Origin: Niallia alba
Lineage (GTDB): Bacteria > Bacillota > Bacilli > Bacillales > Cytobacillaceae
DNA: 64,000 bases
Assembly: GCF_012933555.1 (NCBI RefSeq)
Contig: NZ_JABBPK010000001.1
Coordinates: forward strand, 3,078,001-3,142,000
Direction of reading: 5' to 3'
Shown here one piece after another: positions 1 through 64,000 of the stretch. The notes below the pieces were generated by a model that searched no databases, was not told where the DNA came from, and saw only the letters and a program-made list of their open reading frames with translations. Numbering within the stretch: position 1 is the first letter of the stretch; each line of letters begins with the position of its first letter. The position numbers were made by a program, and so were the translations under genes.

Positions 1-909
1 ATCATAGGCATATCCAAGCTGTTTAAGCCACTTTATGAATTCCTCAATAGAAAATACTAAGTCGCATTTCTGTTTGCTTAATCTTAACGCAAAAATCATT
101 CCTATAACAATTGCTTCCCCGTGCGTAAATTTCCCATAACCCATCTCAGCTTCAATTGCATGACCTAACGTATGACCAAAATTCAAAAAGGCACGTACAT
201 TTGCTTCTCTTTCATCCTTTTCTACAATTGCCCGTTTAACAAGAATTCCTTTTTCCAGAATCGCTGACCAATAACCTACATTTACTTTTGATAAATCACT
301 TATCTGACTTTGCAATTCATGATAAAACGCTACATCACTTATTAATGCGTGCTTGATTACCTCTCCAAACCCTGAACGCAGCTCTTGAAGTGGTAGCGTA
401 GTTAGAAAAGTTGTATCATAGATAACTGCTTCTGGCTGATTAAAAACACCAATCATATTTTTTCCAAGAGGATGATTAATAGCGACTTTCCCCCCAACCG
501 CACTATCATGAGCTAAAATAGTTGTAGGTATCTGAATGAAAGGAATTCCTCTCATAAAGGACGCAGCTACATAACCAGCTAAATCACCAACCGCACCCCC
601 ACCCAATGCTAGCACTAATGATTTACGGTCTAAATGTTGTTCGAGCATATAAGTCAAACAAGCATAAAAAACGTCAAAAGTTTTCGCCTTTTCTCCTGCT
701 GGTACTGTATATGTAATAACAGGAAAAGAGGAAAGTTTATTTTCTACTGTCTTCAAATGCAGCTTTTCTACCGATTCATCTGTAATAATCAAGATTTTTG
801 TTGCGTCAGCAAAATTCTTTTGTATAAAAAAAGTTAGCTGATTAATAACATGTTCCCCAATCCATACATCGTATTGTTTTGACGCTGTTTGAATAGAAAC
901 AGTGTGCAT
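1..909 (-). CDS. aroB: 3-dehydroquinate synthase, partial at the window edge
   Basis: Second enzyme of the shikimate pathway; converts DAHP to 3-dehydroquinate using NAD and a divalent metal in the cytosol. 303 residues are visible and the frame runs off the left edge, so roughly the last 60 residues of a ~360-residue enzyme are missing. Seen: the glycine-rich GGGAVGDLAGYVAA nucleotide region near residue 100, the GEVIKHALI segment with the metal-binding Glu, and the NFGHTLGHAIE and HGEAI segments with metal-binding His residues. The ATG at 909-907 shares one base with the aroC stop (TAATG), so the two are translationally coupled in an aroC-aroB operon. Confidence 0.97.
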   Translation of the reverse strand, partial: MHTVSIQTASKQYDVWIGEHVINQLTFFIQKNFADATKILIITDESVEKLHLKTVENKLSSFPVITYTVPAGEKAKTFDVFYACLTYMLEQHLDRKSLVLALGGGAVGDLAGYVAASFMRGIPFIQIPTTILAHDSAVGGKVAINHPLGKNMIGVFNQPEAVIYDTTFLTTLPLQELRSGFGEVIKHALISDVAFYHELQSQISDLSKVNVGYWSAILEKGILVKRAIVEKDEREANVRAFLNFGHTLGHAIEAEMGYGKFTHGEAIVIGMIFALRLSKQKCDLVFSIEEFIKWLKQLGYAYD

Positions 910-2081
910 TAGAATTCCCTCGCATGTCTATTGTGCTCAGCAATATTAGCTACAAGTCCTTCGAAACGATCAGAATAAAACTGATCAACAATGGCTGAAG
1001 CAAGCTCCCAAGCAACAGCGTGCTCTGCTACTACTGACGCAGCTGGAACCGCGCAACTATCACTTCGTTCAATACTTGCTGTAAATTCTTCTTTTGTATC
1101 GATATCAACACTCTTTAACGGTTTGTACAAGGTCGGAATCGGCTTCATTACTCCTCTTACAACTAGCGGCATTCCATTAGTCATTCCACCTTCTAAACCA
1201 CCTAAACGGTTCGTTCTACGTGAATAACCGGTTTCTTTATCCCAGATAATTTCATCATGGACTTCACTTCCAGGCATTCTCGCAGCTTCAAAACCAATGC
1301 CAATCTCTACTCCTTTAAATGCATTAATACTCATTATGGCAGCGGCAAGCTTTGCATCTAGCTTACGATCATAATGAACATAGCTGCCAACACCAATCGG
1401 CATGCCTTCCACAATCACTTCGACAACTCCGCCAATCGAATCGCCATTCGCTTTTGCCTCATCAATCGCCTTCATCATTTCCAGTCCCGCTTCTTCATCT
1501 AAACAGCGAACTGGAGAATTTTCTGTGATTTCCTTAAGCTTTTCAATCGATTCATAATCTGCAACTTTTGATTTTATACCACCAATTTCCACTACATGAG
1601 AAGCAACTTTAATCCCTAACAAAGCAAGTAATTTCTTCGCTACCGCTCCTGCTGCCACACGAACTGTCGTTTCACGTGCTGACGAACGCTCTAACACGTT
1701 TCTCATATCACGATGACCATATTTAATGGCCCCGTTTAGATCGGCATGCCCAGGTCTTGGACGGCTAATCTTTCTTTTTATATCATTTGCTTCTGCATCA
1801 TCAAGCGGATCCTGCCCCATAATTTTGGTCCAATGCTTCCAATCATTATTTTCTACGATTAGAGAAACAGGTGAACCTAATGTATAGCCATGTCTAATAC
1901 CACCGCCAATTTCAACAGTATCTGTTTCAATTTGCATTCTTCTTCCTCTGCCATGCCCCTTTTGCCTTCTAGCTAGTTCCTCATTTATATCTTCTGCTAA
2001 TAAAGGCATTCCAGCAGGAAGTCCTTCTATAATCGTAATTAATTTGGGACCATGCGACTCCCCAGATGTTAAGTATCTCAT
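909..2081 (-). CDS. aroC: chorismate synthase
   Basis: Last common step of aromatic synthesis: EPSP to chorismate, requiring reduced FMN. 390 residues, the normal length. The N-terminal GESHGP motif, the mid-protein [18 protein letters not shown] block around residue 110-130 and the C-terminal [16 protein letters not shown] block are all present, so the active site looks intact. Called aroF in B. subtilis. A purine-rich AAGGGAGAAAG ribosome site precedes the ATG. It is upstream of and coupled to aroB. Confidence 0.98.
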
Positions 2082-2231
2082 AAATAAATCCTTTCTCCCT
2101 TCAACGCTTTAAAGTGATTATGTTCCAATATAACATACCAATCCTGTTATGAATAGAGAAAATCTAAAAATCTTTGCAAAATATTAGAATATCGTTTTCC
2201 TATCACATAAGAAAAAAACACTGATTCAAAC

Positions 2232-2273
2232 AATGGCAAAACAACGACAAAATGACATCATTGTTTTGCCATT
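2232..2273 (-). terminator. hairpin, possible cheR terminator
   Basis: Perfect 13-bp stem (AATGGCAAAACAA with its complement) around a 16-nt loop, about 150 bp beyond the cheR stop. On the minus strand a T-run appears only about 10 nt after the stem, so termination is plausible but not typical. Confidence 0.4.
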
Positions 2274-2279
2274 ATTTTC

Positions 2280-2416
2280 CTCACTCTTAACGAGCAGCTA
2301 ACCAGTCAGCTAACTGCCGAAAATCGATGAAGCGAGACTGGAACTTTCCCGTAAAGATTCGATAAGTGCAACTAACCATCCGGGGAGGATGAAGAAAAAA
2401 ACTCCATGGATGGAAA
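2280..2416 (-). repeat. diverged copy of the dispersed structured repeat, inverted
   Basis: Read on the minus strand it follows the same order as the well-conserved copies elsewhere: TTTCCATCCATGGAG hairpin arm, GGATGGTTAGTTG, ATCGAATCTTTACGG, and CGTTAAGAGTGA at the end. Many substitutions, so it is an old copy. It is the only one of eight in the opposite orientation. It lies between cheR and aroC and fills most of that 340-bp gap. Confidence 0.6.
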
Positions 2417-2420
2417 TTTT

Positions 2421-3212
<792 letters not shown>

Positions 3213-3367
3213 TCATAATATCTACTTCTTTTTTAGTATATACGATTTTCCCGCAAAAGGGCCAAATTTTATTCCGATAATTCATATAATTACTAGAAAA
3301 GCCCATCAGCCCTTGGGAGACAAGAAAAGCGCAGGGACCCGGTTAGTGGCGTGTGTAGTGAAATAAA

Positions 3368-3393
3368 ATAGCTGCCCTGCATAGGACAGCTAT
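3368..3393 (-). terminator. ndk terminator
   Basis: Ten-bp stem ATAGCTGTCC/GGGCAGCTAT (one G-U) on the minus strand followed by TTTTATTTC, 13 bp after the ndk stop. Confidence 0.85.
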
Positions 3394-3405
3394 CGTAAGC
3401 TAATA

Positions 3406-3852
3406 TTAGTAAATCCAACTATCTAATAATTTGTTATACTCTACTATCTCTTCTTCTCGAAAGAAAAGGGAAATTTCTCTTTGCGCACTTTCTCTTCCAT
3501 CTGATCCATGGATAATATTTTTATGTTTTACTACGCCAAAATCTCCTCGAATGGTTCCTGGTAAAGCTTCTAAAGGATCGGTTTTGCCCATCATTAGTCT
3601 TGATTTTGCAATTACTCCCTCTCCTTGCCAAACCATAGCAAAAACAGGACCAGAAGTGATAAAATCTACTAATTCTGTAAAAAAAGGCTTTTCCTTATGC
3701 TCTGCATAATGTTGTTCAGCTATATTTTCAGAAACATGGATAAACTTTGCGCCAACAAGCTGAAAACCTTTTTCTTCGAATCGGGTTACTATTTTTCCTA
3801 TTAGATTTCTTTGTACCCCATCTGGCTTTACCATTAGAAATGTTCTTTCCAT
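3406..3852 (-). CDS. ndk: nucleoside diphosphate kinase
   Basis: Transfers the gamma phosphate between nucleoside triphosphates and diphosphates through a phosphohistidine. 148 residues, full length for the family. The catalytic His is in [12 protein letters not shown] near residue 115; the N-terminal [18 protein letters not shown] signature is present. GGAGTGAGCTT precedes the ATG. Downstream of hepT with a 137-bp spacer and its own terminator. Confidence 0.98.
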
Positions 3853-3989
3853 AAGCTCACTCCTACCATATGTATTAGACTAGTAAACATGGTCATTCAT
3901 GAAAAACTTAACATAAAAATCCAAATTTTGCAAAAGGTTTTTCAAACGCTTTCATATAGGATGATTACTTTGGGAAATTCCCATTTCTT

Positions 3990-4952
3990 CTAAAATTTGC
4001 GTTTTCCTAAATACTTTGCAATATTAGTAAGTGCTGATTTTGCTTTTCCGCTTGGTAAATCACGAATGGTATGCAACGCTTTGTTTAAATACATATCACT
4101 AACCTGTAAAGATCGATCAATAGCATCTGTACTTTTAATACTATCAATAATGTCCATTAATTCGTTCTTAGGCATCGTTTCGTGAACAGTTATCACTTTT
4201 TGCCTAACCTGCTCATATTCCATCGCAAACAAAACAGGTAAGGTAATATTGCCTTGAAGTAAATCTCCTCCAGCAGGTTTCCCTAATTCTTGTTCCGTCC
4301 CGACAAAATCAAGCACATCATCAATGATTTGATAGGACATTCCCACATAGTAGCCAAATTGATATAACTTTTGCTGATACTTTTCCTCTACATCAGAGAC
4401 TATTGCACCAACTAAAGAGCTTGCTGATATTAATAGAGCCGTTTTCCGTTTTATTCTCCGAAAATAATCTCTGATATTCTGATCAAATCGATATTTGTCT
4501 TTAATTTGCTGTATTTCTCCGATACATACTTCCACTATTGTATTAGCAAGGACTCGGTGAGCAGCAGGCTTATCTATCTCACTCATTATTTCCATTGACC
4601 TGGCAAAAATATAATCCCCTGTATACATGGCAACTTTATTATCCCATTTTGCTTTAATCGTAGGTTGTCCTCTTCTTAAATCCGAATCATCTATAACATC
4701 ATCATGAACTAAAGAAGCCATGTGAATTAATTCTAAAGAAATTGCTGCTTTCTCTATTTTTTGAATATCATAGTTCCCAAATTGTCCAGCAAGCAATACG
4801 AATATCGGTCGAATTCTTTTTCCGCCCGCTTGCAATAAATGCAAGGAAGATTCATGTAATATGGAAGAGTTTGCCTGTACTGTTTCTTCCAATGCTCGCT
4901 CAATTTTTTCTATATCCGAATTCAAAAATGAGTACATCATTTTTAATTTCAC
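3990..4952 (-). CDS. hepT: heptaprenyl diphosphate synthase component II
   Basis: Catalytic subunit of the two-component prenyl transferase that makes the C35 side chain of menaquinone-7. 320 residues. Both aspartate-rich Mg-pyrophosphate motifs are visible: DDVIDD (first, near residue 85) and DDVLD (second, near 212), plus GKRIRP. I start at GTG 4952 (MKLKMMYSF), 6 nt after GGGTGAG; an upstream TTG at 4955 is too close. Works with HepS, encoded in the same menaquinone cluster with menG between them. Confidence 0.97.
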   Translation of the reverse strand: MKLKMMYSFLNSDIEKIERALEETVQANSSILHESSLHLLQAGGKRIRPIFVLLAGQFGNYDIQKIEKAAISLELIHMASLVHDDVIDDSDLRRGQPTIKAKWDNKVAMYTGDYIFARSMEIMSEIDKPAAHRVLANTIVEVCIGEIQQIKDKYRFDQNIRDYFRRIKRKTALLISASSLVGAIVSDVEEKYQQKLYQFGYYVGMSYQIIDDVLDFVGTEQELGKPAGGDLLQGNITLPVLFAMEYEQVRQKVITVHETMPKNELMDIIDSIKSTDAIDRSLQVSDMYLNKALHTIRDLPSGKAKSALTNIAKYLGKRKF

Positions 4953-5184
4953 CAACTACTCACCCAACTTGTATCGATATTTTGAAATAATTATGTATTG
5001 TTTCACATTATAAAATGCTTAAGTAAAAATAATCTGTCTCAAATGGTTTAGGATTATTAACATGTAGTCTAAATACATGATGATAAGTTTACTGAAATAC
5101 TCAACATTTGTGTTGTAAGATTTCACGATTAGACACTATAAGTGCACACGTATTTAGACTGTTTAAATCCTAATTCTGACTCGT

Positions 5185-5886
5185 TTACTTATAACCTAAA
5201 TGAACTGCAGCAACTCCGCCGAAATACGGTTTATAAGTCACTTTATGTAGACCAGCCTCTTTAAACATAGTAGCAAGTTCTTTCATTCCTGGAAAATCAC
5301 GTGCAGATTCTTGGAGCCAAGAATATTCTTTATAACTTTTCGCAAATAATTTACCAAAAAGAGGCATGATATATCGAAAATATACATAATATCCTTGTTT
5401 AAAAATCGGCATTGTTGGCTGAGATGTTTCCAAACATACTACCATCCCTCCTGGTTTTACTACTCTTCTCATTTCTTTTAAAACAGTTAAATAGTTAGGA
5501 ACATTTCGTAAGCCAAAGCCAATTGTCACGAAATCAAAATGATTGTCAGGAAAGGGTAATTCCATTGCATTACCATGAAGAAGTTCTATATTTTGATAAT
5601 CAGCTGTTTTTTCTTTCCCAATACTCAACATATTTTCACTAAAATCAAGCCCAATCACTTTACCAGAAGGCCCAACCTGATCGGCTAGACTAATTGTCCA
5701 ATCAGCTGTTCCACAGCATACATCCAGACATGCTGCTCCTTTTGGTACATTCATTTTTTTCATTGTGTCTTTTCGCCACAATTTATGTTGTTGAAAACTA
5801 ATAACAGAATTCATTTTATCGTAATTACCATAAATCTTTTCAAATACATTATGTACCTTTTCTTCTTTAGATTGCTGCTCTTGCAT
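5185..5886 (-). CDS. menG: demethylmenaquinone methyltransferase
   Basis: SAM-dependent C-methylation that turns demethylmenaquinone into menaquinone; UbiE/MenG family, 233 residues. Seen: [14 protein letters not shown]-binding loop near residue 55, the [11 protein letters not shown] segment, and the family end LGYK. Starts 4 bp after hepS, so the two are cotranscribed; the 230-bp spacer before hepT contains no gene that I can see. Confidence 0.97.
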
Positions 5887-5890
5887 TTTA

Positions 5891-6682
5891 TTACCCTTCC
5901 TCTACGTACAATTGTTGTTTGTTTATTACTTTCAATAATTGATAGACATTTTCTCTCAACTCTGCTTGTAAATCAGGAAGATTTTCTAGCAACTCTTCTA
6001 AGCGAAAACTTGTCTCTTTTATATGTTTATCTAACACCGCTACTTTATTACTATTTATAGGTAATAATTTCTTATTCTCATACTCACAAAAAGCATCGAC
6101 TACTATTGAACTATTTGTATGATTGTATTCCTCTTTTTCTTTTCGGATTCGAGAAAGAAATAAAAATTCTCTGACGAATAATTTCCATCCATCTAATTGA
6201 TAATAGTCGACAAGTTTTTGGATTAACGCTCCCTCAATAGTTTTCAGACTTTCTTTTAGCTGCTCGATTGAGTTTGCATTCTGGTGATAAAAGAATATTT
6301 TATTCTCGTTAACCTCTTTAATTCCTTCCGCTAGGAATTTTAGCATTCTAAAGTCTTCGATTTCGGCTAATATTTTATAATATTGCCCACTATATAAATC
6401 CCCTGCTAATACAGTTAGCTGTCTATTTCTTTCGTTCCCTTTATGCATCTTTTCATTTGTAATAAGCTCATGGGTATCAAGGGCAATCTGAATAAGTGTA
6501 ATTGTTGTTGCATATGTAATAATGTCTTGTTTTTTTATCTTTACCTGTAACAGAACAGATATTGTTAGTAGAAGCTTATGTTCATCTAAAATTGGATTTG
6601 GTATATGCTTTTGCAAATAATGATTCGAGGTTTTTTCAACCACTCTTCTTTTTACACTTTCTAATAATTCTTGAATAGCCAT
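5891..6682 (-). CDS. hepS: heptaprenyl diphosphate synthase component I
   Basis: Non-catalytic partner of HepT that helps set product length; forms the heterodimer for menaquinone-7 side-chain synthesis. 263 residues, all-helical, no aspartate-rich motif, as expected. The [11 protein letters not shown] stretch and the [13 protein letters not shown] stretch match the family. AAGGGTGATGTT precedes the ATG. In B. subtilis folE and mtrB lie immediately upstream; here the 255-bp upstream spacer has no coding remnant and then an insertion element begins. Confidence 0.94.
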
Positions 6683-7064
6683 AACATCACCCTTGTTCCC
6701 ATTTATTCCTGATTATCGTTTCATACTCGTTTATGGAAAATAAATATCCTCACTTTTGCTTTATAGCTTAATAAGTATAAAGCTGTTTATTGCTACGCAC
6801 AGAAGTAAAAAGCCAAAGCCATCTTCATTAGACTTAACTTAAAGTTCCGTGCAACAACTTTACGTAAAAGTTCATTTGAATTTCTATCATATATTTTAAA
6901 TATTATATCACAACAGAAAGTAAAGGGATACAATAGCCACTTGGGAGATTGAGTCAAGTTTTTGTGGGAGTTTTTTTAGCTCCCTTTTTTATAAAGTAAA
7001 ACCTCTAAGTTTGTATCCGCTTTCCAATTGGTTTTGTTCTTCCAACTGTTGATTCTCTCATTTT

Positions 7065-8402
7065 TTAAAAACCTTTTAATCCCTGTAAGGCAAAGTGAAC
7101 GGGTTTTCCAATCGCTTGATTTAAGTATGGCATGTTCTGACGCACGGTTTCTGTTACTAATTTTGTGGGTATTTTTCTTTTCGGTCGATGCTCTTTCTTT
7201 GATTTTTCCGTGGCTTTTTCCCATTTTCCATATATCGTTTGGATAGATAGATCATCCTTCAACCCAATCCACAAACGTGCCATGCTCATGACGCCTTTTT
7301 TGCTCCATGCTCTTCCATTTTTTAATCGTTTGGCTAATTGATTCATCATTGCTTCTGCACTTCCCATTGGACGATACGCTGTCGTGTCCACGCCTTTCTC
7401 CTGTAACCAACTACGGTAATCTTTTATGGTTTCCTGATGATGCGTTAAAAAGCCGAGGAAATGCGCTAGTTTTTCTTCTTCTTCTGGTGTATCCATTGTT
7501 CCTACTGCGCTATTCAACTCTAGAAGTAATGTTTCTACCTGGTAGTTTTTTAACGCTCTTTTCATGTAGCGGTATCGAGGATGGCTCTTCATTAGTTGCT
7601 TCATCGAACGAGCGACATGAAAACGGTCCATGGTGAAAAAGGCGCGTTCCCGAAAATACTCCCGACATGCCGTTATCCAGCCTGCTCCATCGCCATTAAT
7701 AATAAGCAAGGTTTGGGTTGGATCATACGCATAATGATTCTGTAAGAACGTTTCAAAGGCTTCCCAAAAGGGTTCTTTTCCTTCATAAAGAAAATGCCTT
7801 TTATTTCGGAGCCTGATTCGCTTTCCGTTTTCTTTCCATCCCTCGTGTACAGCGGCGAATTTCAACTCCCATCCACGCTTTTTCTTTTCTTGACTCTTCA
7901 CATATAATCCATCTACTTCGACAAACAATACCTTTTGAAAAGGGCGTTTTTCCTTAGCGGGAAGTACGCTTGTTTGAAGAAGATGTTGCCGTAATGCTTC
8001 GTGGCTCATCGCCGAATAGCCTAAAAATTGTTCGAACGTTTCCACCGCCTTTCGATAGGAGGAGCCATTCGTCGCTAGTTCTAACCCCCATTCTTCTAGT
8101 AGCGGACTAAATCCCTTATTCCCCTGAAACTGTAAATAGTGATCTAATAGACAAATATATTTTTTAGTCACACGATCAAAATAATAATTACGCTTCAGCT
8201 CCACAGCTCCAAACGCTGTATCTAATCGTATTTCTCGTTTATCACGTAAAGCAAATCTTCTTTTGTCTCGTTGCTTGGCAATCTCTTGATCCCAATTTTC
8301 TAACGTTTGAATAAGGATTTCTTGAAACGTCATTTGTAGTGTTCGAAATAAAGTTTTTTCCAATTCTTTTAATGATGGCATTTTTATGTTACATTGATTC
8401 AT
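7065..8402 (-). CDS. ISLre2 family transposase (UPF0236)
   Basis: Cut-and-paste transposase of the ISLre2 type, 445 residues from ATG 8402, which follows AAAAGGAGAGG; an in-frame start at 8435 has no such site. Seen: LDTAFGAVELKRNYYFD in the N-terminal third, then the conserved EVDGLYVKSQ and LLIINGDGAGWI acidic segments, the MDRFHVAR segment and a C-terminal MGSAEAMMNQLAKRLK. No frameshift or stop is visible, so it may be active. Confidence 0.9.
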   Translation of the reverse strand: MNQCNIKMPSLKELEKTLFRTLQMTFQEILIQTLENWDQEIAKQRDKRRFALRDKREIRLDTAFGAVELKRNYYFDRVTKKYICLLDHYLQFQGNKGFSPLLEEWGLELATNGSSYRKAVETFEQFLGYSAMSHEALRQHLLQTSVLPAKEKRPFQKVLFVEVDGLYVKSQEKKKRGWELKFAAVHEGWKENGKRIRLRNKRHFLYEGKEPFWEAFETFLQNHYAYDPTQTLLIINGDGAGWITACREYFRERAFFTMDRFHVARSMKQLMKSHPRYRYMKRALKNYQVETLLLELNSAVGTMDTPEEEEKLAHFLGFLTHHQETIKDYRSWLQEKGVDTTAYRPMGSAEAMMNQLAKRLKNGRAWSKKGVMSMARLWIGLKDDLSIQTIYGKWEKATEKSKKEHRPKRKIPTKLVTETVRQNMPYLNQAIGKPVHFALQGLKGF

Positions 8403-8508
8403 GAGAGCCTCTCCTTTTCGTAGTTTTCTAGTCAAACTCTACTTTACAAAAGGAAGCTCTCTTTTTTAATACTTAATTTTTTCCAGCTACCGCGCTTTCG
8501 CTTGGTGG

Positions 8509-8554
8509 CCTTTTTGTCTAGTTGGGGGACTCGTCCCCCAACTAGACAAAAAGG
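8509..8554. repeat. 46-bp perfect palindrome inside the ISLre2 element
   Basis: Two 22-bp arms (CCTTTTTGTCTAGTTGGGG and the following GAC, with their exact complement) around a 2-nt centre, just upstream of the transposase promoter region. It could act as a bidirectional terminator that blocks outside transcription from entering the transposase gene. That role is inferred. Confidence 0.75.
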
Positions 8555-8688
8555 ATATTTATTCTCCCACAAACATTTTACTCATACCACTTGGGAAAGA
8601 TTCCACTCTCTGTTTTGTTGTAACTAATTTAATCTACAGCATCAAAATGCAGTATCTTTTCTTTACTATACTAAAAAATAACATAAAA

Positions 8689-8711
8689 AAACCGCGATAA
8701 TTTCGCGGTTT
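8689..8711 (-). terminator. hbs terminator
   Basis: AAACCGCGA stem with a 5-nt loop, followed on the minus strand by a T-run, 27 bp past the hbs stop. Confidence 0.92.
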
Positions 8712-8737
8712 TAGTGAAATACTATTATTGTATGTAA

Positions 8738-9010
8738 TTATTTCACTGCGTCTTTAAGTGCTTTACCTGGTTTAAAAGCAGGAACTTTACTTGCTGCGAT
8801 TTCAATTTCTTCACCAGTTTGTGGGTTACGACCTTTACGAGCCGCACGCTCACGTACTTCAAAGTTACCAAAACCGATAAGTTGTACTTTATCACCATCT
8901 TTTAAAGCATTCAAAATTGTATCGAAAACAGCATCAACTGCTTTAGTAGCGTCCTTTTTTGATAGTTCACTTGCTTCAGCAACTGCATTGATTAATTCTG
9001 TCTTGTTCAT
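8738..9010 (-). CDS. hbs: DNA-binding protein HU
   Basis: Small histone-like protein that bends and compacts DNA as a homodimer; essential in B. subtilis. 90 residues from ATG 9010 (MNKTELI), 8 nt after GGAGGAGG; the in-frame GTG at 9019 falls against that ribosome site. The DNA-grasping arm [12 protein letters not shown] and the flanking [14 protein letters not shown] are intact. Its terminator is separate and its 480-bp upstream region probably holds its promoter(s). Confidence 0.98.
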
Positions 9011-9019
9011 GCCTTTCAC

Positions 9020-9470
9020 CTCCTCCCGAGTGTTTCAAATAAAAGCTTAAAATTAGTTTCATATCTTTATTTGTAAACAAATTAACGGAATTATATACGT
9101 CCTACTGAATTTTTTCTTAAATGTCATGCATTTGATCACACTAAGAACTATTCAAGTATTAAGAGACTTAACTTTTATAAAAAAGATTAAGAATCCTTTT
9201 ATAACGCTAATTCCTTTAAAAGATTATCATAATCATTTGTGCATATCAAGAAATTTTATAAATTGATAGCAATATTTTCTTATTTTGAAATAAAAGCGTA
9301 ACATTAAAACCATAAAATTTCCATTTACATCCAAAAACCGAGCGAAAATGTTACTATATTTCTGTAGTTTCCGTTATATCAATAGCGGGTATATAAACAA
9401 ATAATAGGATATTTTTTCTAAAATCTCATCTACCTTTAAAAAATTTTTGTTCTTTAAATACACAAAAAAA
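9020..9470. other. AT-rich spacer between hbs and spoIVA
   Basis: No open frame or repeat that I can support. A TATAAT hexamer on the minus strand about 80 bp before the hbs start may be part of an hbs promoter, but no good -35 is placed at the right distance. Confidence 0.4.
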
Positions 9471-9491
9471 AGAACTCTAAAATAGAGTTCT
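9471..9491 (-). terminator. spoIVA terminator
   Basis: AGAACTCTA stem, 3-nt loop, then a T-run on the minus strand; the stem touches the spoIVA stop codon. Confidence 0.9.
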
Positions 9492-10969
9492 TACAAAATA
9501 ATTGCTATTAATCCACCAGAACCTTCATTGATGATTCTTTCTAATGTTTCTTTTAGTTTATAACGGGCATTTTCTGGCATTAATGAAAGTTTGGCTTGGA
9601 TTCCTTCCCGCACGATGGAACTTAGGCTTCTTCCAAAAATATCTGAATTCCAAATGGATAACGGATCATCCTCAAAATCTTGCATTAAGTATCTTACTAA
9701 TTCCTCACTTTGCTTTTCTGATCCAATAATAGGAGCAAATTCACTCTCTACATCTACTTTAATCATATGAATAGAAGGTGCAACAGCCTTCAGTCTGACT
9801 CCAAATCTCGAGCCTTGACGAATAATCTCTGGTTCATCTAAACTCATGTCCACTAATGATGGTGCAGCTATGCCATAACCTGTTTGTTTTACCATTTTTA
9901 ATGCATCTGATATTTGGTCATACTCCGTTTTTGCATGAGCAAAATCTTGCATTAATTCTAATAAGTGGTCTTTTCCTCTAATTTCTACCCCAACAATTTC
10001 TTTCAGGATGTCATCATATAACTCATCTGGTGCAAATAGATCAATTTCCGCAATTCCTTGCCCCATTTCAATGCCAGCCAGACCAGCATTTTCAATAAAT
10101 TCATATTCACTAAATTGTGAAACAACTCTATCTACATCTCTTAATCTCTTAATATCTTTTACCGTTTCTTTAACTGCTTCTTGATAACTATCTCTTAACC
10201 AATGATTTTCTCTTAAAACCATTACCCAGCTTGGTAAGTTAACATTTACTTCTAAGACCGGAAACTCGAATAATGCTTCACGCATAACATTTAATACATC
10301 TGCTTCACGCATACTTTCTACGCTCATAGCAATAACCGGGATATCATATTTTTCAGAAAGCTCTGTTTTTAAAGCTTCTGTATTAGGATGATATGGTTGC
10401 GCACTGTTTATAATCATGATAAACGGCTTTCCAACCTCTTTTAATTCTTCAATTACTCTATTCTCAGCTTCCAAATAGTTACTTCTTGGAATGTCACCAA
10501 TCGTACCATCGGTTGTAATCACCACTCCAATTGTGCTGTGCTCTTGAATAACCTTTCTTGTTCCTATTTCAGCAGCTTCATGAAACGGAATAGGTTCCTC
10601 ATACCAAGGTGTATTGATCATTCTAGGACCATTCTCATCCTCGTAGCCTTGTGCTCCTGGTACAGTGTACCCAACACAATCAACAAGCCTAATATTCACT
10701 TCTAATCCCTCATCTACTTTAATAGAGGCCGCTTGATTAGGAACGAACTTTGGTTCTGTTGTCATAATTGTTTTTCCTGCTGCACTTTGAGGAAGCTCAT
10801 CTTTTGTACGAGCTCTATCTCCTTCATTTTCCATGTTCGGGATAACAACCAATTCCATGAATTTTTTTATAAAAGTTGATTTTCCAGTACGTACTGCACC
10901 TACTACACCTAAGTAAATATCACCGCCCGTTCTTTCGGCAATATCTTTAAAAATATTTACCTTTTCCAA
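9491..10969 (-). CDS. spoIVA: stage IV sporulation protein A, coat morphogenetic ATPase
   Basis: ATPase that polymerises on the forespore surface and forms the platform for spore coat assembly; mother-cell, SigE-dependent in B. subtilis. 492 residues, identical to the B. subtilis length, when started at TTG 10969 (family MEKVNIFKDIAERTGG), which follows AGGAGGGG by 5 nt. An upstream in-frame start at 11017 would add 16 residues without a ribosome site. Seen: Walker A GAVRTGKST, the VDCVGYTVPG switch region, and the conserved C-terminus GSGGLIAIIL that anchors it through SpoVM. Confidence 0.97.
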   Translation of the reverse strand: MEKVNIFKDIAERTGGDIYLGVVGAVRTGKSTFIKKFMELVVIPNMENEGDRARTKDELPQSAAGKTIMTTEPKFVPNQAASIKVDEGLEVNIRLVDCVGYTVPGAQGYEDENGPRMINTPWYEEPIPFHEAAEIGTRKVIQEHSTIGVVITTDGTIGDIPRSNYLEAENRVIEELKEVGKPFIMIINSAQPYHPNTEALKTELSEKYDIPVIAMSVESMREADVLNVMREALFEFPVLEVNVNLPSWVMVLRENHWLRDSYQEAVKETVKDIKRLRDVDRVVSQFSEYEFIENAGLAGIEMGQGIAEIDLFAPDELYDDILKEIVGVEIRGKDHLLELMQDFAHAKTEYDQISDALKMVKQTGYGIAAPSLVDMSLDEPEIIRQGSRFGVRLKAVAPSIHMIKVDVESEFAPIIGSEKQSEELVRYLMQDFEDDPLSIWNSDIFGRSLSSIVREGIQAKLSLMPENARYKLKETLERIINEGSGGLIAIIL

Positions 10970-11220
10970 GTGATCCCCTCCTGAACTTTTCCTAGTACAT
11001 GGGATAGAATTATCCATTTAATACTATTAGACAATATATATTTATGATGTTGTCCTATCTCTTTATGACTTATTTTTTATTTTCTCCTCCTTTTTTTTGC
11101 TAGTTTTATTTGAAAGTAGCATTTTCTCTGTTTATGAACGTAAAAATGATATCCATCCATACGTTATATTTATTGAAACTAGCATAAGACTATTTGTTTC
11201 TTTATGCATAAAATAAAAAA

Positions 11221-11251
11221 CCTTCTCTTCAATATATACAAGAAGAGAAGG
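11221..11251 (-). terminator. orphan minus-strand terminator
   Basis: CCTTCTCTTC stem with its complement around an 11-nt loop, followed on the minus strand by TTTTTTATTTT. No intact gene ends here; it may belong to a lost gene between gpsA and spoIVA. Confidence 0.7.
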
Positions 11252-11358
11252 GATATGACACTTTTTGTTAGGAAAACAGCTAGGAAGACAAGTAAATAAC
11301 CATAAAGCAGGGCAGCCAGTCTATTAAAACGAGCCCACATGGTGTACAAACATTCATT

Positions 11359-11474
11359 TAAACTTCCATCAATGGGCTTCTTACTCCCATGAAAATAAAC
11401 GGTTGTCACCTCGATTTTCATCCTTGTTGGTGAAGTTTGCTTCATGGATGGCTGCCCGTTAAGAGTGGGATAAA
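11359..11474 (+). repeat. diverged copy of the dispersed structured repeat
   Basis: Begins AAACTTCCATCAATGGG and ends CCCGTTAAGAGTGGGATAAA like the conserved copies; the middle is highly divergent. Located about 390 bp upstream of the spoIVA start. Confidence 0.65.
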
Positions 11475-11538
11475 AAGGGTGCACATGACCCAATAGAGAG
11501 TGAAACCAATCGATTAGATTAAAAAATGGAAAATAAAA

Positions 11539-11581
11539 AAAATCAAAGTAAAAAGTAGGGGAAACTTTTTACTTTGATTTT
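11539..11581 (-). terminator. 18-bp perfect hairpin with T-run
   Basis: Arms 11539-11556 and 11564-11581, AAAATCAAAGTAAAAAGT and complement, loop 7 nt, followed on the minus strand by TTTTATTTTCC. If the IS150-type element (11743-14863) is removed it lies about 190 bp after the gpsA stop, so it may once have ended the gpsA transcript. Confidence 0.7.
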
Positions 11582-11817
11582 CCATCGACTATTTGACCCA
11601 AACCCTGTTCATTCCACTAGGTTGCTCAAAGCATTTTATGTTATAACATACATTTTCGAACCATTAAAACGCCTAAATTTCCATAAAAAGATTTTGTTTG
11701 TTTCTTCCTTTCAAAAGAAAGGCTTTATGAATTTGATATTATCCCCTACAGGTAGACTGTAAAAAAAGAGAGAGCATGTTATTATGTTCTTAATAGTCTA
11801 TCTGGAGGGGATTTTTT

Positions 11818-12126
11818 ATGGCCAAAAAAGGACAAACCTTTTCACAATATACAGAAGGTCTAAAAAAGGAAGTAGTGCGTTTAAAATTGGAGGAAGGTTG
11901 GTCTTACCGAATGTTATGGGAAACGTTCGGTATTAAGAGTGATGCCCAAATAGCAGAATGGGTTAAGAAAGTAAAAAATGGAGAGTCCTTTGATGATCAA
12001 AGAGGAAATTGGAATCGGAAAAACTTTTCAAGTGTAGAAGAGGAAAATGCCTATTTGAAAGCGCAGGTAGAATATTTAAAAAAGCGCAATCCAAATCTAC
12101 ATGGGAAGGAGTGGTCCTCAAAGTAA
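11818..12126 (+). CDS. IS150-type transposase OrfA
   Basis: 102-residue helix-turn-helix protein (EEGWSYRMLWETFGIKSDAQIAEWVKK) that binds IS ends, with a coiled C-terminus. Strong GGAGGGG site before the ATG. The heptamer AAAAAAG at 12078-12084, where the orfB frame overlaps in -1, is the typical programmed frameshift site giving an OrfAB transposase. Confidence 0.92.
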   Translation: MAKKGQTFSQYTEGLKKEVVRLKLEEGWSYRMLWETFGIKSDAQIAEWVKKVKNGESFDDQRGNWNRKNFSSVEEENAYLKAQVEYLKKRNPNLHGKEWSSK

Positions 12127-12320
12127 ATCGGTTTGAAATCATTGATAAATTAAGATCAAGACATTCATTAAGTTGGTTATTTCAAATAGCTGAAGTTTCA
12201 AAAGCAGGCTTTTATAAGTGGAGGAAAACTCATTCAAAGAGAGCTATTCGTCTAAACGAGGATGGTTTATTCAAGGAACACATTTTAGCTATTCATAAAT
12301 TGCACCCCCATTTAGGATAC
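12111..12320 (+). pseudogene. IS150-type transposase OrfB, 5' fragment
   Basis: First 70 codons of orfB in the -1 frame relative to orfA (GTG 12111, or by frameshift). It reads normally to HPHLGY and then enters the inner element, ending in unrelated residues at a stop about 40 bp later. Removing the insert with one copy of the 8-bp duplication restores HLGYKRMTTALK and the full frame, so the disruption is recent. Confidence 0.9.
12313..12320 (+). repeat. target-site duplication, left copy
   Basis: TAGGATAC here and at 14159-14166 directly flanks the IS6-like element. Eight bp is the duplication length known for IS6-family elements. Confidence 0.9.
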
Positions 12321-12462
12321 CGTATTGTCAAAACTTTTATAGTAAATAGGTTATTAAATCCTATCTGAGAGGGCTTTATAAGCAAAAAAATTGCCACCCC
12401 CTGAATTCTAAGGATAATTGAGGTTACGACACTCTCAACAACCTAGAAAAGGAAGTGACAAT

Positions 12463-13902
12463 TTGTACCCTCAAATTATAACCTATTTATTAACTTTTAT
12501 AAACTATCAAGAACAACTAATTCGAACATTGCTTACTTTATTGATTGGTAAGAGTATGTTTGATAAGCCTACTGAACAGCCAGTAAATAAACCATATCGA
12601 AAACTTCAAGTGGACGACCTTCCGGTCATTGAAGTTCTGGAACAGCTTGATTATCGAGTTCTTCTTAGTGAATATCTAGAGAAGAACGGGAAACCACTTA
12701 AACCTGTTCAAAGGCGTAAGAATGCAAAAGTTTCCGTACCTAAATCCATGAACTGCCCAAAGTGTGGTGCTCCATCAGATTATCTTTATGCCAACAATGG
12801 AGATAAAGGCCAGTATCAATGCAAGGTGTGTACAGAGCTCTTCAGTGAAAAGAACCGTTATTCTAAGGAAGCCATCCTGAAGTGTCCTCATTGTTCCAAA
12901 ACTCTCGAGAAAATAAAAGAAAGAAAAGATTTTCACGTGTTTAAGTGCAAGAACAATGACTGTTCTTATTATCAAAAGAAGCTCAATGGGATGACTTCAA
13001 AAGAAAAGAAAAGGTTCAAAAAGGACCCTCAAGCATTTAAATTAAGATACATTTTCCGTCAGTTTCATATCGATTTCCAGCCGTTATCCAAGGAATCACC
13101 AGAACTGCCGGCCGTTGACTTATCAAAGATTTATGCATCACCACATACATTAGGATTAATCCTAACCTATCATGTAAACTATGGCCTTTCGGCCCGTAAA
13201 ACAGCTGCGATTATGCAGGACGTACACGGAGTGATGATTTCACATCAGACTGTATTGAACTACGAAAATAGCGTAGCTTTATTACTTAAACCTTATGTGG
13301 ATCACTATCCCTATGAACTTTCAGACCAATTCTGCGGTGATGAAACGTATATCAGAGTAAACGGTCGATGGCATTATTTATTTTTCTTTTTTGACGCCGT
13401 GAAAAAGATTATTCTTTCGTATCCGGTGTCGCCTAATCGAGACACAGCAACAGCCATTCGAGCAATTGATGAGGTCTTAATCAAGATGAAAGAGATTCCA
13501 GAAAATCTGACCTTTGTGGTAGACGGGAATCCAATCTATCTTTTAGCCCAACATTTCTTCGCTCAACATGGGATTTCATTCGATGTGAAGCAGGTCATTG
13601 GATTAACCAATGAGGACCCTGTTTCGACCGAATATAGACCACTGAAACAAATAATTGAGAGACTTAACCGCACCTTTAAGGGCAATTATCGCTCCACTCA
13701 TGGATTCGGCTCTGAACATGGTTCCATTTCATACGTCACCTTATTTACGGCCTACTTTAACTTTTTGCGTCCGCATGCCGCCTTAGAAGGAAAAGTGCCC
13801 GTAGTGAATCCAGAACTCAAGGGGCTTCCAACAATGCCAGCACGTTGGACAAAGCTCATTGGATTAGCACAACAATGGATAGTAGAACAAAGACAAGCCT
13901 AA
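12463..13902 (+). CDS. DDE (rve-type) transposase of the IS6-like element
   Basis: 479 residues from TTG 12463, 9 nt after AAGGAAGTG; in-frame upstream starts lack a site. Two zinc-ribbon CxxC pairs (CPKCGAP...CKVC and CPHCSK...CKNNDC) at about residues 85-165 precede a helix-turn-helix (LSARKTAAIMQDVHGV) and an integrase-like catalytic core with acidic residues in CGDETYIRVNG, FVVDGNPIY and IIERLNRTFKGNYR. The core resembles IS6 transposases, but the protein is about twice the length of a typical IS6 transposase. No stop or frameshift, so probably functional. Confidence 0.88.
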   Translation: MYPQIITYLLTFINYQEQLIRTLLTLLIGKSMFDKPTEQPVNKPYRKLQVDDLPVIEVLEQLDYRVLLSEYLEKNGKPLKPVQRRKNAKVSVPKSMNCPKCGAPSDYLYANNGDKGQYQCKVCTELFSEKNRYSKEAILKCPHCSKTLEKIKERKDFHVFKCKNNDCSYYQKKLNGMTSKEKKRFKKDPQAFKLRYIFRQFHIDFQPLSKESPELPAVDLSKIYASPHTLGLILTYHVNYGLSARKTAAIMQDVHGVMISHQTVLNYENSVALLLKPYVDHYPYELSDQFCGDETYIRVNGRWHYLFFFFDAVKKIILSYPVSPNRDTATAIRAIDEVLIKMKEIPENLTFVVDGNPIYLLAQHFFAQHGISFDVKQVIGLTNEDPVSTEYRPLKQIIERLNRTFKGNYRSTHGFGSEHGSISYVTLFTAYFNFLRPHAALEGKVPVVNPELKGLPTMPARWTKLIGLAQQWIVEQRQA

Positions 13903-13952
13903 CTTTTTGTTTAGCTGAGCCCTTAAGCTAATTCAGCAATCGGCGGAGCGAA

Positions 13953-14078
13953 CTCTTGACAAACCGAACTTGCCAATGGTTTAAAATGGAAACAACCAAG
14001 GGCTTATTTGGTATGCCTTCTTTTGTTCCCTTCGCCCTTGTTAAACAATCCTCAAACCATTGGCGTGTTTGTCAAGAG
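13953..14078. repeat. long imperfect inverted repeat in the right end of the IS6-like element
   Basis: Arms CTCTTGACAAAC (13953-13964) and GCCAATGGTTT (13972-13982) pair with AAACCATTGGC (14054-14064) and GTTTGTCAAGAG (14067-14078); an inner CAAGGGC/GCCCTTG pair (13997-14003, 14034-14040) extends it. It lies downstream of the transposase stop and could be a terminator or structured RNA. Confidence 0.75.
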
Positions 14079-14166
14079 CGATTGCGGCGCATCTCCATCC
14101 AGTAAATAGGAGAGAAACTAACCCTTTAGGTAGTTTTCATAAATCTTTTGACACTACCTAGGATAC

Positions 14167-14829
14167 AAACGCATGACTACAGCTTTAAAACGAGAAGGGA
14201 TTTTTATAAACCACAAACGTGTTAGAAGGTTAATGAGAGATTTAGGAATTCGTTCTGTTATTCGAAAAAAACGTCCTTTCTATGGAAGAAGAGGCTCTAT
14301 AGTATTTCCTAACATTCTTAATCAAAATTTCTACGCAGAAAATTACTATCAGAAGCTTGTGACGGATATTACATATATTCGAATTGGACATAATTCATTT
14401 GTTTATTTATCAGCCGTTTTGGACCTTTATAATAATGAGATTGTAGCATGGGAAATGTCTACTAGAAATGATTTAGAATTAGTGCAAAATACAGTAATTA
14501 AATTAAATCCATCTTTAATTAAGAATGGAGAAACACTTTTACATTCTGACCAAGGATTTCAATATACAACTAAGCGATATCAAAAGCTTTTAGAAGGTAT
14601 GAAAATAGTCGGTAGCCATTCTAGAAAAGGAAATTGTTTTGATAATGCATGTATAGAGTCGTTCTTTTCACATTTAAAAACAGAAAAGCTTTATTTAGTT
14701 GCACCAAAAACGTATGAGGAAACTTACAAAGCTGTAAACGAATATATTTTCTATTACAATCACGAACGATTTCAGAAAAAATATAACGACCTTTCCCCGA
14801 TTGAATATCGAGAAAAGGCCGCAGCTTAA
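14167..14829 (+). pseudogene. IS150-type transposase OrfB, 3' fragment
   Basis: Continuation of orfB after the insertion: KRMTTALKREGI, then the integrase core with DITYIR (first Asp), HSDQGFQYTT (second Asp) and the final catalytic Glu in CFDNACIESFFSHLK. The DDE triad is intact in this fragment. An internal ATG at 14173 could start a 218-residue product, but without the N-terminal part it is unlikely to transpose. Confidence 0.9.
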
Positions 14830-14886
14830 TATACTCTTTTTTTCATTGTCTACTTGACAGGGGTAAGTGCAATTAAACATCTTTTT

Positions 14887-15939
14887 TTATTCTATGTACT
14901 GAGAGGCAAGAATGTTTATTAAATCTTCCATTTCATTCGTTTTCCCTCTTGCCATCAGGCTCTCTACTGCTGCTTTGGCATCTTGTCCATTAAATAAAAT
15001 CTTGAACAAAGCATTTGTAATAGGCATCGTTACTCCATATTTTTCAGAAAGCTGATGTGCTGCTTTTGTAGTACGTATACCTTCCACAACCATTCCCATT
15101 TGGTCCAGCACTTCTTCTAGCGCATGACCTTTTCCAAGCATATTGCCTGCTCTCCAGTTTCTAGAATGAACACTTGTACAAGTAACAATCAAATCTCCAA
15201 TCCCTGTTAAACCAGCAAAGGTAAGAGGATTTGCACCCATTCTTGTTCCTAATCTTGCCATCTCAGCAAGACCTCTTGTAATTAATGCCGCCTTAGCATT
15301 ATCGCCAAATCCTAATCCATCTGCAATTCCTGCACATACTGCAATGATATTTTTCAAGGCACCGCCAATTTCGACCCCAATAAGATCCGGATTTGTATAT
15401 ACTCGGAAATTATGATTGATAAATAAATCTTGAACAAGTTCAGCTTCATCCATCTTCTTAGAAGATACTGTAACTGTTGTTGGATGACGTAGGCTTACTT
15501 CCTCCGCATGACTAGGACCTGAGAGCACAACAATACTTTTACGCATGCTTTCAGGTATCTCTTCCTCCATTATTTCAGAAATTCTCATTAATGTGCCTGG
15601 CTCAATTCCTTTACTAACATGAACGAATGTTTTCTGCTTTTTAATGTAAGGAAGCATTTGCGGAATAACCTCACGCATTGCTTTGGTTGGTATGGCCAAT
15701 ACAATGATATCTGCTTCCTGAATACTCTGTTCTAACGAAGTTGTTCCAACTACTTCGTTAGGCAGGGTAATCCCAGGCAAATATTTGCTATTTTGATGTA
15801 AGCTATTTATCTCTGCAATGTTTTTCTCATCTTTTCCCCAAAGTCGAACAGTATGACCATTGTCGCCAAGAACTAATGATAGAGCTGTTCCCCAGCTACC
15901 AGCACCAATCATTGCTACGGATTTCTTATCTTTCATCAT
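14887..15939 (-). CDS. gpsA: glycerol-3-phosphate dehydrogenase [NAD(P)+]
   Basis: Reduces dihydroxyacetone phosphate to sn-glycerol 3-phosphate, the backbone for phospholipids. 350 residues with two adjacent ATGs (15939 or 15936; the second is better spaced from GAGGTG). Seen: N-terminal Rossmann GAGSWGTAL, the catalytic-Lys segment [14 protein letters not shown] near residue 195 and [15 protein letters not shown]. Starts 10 bp after der. Its usual downstream neighbours before spoIVA are gone and an insertion element begins 23 bp after the stop. Confidence 0.97.
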
Positions 15940-15949
15940 TTACACCTCT

Positions 15950-17260
15950 TTATTTTCTTTCTCTTGCAAATATTTTAATCGGTGTTCCTTCAAAACCAAA
16001 GGCATCTCTAACCCGATTTTCTAAAAATCGCTCATAAGAAAAGTGAAGCAATTCTGGATCATTCACAAATACAACAAAAGTAGGTGGTCCTACCGCAACT
16101 TGGGTAGTATAGTATATTTTCAATCTTTTTCCTTTATCAGTTGGAGTAGGATTCATTGCAACAGCGTCCATAATAACATCATTTAACACACTTGTTTCTA
16201 CTCTGCGTGTATGATTTTCACTGGCAACCTTGATCATCGGTATTAATGTATGAATACGTTTTTTCGTTTTTGCAGAAAGGAAAACAATTGGTGCATAGTC
16301 TAAGAATAGGAAATGTTCTCTAATTGTTTGTTCAAATGTTTTCATTGTTTTTTCATCTTTTTCTACAGCATCCCATTTATTCACTACAATAATAATTGCT
16401 CTTCCAGCCTCATGAGCATAACCTGCAATTTTTTTATCCTGCTCAATAATTCCTTCTTCTCCATCAATAACCACTAAAACGACATCGGATCGTTCGATGG
16501 CACGTAATGCTCTTAATACACTATATTTTTCTGTAGACTCATATACTTTACCTTTTTTTCTCATTCCTGCTGTATCGATAATAACAAACTTTTCGCCATT
16601 AACCGTAACTTCAGAATCAATTGCGTCTCGTGTAGTACCAGCCACATTACTAACAATTACTCTTTCTTCACCTAGCATTGCATTTACTAACGAAGATTTA
16701 CCGACATTCGGTCTCCCAATCAGGGAAAACTTAATGACATCATCATCATAATCCTTCGTATCACGCTTTGGAAAGTGATTTGCCGCCTCGTCTAATAAAT
16801 CCCCTAATCCTAAACCATGTGATCCAGAAATTGGGAATGGTTCTCCAAAACCTAAGGCGTAAAAATCATAAATTTGTTCTCGCATATCTGGGTTATCCAC
16901 TTTATTTACAGCTAAGACAACAGGCTTTTTCGCTTTATATAAAATTTTTGCCACTTCTTCATCTGCAGCTGTAACGCCCTCACGACCATTTGTTATAAAG
17001 ATGATTACATCTGCTTCCTCAATTGCAATTTCCGCTTGCATACGTATTTGATCTAAAAAAGGTTCATCTCCAATATCAATTCCACCTGTATCAATAAGGT
17101 TAAAATCATGATTCAACCATTCTGCTGAGCTATAGATACGATCTCTTGTTACTCCTGGTATATCTTCTACAATGGAGATACGTTCTCCTACTATCCGATT
17201 AAAAATAGTTGATTTACCGACATTCGGTCGTCCAACTATTGCAATAACTGGTTTAGCCAT
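15950..17260 (-). CDS. der: ribosome-associated GTPase Der (EngA)
   Basis: Double GTPase needed for 50S ribosome maturation. 436 residues, same as B. subtilis, from ATG 17260 ([10 protein letters not shown]) 7 nt after AAGGGATG; a longer in-frame start at 17296 is not supported. Two G domains: [17 protein letters not shown] and [17 protein letters not shown], followed by the KH-like C-terminal domain ending IKIFARERK. Coupled with gpsA. Confidence 0.97.
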
Positions 17261-17530
17261 CGCTATCATCCCTTCATACATAATCATTCTATCCATGCAA
17301 CATGATTCCTACGATTAAATGCTTTCAAGCGTAAGGTAATCACGATGTTAAAGAACATTCTTAGATTATTTCTTGCTTTTATGAACGTAACTACTAATTT
17401 TTTTAGTAGTTTCCGTTTTTACAGCTCCGTTTTTTAGTAGAAATTATTTAAACTTATTCCTAAATTCTATCAAGAACGAAATCAATAATCGACTGTTCAA
17501 GTAATACCCTTTAACAAAAAATAGTAAAAT
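17261..17530. other. spacer between der and the YIEGIA cluster
   Basis: No gene seen. Contains a small AACTACTA/TAGTAGTT palindrome at about 17389-17411. Presumably holds the der-gpsA promoter. Confidence 0.4.
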
Positions 17531-17564
17531 AGGGGCTAACCCGAAAACTGTAAGGTAGACCCCT
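17531..17564 (-). terminator. terminator of the YIEGIA cluster
   Basis: AGGGG...CCCCT stem with an inner CTAACC/GGTAG pairing, followed on the minus strand by ATTTTACTATTTTTTG. Confidence 0.7.
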
Positions 17565-17655
17565 AACTAAAACATTTTATCAAAGAGAAGTTATCCTAGC
17601 AACATAAAACTGCATTTCTTTCCATAACAATCATTTATATAGCGTTGTTTCGATA

Positions 17656-17841
17656 TTAATGCTTAACAATTATAAAGACTTCTTCACTGATTTTATGCGC
17701 AATCCCATCTAGTATAGCTTCTAAATTAGTCGCTATTGTTTCCAGTTCCTTTGTATCTTCACAATAAAACACACCACTGCCTGGTGCAACTTTATTAGGA
17801 TTCGTAGTTATGGAGGCTAAAATGTATTTTTCTACATTCAT
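17656..17841 (-). CDS. small partner protein of the YIEGIA membrane protein
   Basis: 61 residues, no membrane segment (MNVEKYILASITTNPNKVAP...SEEVFIIVKH). It matches the small proteins annotated as the capping-complex subunit for YIEGIA, always encoded next to that gene. Its start overlaps the YIEGIA stop by 4 bp (17838-17841), implying translational coupling and probably a fixed stoichiometry. Biochemical role not established from sequence. Confidence 0.8.
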   Translation of the reverse strand: MNVEKYILASITTNPNKVAPGSGVFYCEDTKELETIATNLEAILDGIAHKISEEVFIIVKH

Positions 17842-18728
17842 TCTAACTCTTCCTCTCTTTCTTCACGCTTACTTGGCATTCGAATAGCATTTTCTAATGT
17901 TGGGACTGCACCGATAATTCGAATGGCTTTCTTTTCATTTTGTATTTGTGGTAATACGAAAATTGCTACTCTCCCATCTTCCAGATCTCTTTTAGCTAGC
18001 GGCACTAACGCAGGTGTTCCTGAGTCGCGGTAAACGCCTAGTGCTGTAGTAACATCATAAAGAATAGCTTGTCTTTGGCCTAAGTTTGCAATAGTCGTTC
18101 TTGCATTAAAATTCTTAGGGGTTAAAATAAACCCCATTCCATATTTTAATACTTCCTTCTGTCGCTCCGGTAAACCAATGTTCATGATATAAATTGTATC
18201 AACATGTAAACCAGCACCCGCAAACGTTGGTTGTACATATTGAATATCTACTATATCTTTTAAATGTCCACCAGACATTAGTTTTTTTGCTACCACTGCC
18301 GAGAAAATAGCTGCGAGGATTCCTGTCCAGATGTTGAAAGCAATATAGCCAAATGTACTGACCAGACCTGCAAACATCACTAAATAATTTCGACTTTCAA
18401 AAGCAATGGCTATTCCTTCAATATATGTTTTTCCTCTTGGAACCATCTCAAAACTATCTAATTCAGTAAGTGTATTTCTTTCCATGTTCCTAACTTCACG
18501 AAATTGGGAAGCAGCAACAGTTAAGAATGTTACTGCCGTAAAGTCTTTGTTTAAAATAGATGGAATAGCTACTGAACCTAAACCAGCAGCGATAAAGCCT
18601 AAGGCAATGTGAATTATTTTCCCATGTAAATAAGTAGGATATTGTCTATAATCAGTTCGAAGCATATATATCCTTAATAGTGTCCCGACAATTACCCCAA
18701 ATAGAATTGGATAAGCGAAATTACTCAT
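17838..18728 (-). CDS. yphB: YIEGIA family membrane protein
   Basis: 296 residues. The family-defining hexapeptide YIEGIA is at about residue 102 (GKTYIEGIAIAFESR). Several hydrophobic segments (about residues 1-20, 40-75, 110-155) then a soluble C-terminal half. Family found in spore-formers, located between der and yphA in B. subtilis; function is not known to me beyond a sporulation association. Overlaps the small downstream partner and the upstream yphA-like gene by 4 bp each, so the three are a tight operon. The yphB symbol is from position and memory and should be checked. Confidence 0.8.
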   Translation of the reverse strand: MSNFAYPILFGVIVGTLLRIYMLRTDYRQYPTYLHGKIIHIALGFIAAGLGSVAIPSILNKDFTAVTFLTVAASQFREVRNMERNTLTELDSFEMVPRGKTYIEGIAIAFESRNYLVMFAGLVSTFGYIAFNIWTGILAAIFSAVVAKKLMSGGHLKDIVDIQYVQPTFAGAGLHVDTIYIMNIGLPERQKEVLKYGMGFILTPKNFNARTTIANLGQRQAILYDVTTALGVYRDSGTPALVPLAKRDLEDGRVAIFVLPQIQNEKKAIRIIGAVPTLENAIRMPSKREEREEELE

Positions 18729-19342
18729 ACGTTATTTTTTCTCTCCTTTTCAAGCATAAATACATACTGTTCCCATCTTGCAAGCGTCATTTTTAGATAA
18801 AAAAGAGATATCATTCCCAGCATACCAAGCATAAAAGAATCAAAAAAATGCATAGAGCCAATCGAATAATTCATCTGATAGCTCCTTAAAACAAAACTTA
18901 ATACTATATCCCCCATCATACTTCCGATTGACAGAATAAGGATTTGACAAACGATATTTCTATGTAAAAGGATGACTAGTATAAATAATATACTTGCCTT
19001 AAGCCATACGCCCGGGATAAATACCCATATCGGATCAATAATCGCCATTAGCTCATATGTAATATAAGCTAACATCACAAAAAAAGACGAAACTATACAG
19101 TACATAGATTTTTTCCAGTGTAGACGACTTGTATAAAAAAATGAAATGACCAATACAACTAGGGGTAAAATCGAAAAACGCACATGTTGCCACTCCCAAT
19201 TCAACCCACATAAAACAATCGCTAATAATAAATAAATGGAATATTCCGTTCGCTTTTGGTTCCTTTTATCCATAAAAAAAGTCGTAAATATCCAAAGAAA
19301 CCAGGTACAAAATAAAAAAATTGATCCTGCCATCATTCTCAC
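18725..19342 (-). CDS. yphA: YphA-like integral membrane protein
   Basis: 205 residues, very hydrophobic with about six predicted membrane segments and a charged cytosolic tail (EKERKNNV). Assignment rests on position (immediately upstream of yphB, 4-bp overlap) and size, as well as sequence character; no catalytic motif. Probably acts with the YIEGIA protein. Confidence 0.65.
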   Translation of the reverse strand: MRMMAGSIFLFCTWFLWIFTTFFMDKRNQKRTEYSIYLLLAIVLCGLNWEWQHVRFSILPLVVLVISFFYTSRLHWKKSMYCIVSSFFVMLAYITYELMAIIDPIWVFIPGVWLKASILFILVILLHRNIVCQILILSIGSMMGDIVLSFVLRSYQMNYSIGSMHFFDSFMLGMLGMISLFYLKMTLARWEQYVFMLEKERKNNV

Positions 19343-19541
19343 TCTCCTATTTTTCCATTATGTCTCGGAAGTATGTAATTTAAACGAAAAAGATAGAAGT
19401 AACAAATGGAACTGTATTTGTATTTTTATGTAGGAATTTTTTTCATTAAGTAGTTTTCTGCACGATGTAGAATAATAAAATTAAACTTCTGTAAAGGAAG
19501 TCGAACGTTTCAAATTTATTATTGGTAGGAGGAGTTTTTTT

Positions 19542-19679
19542 ATGGGTAAGGATAGACAGGAAAAAAAATTAAAAAAAAGCAACAGAGTTGAATCAGACCG
19601 TGATCAAGCACTTCATTACAATGGCGCAACTAGATTACAAAGTCCAGAAGAAGGCAGATTATTAAACGATAATAAGTAG
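19542..19679 (+). CDS. ypzI: YpzI family small protein
   Basis: 45 residues, too short for most gene finders: MGKDRQEKKLKKSNRVESDR then QSPEEGRLLNDNK. It follows a strong GGAGGAG site 8 nt before the ATG. Highly charged, no membrane segment. It matches the YpzI family conserved in Bacillus at this position. It is on the plus strand between yphA and ypfD, with a shared terminator. Function unknown. Confidence 0.88.
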   Translation: MGKDRQEKKLKKSNRVESDRDQALHYNGATRLQSPEEGRLLNDNK

Positions 19680-19692
19680 AAAACACACAATA

Positions 19693-19715
19693 AGGGTGAC
19701 CTCAATGGCCACCCC
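19693..19715. terminator. bidirectional terminator between ypzI and ypfD
   Basis: AGGGTGACC/GGCCACCCCT stem with one bulge, between two convergent genes. Confidence 0.7.
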
Positions 19716-19748
19716 TACAAATTTCTTTTGTATAAGAGAAAGAAATGA

Positions 19749-20888
19749 TTAGTTTTTCAATTTCTTCAATTGTTCCCCAATCATATCACCTAATTGGAAT
19801 CCTTTTGACTCTTCTGGAAGCTCATAAACTTCTTCCTCGTCTACTTCTTTTTCTGTTAGTTCTTTAATGCTTAAAGAAAGACGCTGTTCCGCTTCATTTA
19901 CATCTAATACTTTTACTTGGACTTCTTGCCCCTCTTTCAACACTTCATGAGGTGTTCCAATATGCTTATGTGCAATTTGGGATATATGAACAAGTCCTTC
20001 GACACCTGGGAACACTTCAACAAACGCACCATAGGAAACAATACGTTTGACTGTTCCATCTAGTACACTACCTTTTTCTGCACGTTCTGCAATGTTCGCC
20101 CAAGGTCCAGGTTGTGTTTCTTTAATAGATAAAGATATGCGATCATTATTACGGTCTACACTTAACACCTTTACTTTTACTTCTTGCCCTTCTTGAACGA
20201 CATCTGTTGGACTAGAAATGTGATCATATGACAATTGAGAAATATGGACTAATCCATCAATGCCCCCTAAATCAACAAATGCACCAAAATCCGTGATTCT
20301 TTGAACAGTTCCTGTTAGGGTTTGTCCAACTTCTATTGAGTCTAGGAGATTTTGCTTTTGTTTGCTTTTCTCTTCCTCTACAACGGCACGATGGGATAAA
20401 ATAAGACGACTTTTATCTTTCTCCAATTCCACAATTTTAAAAGAAATTGTTTTACCCTTGTAATCAGAAAAATCTTCTACATAATGAGCTTCTACTAAGG
20501 AGGCAGGTACAAAGCCTCTTACACCAAGATCAACAACAAGTCCGCCTTTTACAACGTCTTTTACTTCTGCTTCAAAAACTTCGCCTGCTTTAAATTTCTC
20601 TTCAAGTTGATCCCAAGCTTTTTCTGCATCAACTTTTCTTTTGGATAAAACAAGAGCATCTTCTTCTACTTTTATCACTTCTAATTCAAGCTGATCCCCT
20701 TCTGAAACAACATCACTTGCCTTTTCAATGTGCAAGCTAGATAATTCACTTATTGGTATAATCCCATCGAGTTTACTGTCCGTAATTGCAACAATTACCT
20801 GTTTTTCTTCCACCTTCGTGATCTGACCATTTACTACGTCTCCAACAGTATAATTATTTACAACTACATCATTTAATTCCTCAGACAT
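19749..20888 (-). CDS. ypfD: S1-domain RNA-binding protein (ribosomal protein S1 homologue YpfD)
   Basis: 379 residues from ATG 20888 ([10 protein letters not shown]) after AAGGAGGAG; a longer frame from 20942 is unsupported. Four S1 domains at about residues 15-85, 103-168, 188-258 and 273-345, recognisable by repeated [14 protein letters not shown] and [18 protein letters not shown] blocks. Low-GC Gram-positives carry this shorter S1 relative, often annotated rpsA; unlike E. coli S1 it is not essential in B. subtilis. Next to cmk as in most bacteria. Confidence 0.95.
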
Positions 20889-21078
20889 ATGTACTCCTCC
20901 TTCGACTCTATGCTGCATGCACTCTCTTTCGAAAATGAACATGCAGCTTAAAATAAATTAATCATGCATACGATTTTTATAATCCTTCTCTTTAAAGTTC
21001 TTACAAACTTGTTTTTTTGTCAAGTAAGAACTACTAGACTAGTTTATAAGATTACCTGAAGCTTGCATATGTTAAAGA

Positions 21079-21756
21079 TCAATTACTAATTTTTTCTCGT
21101 GTTAGCTCCATGATTTTTTCAACTACATCATTTATAGATAGTGAAGTCGTATCCATTTCAATTGCATCATCCGCCTTCTTTAACGGAGCAATTTCACGCT
21201 CTGAATCTAATTTATCCCGGGCAGCAATTTCTTGTTTCAATTGTTCTAAATCGGATTCATAACCTTTTAGTACATTCTCTTTATGTCTTCTAATTGCTCT
21301 TTCATCTACAGAAGCTAAAAGAAATATTTTTACTTCAGCGGCTGGAATCACATGGGTACCAATATCCCTACCATCCATTACCACACCACCGTTTACTGCA
21401 AACATTTGTTGTCTTCTTACCATTTCTTCCCTAACAAGTTTATGCTTGGAAACGATAGAAACCGAGTTCGTCACTTCACTTGAACGAACTTCCTTTGTAA
21501 CATCTTTGTTATCTAGAAAAATTAATTGACCTTGTTCACCTGGGAACAATTCAATAACTGTTTCATTTAACATATTTATTAAACTTTTTTCATCTTCTAA
21601 ATTTAAGTTATGGTTTATTGCTTTATAGGTTAAAGCCCTATACATCGCTCCTGTATCAATATAAATGTATCCTAATTGTTCGGCAACAATCTTTGCAACA
21701 GTACTTTTCCCTGCTGCTGCTGGTCCATCTATTGCAATGCTAATTTTCTTTTCCAT
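21079..21756 (-). CDS. cmk: cytidylate kinase
   Basis: Phosphorylates CMP and dCMP with ATP. 225 residues. Walker [13 protein letters not shown] at residue 9, the MYRALTYKA segment, [14 protein letters not shown] near residue 100 and the LID segment with [10 protein letters not shown] are present. AGGAGGAATT before the ATG. Upstream of ypfD. Confidence 0.97.
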
Positions 21757-22026
21757 AATTCCTCCTGAACTACTGGCTCAATTATACCAATTCTCTTATA
21801 ATATTCACTCTACACTATTAATGCCTCCTAAAGTATAGTAGGCAATTATTATGCTTGTAGCATTTTTACATCCAAACATGATTTTTAATGTGGAGTACAA
21901 GCCTAGCCCTTATTTTTAAATGGCTTACTTATCTTTTATTTTACCATAATCTCTAGACTTTTTTATTAAAAATATCATCTCTTTTATGTATCTCTTCTAT
22001 ATGACAACAAAAAATAAACATCGCTA

Positions 22027-22200
22027 TTATCTTCCGAATGTCTCGAGAAAGGAAATAAAATTAGAATCCATAACACCTTCATATTGAGTGATTGTTCTTA
22101 TTTCCGGGATAAAATCCCACTGATGAAGCATTTGACCAACTATAAAAAAAACGATTTGAAACATGATAATCTTCATTATAATTCTTTCCACCGTTTTCAC
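22027..22200 (-). CDS. ypfB: small single-pass membrane protein, YpfB/DUF5359 type
   Basis: 57 residues from GTG 22200 (MKTVERIIMKI), 9 nt after AAAAAGGAG; the longer TTG-started version from 22227 would span the ribosome site. One hydrophobic segment at about residues 5-27. Position between ypfA and cmk is as in B. subtilis. Function unknown. Confidence 0.8.
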   Translation of the reverse strand: MKTVERIIMKIIMFQIVFFIVGQMLHQWDFIPEIRTITQYEGVMDSNFISFLETFGR

Positions 22201-22315
22201 TTTACGCAACTCCTTTTTGCTTTCCAAAAAGCTTTCATATACTTAAAAACTTAGCTATTTTGCTTTTTCGTTTTTAGTTTATATGACTAGTATCGGAGTA
22301 TTCATAAGCCTTTAT

Positions 22316-22987
22316 TCAGATTTCAATCCCTTTCTTTTTCAAGGAAAGTTGACGGTCAAAGCTAAACCTTAACATTGATTGGCGATCCGCAGGATCAACT
22401 TCTAAAAATTCAATCGTCATTTTATTGCTATGTTCATTATAATCAAAGATTTTTTTGCTTTCTGCCATCAAATGCAAATAATTATACTCTCCATTTTGTA
22501 AAGGCAGAACTAATGAAACTTTTAATTTACTATTTTCCTGTAATCTTATATGCTTAGGCACAATAACAGCAGCCCCACCAGCACTAAAATCTAAAGAAAC
22601 GGTTGTAAATGGTTCAAATTGACCGTCCTTCTCATATGGATGGATTGCGATATCAACACTCGTTTCAATTCTTACAAATTGTCTACGCTGAATTTTAACC
22701 ATTTGATTTTCTGCAGGCAATGAAAGAATAAGCATTGGTACATTATTATCCTTTTTCCTTCCAATCACTTCGGAATGAAATAAATAAGCAATCCCTTCAC
22801 TTGTCACAAAATTAACCCTCAATTGAGCACCATTCATAAGAAAAAGTAGTTTATTTGTTACAAGATGAATAGGATACTCTATGTATATCGATTTTTCTGC
22901 TATTCCTAATACACGACTTTTATATTGGTCACCGTTTGATTCCCCATGAATCGGTTCAATAATTAATGTATCTCCAATAAAAATCAC
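22316..22987 (-). CDS. motI: PilZ-domain flagellar brake protein (MotI/YpfA type)
   Basis: 223 residues, GTG start. N-terminal YcgR-like domain then a PilZ domain with the cyclic-di-GMP signature RRQFVR near residue 105 and DFSAGGAA near residue 140. In B. subtilis the homologue binds c-di-GMP and stops the flagellar stator. Both nucleotide motifs are intact here. Weak ribosome site (AAAGTGTGAG). Confidence 0.9.
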   Translation of the reverse strand: MIFIGDTLIIEPIHGESNGDQYKSRVLGIAEKSIYIEYPIHLVTNKLLFLMNGAQLRVNFVTSEGIAYLFHSEVIGRKKDNNVPMLILSLPAENQMVKIQRRQFVRIETSVDIAIHPYEKDGQFEPFTTVSLDFSAGGAAVIVPKHIRLQENSKLKVSLVLPLQNGEYNYLHLMAESKKIFDYNEHSNKMTIEFLEVDPADRQSMLRFSFDRQLSLKKKGIEI

Positions 22988-23060
22988 TTTTTCTCACACT
23001 TTCTTTTTAACGGTATGAATACCTTAAGATTTTTTATCCATAATGTATTTATGTTTATAT

Positions 23061-23205
23061 AAATACAACTTCCATCAGTGGGCTTTTTCCTTCCCCTTCC
23101 CTGCTGGCTAATTGCGTTTATCGGACGTTTACGGGAGCTAGCTTCCTCGATTCGATTCTCCTCAGCTTGCGGTTGAGTCTCACTCCTCTTTAAGAAATGA
23201 GTAAA
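23061..23205 (+). repeat. diverged copy of the dispersed structured repeat
   Basis: CTTCCATCAGTGGG followed by TTTTTCCTTCC, then GGCTAATTGCG, ATCGGACGTTTACGG and a degenerate end. About 74 bp upstream of the motI start. Confidence 0.7.
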
Positions 23206-23396
23206 TTATCACAATCACTTGATAAACCGATATCTTAATAATAGTCATTAAGACTCATTATTTTTATACCTATAACAAAATACCTATATTTAAGTATCAT
23301 TATTGCATGAATGTTTTATATTTGGCAATACTACCCATTCAGAAAGTATAACTTCTATCCATGCAGGTCTTTCCACTTGATTTGAAGGATAAAAAA

Positions 23397-23433
23397 ACTG
23401 CCAACATTCTCGTATTAGAGTATGTCGACAGCT
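23397..23433 (-). terminator. sleB-ypeB terminator
   Basis: AGCTGTCGACATACTC paired with GAGAATGTTGGCAGT around a short loop, then seven T on the minus strand. Confidence 0.88.
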
Positions 23434-23442
23434 ATTTTTTCT

Positions 23443-24789
23443 TTAAACTACTTCTTCATAAACTGGTTCAGCATTCTTTAATTTCTCTACCTTTTCCTCG
23501 ATTCCATTATCGGCATTAATATAAATCCGATAGGTATCTTCCCCTAATGTTCCAATAAATTCATAACATAAAACTTCTTCATTCAGATCATTTAGGATTA
23601 TTGCTAAACCATCATCCATAATATCTACCTGTTTGTTGATTTTCTTTAATGCTTCCTCTTTAGAAATCGCTGGATCTTTGATTTCTCTTTCTGTATTTGC
23701 CATCAAGTAATCTTCTGCAGCAAACCCAATAACATTTCCATTATCTAGGGCCACTTTCATTTTAATACTATCTGGATAAATTTTTACTCCATCAATCTCG
23801 GTAACAAAATTAAACACACCCATATTTTCATATTGCATACTCTCAAATAGTGCTAAGTTTTTAAAATCATGATCTTTTAAAAACTTAACTGCTTGATTAT
23901 TCGCTTCATTAAGGCTTATCTTATCTTCTTTTACTTCTCGGGATACGATGGACCAGATAGGATATCCTCCTTTTTTGGTGATATCCATGCTTGCTTCTAC
24001 ATCTGTTCCCTCTTCTTTTAATGTAACACTATAAAAGCCATAATTTGATCCTTTTCCATTTTCCGTGATTTTCACTTCAACTGGATTTTTAAATTCCGCA
24101 AATTCTTTCGCAATTTCTTCTGCTTCTTTTTCTGATATTGTCTTTCCTTTTAAGTTTTTGAAGTTCTCATCTTTCTTTTCCATATTTACACTTGTAACGC
24201 CAAAGCTCGTTTCCTGATATCCTTTTACTTTATCTTCCACTGTTTTCAAACCGTCAATAATGGTATTATCTAATTGCTTATCTGTTGCCAATGCCATTTC
24301 AACATCCATCCAACGGAGATTGTTTTCCAGCACTAAATGCTGAACATTGCGTAATTCGTCTTGGATATCTGCAGCTTCTTTGTACAATTTCTTTAACGTT
24401 TTATACTCATCTTCCGATAATGGCTCTTTATTTAAGTCTCTCACCGCTGTCCGATAACTAAAATCACCAATGTTCGCTAAAAATTCCTCTGTTTTATTAA
24501 ACGGGAGCAGTGTCAATGGTAGTTGACCTACATCTGAATGTGCTTCTGAAGTAATTCGCCATACTTCTGCCAACGCAGGAGATAGGGATTCCTGTGAATT
24601 CATTGCTAAAGTTGTACCAATCTGATCATGTAGCAAATCTACTTGATACGTTAAATCATGGAAAGCCCTTTGATAGTTATTCTCTGCGTTTAATAAAACT
24701 GCATTTTTCTCTTTGTGCTCCTGATAGCCCCAAAAGGCTACCCCTGCGATCCCGAGTGTTAATACTCCTATTAATATTCCTCTTAACAT
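23443..24789 (-). CDS. ypeB: germination protein YpeB
   Basis: Needed for localisation and stability of the cortex-lytic enzyme SleB in the spore. 448 residues: N-terminal membrane anchor (LIGVLTLGIAGVAFWGYQ), a helical region, then PepSY-type repeats (AEEIAKEFAEF, SLNEANNQAVKFL, ISKEEALKKI). Follows sleB by 12 bp, as expected for the SigG-dependent forespore operon. Confidence 0.96.
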   Translation of the reverse strand: MLRGILIGVLTLGIAGVAFWGYQEHKEKNAVLLNAENNYQRAFHDLTYQVDLLHDQIGTTLAMNSQESLSPALAEVWRITSEAHSDVGQLPLTLLPFNKTEEFLANIGDFSYRTAVRDLNKEPLSEDEYKTLKKLYKEAADIQDELRNVQHLVLENNLRWMDVEMALATDKQLDNTIIDGLKTVEDKVKGYQETSFGVTSVNMEKKDENFKNLKGKTISEKEAEEIAKEFAEFKNPVEVKITENGKGSNYGFYSVTLKEEGTDVEASMDITKKGGYPIWSIVSREVKEDKISLNEANNQAVKFLKDHDFKNLALFESMQYENMGVFNFVTEIDGVKIYPDSIKMKVALDNGNVIGFAAEDYLMANTEREIKDPAISKEEALKKINKQVDIMDDGLAIILNDLNEEVLCYEFIGTLGEDTYRIYINADNGIEEKVEKLKNAEPVYEEVV

Positions 24790-24801
24790 CGTCTCACCCC
24801 A

Positions 24802-25836
24802 CTATTTACAGAATATATGCTTACCTATTTGTTTAATTTGTGGTCGACCCCAAATCCATCCGCTTGTTGCGGTATCCGGATTAAAATAATACAAAGCATG
24901 TCCAGTAGGATCCCATCCATTAATAGCATCTAATACTGCTTCTTTTGCCCTTTCATTTGGAGTTAACCAAATTTGTCCGTCAGCAACAGCAGTGAATGCG
25001 CGTGGTTCAAAAATAACCCCTGAAACCGTATTTGGAAATGTTGGACTGTTAACTCGGTTGAGAATAACTGCTGCAACAGCTACTTGACCTACATATGGCT
25101 CTCCTCTTGCTTCACCATATACTGCATTTGCCATCAATTGAATATCATTTTGCGAGAACCCATTCGGAACATTTGCTGCAGTTACTTTTTTCCCAGTTGT
25201 GTTTTCGCCGCCATTCGTATTGGCAGTATTTTGCGGTGCAGGAGTGTTATTATTATTTGTTCCTGTCTGACCAGATTTGTTTTCTGTTGCGTTTTTTGGT
25301 TTTGCTGCATTATTTGTTTGCTTTTGTGCAGCACCATTTTGATTTTTCTTTTTTTGCGCAGTAGTATTTGGTTTTTTTACTTTGTTATTCGTTTGTTTTT
25401 TTGCTTGATTTTGTGTTGTTCCTTTTTTAGGAGAAGGAGTCTTTTGTTTATTTAAATCAACCCCTCCATAATGGGAGAACTTTTTCCCACGATTTATTTG
25501 TTCTTTTACAAATTGCTCATTGTATTTAGTTGCGCGAGCTAACTTTTCTTTCGTTTTCGCGCCAGCTAAACCATCAATCGGCAATCCAAATTCATATTGA
25601 AAGTGCCTTAATGCCCAATAGGTTTGCCAACCAAATACACCATCAATTTTCCCATTATAAAATCCTACATATTGTAGTCTAGCTTGTAATTCAATAACGT
25701 CATCCCCTACTGCTCCATGCTGAATAACTTGATCGGAAAAAGCATGTACTTTTTGTTCATGTAAAGGAACAGCTAGTAATCCTGTCATAACAAAAAAGAT
25801 GATCGCTATTTTTGTGAGTAAAAACTTTTTATTCAT
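24802..25836 (-). CDS. sleB: spore cortex-lytic enzyme SleB
   Basis: Lytic transglycosylase that cuts cortex peptidoglycan at muramic-lactam during germination. 344 residues from ATG 25836, after GGGGGTAA. Signal peptide ~1-32; peptidoglycan-binding domain ~38-95 (GDDVIELQARLQYVGFYNG); an unusual N/Q/K/T-rich linker ~120-215; then the hydrolase domain from NDIQLMANAVYGEARGEP with the catalytic Glu in YGEARGE, ending GKHIFCK. B. subtilis SleB is about 305 residues; most of the extra length is in the linker. Confidence 0.96.
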   Translation of the reverse strand: MNKKFLLTKIAIIFFVMTGLLAVPLHEQKVHAFSDQVIQHGAVGDDVIELQARLQYVGFYNGKIDGVFGWQTYWALRHFQYEFGLPIDGLAGAKTKEKLARATKYNEQFVKEQINRGKKFSHYGGVDLNKQKTPSPKKGTTQNQAKKQTNNKVKKPNTTAQKKKNQNGAAQKQTNNAAKPKNATENKSGQTGTNNNNTPAPQNTANTNGGENTTGKKVTAANVPNGFSQNDIQLMANAVYGEARGEPYVGQVAVAAVILNRVNSPTFPNTVSGVIFEPRAFTAVADGQIWLTPNERAKEAVLDAINGWDPTGHALYYFNPDTATSGWIWGRPQIKQIGKHIFCK

Positions 25837-25913
25837 GCTTATTACCCCCATAACTAATTACTATTAACATTAACTGTATTTTTTGTAGCAATTGGTTTTT
25901 TATACAAAAAAAA

Positions 25914-25939
25914 AGTAGAGGGATGTACTCCACTCTACT
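25914..25939 (-). terminator. prsW terminator
   Basis: AGTAGAG/CTCTACT stem extended by a few more pairs, then nine T on the minus strand. A second 11-bp hairpin (TTCACAATCCT, 25958-25988) lies just before it in the direction of transcription. Confidence 0.85.
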
Positions 25940-26035
25940 TTCTTACATACTATATGCTTCACAATCCTATTCCAAAGAGGATTGTGAAACTTCCTTTTAC
26001 CAGATGGTAAATATTACCCTTTAGCCTTTTTAACG

Positions 26036-26704
26036 TTAAGTTCCTGTCATTTTTTGAATAGGTTCATTACTTAGTTCTCTTGCGCTTTTTACTTTTCTAA
26101 GGCCTAACCACCATAAATAAAACATAAATGGGGTAATCAAGATCAGCCAATTTTTCTCTAAAGATACAATATAATCATACACAGCGTGAAGCAGAAAAGG
26201 AACAAGCAGGGAATAAACAAGCCATTTCCCTCTAGGCACAATAAATTTACCCTTTCCAAAATAATAACCCATTATAACCCCAAAAAGGGCATGACTTGAT
26301 ACAGGAAGCAAAGCTCTTCCAATCGCATACTCCAGTCCATTTGCCACTAAATATAGAATATTTTCCATGGTTGCAAACCCTAATGACACTGCAACGCCAT
26401 ATACTATTCCATCATAAGGCTCATCAAAATCAGCATGCTTTACTGCCGTATAAAAAAGAATAAACCATTTAAAAAATTCTTCTAATAAACTGGTTGTAAG
26501 TAGAGCACTCCAAATCCCTTCTGGAATGACATTCTCTGCTTGAAAAACGTATTGAATAAACATGATTGGAAAAACAAGAAGTGCACCTGTTATAAAAGAC
26601 CGCATGACAAGCGATATTGGCTCGGAATCGTATTGGTCTTTTAAATAGAAATAGCTTAACAATGCTAAACCAGGTGCTATTCCGGCTGAAAAAATCGCCA
26701 ACAT
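26036..26704 (-). CDS. prsW: site-1 intramembrane protease PrsW
   Basis: Glutamic-type membrane protease that starts cleavage of the anti-sigma factor RsiW, releasing SigW. 222 residues, seven or eight hydrophobic segments. The family motifs are visible: EEFFKW (about residue 69), FATMEN (about 108) and HAVYD (about 168). ATG after AAAAGGGGAAA. It is near sleB and ypdA as in B. subtilis. Confidence 0.94.
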   Translation of the reverse strand: MLAIFSAGIAPGLALLSYFYLKDQYDSEPISLVMRSFITGALLVFPIMFIQYVFQAENVIPEGIWSALLTTSLLEEFFKWFILFYTAVKHADFDEPYDGIVYGVAVSLGFATMENILYLVANGLEYAIGRALLPVSSHALFGVIMGYYFGKGKFIVPRGKWLVYSLLVPFLLHAVYDYIVSLEKNWLILITPFMFYLWWLGLRKVKSARELSNEPIQKMTGT

Positions 26705-26740
26705 TTCATTTCCCCTTTTCCCCTGTTTCTGAGTGTTCGA

Positions 26741-27709
26741 CTATCTAGTTTTTTCTAGAATAGCATTCGCAATTTGCACACCATGAAACCTTCCATTTTC
26801 AATAAAGATTTCATTTGCGTTATTTCCTGCTGCAATTACCCCAGCAATAAATATACCATTCACATTTGTTTCCATTGTTTCTGGATCAAACACAGGTCTC
26901 CCCGTTTCCTTTTCGATTTCCACTCCCATTTTTTTCAGAAATTCGTGATCAGGATGATATCCTGTCATCGCAAACACAAAATCATTTTTAATTTCATGAA
27001 GCTTTCCATTTACTTCATATAAAAGAGAGGTTTCTTTTATTTCTACAACACTTGCTTGGAATTCCATTTTAATAGTTCCTTTTCGCACTAAGGACTCAAA
27101 TTCTGGTAAAATCCAAGGCTTGATACTAGAAGAATATTCGCTGCCCCTGTATAAAACCGTTACTCTTGCTCCGGCTTTCACAAGTTCAATCGCAGCATCC
27201 ACGCTTGAATTTTTCCCGCCGATTACTGTTACATCATGGTTAAAATAAGGATGTGCTTCTTTAAAATAATGCATTACCTTAGCCGATTCTTCGCCCGGAA
27301 TATTCATATAGTTCGGATGATCATAATAACCAGTTGCAACAATAATATATGGAGCTAAGTATTCGGACTTTTTCGTTTTTACAATAAAATCCTGTTCCTC
27401 TGTTTTTTGTACTTCTATTACTTCTTCATATGCATTTATACGAAGTTCTTTTCTTTTTACTACTTCTCGATAATAAACGAGCGCTTGATTGCGATTAGGC
27501 TTATATTGTTCTGTTAAGAAAGCGACATCGCCAATTTCTAATTTTTCACTTGTACTGAAAAATGTCTGATGTGTAGGATAACCATGTATCGCATTTACGA
27601 CATTTCCTTTTTCAATAATTAGTGGATTTATATTTATTTCCTTTAAAGCGATCGCTGCTGCAAGACCGCATGGACCTGCACCAATGATAATTGCTTGTTC
27701 TCTTTTCAA
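26741..27709 (-). CDS. ypdA: bacillithiol disulfide reductase YpdA
   Basis: FAD/NADPH oxidoreductase that recycles oxidised bacillithiol. 322 residues, TTG start after GGAGTGAACGG. FAD motif GAGPCGLAAAI at residue 9, second Rossmann motif VTVIGGKNSSVDAA near residue 160, ATGYYDHPNY and TGYHPDHEF segments. No CxxC pair, as expected for this family and unlike thioredoxin reductase. Confidence 0.95.
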   Translation of the reverse strand: MKREQAIIIGAGPCGLAAAIALKEININPLIIEKGNVVNAIHGYPTHQTFFSTSEKLEIGDVAFLTEQYKPNRNQALVYYREVVKRKELRINAYEEVIEVQKTEEQDFIVKTKKSEYLAPYIIVATGYYDHPNYMNIPGEESAKVMHYFKEAHPYFNHDVTVIGGKNSSVDAAIELVKAGARVTVLYRGSEYSSSIKPWILPEFESLVRKGTIKMEFQASVVEIKETSLLYEVNGKLHEIKNDFVFAMTGYHPDHEFLKKMGVEIEKETGRPVFDPETMETNVNGIFIAGVIAAGNNANEIFIENGRFHGVQIANAILEKTR

Positions 27710-27774
27710 AACCGTTCACTCCTAACCTTTTACAAAAAACGGGATTACTTCCCCTTTAAACCTTTAACAAAATT

Positions 27775-27933
27775 ATAAAGTGAAACTGCCATCAGTGGGG
27801 GTTTTCCTTCATCCCCCACTGATGGTTAGTTGAACCAATCGGACCTTTACGGACAGTTGATCTCCCACCTATCTTCCTTGTATTCTCATATGCTTGAGGG
27901 GGGAGTCTTACTGTCCGTTAAGAGTGGGATAAA
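27775..27933 (+). repeat. dispersed structured repeat, well-conserved copy
   Basis: ATAAAGTGAAAC start, GATAAA end. Hairpin 1: CCATCAGTGGGGG and its exact complement around an 11-nt loop. Hairpin 2: ACGGACAGT paired with ACTGTCCGT across about 55 nt, with inner CTCCC/GGGAG. Lies 66 bp upstream of ypdA and 60 bp past the gudB stop. Confidence 0.9.
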
Positions 27934-27995
27934 TAAGATTAAAGTTTTCCCCAAAAAGCTCCAAAATAAAAAATCAGCAATAGGTTTAGTTAAAT

Positions 27996-29273
27996 TTATA
28001 TCCAACCGCGGAATCTAGATGCTTCCGCCATTTTTCTAACTCCCACCATATATGCTGCTAGTCTCATATCGACACGACGTATTTCAGCAGTATCATAAAT
28101 ATTTTTAAATGATTTGCTCATTACTTTTTCTAATCTTTCTTCCACTTCTTCTTCTGTCCAGTAGTATCCTTGATTATTTTGAACCCATTCGAAATAAGAA
28201 ACAGTTACCCCGCCAGCTGAAGCTAATACATCTGGAACTAATAAAATTCCTCTTTCTGTTAAAATACGAGTAGCTTCTAATGTTGTCGGTCCATTAGCAG
28301 CTTCCACAACAATGCTTGCTTTAATATTCGGCGCATTTTGTTCTGTTATTTGGTTTTCAATTGCTGCTGGAACCAAGATATCGCAATCTAATTCTAATAA
28401 TTCTTTATTCGAAATGGTATTGTTAAATAAGTTTGTAACAGTACCAAAGCTGTCTCTTCTATCCAATAAATAATCTATATCTAACCCTTCAGGATCATGC
28501 AATGCTCCATACGCATCAGAAATTCCAATTATCTTTGCACCCGCATCATACATGAATTTTGCTAGAAAACTCCCTGCATTTCCAAATCCTTGGACAACTA
28601 CTCGTGCTCCTTCAATGGAAATGCCTCTTCTTTTTGCTGCTTCACGAATACAAATGGTTACACCTTTTGCAGTAGCTGTTTCTCGTCCTTGTGATCCACC
28701 TAATACAAGTGGCTTACCTGTTATAAAACCTGGAGAGTTAAATTCATCAATTCGGCTATACTCGTCCATCATCCATGCCATTATCTGCGAATTAGTAAAA
28801 ACATCTGGAGCAGGAATATCTTTTGTTGGGCCGACGATCTGACTAATTGCTCGTACATAGCCTCTACTTAATCTTTCTAATTCTCTAAAAGACATATCAC
28901 GAGGATCACAAACAATTCCTCCTTTTCCGCCACCATAAGGAAGGTCGACAATGCCACATTTTAAACTCATCCAGATAGAGAGTGCTTTCACTTCTGTTTC
29001 GGTAACATTAGGATGAAAACGAATACCACCCTTTGTTGGACCAACTGCATCATTATGTTGAGCACGGTAGCCTGTGAAGATTTTTACAGTTCCATCATCC
29101 ATTCTCACAGGAATTTTAACTGTCATCATTCGAATCGGCTCTTTTAATAATTCATAAACTTCATCTGAATAACCAAGTTTGTTTAAAGCCTTATGAATTA
29201 CTGTTTGTGTTGATTTCAAAACATCGTGTTGCTCTTCTACATGATTCTTCTCATTAGATTTTTTGGCTACCAT
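27996..29273 (-). CDS. gudB: NAD-dependent glutamate dehydrogenase
   Basis: Oxidative deamination of glutamate to 2-oxoglutarate. 425 residues. Substrate-binding GPTKGGIRFHP near residue 78, catalytic Lys in LPYGGGKGGIVCDP near 112, nucleotide-binding VQGFGNAGS near 225. The 3-codon insertion that silences gudB in the B. subtilis laboratory strain is absent here, so the enzyme should be active. Next to ypdA as in B. subtilis. Confidence 0.97.
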   Translation of the reverse strand: MVAKKSNEKNHVEEQHDVLKSTQTVIHKALNKLGYSDEVYELLKEPIRMMTVKIPVRMDDGTVKIFTGYRAQHNDAVGPTKGGIRFHPNVTETEVKALSIWMSLKCGIVDLPYGGGKGGIVCDPRDMSFRELERLSRGYVRAISQIVGPTKDIPAPDVFTNSQIMAWMMDEYSRIDEFNSPGFITGKPLVLGGSQGRETATAKGVTICIREAAKRRGISIEGARVVVQGFGNAGSFLAKFMYDAGAKIIGISDAYGALHDPEGLDIDYLLDRRDSFGTVTNLFNNTISNKELLELDCDILVPAAIENQITEQNAPNIKASIVVEAANGPTTLEATRILTERGILLVPDVLASAGGVTVSYFEWVQNNQGYYWTEEEVEERLEKVMSKSFKNIYDTAEIRRVDMRLAAYMVGVRKMAEASRFRGWI

Positions 29274-29349
29274 TAATAAATCCTCCTAAAAAACTACTAG
29301 TTTATAAACCGTAGTTCTTCTTTATAAGAATAATTATTTAGCATTTTTA

Positions 29350-29508
29350 ATAAAGTGAAACTTCTATCAGCGGGGGTTTTCCTTCCTCCCCCACTGATGG
29401 TTAGTTGAACCAATCGGACCTTTACGGACAGTTGATCTCCCACCTATCTTCCTCGTATTCTCAAAACCTTGAGGGGGGAGTCTTACTGTCCGTTAAGAGT
29501 GGGATAAA
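29350..29508 (+). repeat. dispersed structured repeat, well-conserved copy
   Basis: Almost identical to the copy at 27775. Arm 1 has two substitutions (CTATCAGCGGGGG) that leave most pairs intact; hairpin 2 arms ACGGACAGT/ACTGTCCGT exact. 77 bp upstream of the gudB start. Confidence 0.9.
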
Positions 29509-29957
29509 TGGAAAACATAATTTTGGGCTTAATAGCTAATTCAAAGCATAGTATACACCTTTACCTGCAAGATGCAAGCAAAATTATACAATTGAAATAA
29601 CATAATTATTCAGGAACTTGTTAGTTCCACTATCATCTTGCGATTATTCGTTACGGAAGGTCTACAAATATCATTTTTTCACTGTGGATAACTGTTTTTT
29701 ATTCCTTGTTCTAATATCAGTATATTCAATTAAACGATTCTTTGTCCTACCTCACCCTCATTTAATTATCATCAATTCATTAGTCTCTAAAACTTATTTC
29801 CTTATACGATAAAAATACTTGTGGCTAAACAAAAAAGATGAAAGGATGGGAATAATCTTATGTATCTTCCCTATTTCATTTTAACACTTTCAACAAGTTT
29901 TACCAATCATCAAGTTTTAAATTTTTATGTATTAAAGTTCTTTTAAACACATAAAAA
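29509..29957. other. non-coding spacer between mecB and gudB
   Basis: AT-rich, no ORF with a ribosome site and no repeat that I can see. Probably includes the gudB promoter. Confidence 0.4.
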
Positions 29958-30041
29958 AGATAGACAATTCCAATAAACTGCTGAAGTTTCCATATCTCGT
30001 GTCTCCGAGAACAACTTCAAAAAAATGGAATCATTCTATCT
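29958..30041 (-). terminator. branched terminator of mecB
   Basis: Outer stem AGATAGAATGATTCCA pairing with TGGAATTGTCTATCT, enclosing TGAAGTT/AACTTCA and a TCTCG/CGAGA hairpin; minus strand continues with TTTTTTATG. Larger than an ordinary terminator. Confidence 0.8.
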
Positions 30042-30054
30042 ACTTTATGGAGGA

Positions 30055-30636
30055 TTAAAAATAATGCACCAATGTCTCCAATGCATTCTCTTTTTTTATT
30101 ATATTTCCATATTCTTCAATGATGTATATGCTCTTTAAACTTACTTCTCCATACTCGCTTAGGATGGCAATAATTTGTTCCTCTTTAAACGAAGAAATAT
30201 CAACAAAGCATAAATAATACATTCCATTAAAATGATATAAAGAACCGCCATAAAAGGCATTTTGCACTAACTGCTTTGCGGCATTTATTACATCTTCTAT
30301 ATCCTTAAACTCATATAATATATCCACTGTTTCTTCTACTGTTACTTGCATCTCTAAGAAACCTTCAGATAATAATTCTTCCGTATCCAATTCACTTTCA
30401 CTTATTGTTAAAATCATAACCATGCCTTGAGCTTTCATTGAAAATATCTCAACAGCTACCGATCCGTGTATCTCCATGTCAAATAAATCATTGGCTTCTT
30501 CAAGCATTTCATGAAAAAAATACTGCCACTTTATCGAGTCTTTCCATATATCTTCCTTTGTCAATCCACGTTCATACAAATCATCGGTGGTCAGATGGAT
30601 TTTAATTCTGTTGCTATTTAATCTCTCCAAACGCAT
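30055..30636 (-). CDS. mecB: MecA-like adaptor protein MecB (YpbH)
   Basis: Adaptor that delivers substrates to the ClpC protease. 193 residues from ATG 30636 (MRLERLNSNRIKIHLT), after GCAGGAGGCG; a frame extending to 30747 is not supported. N-terminal domain LTTDDLYERGLTKEDIW, acidic linker around residues 85-95, C-terminal ClpC-binding domain. The N-terminal start matches YpbH of B. subtilis rather than MecA. Confidence 0.93.
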   Translation of the reverse strand: MRLERLNSNRIKIHLTTDDLYERGLTKEDIWKDSIKWQYFFHEMLEEANDLFDMEIHGSVAVEIFSMKAQGMVMILTISESELDTEELLSEGFLEMQVTVEETVDILYEFKDIEDVINAAKQLVQNAFYGGSLYHFNGMYYLCFVDISSFKEEQIIAILSEYGEVSLKSIYIIEEYGNIIKKENALETLVHYF

Positions 30637-30793
30637 GACTACGCCTCCTGCCTGCTCCTTGAAAAAACTCTTACTGCAGTTTATGAAAGGAAGGAGTAAT
30701 CGGTGAGTAATATTCCAAAGTGGTTCAGGCTTTGCTTGAAAAGCCAATATTTCGCTAAGAACGGTTGATTGTACTTACTACAAACATCTTAAT

Positions 30794-31582
30794 TCATTCA
30801 TCATTTTGTTTATGTTTAATACTTATAATATGTGTTTCTGGCTTTGCTCCTAATCTTAACGGAATACTAGTTGTTCCATACCCATTACTAACAAATACAG
30901 TCGTATTTTCAATTACTTTTGCTCCACCTAATTCATATGGTCCGAAACCAAATATTCGTATTTGCCCTCCATGAGTATGCCCGCTTAATATGAGGGGAAT
31001 CTGTTCTACCTCATTCATTTTTTCTATTATTTTCGGATTATGGCTCACTAAGAGTTTAAAATCATTGGCATTTGTTTGCTCTAACGCTTTTTCTAAATCA
31101 TCATGCTCTAAAGAATAATCTTCAATCCCAATTAAGGACCAACTTTCTTCTTTATCTGATTGGAAAGAAATTGCTTTATTATCCAATAAGATAATGTCCT
31201 CTTCTTTCAATAAAGTTTCTAAAACATCTCGATCAATTTCGTAATCATTATTCCCCCAAACAAAATAAACAGGACCAATTTTTTTTAACTTCCGTAGATT
31301 CTCCCGGGTTTTTTCCAACTTTACACCCTTTTCTAAAAGATCTCCTCCTATTATGACAATCTCCGCAACATTGATTGCTTCATTAATGATGGTATCATCA
31401 ACAGTTCTTCGATGAATATCTGAAATAAAGAAAAGGGTAATTTCTCGGATTGAAGATGGAAAGTTTGGAAAATAAAAAATCTCATATTTTACATTATTCT
31501 CATTTGCAATTTTTCTCATATATATTAATAAAGCCACCCCTAAAAAAACAAGTAAAATGAAAGTAACAAGTAAGAATATCAT
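30794..31582 (-). CDS. ypbG: membrane-anchored metallophosphoesterase (YpbG-like)
   Basis: 262 residues. One N-terminal membrane segment (1-21), then a calcineurin-like domain with metal-binding motifs DIHRR (~55), GGDLLEKG (~77), GNNDYE (~110), SHNP (~182) and GHTHGGQ (~204). Substrate not known. Same neighbour as in B. subtilis (mecB/ypbH). Confidence 0.92.
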   Translation of the reverse strand: MIFLLVTFILLVFLGVALLIYMRKIANENNVKYEIFYFPNFPSSIREITLFFISDIHRRTVDDTIINEAINVAEIVIIGGDLLEKGVKLEKTRENLRKLKKIGPVYFVWGNNDYEIDRDVLETLLKEEDIILLDNKAISFQSDKEESWSLIGIEDYSLEHDDLEKALEQTNANDFKLLVSHNPKIIEKMNEVEQIPLILSGHTHGGQIRIFGFGPYELGGAKVIENTTVFVSNGYGTTSIPLRLGAKPETHIISIKHKQNDE

Positions 31583-31816
31583 AAAGTCCCCCTAAAATTC
31601 CTCTTTTTTCATTGAATGATTCTTATATTTTAATACACCTTCTACATGAATTACCATTTTTAAGAAAAATCTTCTCCCCTTTATATACCACTGTTTAAGT
31701 TCTTTTATTACGATTGCTGAATATTTATCGGCAAAATATAAAGTTGCCCGCTTTTTTTACCTTTTAAATGTTTTTTACTAAAACAACAAGGGTAGTTGAA
31801 GCTTTTTTAAAAGCAA

Positions 31817-31845
31817 GCATGGAAATAAAAATTTTATCATAGGAT
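31817..31845 (+). promoter_or_regulatory. possible SigE-type promoter of cotJABC
   Basis: GCATGGA, 14-nt spacer, CATAGGAT. The -10 resembles the SigE CATAnnnT consensus and the cotJ operon is known to be SigE-controlled in B. subtilis; the -35 is weak. Confidence 0.45.
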
Positions 31846-31877
31846 GTAAAGTAAACCCCAGAAAAGGAGGGAATTCT

Positions 31878-32093
31878 ATGCCGTCATTCTACAAAGAATA
31901 TCACCCTTATATCAGCCCATTTGATCCTTGTCCACCAATAAAAACAAAAGTATATTCAACCCCGCCGAATTTATACTTAGGTTTTCAGCCACCACATCTT
32001 CCTCAGTTTAGTCCAATGGAAGCATTAAAAGCAGGAACCTTATGGAAAACATTTTACGATCCTTACTACGGTCCTAACGAAAAAAAGAGCTAA
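31878..32093 (+). CDS. cotJA: spore coat protein CotJA
   Basis: 71 residues, proline- and tyrosine-rich. The central PPHLPQFSPMEALKAGTLWK and DPYYGP are typical of CotJA. AAAAGGAGGG precedes the ATG. First gene of the cotJABC coat operon, whose products enter the inner coat. Confidence 0.96.
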   Translation: MPSFYKEYHPYISPFDPCPPIKTKVYSTPPNLYLGFQPPHLPQFSPMEALKAGTLWKTFYDPYYGPNEKKS

Positions 32094-32107
32094 GGGAGTG
32101 ATATTGA

Positions 32108-32368
32108 ATGAAGCAGCTTCCACCGGAATACTATCAATTATTAGAACAACTCCAAGCAATCGATTTTGTACTAGTTGAACTCACCTTATACTTAGATACC
32201 CACCATTATGATCAAGATGCCATTAATCAATTTAATCATTATGTGAAAGAACGTGAAAAGTTCAAAAAATTATATGAAAGTAACTATGGTCCTTTATTGC
32301 AATATGGAAACAGCCCATCTGGTTCACCATGGGATTGGGATTCTGCCCCTTGGCCTTGGCAAGTATGA
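32108..32368 (+). CDS. cotJB: spore coat protein CotJB
   Basis: 86 residues: an N-terminal helical region ([21 protein letters not shown]), [16 protein letters not shown], and a C-terminus rich in Trp and Pro ([15 protein letters not shown]), all characteristic of CotJB. Starts 14 bp after cotJA with GGGAGTG. Confidence 0.97.
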
Positions 32369-32409
32369 TGTCAAAAATTTAATTTTGCGATAAAGGAGAA
32401 TGGAATCTT

Positions 32410-32979
32410 ATGTGGTTATATGAAAAAAAATTACAATACCCCGTAAAAGTAAGTACTTGCAATCCAATGCTTGCCAAATTTTTAATTGAACAATATGGAG
32501 GTGCTGATGGAGAACTTGCAGCAGCATTAAGATACTTAAATCAGCGGTACTCTATACCTGATCGCGTTATTGGATTATTAACAGACATAGGTACAGAAGA
32601 ATTTGCTCATTTAGAAATGATCGCTACCATGATATATAAATTAACAAAAGATGCTACACCCGAACAACTAAAGGCAGCCGGTATAGGTGACCACTATGTT
32701 AATCATGACCATGCGCTATTCTATCATGATGCTTCCGGCAACCCTTGGACTGCCGCTTATATTCAAGCAAAAGGTGATCCAATTGCTGATCTTTATGAAG
32801 ATATAGCAGCCGAGGAGAAGGCAAGAGCGACATACCAATGGATCATCAATATGAGTGATGATCCTGATTTAAATGATAGTCTCCGTTTTCTAAGAGAACG
32901 CGAAATCGTACACTCTCAACGTTTTAGAGAAGCAGTTGAAATTATTAAAGAAGATCGCCAGCAACGAAAGATTTTTTAA
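32410..32979 (+). CDS. cotJC: spore coat protein CotJC, manganese catalase-like
   Basis: 189 residues of the Mn-catalase fold: EEFAHLEMIATMIYKL and EEKARATYQWII carry the Glu and His residues expected to bind the dimanganese site. Third gene of the operon. In B. subtilis CotJC is packaged in the coat and interacts with CotJA. Confidence 0.97.
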   Translation: MWLYEKKLQYPVKVSTCNPMLAKFLIEQYGGADGELAAALRYLNQRYSIPDRVIGLLTDIGTEEFAHLEMIATMIYKLTKDATPEQLKAAGIGDHYVNHDHALFYHDASGNPWTAAYIQAKGDPIADLYEDIAAEEKARATYQWIINMSDDPDLNDSLRFLREREIVHSQRFREAVEIIKEDRQQRKIF

Positions 32980-32996
32980 TTATGTTTTTTCTTATA

Positions 32997-33039
32997 TAGA
33001 CAAAAAGATACCTCCTTTATTTAGGTATCTTTTTGTCTA
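32997..33039. terminator. cotJ operon terminator
   Basis: 17-bp perfect stem TAGACAAAAAGATACCT with its complement, 9-nt loop. Works for both converging genes (cotJC and ypbF). Confidence 0.92.
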
Positions 33040-33103
33040 TTTATTCTTTTAAACAGCTTTAATTTTTGACTAATTAGTATATTTTTCTGCAACAACCTAT
33101 TTT

Positions 33104-33562
33104 TTACTTAGCTTGATGAAATAAATTAATATCATAGGTATTTTTGATTGTATTATATATTTCATGACGGACATTCCAAGTCTCACTATTTCCGAATAGA
33201 TCTTTGCTTTTATCGATAAATTCACAACGAAGATCATGGAACTCCTTTTCCGCTTTATCCCTTTTTTGCCTAACGACATTCATATATCCAAAAGCACCTA
33301 TAATTAATAGGAGAATATATAAATTCAACGTTTCTTGAACATACACAGAAAACATGACTGCGAATGAATGGGAATACGGGATAGCAATGTGCTTATACAA
33401 CCAAATGAAATAACAAAAAGCAGCAAAGATTGTAAACCACATAACCAGTAAATGCCTGTTTTTTAACTTATCATATTTTTCTTTTTTCTCTATAATTTTC
33501 AGCAAAACTTTTTTTGTTGTTCCATCTAACTCATAGCTTTCAGGGAAGATCGAGCGTTCCAT
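33104..33562 (-). CDS. ypbF: DUF2663 family membrane protein (YpbF-like)
   Basis: 152 residues from ATG 33562, after AAAGGAGGGAG. Two membrane segments (about 38-58 and 78-96) with cytosolic charged ends. Size, topology and position match B. subtilis YpbF. Function unknown. Confidence 0.83.
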   Translation of the reverse strand: MERSIFPESYELDGTTKKVLLKIIEKKEKYDKLKNRHLLVMWFTIFAAFCYFIWLYKHIAIPYSHSFAVMFSVYVQETLNLYILLLIIGAFGYMNVVRQKRDKAEKEFHDLRCEFIDKSKDLFGNSETWNVRHEIYNTIKNTYDINLFHQAK

Positions 33563-33667
33563 AGTCACTCCCTCCTTTAAATAGCACATGTTAAATTTAT
33601 AAATCTAACACTTAAATCATGCTTTATTTAACTATATGTAGATAAAGGACAAGTTAGAATAGAATTA

Positions 33668-34393
33668 TTATGGTTCGATTACAATTTTTAACGTTTGCCC
33701 GAGTTGAACCTGATCTGATGTCATATTATTGGCTGCTTTGATTTTTTCCATCCCATTTCCACTAGGATAATATTTTAATGCAATTCGATATAAATTTTCT
33801 CCTTTTGCTACTGTATGATAGACAATCTTTTCTTTAGAATTAGTTTGCTGAGTGTCTTCTTCCGTTTTCTTTTCTTCTTCCTTCGGTACATTATTTACCG
33901 GTTCCTCAGAATCAGTCTTATTTTCTTTGGATTTATCCTCTTCTTGTTCTATATCATTTTCTTTTATATTATCTGTTGCTATCTCTTCTTCTTCAACTGT
34001 TGAATTACTTTCTATCACTATATCCTCTTGTTCATCCCCCTTATCGTCACTGGGTGTTTCATCATTATTATTCATTCGATTTTCTTTTTGAATATTAACA
34101 TTTTCAAATAACCCAGTCGTACTTTCTGTTGATAAAAGATTGGAAAAATCTTTCCCATTTAACAAACTATTTATTAATAATAAGGTTACTGGTAATAAAA
34201 TAAATAAAAATGCTAATAAGCTTATTACCGGTATTTTTATTTTTTTCTTTTTATTCTTATGAACAGTACTTCTTGAAGGTAAAGACGATTCCTTCTCTTG
34301 GAGTTTTTCTGTTGCTTCTTCTTCATTTGTCACTTTCTTTAATCGTTGTTTCTGTGTTTCTGCTTGAACCCTGTATGGATCTTCTTTTTTCAT
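33668..34393 (-). CDS. ypbE: membrane-anchored LysM protein (YpbE-like)
   Basis: 241 residues from ATG 34393 (MKKEDPYRVQ). Cytosolic N-terminus rich in Lys and Glu, one membrane segment (about 63-85), an acidic low-complexity extracytoplasmic stretch (85-190) and a C-terminal LysM peptidoglycan-binding domain (YHTVAKGENLYRIALKYYP...). Likely cell-wall attached; role unknown. Confidence 0.88.
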   Translation of the reverse strand: MKKEDPYRVQAETQKQRLKKVTNEEEATEKLQEKESSLPSRSTVHKNKKKKIKIPVISLLAFLFILLPVTLLLINSLLNGKDFSNLLSTESTTGLFENVNIQKENRMNNNDETPSDDKGDEQEDIVIESNSTVEEEEIATDNIKENDIEQEEDKSKENKTDSEEPVNNVPKEEEKKTEEDTQQTNSKEKIVYHTVAKGENLYRIALKYYPSGNGMEKIKAANNMTSDQVQLGQTLKIVIEP

Positions 34394-34432
34394 AAACATC
34401 CCATCCTTACAATTCCCCATAATTTCCTAAAC

Positions 34433-34588
34433 ATAAAGTGAAACTTCCATCAGTGGGGTTTTCCTTCCTCCCCCCACTGATGGTTAGTTAAGCCAATCGG
34501 ACTTTACGGACAGTTGATCTCCCACCTATTCCTCGTATCCTCATAAGCTTGAGGCGGAAGTCTTACTGTCCATTAAGAGTGGGATAAA
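34433..34588 (+). repeat. dispersed structured repeat, well-conserved copy
   Basis: Arms CCATCAGTGGGG / CCCCACTGATGG exact; ACGGACAGT paired with ACTGTCCAT (one change). 40 bp upstream of ypbE. Confidence 0.9.
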
Positions 34589-34621
34589 GCAGCTGCTTCA
34601 CAAAGCGTACTCTTTTTATCT

Positions 34622-35206
34622 TTAACCCTTTTGAAATAAATTGAACCGAATAATACAGCCAAGCAGGAAATCGATAAGAAAATGCATGATGACTGTAACC
34701 CAAAGATTTTCTGTCACTTCAAATAGCACACCAATTCCAATACTTACTAATACTACATTGGTAAATAAAAACGGATTAAATAAATAGCGATAATGCAGAA
34801 TGGCAAAAAGGAGACAGCTTAATAACAAACCTATATTTGACTGTATTACCCCTCTAAAAAGTAATTCTTCGCTAAACGCTACAATTAATGCTATGAACGC
34901 AATATGTAATGGATGTCTATTTTGAAAAACCCGCTTATTCACACCGCCATCATCATGGTACTGTTCAGTAAAACGACGCATTAATAAAATATCTATCCCT
35001 ACTACTACTAACCCAGCTATAATACCAATGATAAAATCTGTTCGTTCATACTTAAAAACTTTAGTAATGGGGGGGTTCGAATGAAAAACGATAATATGCA
35101 GAATAAAAGCTACAATTATGAGTATAACCTGTGTCATATAAACATTTTTTAATAGTTCACGGTCTGTCAATTGGTTAATTAATGCTGTATATTTTGCTTT
35201 ATTCAT
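34622..35206 (-). CDS. ypbD: CPBP family intramembrane protease (YpbD-like)
   Basis: 194 residues from ATG 35206, 8 nt after TAGG; ATG 35212 is too near the site. At least five membrane segments; catalytic motifs EELLFRG (~86) and HFLID near the C-terminus plus HYRYLFN, so the CPBP (CAAX protease-like) site is complete. Starts 9 bp after the helicase stop and is probably cotranscribed with recS and ypbB. Confidence 0.9.
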   Translation of the reverse strand: MNKAKYTALINQLTDRELLKNVYMTQVILIIVAFILHIIVFHSNPPITKVFKYERTDFIIGIIAGLVVVGIDILLMRRFTEQYHDDGGVNKRVFQNRHPLHIAFIALIVAFSEELLFRGVIQSNIGLLLSCLLFAILHYRYLFNPFLFTNVVLVSIGIGVLFEVTENLWVTVIMHFLIDFLLGCIIRFNLFQKG

Positions 35207-35215
35207 CGACATTGC

Positions 35216-36709
35216 CTACTTTTTAATATTTAAAATAAAAGCTAACTGTTCCTGCCAATCCACCTGTACTTTATGTTGATTGGTGTTTCTGCTGTTAAAG
35301 AAAGCAGATAAATCCAATCCACATCTATCACAGCAATTTTCTTTGTCTTTGCTTTCGTACTTTTCTCCGAAATAATCCATTATATACATTCTTCGACAAG
35401 ATGCAGAATGTAACCAGCCAATAAGCTCTTGGACTTTTTGTTTTTTTTCCGTTACGCGCTCATTCCTAAAATTATTATACATTTCAAGCGAACTCAATAA
35501 TTCTGGTACTGTTTTATTATTCGGTTCCAAATAAGACTCCAACACACGCCACTGTGTTTCTGTAAATAACATTTCTAATTGGAAACCTTCTTTTTTCTGC
35601 CAAGCTTCAAAAGTTGGATATTTTTTCAGAGATAATTTCCATTTATTTATTTGTAATTCATCTGCTAACTCTGACTCGATTAACTGATAAGCAATCCACT
35701 CATCCCCAGGAGTGTAGAGAATGAATGAAACACTCTGACGCCCATCTCTTCCCGCTCTACCAATTTCCTGTAAATAAGACTCCAATTGTGTTGGCAGATG
35801 AAAATGAATAATGAAGCGAATATCTTCCTTATTAATCCCCATACCAAATGCACTAGTAGCACAGATTACGTCTAACTGTCCTGTTTGAAATTGCTGCTGT
35901 ACTAGGATTCGATCTTCCTGTGACATCCCGCCATGATAAGCCATCATGCGTTTTGAAGATCTTTCCTTCAAAAAAGCTGCCGTTTGTTCAGCCAGCTTTT
36001 TACTGGAGAAATACACAATCCCTTGTCCATCTAGTTTTTGAATATAGTCAAGAAGCTTTTCCATTTTTTCTTGACCGTGTACTAACTCTTCAATATTAAT
36101 CGCAATATTGGGGCGATCAACGGAATAAATAATCTCCTCTACCTCATCTAAGTGTAAGGAGTTAATTATATCTTTACGAATCTCTTCCGTTGCGGTTGCA
36201 GTTAAGGCTAACGTCAATGGATTATTCAATTTTTGTCGAATATACCCTAATTTTTGATAATCTGGTCGAAAATCATACCCCCATTGTGAAATGCAATGTG
36301 CTTCATCGATAACAAAAAGACTAATTTCCATTCTTTGAAGCTTATCAAGAATATATGGTAAGGAAATCATTTCTGGGGAAATAAAAATATACTTATATTG
36401 ACTAATTTGTCGTAGTACTCTACTCTTCTCTACCGAGGTAAGGAAAGAATTTAAAGCAACAACTCTTTTTTCCCCTTTCATCTTCATTTGTTCTACTTGA
36501 TCCTGCATCAAAGATAACAAAGGAGAGATAATAATCACTGCTCCCTCCAGAATTCTCCCTGGCAACTGATAACATAATGACTTTCCAGTTCCCGTAGGTA
36601 ACATAGCTAAAGTATGCTTTTGCTTCAAAATGGATTGGATTGTTTCTTTTTGTCCACTTCGAAAATGACTTAGTTGATAATACTTTCTTAATGCTGCTTC
36701 TAAATTCAT
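35216..36709 (-). CDS. recS: RecQ-like ATP-dependent DNA helicase RecS
   Basis: 497 residues. Walker A AMLPTGTGKSLCYQLP (~34-49), DEAH box IDEAHCISQWGYDFR (~135), helicase C-terminal motifs ATSAFGMGINKEDIR and QEIGRAGRDGRQS, then four Zn-binding Cys (CRRMYIMDYF, CCDRCG). Lacks the HRDC domain, as in the short RecQ of bacilli (RecS, formerly ypbC). Overlaps ypbB by 4 bp. Confidence 0.95.
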   Translation of the reverse strand: MNLEAALRKYYQLSHFRSGQKETIQSILKQKHTLAMLPTGTGKSLCYQLPGRILEGAVIIISPLLSLMQDQVEQMKMKGEKRVVALNSFLTSVEKSRVLRQISQYKYIFISPEMISLPYILDKLQRMEISLFVIDEAHCISQWGYDFRPDYQKLGYIRQKLNNPLTLALTATATEEIRKDIINSLHLDEVEEIIYSVDRPNIAINIEELVHGQEKMEKLLDYIQKLDGQGIVYFSSKKLAEQTAAFLKERSSKRMMAYHGGMSQEDRILVQQQFQTGQLDVICATSAFGMGINKEDIRFIIHFHLPTQLESYLQEIGRAGRDGRQSVSFILYTPGDEWIAYQLIESELADELQINKWKLSLKKYPTFEAWQKKEGFQLEMLFTETQWRVLESYLEPNNKTVPELLSSLEMYNNFRNERVTEKKQKVQELIGWLHSASCRRMYIMDYFGEKYESKDKENCCDRCGLDLSAFFNSRNTNQHKVQVDWQEQLAFILNIKK

Positions 36710-37755
36710 GAAAAATCACCGTACCCTGCCATCACAGCACGTATTTCAAAATAAGAAACATCTGATAATTGTTGTTTTATTACCTTTAAAGATTTAGAAG
36801 ATGATTGTTGAATACAAGCTTTTATTTTTATTATGTTTTCGTTACTTACTAAATTACGAATGGGATAGTCAGGGACATTTAATAAAATTTCAATTATATG
36901 ATCTTCTATTGTACTTTGCTTTAAATTTCTTACCACAACAATATCATCAATACTATAGCCTTTTTGTATAAAATCAAACGTCTTTGCTGTTGACTCTGTT
37001 AGTGTAAATGGTTTCTTACTTTCCTTAATCAATTGGCTTAACAGTGGATATTCCTCCTTATTTGATAGGATTTTTTCTATCATAAAATGAAGAATAGCAA
37101 GGAAGGATAGCTGATAATAATCTGGATCCATATTCAATTCTAAAGCAACTTGTTCTCCAGTAAGTCCTATTCTATGAATCCCTGTTAATCGGTTTATGAG
37201 AATGGAAGGATTCAATTCTTCCTCTTCTAGACATTTAACTAATTCTTGATACAGATAGTGATTGATTTCACTTCTTTCCAAAGAAACAGTATGTAATGTA
37301 TCTTTTAGCCACAGTTGTGTAACAAGATTTCTCTGGACTGGCATATAACGTATACTTTTTTCCGACAAGTGGGAAGAAACTTGGACGAATAAAGATAATC
37401 TTTCCCAAAAGGGGAGTGTAAACGAATGATACCTCCAGCCTTTTAAATGAAGTGATAAAGGATTCGCTTTTAATAACTTATCTAATTCTAGTTTTCTACA
37501 TTCTTTAATTAAATAGTGATTTTCTCCTGTTTTTTCAAGCCAATCCTCTTGAATCAATTCATACACAACTTGATCCAGTTTTTCTCTTGTTAATACAGGA
37601 AATGCCTGAAATAAGGAGGTCAACTGAAAAATATGAATATCTTGGATAGTTTGGGATGATTTTTTTCCATTCAATATATGAAGAATAGAGTATATTGTCC
37701 TTTCTCCATTCATTTTATATAAACAATTTAGAATTAATATTTTTATAAAGGACAT
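36706..37755 (-). CDS. ypbB: YpbB-like helix-turn-helix protein
   Basis: 349 residues from ATG 37755 (MSFIKILIL), after GAGGAAG; a frame from 37809 lacks a site. N-terminal region with GERTIYSILHILNGKKSSQT and a C-terminal helix-turn-helix (SKKPFTLTESTAKTFDFIQKG). Always upstream of recS in bacilli, so likely a helicase partner. Role unproven. Confidence 0.88.
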   Translation of the reverse strand: MSFIKILILNCLYKMNGERTIYSILHILNGKKSSQTIQDIHIFQLTSLFQAFPVLTREKLDQVVYELIQEDWLEKTGENHYLIKECRKLELDKLLKANPLSLHLKGWRYHSFTLPFWERLSLFVQVSSHLSEKSIRYMPVQRNLVTQLWLKDTLHTVSLERSEINHYLYQELVKCLEEEELNPSILINRLTGIHRIGLTGEQVALELNMDPDYYQLSFLAILHFMIEKILSNKEEYPLLSQLIKESKKPFTLTESTAKTFDFIQKGYSIDDIVVVRNLKQSTIEDHIIEILLNVPDYPIRNLVSNENIIKIKACIQQSSSKSLKVIKQQLSDVSYFEIRAVMAGYGDFS

Positions 37756-38027
37756 ATTTTCATCTTCCTCTGTCGTTTGACAAATTTTGTTGAAATTTGT
37801 TTGTAACATTTCTTTTATTTTACCATGAATTTTATTGTTTAGTGAACTTTGTAATCATATAATATGTTGATTTTCAAGATAGAAAACGGTTGAGTTTTTG
37901 ACTATTTTAAGAAAAGTAACTCCGACTTTCTACTTTTTATCTGTCTTTTATATTGAAAAGTTAAAGATTCAGTCTTACAATAAGATAATAGTAAGGAGTA
38001 TGCTAGTCATGTATATACTCCGTATGA

Positions 38028-38300
<273 letters not shown>

Positions 38301-38318
38301 TCCCTCTTTATCATAAAC

Positions 38319-38345
38319 AGAGCAGAAAGGATTCCTTTCTGCTCT
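38319..38345 (+). terminator. fer terminator
   Basis: 12-bp stem AGAGCAGAAAGG, 3-nt loop, then TTTT. Confidence 0.93.
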
Positions 38346-38376
38346 TTTCAATTCAACTTTTACAACTAACAAAACA

Positions 38377-38412
38377 AGAAAGGCAGTTCAGAAATTACTG
38401 AACTGCCTTTCT
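38377..38412 (-). terminator. ribU terminator
   Basis: 15-bp perfect stem AGAAAGGCAGTTCAG, 6-nt loop, just past the ribU stop on the minus strand. Confidence 0.9.
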
Positions 38413-38421
38413 CCTATTATG

Positions 38422-39003
38422 TTATACATTTCTAGATGGGATTTGTTTATTAATCCAGACACCCATTTTTGAGAATACTAGTGCAAAAATTAAAGAAATG
38501 ATTATTCCCTTTAACAAATTAAATGGAATAATGGCAGAAAGAATTGTTTTTTTCAATATTGTAGTGTCAGTCGGTATATTCATTAATGCATTATAAAATG
38601 GCAACATGATAAAGTAATTAAACAGACTTAACAACGCGGTCATTATTAAAACACTTAACCCTAAACCAATTACCATACCTTTTTTGGATTTAATTTTATT
38701 ATAAATAAAGTAAGTCGGTAAAATAAATGAAATCCCTGCTATAAAGTTTGCGAAATGACCTACTGGAACTCCAGTATCACTTCCTGTAATTAAATAATCT
38801 AATATATTTTTTATCAACTCTACTAAGATTCCCGCTGCTGGACCTAAGATAAGCGCAGCAACTAAGGCAGGAATATCACTAAAATCAACTTTTAAATAGC
38901 TTGGAAACGGTGGAATTGGAAATTTAAGCATCATCAGCACATAAGCTAAGCTACTCATCATTCCTATTAAAACATACTTTCTTACATTCATTTTTTTCTT
39001 CAT
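38422..39003 (-). CDS. ribU: riboflavin ECF transporter S component
   Basis: 193 residues, six membrane segments, typical of RibU (FmnP/YpaA): it binds riboflavin and works with a shared ECF module. Preceded by an FMN riboswitch and an internal terminator, which fits its role: transport is on when FMN is low. In this window no riboflavin biosynthesis genes are present, so this is the only visible vitamin B2 supply function. Confidence 0.95.
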   Translation of the reverse strand: MKKKMNVRKYVLIGMMSSLAYVLMMLKFPIPPFPSYLKVDFSDIPALVAALILGPAAGILVELIKNILDYLITGSDTGVPVGHFANFIAGISFILPTYFIYNKIKSKKGMVIGLGLSVLIMTALLSLFNYFIMLPFYNALMNIPTDTTILKKTILSAIIPFNLLKGIIISLIFALVFSKMGVWINKQIPSRNV

Positions 39004-39082
39004 TTTCTTCTCTCCTTCTTTTTAGGATCCATCTACCTAAGAAGAAAGATTCAGCAATTTATTAAGATGCGGCAAATAAAAA

Positions 39083-39108
39083 CCCTCAAGCCATATTATA
39101 CTTGAGGG
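39083..39108 (-). terminator. riboswitch-controlled terminator before ribU
   Basis: CCCTCAAG/CTTGAGGG stem, 10-nt loop, then TTTTTATTT on the minus strand, 68 bp after the aptamer. Presumed expression platform. Confidence 0.85.
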
Positions 39109-39176
39109 AGTAGTTTAAAGGTACGCACACTTAATAAACGTTCTTATAGAATATTTTGAACGATTGCAGAACCTCC

Positions 39177-39304
39177 ATCTTCTCCCATCCAGACTTTACT
39201 GTCGGTTTTGGAATTTCACCAAATCAACCTACCGTAGTAGGGTCACGGACTTTGAGTATATAACTCATCACCGTCGGTCGGGAATTTCACCCTGCCCCGA
39301 AGAT
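39177..39304 (-). ncRNA. FMN riboswitch (RFN element)
   Basis: Minus strand carries the conserved RFN blocks in order: ATCTTCGGGGCAGGGTG, GAAATTCCCGACCG, GGTTGATTTGGTG, AAAACCGACAGTAAAGTC, and GGATGGGAGAAGAT closing the basal helix. Known to bind FMN and terminate transcription. Located upstream of ribU only. Confidence 0.97.
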
Positions 39305-39420
39305 AGACCAATATTAATTTGTTTACATTAGTTATTATACATTAAACAATAACGATTTGTGAAGAAGTTTGCTTATAACTTCATACATTGTTCACATTTT
39401 CACATTATAATATACATTCA

Positions 39421-39642
39421 TTTCAAAAGGCTGTTTTCGTAAAGTTTGTTGCGATTACCCACAGCCGGAATACACTTCGCTTTCCGTGGGGCTAAGCTTG
39501 AGCCTCCTCACTTCGCCTCCGGGGTATCAGACTGTCTCGCTAATCCCCGTGGCATCTTCGTGTATTCCGGCTGCTCCATTTTCCCAACTAATTCTTTTTT
39601 CCTATTGAAAAACAACAATCCTTTAGAAAACAGTCTTTCAAA
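39421..39642. repeat. ~220-bp palindromic repeat element with terminal inverted repeats
   Basis: Outer arms of ~26 bp (AAAGGCTGTTTTCGTAAAG and complement with a few mismatches), inner arms AGCCGGAATACAC/GTGTATTCCGGCT (39463-39475, 39560-39572) and CCGTGGGG/CCCCGTGG. The central part, GAGCCTCC and GGGGCTAAGCTTG, resembles a palindromic repeat common in Bacillaceae. No ORF with a ribosome site. Confidence 0.8.
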
Positions 39643-39701
39643 AAGAGTTCACAAAATACTATTACACTTGCATTACTCGATAGTATCTTGTGAACTCTTT
39701 T
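39641..39701 (-). terminator. terminator of the M23 peptidase gene
   Basis: 22-bp imperfect stem AAAAGAGTTCACAA + ATACTAT paired across a 17-nt loop, abutting the palindromic repeat. Confidence 0.8.
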
Positions 39702-39768
39702 CGCAGAAAATTCTTCCAACACTTAACCTATTTACCTACATAATATACGTTTCTTCCCTTATCGGCTT

Positions 39769-40548
39769 CTATGTATAATCCTCACTTTTTTCCTCTATAA
39801 GATGCTTACTACTTTTTAAATAAATACTTGCTTTTTTATATGGGATGGTTGTAAATTCAGACTCATCCTCTTCCAAGTTTATTTCCATTTCTTTCATACT
39901 TCTCCTTATGTATTCCTCTTCCCATTTTTTTTCTTCCTCTTGCACCAAGTCCGCCATAGGAGAATGAATAGGCTCTTCTATTGGTTCTGATACTACTTCC
40001 TCTATTTCTTCTTCCTGCTCTGCTATTTTTACAGTCTGTCCTACCTCAACATCTCCTAACACCAAAATTGGATTGATTGCATTTTCTTTTGCAACAGTCC
40101 ATTCTTTATTATGTATTTCAAAATGTAAATGGACTCCCGATGAATATCCTGTATTGCCCATTTCACCTATTAACTCACCCTTTTTCACCAATTGCTTTTC
40201 TTCTACAAATCGTTTGTTTAAATGTGCATAGACTGTTTCCAAATCATTTTCGTGCTTCACAAAAATAACATTTCCATACGATTGAGAGTAATAAGACCTT
40301 GTTACAATCCCTTCATCTACAGCATACACTTCAGAACCTAGTTCTCCAGCAATATCTATTCCTTTATGTGTACCGTTCCTTGTATTAAAGGTATCCGTTA
40401 TGATCCCTTCACTTGGCCAAGTCCAGGCCTTTGTTCGTTCTGATAGGGAGATCGATTGTGCTTGTGAATGTTTCCCCCCTATAAATAATAAACTAATAAA
40501 CAATAACATTATAGCTGCTATAAGTATTCTCCTAATATAGTCTCCCAT
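39769..40548 (-). CDS. secreted or membrane-anchored M23 peptidase
   Basis: 259 residues. N-terminal membrane segment or signal (RILIAAIMLLFISLLFIGG), then a LytM/M23 domain at ~45-150 with the zinc ligands visible: HKGIDIA and HLHFE. The C-terminal third is an acidic low-complexity tail (EEEIEEVVSEPIEE...). Zinc site looks complete, unlike SpoIIQ proteins with a missing His. Probably acts on peptidoglycan or a cell-wall stem peptide. Neighbour context (between ribU and sigX) gives no clear role. Confidence 0.75.
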   Translation of the reverse strand: MGDYIRRILIAAIMLLFISLLFIGGKHSQAQSISLSERTKAWTWPSEGIITDTFNTRNGTHKGIDIAGELGSEVYAVDEGIVTRSYYSQSYGNVIFVKHENDLETVYAHLNKRFVEEKQLVKKGELIGEMGNTGYSSGVHLHFEIHNKEWTVAKENAINPILVLGDVEVGQTVKIAEQEEEIEEVVSEPIEEPIHSPMADLVQEEEKKWEEEYIRRSMKEMEINLEEDESEFTTIPYKKASIYLKSSKHLIEEKSEDYT

Positions 40549-40796
40549 TTAGTTATCCTCCTATTCCGCTTGTATTAAAAAGATCATTTCTTGCCTTTAA
40601 GAGCAGGAATTGAAGTGAATTCCTCCTTCACTGCTCCTTAAAAATAGAAAAATCTCCTTCTTCCTTACAGGAATACAGATTCGCTCCATGATTTTAGTAT
40701 GTAAAATGCGTACTTCTAAAAAAACTGTCCCCACTCCCATCTTCTCTTTCAACTTATGAGTACATGTTAATTGTTAGAACTATAGAATATTCAGGA

Positions 40797-40932
40797 ATAA
40801 AGTGAAACTTCCATCAGTGGAGGCTTTCCTTCCCCACTGATGGTTAGTTGAACCAATCGGACCTTTACGGACAGTTCATCTCCCACCTATGCTTGAGGGG
40901 AGAGTCTTACTGTCCGTTAAGAGCGTGATAAA
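40797..40932 (+). repeat. dispersed structured repeat, well-conserved copy
   Basis: Arms CCATCAGTGG/CCACTGATGG; hairpin 2 arms ACGGACAGT/ACTGTCCGT exact, with the internal loop shortened by about 20 nt. About 250 bp upstream of the M23 gene and 80 bp before an IS4-family element. Confidence 0.9.
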
Positions 40933-41002
40933 ATGTAATTTCCATTTATTCAAATAAAGCTAAGAAGATTTATCAACAAAAATAACAAAATTTATTTTAT
41001 GT

Positions 41003-41011
41003 ATTTATACT
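41003..41011 (+). repeat. target-site duplication of the IS4 element
   Basis: ATTTATACT here and at 42417-42425; 9 bp. Confidence 0.85.
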
Positions 41012-42416
41012 CACTAACGTCGCATAAATTCTAACTGAATATTCTGTTTTCTGATATTCCCGTTTGAGAAGAAAAACGAAGACACGCGAACAGAGGTAGT
41101 AATCATCCATTTTTTTACTATAACCTTTGGCGAGGGCGACAGAAACGGTTAAACCTTTACGGGACAGCTCTTCCTGCTATTTTTCGAATCCAAATACGTG
41201 CTGGTTTCCAGGGTGCTGCTTTTAGCCACCGACTGATTTGTAAGTACGTCCGTGAACTATTTGTACTCAGCTGAGCCAGTACATGTAAACAGTAGACGAT
41301 CATCGCGATGTACACTTGATTATGCACAGCTTGTTCGCTTTGTCCGTAGAACTTTTTGATGTTTAAATGTTGCTTCATCCACTTGAAAAACAGCTCGATT
41401 GCCCAGCGTGATTTATACAATTCAGCGATTTCATCTGCACTCAAGTCGAAGCGATTCGTTATGAGGTGTAACTCATTTCCTTTTGAATCCAACACTTTCA
41501 ATTGTCTGAATTCATTACCTGCTCGACTTTGTGCTGTGCCCAAGGAAATCATTTCATCTGATAAAACGGTTGAATCTTTTGGAAGATCAAATTCCTCGAT
41601 TTGATGAGTTACAGCGTTTTTCCGCAAGCGTGAAACGAAGAAGTAACCATCGTCGGTCATGCGGTCGAATCGCTCGTAATCCAAGTAGCCACGGTCAAAG
41701 ACGTACATGCACTCTTTGTCGTCAACGAGTACTTCTAGCTGACCTCGATCATGTTCGATCGCATTCGTTAACACCGCTTTGTCTGGATAGGAACAACCCT
41801 TTTCTAAGTAAACAAGACGTAAATGAAGCTTAATGCCTGACTTTGTTTTGCGGAACTTAGCCCATTTATGATTGTTCAAATTCAGTGGCAACGTACTCGA
41901 GTCGATGATTTTCAGTGGTGTTGTCATTTTACGTCGCTTATCAAAATCCGTTTTCTCATGAATTTGCGCGACTAAATCTAGAAACACCTGCTGGAACACC
42001 TCTGTCGGTACTTGATTTAATCGACGTCCTAATTGTGAAAAGCTAATCGATTCCAAATTCGTTGCTTTTTGTAGGTCGTCTGAAAACAATGTATCACTGA
42101 CAGCACGCAGACTTTCGGTTTCATTCAGCTGCGCAAACAGCAGTAATTTCAGGAATGAAGCGATGTGTAGCTTCTTTGTATAGTAATTTAATTGATGGGT
42201 TTCAACCAATTCTTCAAGTTTTGTGGAGGAAATCGGTGAAAACCATTGTTCAAATGATGTTTTTCGTGTAAACTTATCCATGCTTATGTCCTTTATGTTG
42301 GATTTGGATGGTTTACTACCGTCCAACCATTATAAAGGATTTTTTTGTGTATCATTAATATTACAGAAAATTCAGATTTCCGGAAGGCGTTGTATTATTT
42401 TAATGCGACGCTAGTG
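41012..42416 (-). mobile_element. IS4-family (IS4Bsu1-like) insertion sequence
   Basis: 1405 bp, near the ~1.4-kb length of IS4Bsu1. Terminal inverted repeats CACTAACGTCGCAT and CACTAGCGTCGCAT (complement of right end). 9-bp target duplication intact. Confidence 0.92.
41157..42281 (-). CDS. IS4-family transposase
   Basis: 374 residues from ATG 42281 (MDKFTRKTSFEQWFS). Catalytic DDE: IIDSST (first Asp), YVFDRGYLD (second Asp), and the YREK-type motif region ELYKSRWAIELFFKWMKQHL with the Glu. Very close in character to IS4Bsu1. No frameshift, so potentially active. Confidence 0.94.
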   Translation of the reverse strand: MDKFTRKTSFEQWFSPISSTKLEELVETHQLNYYTKKLHIASFLKLLLFAQLNETESLRAVSDTLFSDDLQKATNLESISFSQLGRRLNQVPTEVFQQVFLDLVAQIHEKTDFDKRRKMTTPLKIIDSSTLPLNLNNHKWAKFRKTKSGIKLHLRLVYLEKGCSYPDKAVLTNAIEHDRGQLEVLVDDKECMYVFDRGYLDYERFDRMTDDGYFFVSRLRKNAVTHQIEEFDLPKDSTVLSDEMISLGTAQSRAGNEFRQLKVLDSKGNELHLITNRFDLSADEIAELYKSRWAIELFFKWMKQHLNIKKFYGQSEQAVHNQVYIAMIVYCLHVLAQLSTNSSRTYLQISRWLKAAPWKPARIWIRKIAGRAVP

Positions 42417-42460
42417 ATTTATACTCTTTTTATTCTATTTTTTTATCTTTAAAAAATATC

Positions 42461-42498
42461 AAAAAGGAGCATCCGTTATATATTGGATACTCCTTTTT
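42461..42498 (-). terminator. rsiX terminator
   Basis: 14-bp stem AAAAAGGAGTATCC, one mismatch, then T-rich on the minus strand. Confidence 0.9.
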
Positions 42499-42499
42499 A

Positions 42500-43678
42500 T
42501 TATTGCTCTATGTCTACTTTATTAGCAGCAAGTGGAACAGCTAATTCGTTTGTTAGTGATAGTCCACCTACTTCTTTAACCTTGGTATTCTCAAACTTAA
42601 CCGAAGAATATTTAAATTCCTTTGCTGTTAAAAGTATCGATTCAATAGCATGTAACGTTTTTTGATCTTCTTGCATATTACTTTCATTTGAGAGATGGAC
42701 AATTAATTGTCCCTTATTCTCATCTTTTGAAACCTTATCAATATCAATAGTATCAGGAATTGATGCCGTTAAACCATGTGTTTCAATATCATCTTCCATT
42801 GCCTCAAAAGCATTTTCAATTGAATCATAAGGTTTTTCCCAAGGGACATATAATGGTTGGTTGTCTGATTCACCATTTAACAGAAAGTAAGCTCTATTTT
42901 CTAAAGGTTGATATTCTATCGTTGTTTCTTCCCTGTTTCCTAGTACTGCCCCGCGCTTTCCATTTGTATAAAACTCCATTTTCTTCGCACCAATTGTTTG
43001 CAATTGTTGCTGAACCATTGTATTAAAAAAGTCTTCAGAGTGAGAACCAAAGTTTGAAAATTCTTGTTTTACATTAACTTCAATATTATTTTCACTAAAA
43101 TCGTAGGATAATAGCTCTGGACTAATAGGTAAAGAACCACTTAACTGTTTATTTACGCCTATCACTTTCTTCACATTTTGTACATATAGGTCAAACCTAG
43201 ATAAATGGTTTGGATTGGCCACTAAAATACTAATTGGAACAACTACTTGGACATTTACATCAGGAATCGGATAAGTTAACAATTCCAGATCGCCTACATC
43301 TTCCTTATAAATAGCCGTTGAGGTGGGTGATGTTACCATTTCTGCTTGTTGATCTGCTATATCAAAATTTTGATCTGCCTTCTTTTCTGCCTCCTCTGCG
43401 CTTTCTGTTTTTATCATCACAGAGTTTTCTGCAGATTTCTTTTCACTATTAAATGAATTGATACTATTGCTATCAAAGAAACTTTGACTAATTATAAATA
43501 GAAGCATAATCGTACCTATTGTAGCCAATATAGGCATGAGTCTTCTCGATTTTCGCTCAAATTTCTTTTTTGTTTGAATAGTACGATAGATAAACTCCGC
43601 GCTTCGCTCATCTTTTATAGATGGCATATGCTTAAGTACATGTATGATTTTTTCATCATTCCATTTTTGTTTCTGCAT
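42500..43678 (-). CDS. rsiX: anti-sigma factor RsiX
   Basis: 392 residues from ATG 43678 (MQKQKWNDEKI), following AAGGAGGATCC. Cytosolic N-terminus binds SigX, one membrane segment (about 45-62: LMPILATIGTIMLLFIIS), extracytoplasmic C-terminal domain. Overlaps sigX by 23 bp, a typical sigma/anti-sigma pair. About 24 residues longer than B. subtilis RsiX (368), the difference being in the outer domain. Confidence 0.88.
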   Translation of the reverse strand: MQKQKWNDEKIIHVLKHMPSIKDERSAEFIYRTIQTKKKFERKSRRLMPILATIGTIMLLFIISQSFFDSNSINSFNSEKKSAENSVMIKTESAEEAEKKADQNFDIADQQAEMVTSPTSTAIYKEDVGDLELLTYPIPDVNVQVVVPISILVANPNHLSRFDLYVQNVKKVIGVNKQLSGSLPISPELLSYDFSENNIEVNVKQEFSNFGSHSEDFFNTMVQQQLQTIGAKKMEFYTNGKRGAVLGNREETTIEYQPLENRAYFLLNGESDNQPLYVPWEKPYDSIENAFEAMEDDIETHGLTASIPDTIDIDKVSKDENKGQLIVHLSNESNMQEDQKTLHAIESILLTAKEFKYSSVKFENTKVKEVGGLSLTNELAVPLAANKVDIEQ

Positions 43679-44198
43679 AAGGATCCTCCTTTCCATCGTC
43701 TTCTAAAATGGTACGTAGTGCCTTTAATGCTCGATGCTGTGTAGTTTTCACTTTACTTTCAGTCCACCCTAATGCTTTGGCAGTTTCAGAAATGGATAGT
43801 TCTTGAATATACCTAAATACAATAACCATGCGCTGGTCTACTGTACAATATTGTAATGCATGATAAACACCTTTCACTTCTTCAGCCTGCAGTGCGATTT
43901 CTTCAGGAAGAAACCCATCCGCTTTGATTTCCTGTTTGGACCAGTCAAACTTATCCATGATACGTTCTTTCCAATTTTTTTGTTTACGAAAATGGTCTAT
44001 TGCAACATTTCTGGCAATACTAAACAACCATGTTTTCTCGGTACTTTTCCCCTCAAAGCGATGATAAGATTTCAGGACACGAATATATACTTCTTGCACT
44101 AGATCTTCCGCCGTTTCTTTATGATTTACCATGTAAAATAAAAATTGAAAAACGTCATGATGATACTTATTATAGATTTCATCAAAAACGGAGTTCAT
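43656..44198 (-). CDS. sigX: ECF sigma factor SigX
   Basis: 180 residues from ATG 44198 (MNSVFDEIYNKY), after GGGAGGG; a frame from 44219 has no site. Sigma-2 (DLVQEVYIRVLKSY, TWLFSIARNVAIDHFRKQK) and sigma-4 (SISETAKALGWTESKVKTTQHRALKAL) domains. Controls cell-envelope functions in B. subtilis. Followed by RsiX and preceded by a SigX-type promoter. Confidence 0.93.
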   Translation of the reverse strand: MNSVFDEIYNKYHHDVFQFLFYMVNHKETAEDLVQEVYIRVLKSYHRFEGKSTEKTWLFSIARNVAIDHFRKQKNWKERIMDKFDWSKQEIKADGFLPEEIALQAEEVKGVYHALQYCTVDQRMVIVFRYIQELSISETAKALGWTESKVKTTQHRALKALRTILEDDGKEDPYAETKME

Positions 44199-44226
44199 CT
44201 TATTCCCTCCCCCGTTCAATATATTA

Positions 44227-44252
44227 GTCGTATTTTAATTTAATTAGTTTCA
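44227..44252 (-). promoter_or_regulatory. SigX-type autoregulatory promoter
   Basis: TGAAAC (-35, 44247-44252), 16-nt spacer, CGAC (-10, 44227-44230) on the minus strand, about 30 nt before the sigX ATG. Matches the TGtAAC-n16/17-CGaC consensus for ECF sigma factors of this type. Confidence 0.78.
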
Positions 44253-44319
44253 TTCATTCGTATGTATATTCTACTTTTCTTTTATCCCTTCGTAAAAACA
44301 CAATAAAAAAGGAGTCCAG

Positions 44320-44406
44320 AAAAGTTTGACCTCACAAGTTATACCTGTATGCAAAAACATTATACATACAAAATGGAAAAATAGCTTGTAGGGTCAAAAT
44401 CTTTTT
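44320..44406 (-). terminator. resE terminator
   Basis: ~20-bp imperfect stem (AAAAGTTTGACCTCACAAG / CTTGTAGGGTCAAAA) enclosing a GTATG/CATAC hairpin, followed by CTTTTTTATTG; about 65 bp past the resE stop. Confidence 0.75.
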
Positions 44407-44472
44407 AAGACACCCCATACGTTCTATTATGTTAAATTGTTTCGCGTGAATCAAGAAGAATCGGCACTTTCT

Positions 44473-46245
44473 CTAATTTTCTTCTCTATTTCGAGGTAAA
44501 AAGATAAAAAATGTCGTTCCTCGACCATATTTACTATAAACAGAAATATCGCCACCATGTGCATCAATAATATTTTTGACAATAGCTAATCCTAAGCCTG
44601 TCCCAGCATTCCCTCTTGTTCTTGCTTTATCCGCTTTATAAAAACGCTCAAACACATATGGTAAATCCTCCTCAGGAATACCAGAACCCGTATCTTCAAT
44701 CTCTATATATACTCCATAATCATCCGATCTACCTCGTAAAAAGACAGTTCCATCACTTGGCGTATGTCGCATACTATTATCCATTATATTGGTTAAAACT
44801 TGCTCGACACGATCTGGATCAAGGTCATATTCGCCAATATCTTCGGTAACAGAGACAGTAAGCGTTATTTCTTTCTCTTTAGCGACTGCATTAAACTTTC
44901 TAGCTACTCGGTTGATAAATGGATATAGATCAATTGGTTCCTTTCTCAGCTCAATATAGCCAGTTTCCATTCGGGCTAAATCTAAAAATTCGTTAACTAG
45001 ACGCCCCATTCGTAAGGACTCATCATAGATTACCCGAGCCATTTCTCTTTTTTCTTCCTCTGATTCAGCAATATCATCCACAATTGCCTCACTATACCCT
45101 TGTAACATACTTATCGGCGTTCTGAGTTCATGAGATATATTTGCAATAAAATCAATTCGAAGTTTATCTAGCTTACGCTCTTCTGTCATATCGCGAATAA
45201 CAACAATTGCTCCTCTAATATCCTTTTTGTTATAAAGAGGACTAACAATCATGACCCAGTTCCTACCTTGTAAAGTTACTTCATCTATTTGTTCATTACC
45301 TGTATGAACTGCAAGCTGAAATAATTTCCGCAATTCATCCGGTATTTGAGCTTGCATATCGCTCAATTCGCCTTTTTCATAATACCAATGCTGTAGAAAT
45401 TTTTCAGCAGGCGGATTGGTAAGCAATAAACCGCCATTTCGATTAAGTGTTAGCACACCATCTGCCATTCCACTTAAAATATTGTCTAGCTGTTCCTTTT
45501 CTTGGCTTAAGGCATTCATATTAAAATTTAATTTTCTAGCCATTTCATTGAATGCAATCGAAAGTTCACCAATTTCATCCTGAGCCATGATAGGAACTTT
45601 TGCCGCAAAATTACCTTGAGCTACTTCAAATGCCGCTTCTCGCATCTTTCTTAACGGGGCAGTGATTCTTGTTAATAAGAAAAAGGCAAATATCGTCGTT
45701 AAAATAATGGCAATTACGGCAGCTAAAACAATGAATTTTGCTGTGGATTGTTTAGATTCATTCATCGATTGTAAGGACTGATAGATAAAAACAGCTCCGT
45801 CCTCCCCATTCACATGAAGAGGAGACCCCACAATTGCTACCTGTTCAGGTATATTGTCTTTATTGTTTAATTTTGTCATAACGACCGCTGTCTTATTACT
45901 TGTTATCACGTTATTTAAAGCTTCATTTCCCTTAATGAAAGAATAGGAAAGTTCCTGCATGCGACTCTCTGGGTAATAATAGACTTGATCTGGAGCGGAA
46001 ACAATAATTGCTCCTGTTGAAGGATCCAAAAGTTCCCGCACAATTTCCAATCTAGTTTGATTATTATGCTCTTTCATAATTTCGGATATTTTTGTGGCTG
46101 TATTGGTTAATTCCGTTTCTGTTTGCTCCTTATAGTATTGTTCAAAATACTCAAGAAGCATGATTGTTAAAATCGTTAGTACTACGGAAACTAGTAATAA
46201 AAAGGTGATCCAAAGCTTAAATACTACGCTTCGCCAAAATTTCAT
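44473..46245 (-). CDS. resE: sensor histidine kinase ResE
   Basis: Sensor for low oxygen and nitric oxide; phosphorylates ResD. 590 residues: two membrane segments (12-32 and ~167-187) around an extracytoplasmic domain, HAMP (~188-240), PAS (~255-350), H-box HELRTPISMLQGYSEA (~370), and ATPase motifs NIMDNSMRHT, DTGSGIPEEDL, GTGLGLAIVK. Overlaps resD by 4 bp. Confidence 0.96.
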   Translation of the reverse strand: MKFWRSVVFKLWITFLLLVSVVLTILTIMLLEYFEQYYKEQTETELTNTATKISEIMKEHNNQTRLEIVRELLDPSTGAIIVSAPDQVYYYPESRMQELSYSFIKGNEALNNVITSNKTAVVMTKLNNKDNIPEQVAIVGSPLHVNGEDGAVFIYQSLQSMNESKQSTAKFIVLAAVIAIILTTIFAFFLLTRITAPLRKMREAAFEVAQGNFAAKVPIMAQDEIGELSIAFNEMARKLNFNMNALSQEKEQLDNILSGMADGVLTLNRNGGLLLTNPPAEKFLQHWYYEKGELSDMQAQIPDELRKLFQLAVHTGNEQIDEVTLQGRNWVMIVSPLYNKKDIRGAIVVIRDMTEERKLDKLRIDFIANISHELRTPISMLQGYSEAIVDDIAESEEEKREMARVIYDESLRMGRLVNEFLDLARMETGYIELRKEPIDLYPFINRVARKFNAVAKEKEITLTVSVTEDIGEYDLDPDRVEQVLTNIMDNSMRHTPSDGTVFLRGRSDDYGVYIEIEDTGSGIPEEDLPYVFERFYKADKARTRGNAGTGLGLAIVKNIIDAHGGDISVYSKYGRGTTFFIFLPRNREEN

Positions 46246-46958
46246 CCATTGTTAACCTCAAACTTATAGCCTACTCCCCAAACAGTTACAATCATGCTAG
46301 CCGCTTCTTCTGAAACACGATTGAGTTTTTCTCTTAATCGTTTCACATGTGTATCTACTGTTCTTAAATCACCGAAAAATTCATAATGCCATACTTCTTT
46401 TAATAATAATTCCCGGTCAAATACTTTATCTGGTGATTTAGCTAAGAAATACAACAATTCATATTCCTTTGGAGTTAGGCCCACTTCCTTCCCACTTGCC
46501 AATACGCGATGTGCATCATGATCTATTGTTAAAGCTGGAAAGATGATAACATCCTTTGAAGAACTATCACTTTGTTCAAATGTCGTTTTTGTAGAGCGAC
46601 GCAACAGAGCTTTCACTCGCAAAACTACTTCTCTTGGACTAAATGGCTTTACGATATAATCATCCGTTCCAACTTCAAATCCTTGAACTCTATTTACTTC
46701 TTCTCCTTTAGCAGTAAGCATGATTACAGGAGTAGTTTTCTTTTCTCTTAACTCCTTACATACCTCCATACCATCTTTCCCAGGCATCATCAGATCGAGT
46801 AAGATAACATCATAATCTGTGTTTAATGCCTTAGAAAGGGCGCTCATTCCATCTTCCGCTTCTTCCACCACAAACTCTTCTCTTTCTAAGTACATTTTTA
46901 GAAGACGTCTAATTCTTTCTTCGTCATCTACCACAAGGATTTTAATTTCTTTCTCCAT
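46242..46958 (-). CDS. resD: response regulator ResD
   Basis: 238 residues: receiver domain with phospho-Asp in DVILLDLMMPG (Asp ~56), Lys in VKPFSPREV, then an OmpR-type winged helix (LTPKEYELLYFLAKSPDKVFDRELLLKEVW, DTHVKRLREKL). Activates fermentative and nitrate respiration genes and aerobic cytochrome genes in B. subtilis. Coupled to resE; upstream spacer to rluB 294 bp. Confidence 0.97.
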   Translation of the reverse strand: MEKEIKILVVDDEERIRRLLKMYLEREEFVVEEAEDGMSALSKALNTDYDVILLDLMMPGKDGMEVCKELREKKTTPVIMLTAKGEEVNRVQGFEVGTDDYIVKPFSPREVVLRVKALLRRSTKTTFEQSDSSSKDVIIFPALTIDHDAHRVLASGKEVGLTPKEYELLYFLAKSPDKVFDRELLLKEVWHYEFFGDLRTVDTHVKRLREKLNRVSEEAASMIVTVWGVGYKFEVNNG

Positions 46959-47252
46959 CGTTCATACCTCCTAACAAAAATACACGAAACTTGTAATCGA
47001 CTTGTTGTTTCGCTTGGTGCATGTATAAATAAATCTTAATTTCTTTTGCTTATTCATCAAATGGACTCATATTTATACTGCGTTTTTTCCAGTTAAATAG
47101 TAATTTATATAAGTGAATTTATCTTATCTGACACAATTATTATAGCATTATTATCATGTAGATATTGTTATCATCCATAAGCAAATGTGACACTTTTATG
47201 AACTTTTCGTATATTTCTGTTGTTATCATATTGCAAATATTAAAATTGTACC

Positions 47253-47981
47253 TTAGCCCTTTTTCTTTTGAGCTTCTGCTCTTAACAATTTCACTTCATG
47301 TGCAGTGAGTTCACGAGCGTCACCAGGCTGTAAGCCATTTAAGTTTAAGAAAGAGTATCTCTCCCTTTTTAATTTCATAACAGGTGTTCCAATTGCTTCA
47401 AACATTCTTCTTACTTGACGGTTTCTTCCTTCATGAATTTTTAATTCCACAATGCTTGTTCCTTTTTTCTTATCGACAGAAAGAATTTTTGCTTTGGCAG
47501 GCGCAGTTTTACCGTCCTCTAGCATAATTCCTCTTTCAAGTTGTTTTACTTTCTCACGAGCAGGAATACCTTTTACTTTTGCAACGTATACCTTTTCAAT
47601 TTCTCCTTTTGGATGCATCATAATATTTGCAAATTCTCCGTCATTCGTTAAAAGAATAATGCCTGATGTATCATAGTCTAAGCGTCCTATCGGATAAATT
47701 CTTGCTTCAATTTCAGAAAAATAATCAGTGACAACTTTTCGTCCTTTATCATCATTAACACTTGAGATTACGCCTCTTGGTTTATATAGAATAAAATAAA
47801 CCGGTTCTTCTCTCTCAACAGGGATGCCATTTACTTCAATTTTATCATTAGAACCTACTTTCACCCCTAATTCTTTCACTGTTTTTCCATTTACTTTTAC
47901 TTTTCCTTCAACAATTAATTCCTCTGCTTTTCTTCTTGATGCAATTCCCGCATGGGCAATTACTTTTTGTAGTCTTTCCAT
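47253..47981 (-). CDS. rluB: 23S rRNA pseudouridine synthase RluB
   Basis: 242 residues: N-terminal S4 RNA-binding domain (LQKVIAHAGIASRRKAEELI), then the RsuA-family catalytic domain with the active Asp in GRLDYDTSGI (~104) and RQVRRMFEAIGTPV. In bacilli it lies upstream of resABCDE; here resD follows directly. Confidence 0.95.
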   Translation of the reverse strand: MERLQKVIAHAGIASRRKAEELIVEGKVKVNGKTVKELGVKVGSNDKIEVNGIPVEREEPVYFILYKPRGVISSVNDDKGRKVVTDYFSEIEARIYPIGRLDYDTSGIILLTNDGEFANIMMHPKGEIEKVYVAKVKGIPAREKVKQLERGIMLEDGKTAPAKAKILSVDKKKGTSIVELKIHEGRNRQVRRMFEAIGTPVMKLKRERYSFLNLNGLQPGDARELTAHEVKLLRAEAQKKKG

Positions 47982-48398
47982 CTATATCACCTCATCCAAT
48001 TTCTCAACAGTAAAAAATGATTGATCGTTTTTTATAACATATTTCTAAAGTTATATACCCTCTTCTATTAGTAACAATTTATTAGAAAACAGACTAATTC
48101 AAAACGCTTGATCGTTCTTTTTTTGCCATTCCTATGAATTATGACATAAATTGATGAAATTTCAAAGAAATCTTTGATTTAAGAGGCAATTGATTTACAT
48201 TTAACGATTTTCCCTTCCAAAGACTCTTTACATTTTATTTATCATTCTAACCTGAAACCTGAATATTTTTGCGGCAACCTCGCCTTTTTTGCTATTCCCG
48301 TAGGAGTCTTCATGGATCCAATTTGCTGAGTATTTTCTCTGTCGCAAACCTTTTTTTAGTGCTAATCGAAAAAAATGCTCAATGAAAAAAACAAAAAA
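47982..48398. other. non-coding spacer between spmB and rluB with a diverged hairpin
   Basis: No gene. A weak hairpin spans 48268-48358 (TTTGCGGC...GTCGCAAA) enclosing CCCGTAGGAGTCTT, which resembles short palindromic elements scattered in Bacillaceae. Promoter of rluB presumably here. Confidence 0.4.
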
Positions 48399-48440
48399 TG
48401 TCTTAGGATAAAGTTTACTTACAAACTTTATCCTAAGACA
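48399..48440 (-). terminator. dacB-spmA-spmB terminator
   Basis: 18-bp perfect stem TGTCTTAGGATAAAGTTT, 6-nt loop, then six T on the minus strand. Confidence 0.95.
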
Positions 48441-48448
48441 CGGGCTAG

Positions 48449-48982
48449 TTATTTTCCAAACATTAAAGTTACTACTATTATTGCTGCAATAAATCCTACG
48501 AGATCTGCTAGTAATCCTACTTTTAAGGCGTCTCCCATTTTCTTGATTCCTACTGCTCCAAAATAGACGGTTAATACATAAAGGGTGGTATCGGTACTTC
48601 CTTGTATAACAGAGGCGAGCCTTCCTATAAACGAGTCTGGTCCATAGGTAGCAATTAAATCGCTTGTCATCCCCAATGCTGCATTTCCGGATATTGGTCT
48701 AATGATCGCAAGTGGTGCTACTTCCGACGGAACACCGATAAAATCTAAGACTGGCTTAAGAAAACTCATAAAATATTCTAATGCTCCAGATGCTCGAAAT
48801 ATAGATATGGAAACAAGCATTCCTACTAAATAAGGGATAATAGAGAAAGCAATCTGTATTCCTTCTTTCCCACCTTCTACAAAACTTTCATATGTGGGTA
48901 CCTTTTTAAATGTTCCGTACAACAAAATAAACCCTATGAGGGAAGGAATCATCCACAATGAAATTAATGATACAATCTCCAT
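48449..48982 (-). CDS. spmB: spore maturation protein B
   Basis: 177 residues, mostly hydrophobic with about five membrane segments and the Gate/nucleoside-permease-like core (VPSEVAPLAIIRPISGNAA). Needed for spore core dehydration together with SpmA. 6 bp after spmA. Confidence 0.96.
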   Translation of the reverse strand: MEIVSLISLWMIPSLIGFILLYGTFKKVPTYESFVEGGKEGIQIAFSIIPYLVGMLVSISIFRASGALEYFMSFLKPVLDFIGVPSEVAPLAIIRPISGNAALGMTSDLIATYGPDSFIGRLASVIQGSTDTTLYVLTVYFGAVGIKKMGDALKVGLLADLVGFIAAIIVVTLMFGK

Positions 48983-48988
48983 CTCATG

Positions 48989-49585
48989 TCACCCTTTTCT
49001 CATTCTCTTATGATAAAAATAGCGATCAATCAAAATTCCACTTATACAAGAGAAAATGGTGGCAATAATGGTTGGTCCTACTATATCTGTCGGAGACGCA
49101 GAATGGTAATTCATCCTGATTGCAATTACTGTTGTTGGAATTAATGTAATACTTGAAGTATTTAGGGCAAGAAAGGTAATCATACTATTGCTTGCAGTAT
49201 TCTTGCCCCCATTCAATCGTTTCAATTCCTCCATTGCTTTAATTCCTAACGGTGTTGCTGCATTTCCCAACCCAAAGATATTTGCCATCATATTTGACAA
49301 GATATATCCCATTGCAGGGTGATTCTTTGGTATCTCTGGAAAAAGTCTTGCTACAAATGGTCTAAATAAGTTAGTAAGCTTTCGCAATAATCCTGCCTGC
49401 TCTGCTATTTTCATCATTCCGAGCCAGAAGACAAGAACACTAATCAGCCCAATACATATGGTTACTGCTTCTTTAGCTCCTGAGAATATTGCTTTGTTGA
49501 CTTCATCCATCGTTCCGTTTATTGCTGCGAACACAATACCGATAATAGCTAGGGCTGCCCAAATATAATTAACCATCCTTGCCAA
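48989..49585 (-). CDS. spmA: spore maturation protein A
   Basis: 198 residues, membrane protein with MANIFGLGNAATPLGIKAMEEL, the diagnostic SpmA segment. Overlaps dacB by 17 bp; dacB-spmA-spmB form the SigE-controlled operon known in B. subtilis, setting cortex cross-linking and core water content. Confidence 0.96.
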   Translation of the reverse strand: MARMVNYIWAALAIIGIVFAAINGTMDEVNKAIFSGAKEAVTICIGLISVLVFWLGMMKIAEQAGLLRKLTNLFRPFVARLFPEIPKNHPAMGYILSNMMANIFGLGNAATPLGIKAMEELKRLNGGKNTASNSMITFLALNTSSITLIPTTVIAIRMNYHSASPTDIVGPTIIATIFSCISGILIDRYFYHKRMRKG

Positions 49586-50720
49586 CCCCAGTCATTGCCA
49601 AAAACATGTTCTTAAAATAATCTAAAAAGCTTTTTGATTCCTTTGCCTTATCATGCTTAAAATGTATCGGTGTACGATCAACAAGCTTACCATCTAAATA
49701 GATTTTTGCTTCTCCAACAATTTCAGGCACATACTCTTGATTCTTTTGCCAATTTTTTTTAACTTTTAACAGACTGTATTCTACTTTAAATAGATCTTCT
49801 TCCTTGTCTGTAACAGGGTATTCTATGTCGGATTTGATATAAACTTTATTCTTATAAAATTTATTTTTAACCGATTTTATTTTCCCTTCCTCCAGAACCT
49901 GAACTTTTTTATACTCTTTAAAGGCTGTTTCAAACATATTTATATGATCATCCCAGTCATCTGGATCATTTAAAGTTACTGCTATATATTCAACTCCATC
50001 TTTTTCAGCTGTGCTAACTAACGTTCTTTTCGCTCTCTTTGTATAGCCAGTTTTGCCCCCAGTCGAATATTCATAAAGACTCGTTAATAGTTTGTTCTTA
50101 TTTCTCCAAACACGATCCCACTTATTATTTGAACTTTCCGAACGATAGCTTTCTGTGCCAGCAATTTTTTTATATGTATCATTATTCATTGCATAACGGG
50201 TAAGCAAAGCCATATCATACGCTGAGGAATAATGGTCTTCATGATCGTCAAGTCCGTGAGGATTAGCAAAATGAGTGTGCTTCATACCAATTTCTTCTGC
50301 CTTTTGATTCATTAAATAGACAAAACCATCTAAGCTTCCACCCACTGTTTCTGCGATTGCAACTGCAGCATCATTTCCAGAACGGAGCATTAATCCATAT
50401 ACAAGATCTTCTAGTTTTATTTTTTCTCCTGCCTCTAAATAGATGGACGACCCTTCCGTTTTTATTGCATTGTTACTAACAGTCACGGTTTCATCTAATT
50501 TCCCCGACTCGACTGCAAGTAATGCTGTCATTATTTTTGTAATACTAGCAATTCTTCGCTCCGTATGTGCATCCTTCTCAAAAATAACTCGTCCAGAATC
50601 TTGTTCCATTAAGATAGCACTTTGCGCATTGACGTACATTTGTGCACTGCTTTTTTGTGGAACAGCAAGAAACAGAATGGAGGTAATGATCGTAAGAATA
50701 ATAAGTTTACGTAATTTCAT
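49569..50720 (-). CDS. dacB: sporulation D-alanyl-D-alanine carboxypeptidase DacB (PBP5*)
   Basis: Trims stem peptides in the cortex and so limits cross-linking. 383 residues: signal peptide 1-26, penicillin-binding motifs SITK (SxxK, ~65), SGN (RSGNDAAVA, ~120) and KTG (GGKTGYTK, ~227), then a C-terminal domain. Signal and three motifs intact. A structured repeat lies 68 bp upstream of its start. Confidence 0.96.
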   Translation of the reverse strand: MKLRKLIILTIITSILFLAVPQKSSAQMYVNAQSAILMEQDSGRVIFEKDAHTERRIASITKIMTALLAVESGKLDETVTVSNNAIKTEGSSIYLEAGEKIKLEDLVYGLMLRSGNDAAVAIAETVGGSLDGFVYLMNQKAEEIGMKHTHFANPHGLDDHEDHYSSAYDMALLTRYAMNNDTYKKIAGTESYRSESSNNKWDRVWRNKNKLLTSLYEYSTGGKTGYTKRAKRTLVSTAEKDGVEYIAVTLNDPDDWDDHINMFETAFKEYKKVQVLEEGKIKSVKNKFYKNKVYIKSDIEYPVTDKEEDLFKVEYSLLKVKKNWQKNQEYVPEIVGEAKIYLDGKLVDRTPIHFKHDKAKESKSFLDYFKNMFLAMTGVGKDG

Positions 50721-50787
50721 TTAACACAACCTCGTCTCCTTTTATGGTTTGTACAAGTTTATGAAAAAAAAGACAGACATATGACTA

Positions 50788-50909
50788 ATAAAGTGAAACT
50801 TCCACGAGTGGGTGTTTTCCTTCCTCCCCCACTCATGGTTAGTTGAACTAATCGGACCTTTACTTAAGTTTGAGGAGGGAGTCTTACTGTCCGTTAAGAG
50901 TCGGATAAA
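50788..50909 (+). repeat. dispersed structured repeat, shortened copy
   Basis: ATAAAGTGAAACTTCC start and TAAGAGTCGGATAAA end. Hairpin 1 arm is CCACGAGTGGG and its partner CCCACTCATGG, with a C-G pair replaced by G-C, which keeps the stem. The left arm of hairpin 2 (ACGGACAGT) has been lost with about 45 nt. Confidence 0.88.
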
Positions 50910-50935
50910 TTAACACTTCACTTGTAAAACAAAAT

Positions 50936-50961
50936 ATGCAGCCCATATAATATGGCTGCAT
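50936..50961 (-). terminator. sodF terminator
   Basis: ATGCAGCC stem and complement around a 10-nt loop, then TATTTTGTTTT on the minus strand. Confidence 0.85.
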
Positions 50962-51009
50962 CTGAAAGATGAAGATAATCAAACTATTTTTTTTGATTAT
51001 TTGTTTCTT

Positions 51010-51903
51010 TTAATAAGGTCTCCACTTCAGTTCACTTGCTTTTAAAAATCTATTTTCAACATCTTTCCAGTTTACGATATCCCACCAATTATCTACATAT
51101 TCTCCCCTATTGTTTTTGTATTGCAAATAGTAAGCATGTTCCCAAACATCAAGTACTAATAGGGGAATCGTGTCCCACTGGGTTAACAGCATATGTCGTT
51201 CAGATTGAAGAACTTCTAAATGCCTTGCTCTTGGAGACCATACTAGAAGTGCCCAACCAACGCCCTCTACTGCTTTAGCAGCCTCTGTAAAATGCTCCTT
51301 AAATGCTGTAAAGCTCCCAAAATAATTGTTTATTTCCTCCATCAATATCCCTTTAGGTTCGCCACCACCTTTTGGACTCATGTTATTCCAAAAGATAGTA
51401 TGAAGATAATGCCCCGAACCATGGAAAGCAAGTTCTCTAGACCAATGTTTTACAAGTGCATAGTCCTTATTCTTTCTTGCTGCTTTCAGCTTTTCTTCTG
51501 CATTATTTAGTCCTGTTACATAGGATTGATGATGCTTTTGATGATGTAACTCCATAATTTCTTTGGAGATATAAGGTTCTAGAGCATCATAGGCGTAAGG
51601 TAACTTAGGTAATTGGTGCTTCCCTGCTGCAACGTTTGGTTCCTTCATAAATATCGTTCCAATCTGCTGCCTCTGTGCAAAATAGCTTTCCATCTGTTCG
51701 TGAAGATTTTCTGCTTCATGCTGTATTCTAATTAATTCTTCTGTTTCAATTGGTCGTCTCTGTACACCTTCCATTAACTGTGAAAACTTATCAAGCCTTT
51801 TCCAAATACTTTCTTCCTTTTGAACTGCTTCCGCTTCTAATAAACTTTTTAATTCCTGATTCCAAATCAACACATTTCTAACATATTCATTATAACTACT
51901 CAT
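51010..51903 (-). CDS. sodF: iron/manganese superoxide dismutase with N-terminal extension
   Basis: 297 residues. C-terminal ~200 residues are a SOD: PYAYDALEPYIS (N-terminal domain), the metal ligands in HQKHHQSYV (His), HSRELAFHGSGHYLHTIFW (His) and LDVWEHAYYLQY (Asp, His). Residues 1-85 form a helical extension (SYNEYVRNVLIWNQELKSLL) as in B. subtilis SodF. At the same place B. subtilis has ypuI, so the gene may have moved here. Confidence 0.88.
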   Translation of the reverse strand: MSSYNEYVRNVLIWNQELKSLLEAEAVQKEESIWKRLDKFSQLMEGVQRRPIETEELIRIQHEAENLHEQMESYFAQRQQIGTIFMKEPNVAAGKHQLPKLPYAYDALEPYISKEIMELHHQKHHQSYVTGLNNAEEKLKAARKNKDYALVKHWSRELAFHGSGHYLHTIFWNNMSPKGGGEPKGILMEEINNYFGSFTAFKEHFTEAAKAVEGVGWALLVWSPRARHLEVLQSERHMLLTQWDTIPLLVLDVWEHAYYLQYKNNRGEYVDNWWDIVNWKDVENRFLKASELKWRPY

Positions 51904-52039
51904 CTATATGTCAACTCCATTCTTTCCAAAATCGTTCTTATAAAAGGTATGACAAAAGGATGAGCATCATGTCTTTAAAATGGATGCATCCCTAAACTCG
52001 TTAATAAAATTAGTTGGACAATAGCAATACAAATAAAAA

Positions 52040-52065
52040 AGTATCTAAGCTATTGCCTAGATACT
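52040..52065 (-). terminator. scpAB terminator
   Basis: AGTATCTAgGC/GCTTAGATACT stem and T-run on the minus strand, 7 bp past the scpB stop. Confidence 0.85.
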
Positions 52066-52070
52066 CCTTC

Positions 52071-52664
52071 TTACTCTTCTATTTGCTGAAAAGATTCAAA
52101 AAATAAATCAGCCTCTTCTTGATTAAATTCTTCCTCTTTTTCTGCTAACGGAGGCAGTTCCCCTAAATTCTTTAAACCGAAATGGTCCAAAAACTCTTTT
52201 GTTGTTCCATAAAGTATTGCTCTGCCTGCTCCTTCTGCTCTACCAACTTCTTTAATTAGTGCCTTTGCTGATAGGGTATGAAGCGGTCTTTCTGTTTTAA
52301 CGCCTCTAATTTCTTCGATTTCAGCACGTGTAATTGGCTGCTTATATGCAATGATTGCCAACGTTTCTAAAGCAGCTTGTGATAAAGTCGAAGCATGCGG
52401 AGATTCCACTAATTTTTTCAGATAATCAGAATGCTCTTTCTTCGTTGCAAATTGATACGTACCAGCAATTTCAATAATAGAAATTCCTCTTGTTTTATCT
52501 TTACGATAACTTTTAATTAGCTCATCTATTAATTGTTCTACCTCTAATTGTTCCATTTCTAACACATGCATCAATTGCTTAATTGTTAATCCTTCATCTC
52601 CTGCAGCAAATAAGAGACTTTCAACGATTGCTTTCCAGTCATTCACTTTCAACCTTTTATTCAA
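52071..52664 (-). CDS. scpB: segregation and condensation protein B
   Basis: 197 residues, two winged helix domains: [22 protein letters not shown] and [24 protein letters not shown]. Works with ScpA and SMC in chromosome compaction. Overlaps scpA by 8 bp. Confidence 0.97.
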
Positions 52665-53409
52665 CTTCCTTTCCCATTACAAAAATATCTGCGAAGTTTC
52701 CTTCCTGTTCCACAAATACTTGCCGGCGCTTTAAAAGTTCTAAAATTGCCAAAAATGTCACTACGATATGTGATTTTGTCGCAATTGGAAAAAGTTCATC
52801 AAAGGATATTCTCCCTTTTTTATTTCTTAAGAACCCAACAATTTCTTCCATGCGATTTTCTATTGGTATTTCTTGTCTTGTGATTTTTGTCGCTAATGGC
52901 ACCTGTAATTTTTTTCGTTTCAGTAATTTTTGAAAAGCTGCTAACATGTCATATAAAGAAACATCTAACTCTTGTTTTGCATTTTCTTCCTTATTTAAGC
53001 TGAAATCCGATAAATCACTTGGAGGTTTTGTAAAAATAAGACCTCTTTCTAATTCCATCTCTTTTAAATCGTCTGCCGCCTCTTTAAATTTACGATATTC
53101 TACTAATCTTTCAATTAGTTCTTCCCGTGAATCTTCTTCTGGCTCATACATTAAATCGTCATCAAGTAAATCTTCTTCATGCTTTGGTAGGAGCATTTTA
53201 CTCTTAATGGCTAAAAGAGTCGCTGCCATCACCAAAAATTCACTTGCTACATCCAATTGTAACACTTGCATAGCATGAACATAATCTAAATATTGTTCTG
53301 TAATTTCTGCCACGTTAATATCATAAATATCAATTTCCAATTTATTGATTAAATGAAGAAGCAAATCTAGTGGTCCTTCAAAACTATCAATTTTCACATT
53401 ATAATGCAT
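52657..53409 (-). CDS. scpA: segregation and condensation protein A
   Basis: 250 residues from ATG 53409 ([21 protein letters not shown]). Kleisin subunit bridging the SMC head domains: N-terminal SMC-binding helix, acidic central loop ([15 protein letters not shown]), C-terminal winged helix ([32 protein letters not shown]). An ATG at 53412 and one at 53421 are alternatives. Confidence 0.96.
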
Positions 53410-53612
53410 CATTCTCACCAAATCCTATTAGAATACCCTTAACTTAATAATGATAGTATTAATATTAAAGAAAAACAATAGTTATCAAACAGAAAAATCA
53501 ACCAATTCACTATTTAAGTGTTATCATTACTTTTTTTAGCATTTATCGCTATAATAACAAACATATAATCGGTTGTTAATAAAAACTATTGGAAAAGAAA
53601 AAGGAGAAGAAT

Positions 53613-54131
53613 ATGTATCCAACGGAATATATGCAATTTCTTGTTCATTTTCATGGTGATCAAGACTTTTTCGAATGTCATGAGATCTTAGAAGATTTTT
53701 GGAAAAAGGTTGATAGTCGTAACAAAGAGTCTATTTGGGTAGGATTTATTCTTATAGCAGTCTCTTGCTACCATCACCGCAGAGAAAATTTTATGGGCGC
53801 CGAAAAAACGATACAAAAGAGCAGAAAACTATTGGAAAAGAAAAAAGAGGCAATAAGAGAATTAGGTCTTGATGATACAAGAATAATCCTTTTATTAAAG
53901 AATCAAGAGGATTGTATTAAAAATAAGCAGGTCTTCTTTCCATATCATTTACCTATTTCTGACCCACAGTTAGAAAGAAAATGTGCTCAATTAGCACATT
54001 CCATGGGGATGAAATGGAAAAAAAGTGAGCCAATTCCTTTGGAAATCGTTCACCGACATGTTATGCGTGATAGAAGTATCGTTATAAAAGAGCGCGAACA
54101 AGCACTCGAGAAAAAGAAAAGACAATGGTAA
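53613..54131 (+). CDS. ypuF: DUF309 family protein YpuF
   Basis: 172 residues from ATG 53613 (MYPTEYMQFLVHFHGDQDFFECHEILEDFW), after AAAGGAG; a start at 53589 is unsupported. The HxxxxFExHExLE motif marks DUF309. Function unknown. Divergent from scpA and convergent with ribT, as in B. subtilis. Confidence 0.92.
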   Translation: MYPTEYMQFLVHFHGDQDFFECHEILEDFWKKVDSRNKESIWVGFILIAVSCYHHRRENFMGAEKTIQKSRKLLEKKKEAIRELGLDDTRIILLLKNQEDCIKNKQVFFPYHLPISDPQLERKCAQLAHSMGMKWKKSEPIPLEIVHRHVMRDRSIVIKEREQALEKKKRQW

Positions 54132-54154
54132 GATTTATTCATTGGTTCTACAGT

Positions 54155-54219
54155 AAAAAGAGGCTTTTCCTTGGGGAAACCAATGTAATTGGTTTAATCC
54201 ACCTAGAAAAAGCCTCTTA
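54155..54219. terminator. bidirectional terminator between ypuF and ribT
   Basis: AAAAAGAGGCTTTTCC stem with inner AAACCAAT/ATTGGTTT; reads as a terminator from both directions. Confidence 0.88.
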
Positions 54220-54222
54220 TTT

Positions 54223-55130
<908 letters not shown>

Positions 55131-55145
55131 TTTTTAGGAGTTATG

Positions 55146-55316
55146 GTGAATAATAAAGGGAAAGAAAACATTATGATAAATAGGAAACCTATTACCGTTA
55201 AGATACGTCTATTAGATGTAGTTACTTTACATGACGTAATATTGTCCTATTTTAAAAAGATGTATAAGCGCTACTTTTACACTAATACAGCAGTTGGAAA
55301 AACAGGAGGGAATTGA
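55146..55316 (+). CDS. small basic hypothetical protein upstream of ypuA
   Basis: 56 residues from GTG 55146, 5 nt after AGGAG (an ATG sits 3 bp earlier but very close). The peptide begins MNNKGKENIMINRKPITVKI, then a leucine/valine-rich stretch and a basic, tyrosine-rich end (KKMYKRYFYTNTA). The stop TGA directly abuts the ypuA ATG (TGAATG), and the ypuA ribosome site lies inside it, so it may couple translation to YpuA. Not recognised; could be a leader. Confidence 0.5.
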   Translation: MNNKGKENIMINRKPITVKIRLLDVVTLHDVILSYFKKMYKRYFYTNTAVGKTGGN

Positions 55317-56183
55317 ATGAAAAAAAATAAACTTTTACTTATGGTACTTGCATTCTTACTATTAATACCGATTCCAGCTTATGCGGATGTCGCCGCTGGA
55401 GATATGATTATTACCCTTGGAGAAAACCTAACAGAGGAACAAAAGCAGCTTTTATTAACTGAAATGAAAGCTCCAGAAAATGCAGAAATTATTACTGTTT
55501 CCAATCAAGAAGAGCATCAATACTTAGGAAACTATATTTCAAAATCGTTAATTGGTACTAGAGCAATCTCTTCCTCTGCCATTACAATAGGGGACAAAGG
55601 TACCGGTATTCAAGTAACAACCAAAAATATAAACTGGGTTACCGATGAGATGTATATTAATGCCCTCATTACTGCAGGGGTAAAAGATGCAAAAATTTAT
55701 ATCACAGCACCTATTGAAGTTTCAGGTACTGCAGCACTGACAGGAATTATCAAAGCATATGAAGTGTCAACTGATACAGTTATCCCAGAAGACGTAAAGC
55801 AAGCTGCTAATGAAGAGATGGTAGAAACAGCAAATTTAGGAGAAGATATTGGACAAGAAGAAGCCACTGCTTTAATGGCTAAAATTAAAGAGCAAATAGC
55901 AGAGCAAAAACCAAAAACAGTAGAAGAGGTTCAAACAATTGTTCAAGATTCAGCAAAGGAACTAAATATCACACTAACCGAAGAACAATTACAGAGTCTT
56001 ATTTCTTTCTTTAATAAGCTGAAAGAACTTAACATCGATTGGAATCAAGTGGGTAATCAATTAAACGAAGCGAAAGATAAGTTAACTGGCTACTTGGATA
56101 GCGAAGAAGGACAAGGATTTTTAGCAAAGATTAAAGAAGTGTTTGCAAGCATTGTGGATGCAATCAAATCTTTCTTTTCTTAA
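55317..56183 (+). CDS. ypuA: DUF1002 secreted protein YpuA
   Basis: 288 residues with a signal peptide (1-24: LLLMVLAFLLLIPIPAYA). DUF1002 domain (~30-150: GDMIITLGENLTEEQ, GDKGTGIQVTT, GVKDAKIYITAPIEVSG), a second helical part and an unstructured end. Role unknown; in B. subtilis next to lysA and spoVA. GGAGGG precedes the ATG. Confidence 0.92.
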   Translation: MKKNKLLLMVLAFLLLIPIPAYADVAAGDMIITLGENLTEEQKQLLLTEMKAPENAEIITVSNQEEHQYLGNYISKSLIGTRAISSSAITIGDKGTGIQVTTKNINWVTDEMYINALITAGVKDAKIYITAPIEVSGTAALTGIIKAYEVSTDTVIPEDVKQAANEEMVETANLGEDIGQEEATALMAKIKEQIAEQKPKTVEEVQTIVQDSAKELNITLTEEQLQSLISFFNKLKELNIDWNQVGNQLNEAKDKLTGYLDSEEGQGFLAKIKEVFASIVDAIKSFFS

Positions 56184-56202
56184 TTTGCTTAACTATCCAC
56201 TA

Positions 56203-56237
56203 TTAAAAAAGGGAGTCTCATTGACTCCCTTTTTTAA
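56203..56237. terminator. bidirectional terminator between ypuA and lysA
   Basis: TTAAAAAAGGGAGTC stem, 5-nt loop, complement. Serves the convergent ypuA and lysA. Confidence 0.92.
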
Positions 56238-56240
56238 TAC

Positions 56241-57566
56241 TTATTTTTTTAATGAAGCTGCTTCTTTAAAAGGTAAATCTAATCGTAATAAATCTTCAAA
56301 CGATTCTCTTTTCACCACTAATTTTGTTTCGCCATTTTCCACGAACACAACTGGTGGCCTTGGGATACGATTATAATTATTTGCCATAGAATAACCGTAA
56401 GCACCTGTACAGAATACGGCAAGTACATCGTTTTCTCCCGCTTTTGGTAAAGGCAAATCCCAAATAAGCATATCTCCTGATTCACAGCATTTTCCTGCAA
56501 TCGAAACTGTTTCATCTGGAGCTTGTAAAGGTTTATTCGCAAGAACCGCTTCATATTTAGCTTGATATAGAGCTGGACGAATATTATCACTCATACCTCC
56601 ATCTATAGCTAAATAATTCCGCACGTTAGGTACTTCTTTTCGTGATCCAATTTTATATAAAGTCGTTCCTGCATCTCCTACGAGTGATCTCCCTGGCTCA
56701 ATCCATATTTCAGGCATCGTCATTTCGAGATTGCTTACTTGTTCTTTTACTTCCTTTATAATCACTTCCACATATTCAGCTGGCTGAATTGGATGGTCTT
56801 CCGACGTGTACCGAATGCCAAAGCCCCCACCTAAATTTAATACCTTTGATTCAAATGCATGTTTCACTTTCCATTCTATTAAATGCGCCATTATTTTTTG
56901 AGCAGCTAGGACAAATCCTGTTGTGTCAAAGATTTGTGAGCCAATATGGCAATGCAGTCCTAAAACTTCCACAAAAGGAGACTTAGTAGCCTTTAACAAA
57001 GCTTTCTCTGCTTGACCATTTTGCAAGTCGAATCCAAACTTTGAATCTTCTTGTCCTGTTAAAATATAATCATGCGTATGAGCTTCAATACCTGGCGTTA
57101 CCCTTAAAAGAATAGACATTTTTGTCTTTTTTTCTTCACATAATTGCTGAAGCATCTCTAGTTCATAAAAATTATCGACAACAATACAGCCAATCTGATA
57201 GTTAATCGCCATCAACAGTTCTTCTTTACTTTTGTTATTCCCATGAAAATGAATTCTATCTACAGGAAAATCAGCAGCTATTGCTGTATATAACTCACCA
57301 CCAGAAACAACATCTAATGACAAGCCTTCTTCTTCTGCTAATTGAACCATTGCAATAGTTGAAAAAGCTTTACTTGCAAAAGCAACTTGTGCCTTTACTC
57401 CAAGTTGATCAAAGGTGTGCTTAAATCCCCTAGCTCTTTCCCTAATCAATTCCACATCATATACATATACTGGTGTTCCAAATTTTTCGACTAATTGCAG
57501 CGTATCTACACCACCGATTTCAAGATGACCTGCATCATTCACTTTTGAAGTTCCGTAATAGTGCAT
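56241..57566 (-). CDS. lysA: diaminopimelate decarboxylase
   Basis: PLP enzyme making lysine from meso-diaminopimelate. 441 residues. PLP Lys in VAFASKAFST (~62), HCHIGSQIFD (~203), GGGFGIRY and the second-domain Cys region AGKCCESGDML (~345). GAGGGG before ATG. No lysine riboswitch is visible upstream; the upstream 284 bp carry two hairpins. Next to spoVAF as in B. subtilis. Confidence 0.97.
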   Translation of the reverse strand: MHYYGTSKVNDAGHLEIGGVDTLQLVEKFGTPVYVYDVELIRERARGFKHTFDQLGVKAQVAFASKAFSTIAMVQLAEEEGLSLDVVSGGELYTAIAADFPVDRIHFHGNNKSKEELLMAINYQIGCIVVDNFYELEMLQQLCEEKKTKMSILLRVTPGIEAHTHDYILTGQEDSKFGFDLQNGQAEKALLKATKSPFVEVLGLHCHIGSQIFDTTGFVLAAQKIMAHLIEWKVKHAFESKVLNLGGGFGIRYTSEDHPIQPAEYVEVIIKEVKEQVSNLEMTMPEIWIEPGRSLVGDAGTTLYKIGSRKEVPNVRNYLAIDGGMSDNIRPALYQAKYEAVLANKPLQAPDETVSIAGKCCESGDMLIWDLPLPKAGENDVLAVFCTGAYGYSMANNYNRIPRPPVVFVENGETKLVVKRESFEDLLRLDLPFKEAASLKK

Positions 57567-57605
57567 TAATTCCCCTCTATTCTCTATAAAATATGTCCCC
57601 TATTA

Positions 57606-57643
57606 AAAACAGACAGTCTATTGTGGAAGAACTTGTCTGTTTT
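57606..57643 (-). terminator. hairpin upstream of lysA
   Basis: AAAACAGACA stem and exact complement, 18-nt loop, minus strand followed by TTAATAGGGG. Either a terminator for spoVA read-through or a lysA leader structure. Confidence 0.7.
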
Positions 57644-57772
57644 CGTTACCTATTTATCCCACAAATTAATAATTGTAGTTCTCTTCAAATCGTTAAAGTT
57701 CCACTTTAATTATCCAAATGTATCATAAATGGAGACAATTCTCAATAGCTGATCACCTAATATACGGGAGAA

Positions 57773-57813
57773 AGGCAGAATTATCTCCTCTCCTAAAAGA
57801 AAAGTATCTGCCT
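57773..57813 (-). terminator. weak hairpin after spoVAF
   Basis: AGGCAGA/TCTGCCT stem with a long loop, TTTCTCC after; low confidence as the first spoVA terminator. Confidence 0.4.
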
Positions 57814-57850
57814 GTCAAATAGTAATCGTGTCTTGGTCGTCTTAAAGCGC

Positions 57851-59329
57851 TTATGGCTGCTTATAACGATCTCCCGGATGCAAATGGCTTGGTCTTACTT
57901 TGTTGCCTGGAACTGCACGACGAACAAGAATTTGTCCTAAAGCGAGTGGATGAAACGGAATAAATGGCCATAAATAAGGAACATTTAGTGTTCTAGTCCG
58001 GATTAGGAATAAAAGATACAGCGTCATGCCAATCACAAATCCAGGTGTATGGAAGAATGCTACAAGGATCAACAAAATCAGTCGAACAATTTTGTTGGCA
58101 ATCCCCAATTCATAACTTGGGGTAGCAAAGTTACCGATGGCAGCAACTGACACATAAAGGATTACTTCTGGAACAAATAAACCAACATCTATTGCAATTT
58201 GTCCAATGAGTACAGCTGCTATTAATCCCATTGCAGTTGATAATGGTGTCGGAGTATGAATCGCCGCAATCCGTAAAAATTCAAGTCCTAAGTCTGCAAT
58301 AAAGATTTGGACCACAATTGGAATATTGGTCGTTTCATTTGGGCCGATAAACGCAATCCTCTCAGGCAATAGAGATGGTTCTAATACCACTAAAAACCAC
58401 AATGGCAGGAAAAGTATCGAAGCGATAACACCTAAAAATCTTACCCATCTTATAAAAGTTCCGACCATTGGAGCTTGTCTATATTCTTCTGCATGCTGCA
58501 GATGATGAAAAAAGGTTGCTGGTGTAATAATTACACTCGGGGATGTATCTACATATATAATAACATGACCTTCTAATAAATGAGTCGCAGCTACATCTGC
58601 TCGTTCTGTATATCTTACGAGTGGGTATGGATTATAGCCTTGCTTTAATAAATACTCTTCTATTGTTTTGTCTGCCATTGTCATTCCATCTGTTTTTATG
58701 TTTTTTATTTCCTTTTTGACTATATTAATTAAATCTGGATCTGCTACTCCATCAATATATCCAACGGCAATATCTGTTTTCGAACGCTCTCCTATTCTCA
58801 TAATTTCAAAGCGCAAGCGTTCATCTCTAATTCTTCTTCTAGTAATTGCCGTGTTTACAATTATATTTTCCACAAAGCCATCCCGTGAACCCCGGACTAC
58901 CTTTTCTGTATCTGGCTCTTCTGGCATTCTTCCTGGATAGCTTCTTACATCAACAATAAGACCATGGTCATACCCTTCAATTACAACGGCAATCAACCCT
59001 GAAAGAACTTGGTCAACCAATTCGTCCATTTTTTCAATCTTTTGGACACTTTGATGCACTAATTGATTTTGAACGATATCAAATATATTGTTTGCTTGTG
59101 ATTTTCGATCAATGTCATTTAAAAATAAGAGCTGCTCCAATAATTCAGCAATCAATACACTATCACATAGCCCATTCACATAATATAAATTGACTTCTTT
59201 TCGCATTACTTTTATTTTACGAACACCTAGATCAAAGCTAGTTCCGAGTCCAACCCGATCCTTCATATACTTTTCTATTTTATCTAAATCCTCGTATATT
59301 TGGATCTTCTTTTCAGTCTTGCTGCTCAT
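57851..59329 (-). CDS. spoVAF: stage V sporulation protein AF
   Basis: 492 residues from ATG 59329. GerA-type protein: large soluble N-terminus (1-290), then five membrane segments (from ~295) and a cytosolic C-terminus. Contains [21 protein letters not shown] and [18 protein letters not shown], typical of GerA/SpoVAF. Enhances germination signalling in B. subtilis. Overlaps spoVAEA. Last gene of the operon. Confidence 0.95.
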
Positions 59330-59891
59330 AAAAACCACTTCTTTCTAAAATATATTCTACGGCTTTCCGAGTAATCGGGGCACCTTTTTCATAAGAGTCC
59401 TTTTTTCCCATCTTTCCAATGTCTCCGATGCCAACAACAAGAGGGAGATTTAGCTCGTCTAAGATGTACACTGTATCTCCATTTACTCTTCCTAACTCCA
59501 TTTCTGGAATTCCGTATTTATCAACACCATAAGGCGTTAATTCTCCATCTTGATCTATTGCAACATCAATTTTCGTCCATTCCTCCCTTCTCGTTCTGCT
59601 TGCCACAGCAATAACCCCTAAAACTTCTAAATCAGGATGTGTAGCTATGTATTTAAGCGCTTTTTCACCAATACCTTCTCCGACAAAACCACTGTCGTCA
59701 AACATAACTAATACTGGGTCATTTTTTGCTCGTTTTATAAGGGAAAGAATTTCTTCTCCACTATGGTGGCTAGGGTTGCCAAAGGAAGTAGAAATACATC
59801 TCCCTCCTATTTCTTTTGCTACTATCTCAACGGCTCTTTTGGCATACTCATCTCCATCTGTTATAAGAATTACCCTTCTCCTATTTTCCAT
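59313..59891 (-). CDS. spoVAEA: stage V sporulation protein AE (SpoVAEA)
   Basis: 192 residues, soluble: [57 protein letters not shown]. Cytosolic SpoVAEA of the DPA-transport operon, not the small membrane SpoVAEB. Directly preceded by spoVAB with a 36-bp gap, although spoVAC, spoVAD and spoVAEB normally lie between. Confidence 0.93.
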
Positions 59892-59927
59892 TTTCCATAC
59901 TTCCTTTCTTCTTCCATTACATTGTCA

Positions 59928-60347
59928 TCACGGAATAAAATATATCCAATGAAACAAGGAGCCAAAGATCTTACCAAAAACAAGAGCCATCATTAATATT
60001 AATAGTCGGTCATCAATTCCAATTCTCTTTGCTAAAAGAGGGAAGACATCTAGCACCTCCGTTAATGCTGCTGCAATCATTCCAACATAAATACCATCTG
60101 CTAATCCCATTAGGATAAGCAGAAAAGCAGGTAAGGAAAAACTCGGTTCTCTCAAAAAAGCAAGTGTTCCTAATACAGCTCCTAACACAGCAGCCCATTC
60201 ATATGCATAAATTTTACTAAAAGTTTTTGTTAGTTGTGTTAGCCTTGGAATAATACCAAACACTGTTAGAAAAGCAACATAACCAGCACCAACGGTAATC
60301 CCCCATGCTAACCCTACAAAGATGACAAATAATATATTAATGATCAT
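59928..60347 (-). CDS. spoVAB: stage V sporulation protein AB
   Basis: 139 residues, four membrane segments (GLAWGITVGAGYVAFLTVFGIIPR first). Overlaps spoVAA by 11 bp. In B. subtilis spoVAB is followed by spoVAC; here by spoVAEA. Confidence 0.93.
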   Translation of the reverse strand: MIINILFVIFVGLAWGITVGAGYVAFLTVFGIIPRLTQLTKTFSKIYAYEWAAVLGAVLGTLAFLREPSFSLPAFLLILMGLADGIYVGMIAAALTEVLDVFPLLAKRIGIDDRLLILMMALVFGKIFGSLFHWIYFIP

Positions 60348-60966
60348 CTAATTTTTTTATACTTTCTTTATTTTCATGCATAATCATATATTGATCCAAG
60401 GACTGCTGATAATTAAATACTTCCACTTCCAATGGACTTGGCTCTTCATTAAGCCGTTTTTTAAACACATGGTTAAAAAATATGACCATACCAAGACCTA
60501 ATCCAATGGAATATGGAATCTGAAAGATTAACGGTTTTTCTACTTCTTTCCCTGTTATCATTTTATAAACTCGTTGATGAACTGTTTGCATGCTTACATC
60601 TTCATGAAAGTTCATTATTGTTAATCCTGAACCAATAAACAGCAGGAGCCAAACTAATATAAAAAATGGGAGTGTCACTTTTCTCTTCTCAAAAACAACC
60701 TCAATAATTGTTTGGGGTGGTCCAATTAATTGGATATCTACTTCCTTATCTAATCTTTTTATCTCACGAATAACTTGTGTACTATCAATTATGATAATGT
60801 TTTTATCTTGTGCTGAAATATGGTATAGACATACATTTTTTAGTGTTGACAGCAATTCATCTGTTGCAATAATTTGTGCAAGATCTTTTAGGAAAATCCG
60901 ATCATTTGACTTTTTTTGAATGCGATGTCTCATGCGAAGATATATAGTCTCTGCCAAAAGTTTCAC
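60337..60966 (-). CDS. spoVAA: stage V sporulation protein AA
   Basis: 209 residues: cytosolic or forespore-facing N-terminal half (IYLRMRHRIQKKSNDRIFLKDLAQI) and two membrane segments (~103-118 and ~150-168). First gene of the forespore DPA operon. Confidence 0.93.
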   Translation of the reverse strand: MKLLAETIYLRMRHRIQKKSNDRIFLKDLAQIIATDELLSTLKNVCLYHISAQDKNIIIIDSTQVIREIKRLDKEVDIQLIGPPQTIIEVVFEKRKVTLPFFILVWLLLFIGSGLTIMNFHEDVSMQTVHQRVYKMITGKEVEKPLIFQIPYSIGLGLGMVIFFNHVFKKRLNEEPSPLEVEVFNYQQSLDQYMIMHENKESIKKLDDH

Positions 60967-60997
60967 GTCCTAACACACGTTGTTTTCCTCATGACTG

Positions 60998-61027
60998 TAG
61001 TATTCGATTATCTTTATAAAAATATGA
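60998..61027 (-). promoter_or_regulatory. possible SigG-type promoter of spoVA
   Basis: Minus strand TCATA, 18-nt spacer, AATACTA, ending 31 nt before the spoVAA ATG. Matches the SigG consensus GMATR-N18-CATnMTA at all but one position in each box. spoVA is a SigG operon in B. subtilis. Confidence 0.6.
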
Positions 61028-61084
61028 AAGTCTGCTAAATGGTAATTTTTTCTCCAAAAAATAAATGAATAATTAGCTATCAAA

Positions 61085-61127
61085 AAAAGAGCTGCTAATC
61101 CTTTTAAAAAGGATTAGCAGCTCTTTT
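61085..61127 (-). terminator. spoIIA-sigF terminator
   Basis: 20-bp perfect stem (AAAAGAGCTGCTAATCCTTT), 3-nt loop, T-run on the minus strand. Confidence 0.95.
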
Positions 61128-61130
61128 CAT

Positions 61131-61889
61131 TTAAAGATCCATCTGTTCTTTCATCTGTAATAATATTTTTTTCTCAAGCCTCGAAACTTGAACCTGAGAT
61201 ATACCAAGCCTTGTTGCCACTTCTGATTGAGTCTGATCTTTATAGTATCGTAAATATACAATCAGACGTTCTCTTTCATCCAATTCGCGAATGGCTTCTT
61301 GCAAGGCAATTTTATCAAACCATTTGCCTTCATTACCATCATCAATTTGATCCAATAAAGTAATCGGATCACCGTCATTTTCATAAACAGTCTCATGAAT
61401 TGAGGATGGTGTTCTTGCAGCTTCTTGTGCGAGAACGATATCTTCTGGAGGTATCTCTAAAAACTCGGAAAGTTCCCCGACTGTTGGTGTTCTGCCAAAT
61501 TGCTTAGATAACTCGTCCTTCGCCTTACGAATTTTGTTACTTAATTCTTTTAACGATCTACTAACCTTTACTGTTCCGTCATCACGAATAAATCGTTGGA
61601 TCTCTCCAATGATCATAGGAACAGCATAGGTAGAAAATTTCACATCATAGCTTAAATCAAATTTATCAACTGATTTTAATAGACCGATACATCCAATTTG
61701 AAATAAATCATCTGGATCATATCCTCTATTTAGAAATCTTTGCACTACTGACCAAACAAGACGCATATTTTTCTGAACGATAGTATCTCTTGCTGATTGA
61801 TCTCCATCTTGGCTTCGTTTTATTAAGTCCTTGACTTCATGGTCTTTTAGATACGTTTCCTTCTTGTCTTTCTTTACCTCCACATCCAT
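61131..61889 (-). CDS. sigF: forespore sigma factor SigF
   Basis: 252 residues. Sigma region 2 (LVWSVVQRFLNRGYDPDDLFQIGCIGLLKSVDKFD, FSTYAVPMIIGEIQRFIRDDG), region 3 and region 4 (TQSEVATRLGISQVQVSRLEKKILLQMKEQ). First forespore-specific sigma, held inactive by SpoIIAB. Third gene of spoIIA; 12 bp after spoIIAB. Confidence 0.98.
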   Translation of the reverse strand: MDVEVKKDKKETYLKDHEVKDLIKRSQDGDQSARDTIVQKNMRLVWSVVQRFLNRGYDPDDLFQIGCIGLLKSVDKFDLSYDVKFSTYAVPMIIGEIQRFIRDDGTVKVSRSLKELSNKIRKAKDELSKQFGRTPTVGELSEFLEIPPEDIVLAQEAARTPSSIHETVYENDGDPITLLDQIDDGNEGKWFDKIALQEAIRELDERERLIVYLRYYKDQTQSEVATRLGISQVQVSRLEKKILLQMKEQMDL

Positions 61890-61901
61890 AGACGATTCTC
61901 C

Positions 61902-62342
61902 TTAATTGCTTAGCATTTTGCTATTCATTAAATGCTTACGCAGACGAATCTCTGTTCCGCTATCTGGACTTGACTGAATTTCGATTTCATCCATAAAGTT
62001 TTCCATGATGGTAAATCCCATACCAGATCGTTCAAGTTCTGGCTTTGTCGTAAATAATGGCTGTCTTGCTTCTTCTACATCGAAAATTCCTTTCCCTTCA
62101 TCCCTGATGGTTAAATCAATAAATGAATCTTCTAATATAACAGAAATATAAACAATTCCACTCGGATCATTTTCATAACCGTGTATGATACAATTTGTTA
62201 CTGCTTCTGATACTACTGTTTTAATTTCTGTTAATTCATCCATTGTTGGATCAAGCTGTGCAATAAAAGCTGCTACCGTTACACGTGCAAATGATTCATT
62301 CTGGCTAAGTGCGCTAAATTGAATATGCATTTCGTTTCTCAT
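61902..62342 (-). CDS. spoIIAB: anti-sigma F factor SpoIIAB
   Basis: 146-residue GHKL kinase: binds SigF, phosphorylates SpoIIAA. N-box [15 protein letters not shown] (~45), GKGIFD (~83), GMGFTIME (~105). 1 bp after spoIIAA. Confidence 0.97.
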
Positions 62343-62343
62343 C

Positions 62344-62694
62344 TTAAGCTACCCCCAATCGTTGTAGGGCAAATTCTTCATTTGTTTCCAGCTTCATAAT
62401 TTTAAACATGCCAGACATATCAAATAAACGCTGTACACTAGGGGAAATAGCACAAATAACCATTTCTCCTCCAAGCTGTTTTATTTGTTTATATCTTCCC
62501 AAAATAACTCCTAAGCCAGAACTATCCATAAAGGATAAATGTTCAAGATTTAACACGATATGACGAATATTATAGCTCTCTATGGCAGTGGTTGCTTTTG
62601 TACGCAACTCTTCTGCATAGTGATGATCCAGTTCCCCAGATAAGCGTATACAAAGTACATTGTTTTTTACTTCCAACTCAATATTAAGACTCAC
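62344..62694 (-). CDS. spoIIAA: anti-sigma F factor antagonist SpoIIAA
   Basis: 116-residue STAS protein, GTG start (AAGGAGGCTATTCTA before it). The phosphorylated Ser is in [10 protein letters not shown] (~58). Dephosphorylation by SpoIIE frees SigF. Leads the spoIIA operon. Confidence 0.97.
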
Positions 62695-62727
62695 TAGAAT
62701 AGCCTCCTTATTTGGTTTAAAGAAACT

Positions 62728-62754
62728 ATTCTAGATTTTGATGACATTTCCTTC
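62728..62754 (-). promoter_or_regulatory. SigH-type promoter of spoIIA
   Basis: GAAGGAAAT (-35), 11-nt spacer, CTAGAAT (-10) on the minus strand, about 35 nt before the spoIIAA start. Close to RnAGGAwww-N11/12-RnnGAAT. Confidence 0.8.
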
Positions 62755-62807
62755 TCCACAGACAAAACTAGTGTTCATTCGCTAAAAACAGAAGGAATAT
62801 TAACGGA

Positions 62808-62817
62808 TTCGACAAAA
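62808..62817 (-). promoter_or_regulatory. Spo0A box upstream of spoIIA
   Basis: TTTTGTCGAA on the minus strand: exact match to the Spo0A core TGTCGAA, 54 bp upstream of the -35. A near match TTTTGTCTG lies at about 62760. spoIIA is activated by Spo0A~P in B. subtilis. Confidence 0.78.
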
Positions 62818-62827
62818 TGAAAAAATA

Positions 62828-63991
62828 CTATTCGGTTTTTGTGAACATACCTGCAGAACGTTTAAATAATGTCCACCATTTAGCTGATTTCACTTCTTTT
62901 TGTGCAACTAATGGACTTGTAACAAGCGTTTTTCCATCTTGCTTATACGTAATTTCTCCAATTTCCTGACCTTTTTCAATTGGAGCTTTTAAATTTTTAT
63001 TCATGGTGATTTCTTTTTCTAATTTATCAATTTGCTCCCCTTTTTTTGTGAGGATAGAAATTGGTTCGCTTGTGACTGCAGTCACTTCTTTTTCTGAACC
63101 TTTACTTACCTTTACTTTGCCAATTGCTTCTTCTCGCTTATGCAATGGATGTGTTTCATATTGACTAAATGCATAATCAAGTAATTTCGTTACCTGAGCA
63201 TTTCTTTCTTTCGATGTTGGCGCACCGAAAACAACTGCAATCACCCTCATTCCATTTTTCATAGCAGTTGCTGTCAAACAGTATTTCGCTTCTGCTGTAA
63301 ATCCAGTTTTTAATCCATCTACTCCTGGATAAAACTTAACTAGACGGTTTGTATTTACAAGCCAAAACTTTTTATCCGTATCTTCTCTTAAATAATCTTC
63401 ATACGTACCAGTAAATTTCGTTATATCTTCATACTTCAATAGTTCCTTTGCCATTAAAGCCATATCTTTTGCTGAACTGTAATGATCGACTACTGGTAAT
63501 CCTGTTACATTTTGAAATTTAGTACTTTTCAAACCTAATTCTTGTGCTTTTTTATTCATTAAATTCACAAATTCTTCTTCAGAACCTGCTAATCTTTCTG
63601 CAACCGCGACAGCTGCATCATTTCCTGAACCGATAGCAATTCCTTTTAACATTTCCTCTGTCGTCATTTCCTCTCCAGGTTCTAGGAAAATTTGTGAGCC
63701 TCCCATAGAAGCTGCATGCTCACTTGTACGTATTTTTTCATCTAACTTTAATTTGCCTTGATCAATAGCTTCCATAATAAGAAGCATAGTCATAATTTTT
63801 GTCATACTTGCTGGTGGAAGCTGTTCCTCACTATTTTTTTCATACATAATAGTTCCTGTATCTCGATCAATTAAAATGGCTGATTTTACATTATCAACTA
63901 ATTCTTGTTTTTTCTCAGCAGCTAATGTGCTTGGCGCCAAAATTGATGTTATAAAACAGGTAATGATTAACATTGATATGATGCGTTTCAT
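62828..63991 (-). CDS. dacF: sporulation D-alanyl-D-alanine carboxypeptidase DacF
   Basis: 387 residues, signal peptide 1-24. Motifs SMTK (ASMTKIMT, ~64), SGN (IGSGNDAAVA, ~121) and KTG (GLKTGFTAEA, ~222). Regulates cortex cross-linking with DacB; forespore-expressed in B. subtilis. Directly upstream of spoIIA; nearly reaches the right edge, but complete. Confidence 0.97.
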   Translation of the reverse strand: MKRIISMLIITCFITSILAPSTLAAEKKQELVDNVKSAILIDRDTGTIMYEKNSEEQLPPASMTKIMTMLLIMEAIDQGKLKLDEKIRTSEHAASMGGSQIFLEPGEEMTTEEMLKGIAIGSGNDAAVAVAERLAGSEEEFVNLMNKKAQELGLKSTKFQNVTGLPVVDHYSSAKDMALMAKELLKYEDITKFTGTYEDYLREDTDKKFWLVNTNRLVKFYPGVDGLKTGFTAEAKYCLTATAMKNGMRVIAVVFGAPTSKERNAQVTKLLDYAFSQYETHPLHKREEAIGKVKVSKGSEKEVTAVTSEPISILTKKGEQIDKLEKEITMNKNLKAPIEKGQEIGEITYKQDGKTLVTSPLVAQKEVKSAKWWTLFKRSAGMFTKTE

Positions 63992-64000
63992 CTATTGACC

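What the first reader, a model, noticed from the sequence alone, without database searches (positions are those of the whole stretch)
27775..50909. Dispersed family of ~120-160 bp structured intergenic repeats
Five well-conserved copies (27775-27933, 29350-29508, 34433-34588, 40797-40932, 50788-50909) and three diverged ones (2280-2416, 11359-11474, 23061-23205). Seen: ATAAAGTGAAAC at one end, TTAAGAGTGGGATAAA at the other; hairpin 1 with arms CCATCAGTGGGGG; hairpin 2 with arms ACGGACAGT. No ORF, no terminal inverted repeats, no family I recognise by name. Either a structured RNA or a non-autonomous mobile element.
Basis: partly seen in the sequence, partly recalled or inferred. Interest (0 to 1): 0.8.

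Follow-up and report, generated by a model that had tools for sequence, protein, structure and literature searches.

The report
Hairpin DNA hitchhiker of Bacillus genomes
This is a gene-free mobile DNA element of about 155 letters that has inserted well over a hundred times in this bacterium's genome, mostly between genes and nearly always in the same direction relative to DNA replication, which suggests that it moves as single-stranded DNA with an enzyme supplied by something else.

Summary
The genome holds at least 150 matches (the scoring cap) at 118 sites, eight of them tandem arrays. 87 of 249 genomes drawn from the order, the own one included, have a match. Both hairpins show compensatory changes; no Rfam family matches.

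A structured RNA is not supported: stem mismatches favour neither strand. A mobile element is. One locus is empty in four relatives. At 110 of 118 sites the strand TTTAT-CCCACTC...GTTTCACTTTAT lies on the lagging-strand template, whatever the flanking genes' strand. In 48 high-scoring copies the left TTTAT varies in 12, the right in none: a host target on the left, not a target duplication. This fits IS200/IS605-like single-strand insertion 3' of TTTAT.

It resembles bcr1 of the B. cereus group, described as restricted to that group; sequences could not be compared. The transposase is unidentified: neither Y1 genes in general nor a REP-type one co-occur significantly with the repeat, and no coding copy was found. 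Rfam family Bacillaceae-1 is sometimes nested in relatives.

The parts
27775..27933 (-). copy 1, full length 159 bp including both pentamers; strand given is the one read as TTTAT...TTTAT ('active strand')
   Evidence: 186.6 bits; in the model's alignment
27929..27933 (-). left TTTAT of copy 1 (host target pentamer in the proposed model)
   Evidence: left pentamer variable among copies
27910..27918 (-). left-end hairpin, 5' arm (ACGGACAGT on the active strand)
   Evidence: covariation
27849..27857 (-). left-end hairpin, 3' arm (ACTGTCCGT on the active strand)
   Evidence: covariation
27825..27842 (-). conserved junction CCGATTGGTTCAACTAAC between the two hairpins
   Evidence: a pattern derived from it was used
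27813..27825 (-). right-end hairpin, 5' arm (CCATCAGTGGGGG on the active strand)
   Evidence: covariation
27789..27801 (-). right-end hairpin, 3' arm (CCCCCACTGATGG on the active strand)
   Evidence: covariation
27775..27779 (-). right TTTAT of copy 1 (element-encoded in the proposed model)
   Evidence: unchanged in 48 of 48 non-array copies scoring 140 or more
29350..29508 (-). copy 2, full length; its site is empty in four relatives
   Evidence: 183.9 bits; in the model's alignment; empty site
34433..34588 (-). copy 3, full length
   Evidence: 158.8 bits; in the model's alignment
40797..40932 (-). copy 4, internal deletion in the left-end hairpin loop
   Evidence: 145.8 bits; in the model's alignment
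50788..50909 (-). copy 5, much of the left-end hairpin deleted, both ends kept
   Evidence: 113.1 bits
2275..2424 (+). diverged copy, opposite orientation
   Evidence: 61.3 bits, E 4.5e-13
23059..23205 (-). diverged copy
   Evidence: 52 bits, E 8.7e-11
11395..11474 (-). possible remnant, marginal
   Evidence: 18.4 bits, E 0.016; 23-base end match

Best explanation
A non-autonomous mobile element of about 155 bp that moves as single-stranded DNA. Read on the active strand it is TTTAT | CCCACTCTTA-[left hairpin]-CCGATTGGTTCAACTAA-[right hairpin]-AAGTTTCAC-TTTAT. A transposase supplied in trans recognises the two folded subterminal hairpins on the exposed lagging-strand template. It cuts after the left TTTAT (host sequence) and after the right TTTAT (element sequence), and joins the excised strand 3' of another TTTAT in a lagging-strand template. 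Shown: dispersal, one empty site, TTTAT boundaries, asymmetry of the two pentamers, replication-linked orientation independent of genes in the own genome, two covarying hairpins, tandem units sharing one pentamer. Inferred: that the strand moves as ssDNA, that the left pentamer is the host target, that the enzyme is of HUH Y1 (IS200/IS605 TnpA-like) type, and that it is lost or unrecognised in several hosts.
For: Copy number and spread: 150 matches (scoring cap), 118 sites, 8 tandem arrays of 3-8 units; 87 of 249 genomes, 53 of 106 genera (own genome included). Orientation: active strand on the lagging-strand template at 110 of 118 sites for an assumed terminus at 2.70 Mb (108 and 109 for 2.55 and 2.62 Mb); dnaA/dnaN-type genes at contig start (read by eye) and GC-skew sign change between 2.73 and 3.08 Mb. 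Not explained by genes: leading-sense at 6 of 6 sites between two lagging genes, 7 of 7 convergent, 19 of 21 divergent, 66 of 72 leading-leading (106 of 110 sites had both neighbours called). A second genome, G016: 80 of 99 listed sites fit one split near mid-chromosome, 0 of 300 shuffles reach this. Over 120 loci of named genomes the active strand agrees with local GC skew in 80 of 124 cases. Pentamers: of 48 non-array copies scoring 140 or more, left differs from TTTAT in 12, right in 0, p 0.0005; at 125 or more 17 vs 3 of 72, p 0.0026, never both (recount). Empty site at copy 2 in G008, G009, G007, G012. Hairpins. Array joins carry one TTTAT; mean identity within arrays 0.954-0.989 versus 0.855 between 45 single copies. 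Insertion into the lagging-strand template and recognition of subterminal structures by IS608/ISDra2: PMC6006769 (abstract and passages).
Against: No transposase was tied to it. Matches to the REP-type Y1 protein occur in 15 of 24 repeat-bearing versus 21 of 36 repeat-free genomes, p 0.79; any Y1 in 21 of 24 versus 26 of 36, p 0.21 (repeat presence by BLAST with one copy, which misses diverged members). Three repeat-bearing genomes (G002, G024, G028) have no Y1 hit. In G002 and G024 the ten or so best copies are diverged (best non-adjacent identity 0.89 and 0.88), but in G028 their median is 0.92, above the own genome's 0.853 (10 best copies there versus 60 of 85 here), so G028 speaks against a resident Y1. 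No coding element was found between the two ends in 91 Y1-related loci (342 kb) or in the other loci held. G031 shows no significant split (37 of 50; 39 of 300 shuffles reach it), and the cross-genus GC-skew agreement is only 65%. In lower-scoring copies the right pentamer varies too (score 90 or more: left only 22, right only 9, both 2, of 99). Only one of three window sites gave a readable empty site, and there the relatives do not show an intact TTTAT: they read one base longer at the pentamer.
Confidence: 0.63

Rival explanations
1. A site-specific recombinase (tyrosine type, possibly acting on folded single strands as integron integrase does on attC) inserts the unit at a 5-bp TTTAT core; tandem arrays are cassette-like.
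For: [quoted passage not shown] tandem units share one TTTAT; a degenerate copy on a B. arachidis plasmid lies near an annotated site-specific integrase gene, possibly by chance. G028's repeats without a Y1 hit also leave room for another enzyme.
Against: Integrase genes were not searched for. Arrays are internally more alike (0.954-0.989) than single copies (0.855), which looks like local amplification rather than serial capture. A double-strand recombinase would be expected to leave host-type cores on either side; in copies scoring 140 or more only the left side varies.
Confidence: 0.14
2. A classical MITE moved by a DDE transposase, with TTTAT as target-site duplication.
For: bcr1-3 are called MITE-like in PMC3446304 (passages), and PMC3733652 lists Bcr1 among MITEs (passage).
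Against: No terminal inverted repeats. In copies scoring 125 or more, 20 of 72 had a non-TTTAT pentamer on one side and none on both. A DDE element gives no obvious reason for lagging-template bias independent of genes.
Confidence: 0.05
3. A structured RNA (small RNA or UTR element) spread by copying, kept for its RNA fold.
For: Strong covariation. In B. cereus 84 of 165 and 62 of 155 intergenic bcr repeats (all 18 families) are part of an mRNA (PMC3446304, passages).
Against: Stem mismatches show no consistent wobble excess on either strand: G-T 88 vs A-C 71 in own copies, 43 vs 59 in diverse ones. Orientation follows replication, not genes. No Rfam match.
Confidence: 0.06
4. An RNA-mediated insertion (reverse transcription into the lagging strand, as for some group II introns) or insertion guided by the fork by another route.
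For: Lagging-template bias alone does not name the enzyme.
Against: 155 bp is too short for a ribozyme of that kind (general knowledge). No link to a reverse transcriptase was looked for.
Confidence: 0.04
5. Polar chromosomal sites kept in one orientation for a replication or segregation function (KOPS-like).
For: 93% orientation agreement over 118 sites; the two 0.5-Mb bins around and beyond the assumed terminus hold the most sites (15 and 20, others 6-14; none of the sites lies beyond 5.0 Mb).
Against: Patchy occurrence (87 of 249 genomes) and an empty site in relatives of the same genus.
Confidence: 0.04

Closest known systems
bcr1 (and bcr2-bcr3) of the Bacillus cereus group
   Same: Size about 155 bp (recalled; 147 and 167 bp in PMC2267715, passage), structured, tens of copies, mobility associated with TTTAT (PMC6542083, passages), called MITE-like (PMC3446304, passages).
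   Different: bcr elements are stated to be specific to the B. cereus group (PMC6542083); this family spans many genera of Bacillales. Sequence identity with bcr1 was not tested: its letters were not at hand, and two of the original papers asked for are not held.
PATEs (palindrome-associated elements related to IS605-type transposons, Haloquadratum)
   Same: No terminal inverted repeats, near-terminal palindromes, a 4-5 base target at the 5' end, transposase-free elements more numerous than transposons, and small repeats (SMR-A) inserted in the palindromes (PMC3119063, passages).
   Different: PATE ends resemble known IS605-type transposons; here no coding relative was found. Different domain of life and sequence.
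IS200/IS605 insertion sequences (IS608, ISDra2)
   Same: [quoted passage not shown] insertion 3' of a short fixed target (recalled).
   Different: No tnpA or tnpB; guide-to-cleavage-site pairing not demonstrated.
REP/REPIN elements with REP-associated Y1 transposases
   Same: Small hairpin repeats tied to single-strand transposases (recalled).
   Different: Longer, TTTAT-bounded, and the REP-type Y1 gene of these genomes (NF047646, 77.5 bits, just under its cut-off of 80) does not co-occur with the repeat.
Bacillaceae-1 RNA (Rfam RF01690)
   Same: Also a dispersed repeat of Bacillales, and nested inside this element in some genomes.
   Different: Not matched by the repeat itself; no match reported in the own genome.

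Membership tests
bcr1 family | length about 155 bp, bounded by TTTAT | tested here: met
   146-162 bp with both pentamers in 48 non-array copies scoring 140 or more; left TTTAT 75 of 102, right TTTAT 89 of 102 non-array copies
bcr1 family | sequence similarity to bcr1 | not testable with these tools
   bcr1 letters not at hand; papers not held; the only B. cereus group trace seen is a degenerate 72% match on a B. arachidis plasmid
bcr1 family | restriction to the B. cereus group (as published) | tested here: not met
   many other genera; this bears on the published claim only if bcr1 proves homologous
IS200/IS605-type non-autonomous element (PATE-like) | no terminal inverted repeats, subterminal hairpins at both ends | tested here: met
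IS200/IS605-type non-autonomous element (PATE-like) | target pentamer host-derived on the left, element-derived on the right | tested here: met
   by pattern of variation: 12 vs 0 of 48 (score 140 or more), 17 vs 3 of 72 (125 or more), 22 vs 9 of 99 (90 or more); not shown directly by the one empty site
IS200/IS605-type non-autonomous element (PATE-like) | active strand on the lagging-strand template | tested here: met
   own genome; G016 yes, G031 not significant; 80 of 124 across genera
IS200/IS605-type non-autonomous element (PATE-like) | ends shared with a Y1 transposase-coding element | tested here: not met
   none found in the loci held (not whole genomes); therefore not filed as a member, only as working like one
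IS200/IS605-type non-autonomous element (PATE-like) | single-stranded circular intermediate, excision by TnpA | not testable with these tools
   needs a bench assay
REP/REPIN with REP-type Y1 transposase | co-occurrence with such a gene | tested here: not met
   15 of 24 vs 21 of 36, p 0.79 (presence = any match at E 0.001 to the own protein)
MITE (DDE type) | terminal inverted repeats and target-site duplication | tested here: not met
structured RNA family | match to an Rfam model | tested here: not met
structured RNA family | wobble pairs favoured on the transcribed strand | tested here: not met
   (with the fixed G-T pair left out); one search shows the counts with it included
integron cassette / attC | recombination by an integron-type integrase | not tested
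   no search for integrases was made

The most novel reading that the evidence does not exclude
A Bacillales-wide superfamily of fork-inserted single-strand DNA elements, to which bcr1 would belong, moved by an enzyme outside the Y1 (PF01797) family or by an unrecognised Y1 lineage, and serving as a landing platform in which Bacillaceae-1 'RNA' repeats nest, so that this Rfam RNA would itself be a mobile DNA module.
Probability: 0.2. Interest if true: 0.8.

Novelty: new variant of a known kind. Interest (0 to 1): 0.58.

Why it matters
How bcr elements move has been left open ('possible site-specific recombination-like', PMC6542083). If this family is their relative, the orientation bias and the pentamer asymmetry give a concrete, testable mechanism and widen the host range from one species group to much of Bacillales. 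It also suggests that a catalogued RNA family, Bacillaceae-1, should be re-examined as a dispersed, possibly mobile, DNA repeat.

Tried and rejected
REP-type Y1 transposase beside yifB (L039/L040; labels) as mobiliser: rejected as the obligate partner, no co-occurrence. IS200-like insertion sequences of the own genome (L031-L038, eight PF01797 matches, one interrupted by a stop): no similarity of their loci to either end of the repeat and different terminal hairpins by eye; but four of them (L031-L034) start after a TTAT-like flank, so they are not excluded as helpers. Search for a coding element with the same ends: none. The four left/right-end pairs 0.4-4 kb apart were looked at by their ORFs: L302, L356 and L122 hold ordinary-looking genes by eye, L157 an interrupted Y1 gene between two separate copies. 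Target-site duplication: rejected on pentamer asymmetry. Gene direction as the cause of orientation: rejected. Serial insertion as the origin of arrays: disfavoured. A dif sequence recalled from memory gave no match with 3 mismatches; GC skew was used instead. Empty sites at copies 1 and 3: flanks too diverged to read. Phage records and the exact core pattern in viral contigs: no match. Orientation in G031: not significant. Homology to bcr1: not resolved. Searches of the held papers listed no paper on this family outside the B. cereus group, judged from titles and abstract starts; most subscription papers are not held.

On checking, three statements were mended: the copies of G028 are not clearly old, site density is highest next to the assumed terminus, and the empty site lacks an intact TTTAT in the relatives; confidence in the best explanation was lowered from 0.66 to 0.63, and two rivals raised by 0.01 each.


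Full report
Observation. A covariance model, R1, was built from 48 copies of several genomes and one plasmid. In the window it finds those five copies (four of which were in its alignment), two diverged ones at 2275-2424 (opposite strand) and 23059-23205, and a marginal trace at 11395-11474; other listed hits are antisense or chance-level. No Rfam family matches the repeat.

Scale. In the own genome R1 gives 150 matches, which is the scoring cap (150 of 1936 candidates), so 150 is a lower bound. They fall into 118 sites, eight of which are tandem arrays of 3-8 units. Of 249 genomes drawn evenly from the order (own genome included), 87 have a match, in 53 of 106 genera, with stricter filters and 12 candidates scored per genome. 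The exact pattern is absent from viral contigs, and phage records gave no match to copy 1. Plasmid hits were few (5 records each).

Anatomy. On the strand called active here (minus in the window for all but one copy) the order is TTTAT, about 10 bases, left hairpin, junction CCGATTGGTTCAACTAA, right hairpin, AAGTTTCAC, TTTAT. TAAC stands at the 5' foot of the right hairpin in at least 42 of 48 aligned copies and at that of the left hairpin in at least 28 of 48; whether it acts as a guide sequence, as in IS200/IS605 elements, is inference. Pair counting on the MAFFT alignment gives 96.0% of cells paired and 15 of 27 pairs changed on both sides against a shuffled mean of 4.2; 0 of 500 shuffles reach any of the five measures; sliding the partners drops pairing to 31-43%. 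The sequences are related, so the shuffle count is not a probability.

DNA rather than RNA. If one strand were selected as RNA, G-U pairs should be tolerated and the mirror mismatch A-C should not. Leaving out one fixed G-T pair, the counts are 88 versus 71 in 119 own copies and 43 versus 59 in 139 diverse copies (with that pair included the G-T counts are 199 and 176). Mutation bias could blur this test, but it gives no support to an RNA on either strand.

Orientation. The contig starts with what look by eye like dnaA and dnaN, and GC skew changes sign between 2.73 and 3.08 Mb. The active strand is on the lagging-strand template at 110 of 118 sites with the terminus put at 2.70 Mb, and 108 or 109 with 2.55 or 2.62 Mb. 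Genes cannot explain this: of 106 sites with both neighbours called by a simple ORF rule (110 sites examined, 3 overlapping an ORF), the repeat is leading-sense at 6 of 6 sites between two lagging genes, 7 of 7 convergent, 19 of 21 divergent and 66 of 72 leading-leading sites. In G016, 80 of 99 listed and merged sites fit one split near mid-chromosome (0 of 300 shuffles); in G031 the split is not significant (37 of 50; 39 of 300). Over the 120 named loci the active strand agrees with local GC skew in 80 of 124 cases, weaker than in the own genome.

Boundaries. Among 48 non-array copies scoring 140 or more, the left pentamer departs from TTTAT in 12, the right in none (p 0.0005); among 72 scoring 125 or more the numbers are 17, 3 and none on both sides (p 0.0026); among 99 scoring 90 or more, 22, 9 and 2 (p 0.029) (the 12 are listed). 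A target-site duplication would change both sides together. A left-side host target with a right-side element-encoded site is the IS200/IS605 arrangement (general knowledge). Outside the pentamer the flanks are A+T-rich without a clear motif (75 copies). At copy 2 (29350-29508) the site is empty in G008, G009, G007 and G012. Own flanks joined with one pentamer align to these sites with a one-base gap at the pentamer, so the relatives do not show an intact TTTAT there; at copies 1 and 3 the region is too diverged.

Arrays. In seven of the eight arrays successive units overlap by one TTTAT throughout; in the eighth one outer unit has another end. Mean identity within arrays is 0.954-0.989, between 45 single copies 0.855, so arrays are best read as local amplification after one insertion.

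Mobiliser. The own genome has eight IS200-like PF01797 matches, one interrupted by a stop, and two weaker ones. The protein of one of the two matches the REP-associated tyrosine transposase model at 77.5 bits, just under its cut-off of 80, and overlaps the end of a YifB-family gene. Matches to this protein (15 of 24 repeat-bearing versus 21 of 36 repeat-free genomes, p 0.79) and Y1 genes in general (21 of 24 versus 26 of 36, p 0.21) are not significantly associated with the repeat. G002, G024 and G028 carry repeats without any Y1 hit. Their best copies are diverged in G002 and G024, but in G028 they are more alike (median 0.92) than the own genome's (0.853), so loss of a resident enzyme long ago is not shown there. 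Left-end and right-end profiles found no gene enclosed between them in 91 Y1-related loci nor in the other loci held. In G018, 4 of 10 Y1 loci fetched hold a copy or a short form near the Y1 gene, and in L157 an interrupted Y1 gene lies between two copies in the same orientation; G018 is rich in copies, so this may be chance. The enzyme class is thus inferred from behaviour, not shown.

Size classes and nested modules. Other genomes hold matches of about 111, 132 and 214 bp. Longer forms carry an insert in the right-hairpin loop or at the junction; in L354, L386, L157 and L288 Rfam recognises Bacillaceae-1, RF01690, at gathering score, in L333 below it, and in L297, L350, L388 and L390 not at all at that threshold. 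RF01690 is itself a dispersed repeat in 31 of 61 genomes, up to 71 matches in one, with none reported in the own genome. Of 30 such loci fetched, three (L434, L442, L444) have both ends of the present element around it and one (L430) the right end only; the other 26 show neither end, so nesting is not the rule. In Haloquadratum, SMR-A repeats insert into the palindromes of PATEs (PMC3119063, passages); the parallel is striking but only a parallel. PMC4333381 reports doubt about the strand of Bacillaceae-1 (passages).

Known relatives. The closest described elements are bcr1-bcr3 of the B. cereus group: TTTAT-linked, MITE-like, said to be specific to that group, mode of movement open (PMC6542083, PMC3446304, passages). 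Homology to bcr1 was not tested. I therefore place the family as working like an IS200/IS605-type non-autonomous element (PATE-like) and possibly akin to bcr1, without filing it as a proven member of either.

Noticed in passing
L434, L442, L444, L430; L157, L288, L354, L386; L333 (below gathering score): Rfam RF01690 (Bacillaceae-1 'sRNA') is a high-copy dispersed repeat in many Bacillales genomes (31 of 61) and is sometimes nested in the TTTAT element, in the right-hairpin loop or at the junction; 26 of 30 loci fetched showed no end of the element.
   Followed up: partly
   Followed up: partly
L157 about 940-3430 (G018:C233): An interrupted Y1 transposase gene lies between two complete copies of the element, all in the same orientation; a short neighbouring ORF looks TnpB-like by eye. 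Described only.
   Followed up: partly
G031 (for example L135 2565-2675): At least ten matches of 108-111 bp with similar scores, apparently an amplified short form.
   Followed up: no
L039, L040 (own genome C1:4586253 and 4566123): Two copies of a block of at least 2 kb, 96.5% identical, with a REP-type Y1 transposase gene overlapping the end of a YifB-family gene.
   Followed up: partly
window 39173-39308, minus strand: FMN riboswitch, 126 bits.
   Followed up: no
L422 3969-4060 (Klebsiella grimontii plasmid pNY3A): A right-end-like match (84.6% over 65 query bases) directly preceded by a weak left-end match, outside annotated genes, in a gammaproteobacterial plasmid: perhaps a short copy; origin unexplained.
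   Followed up: no
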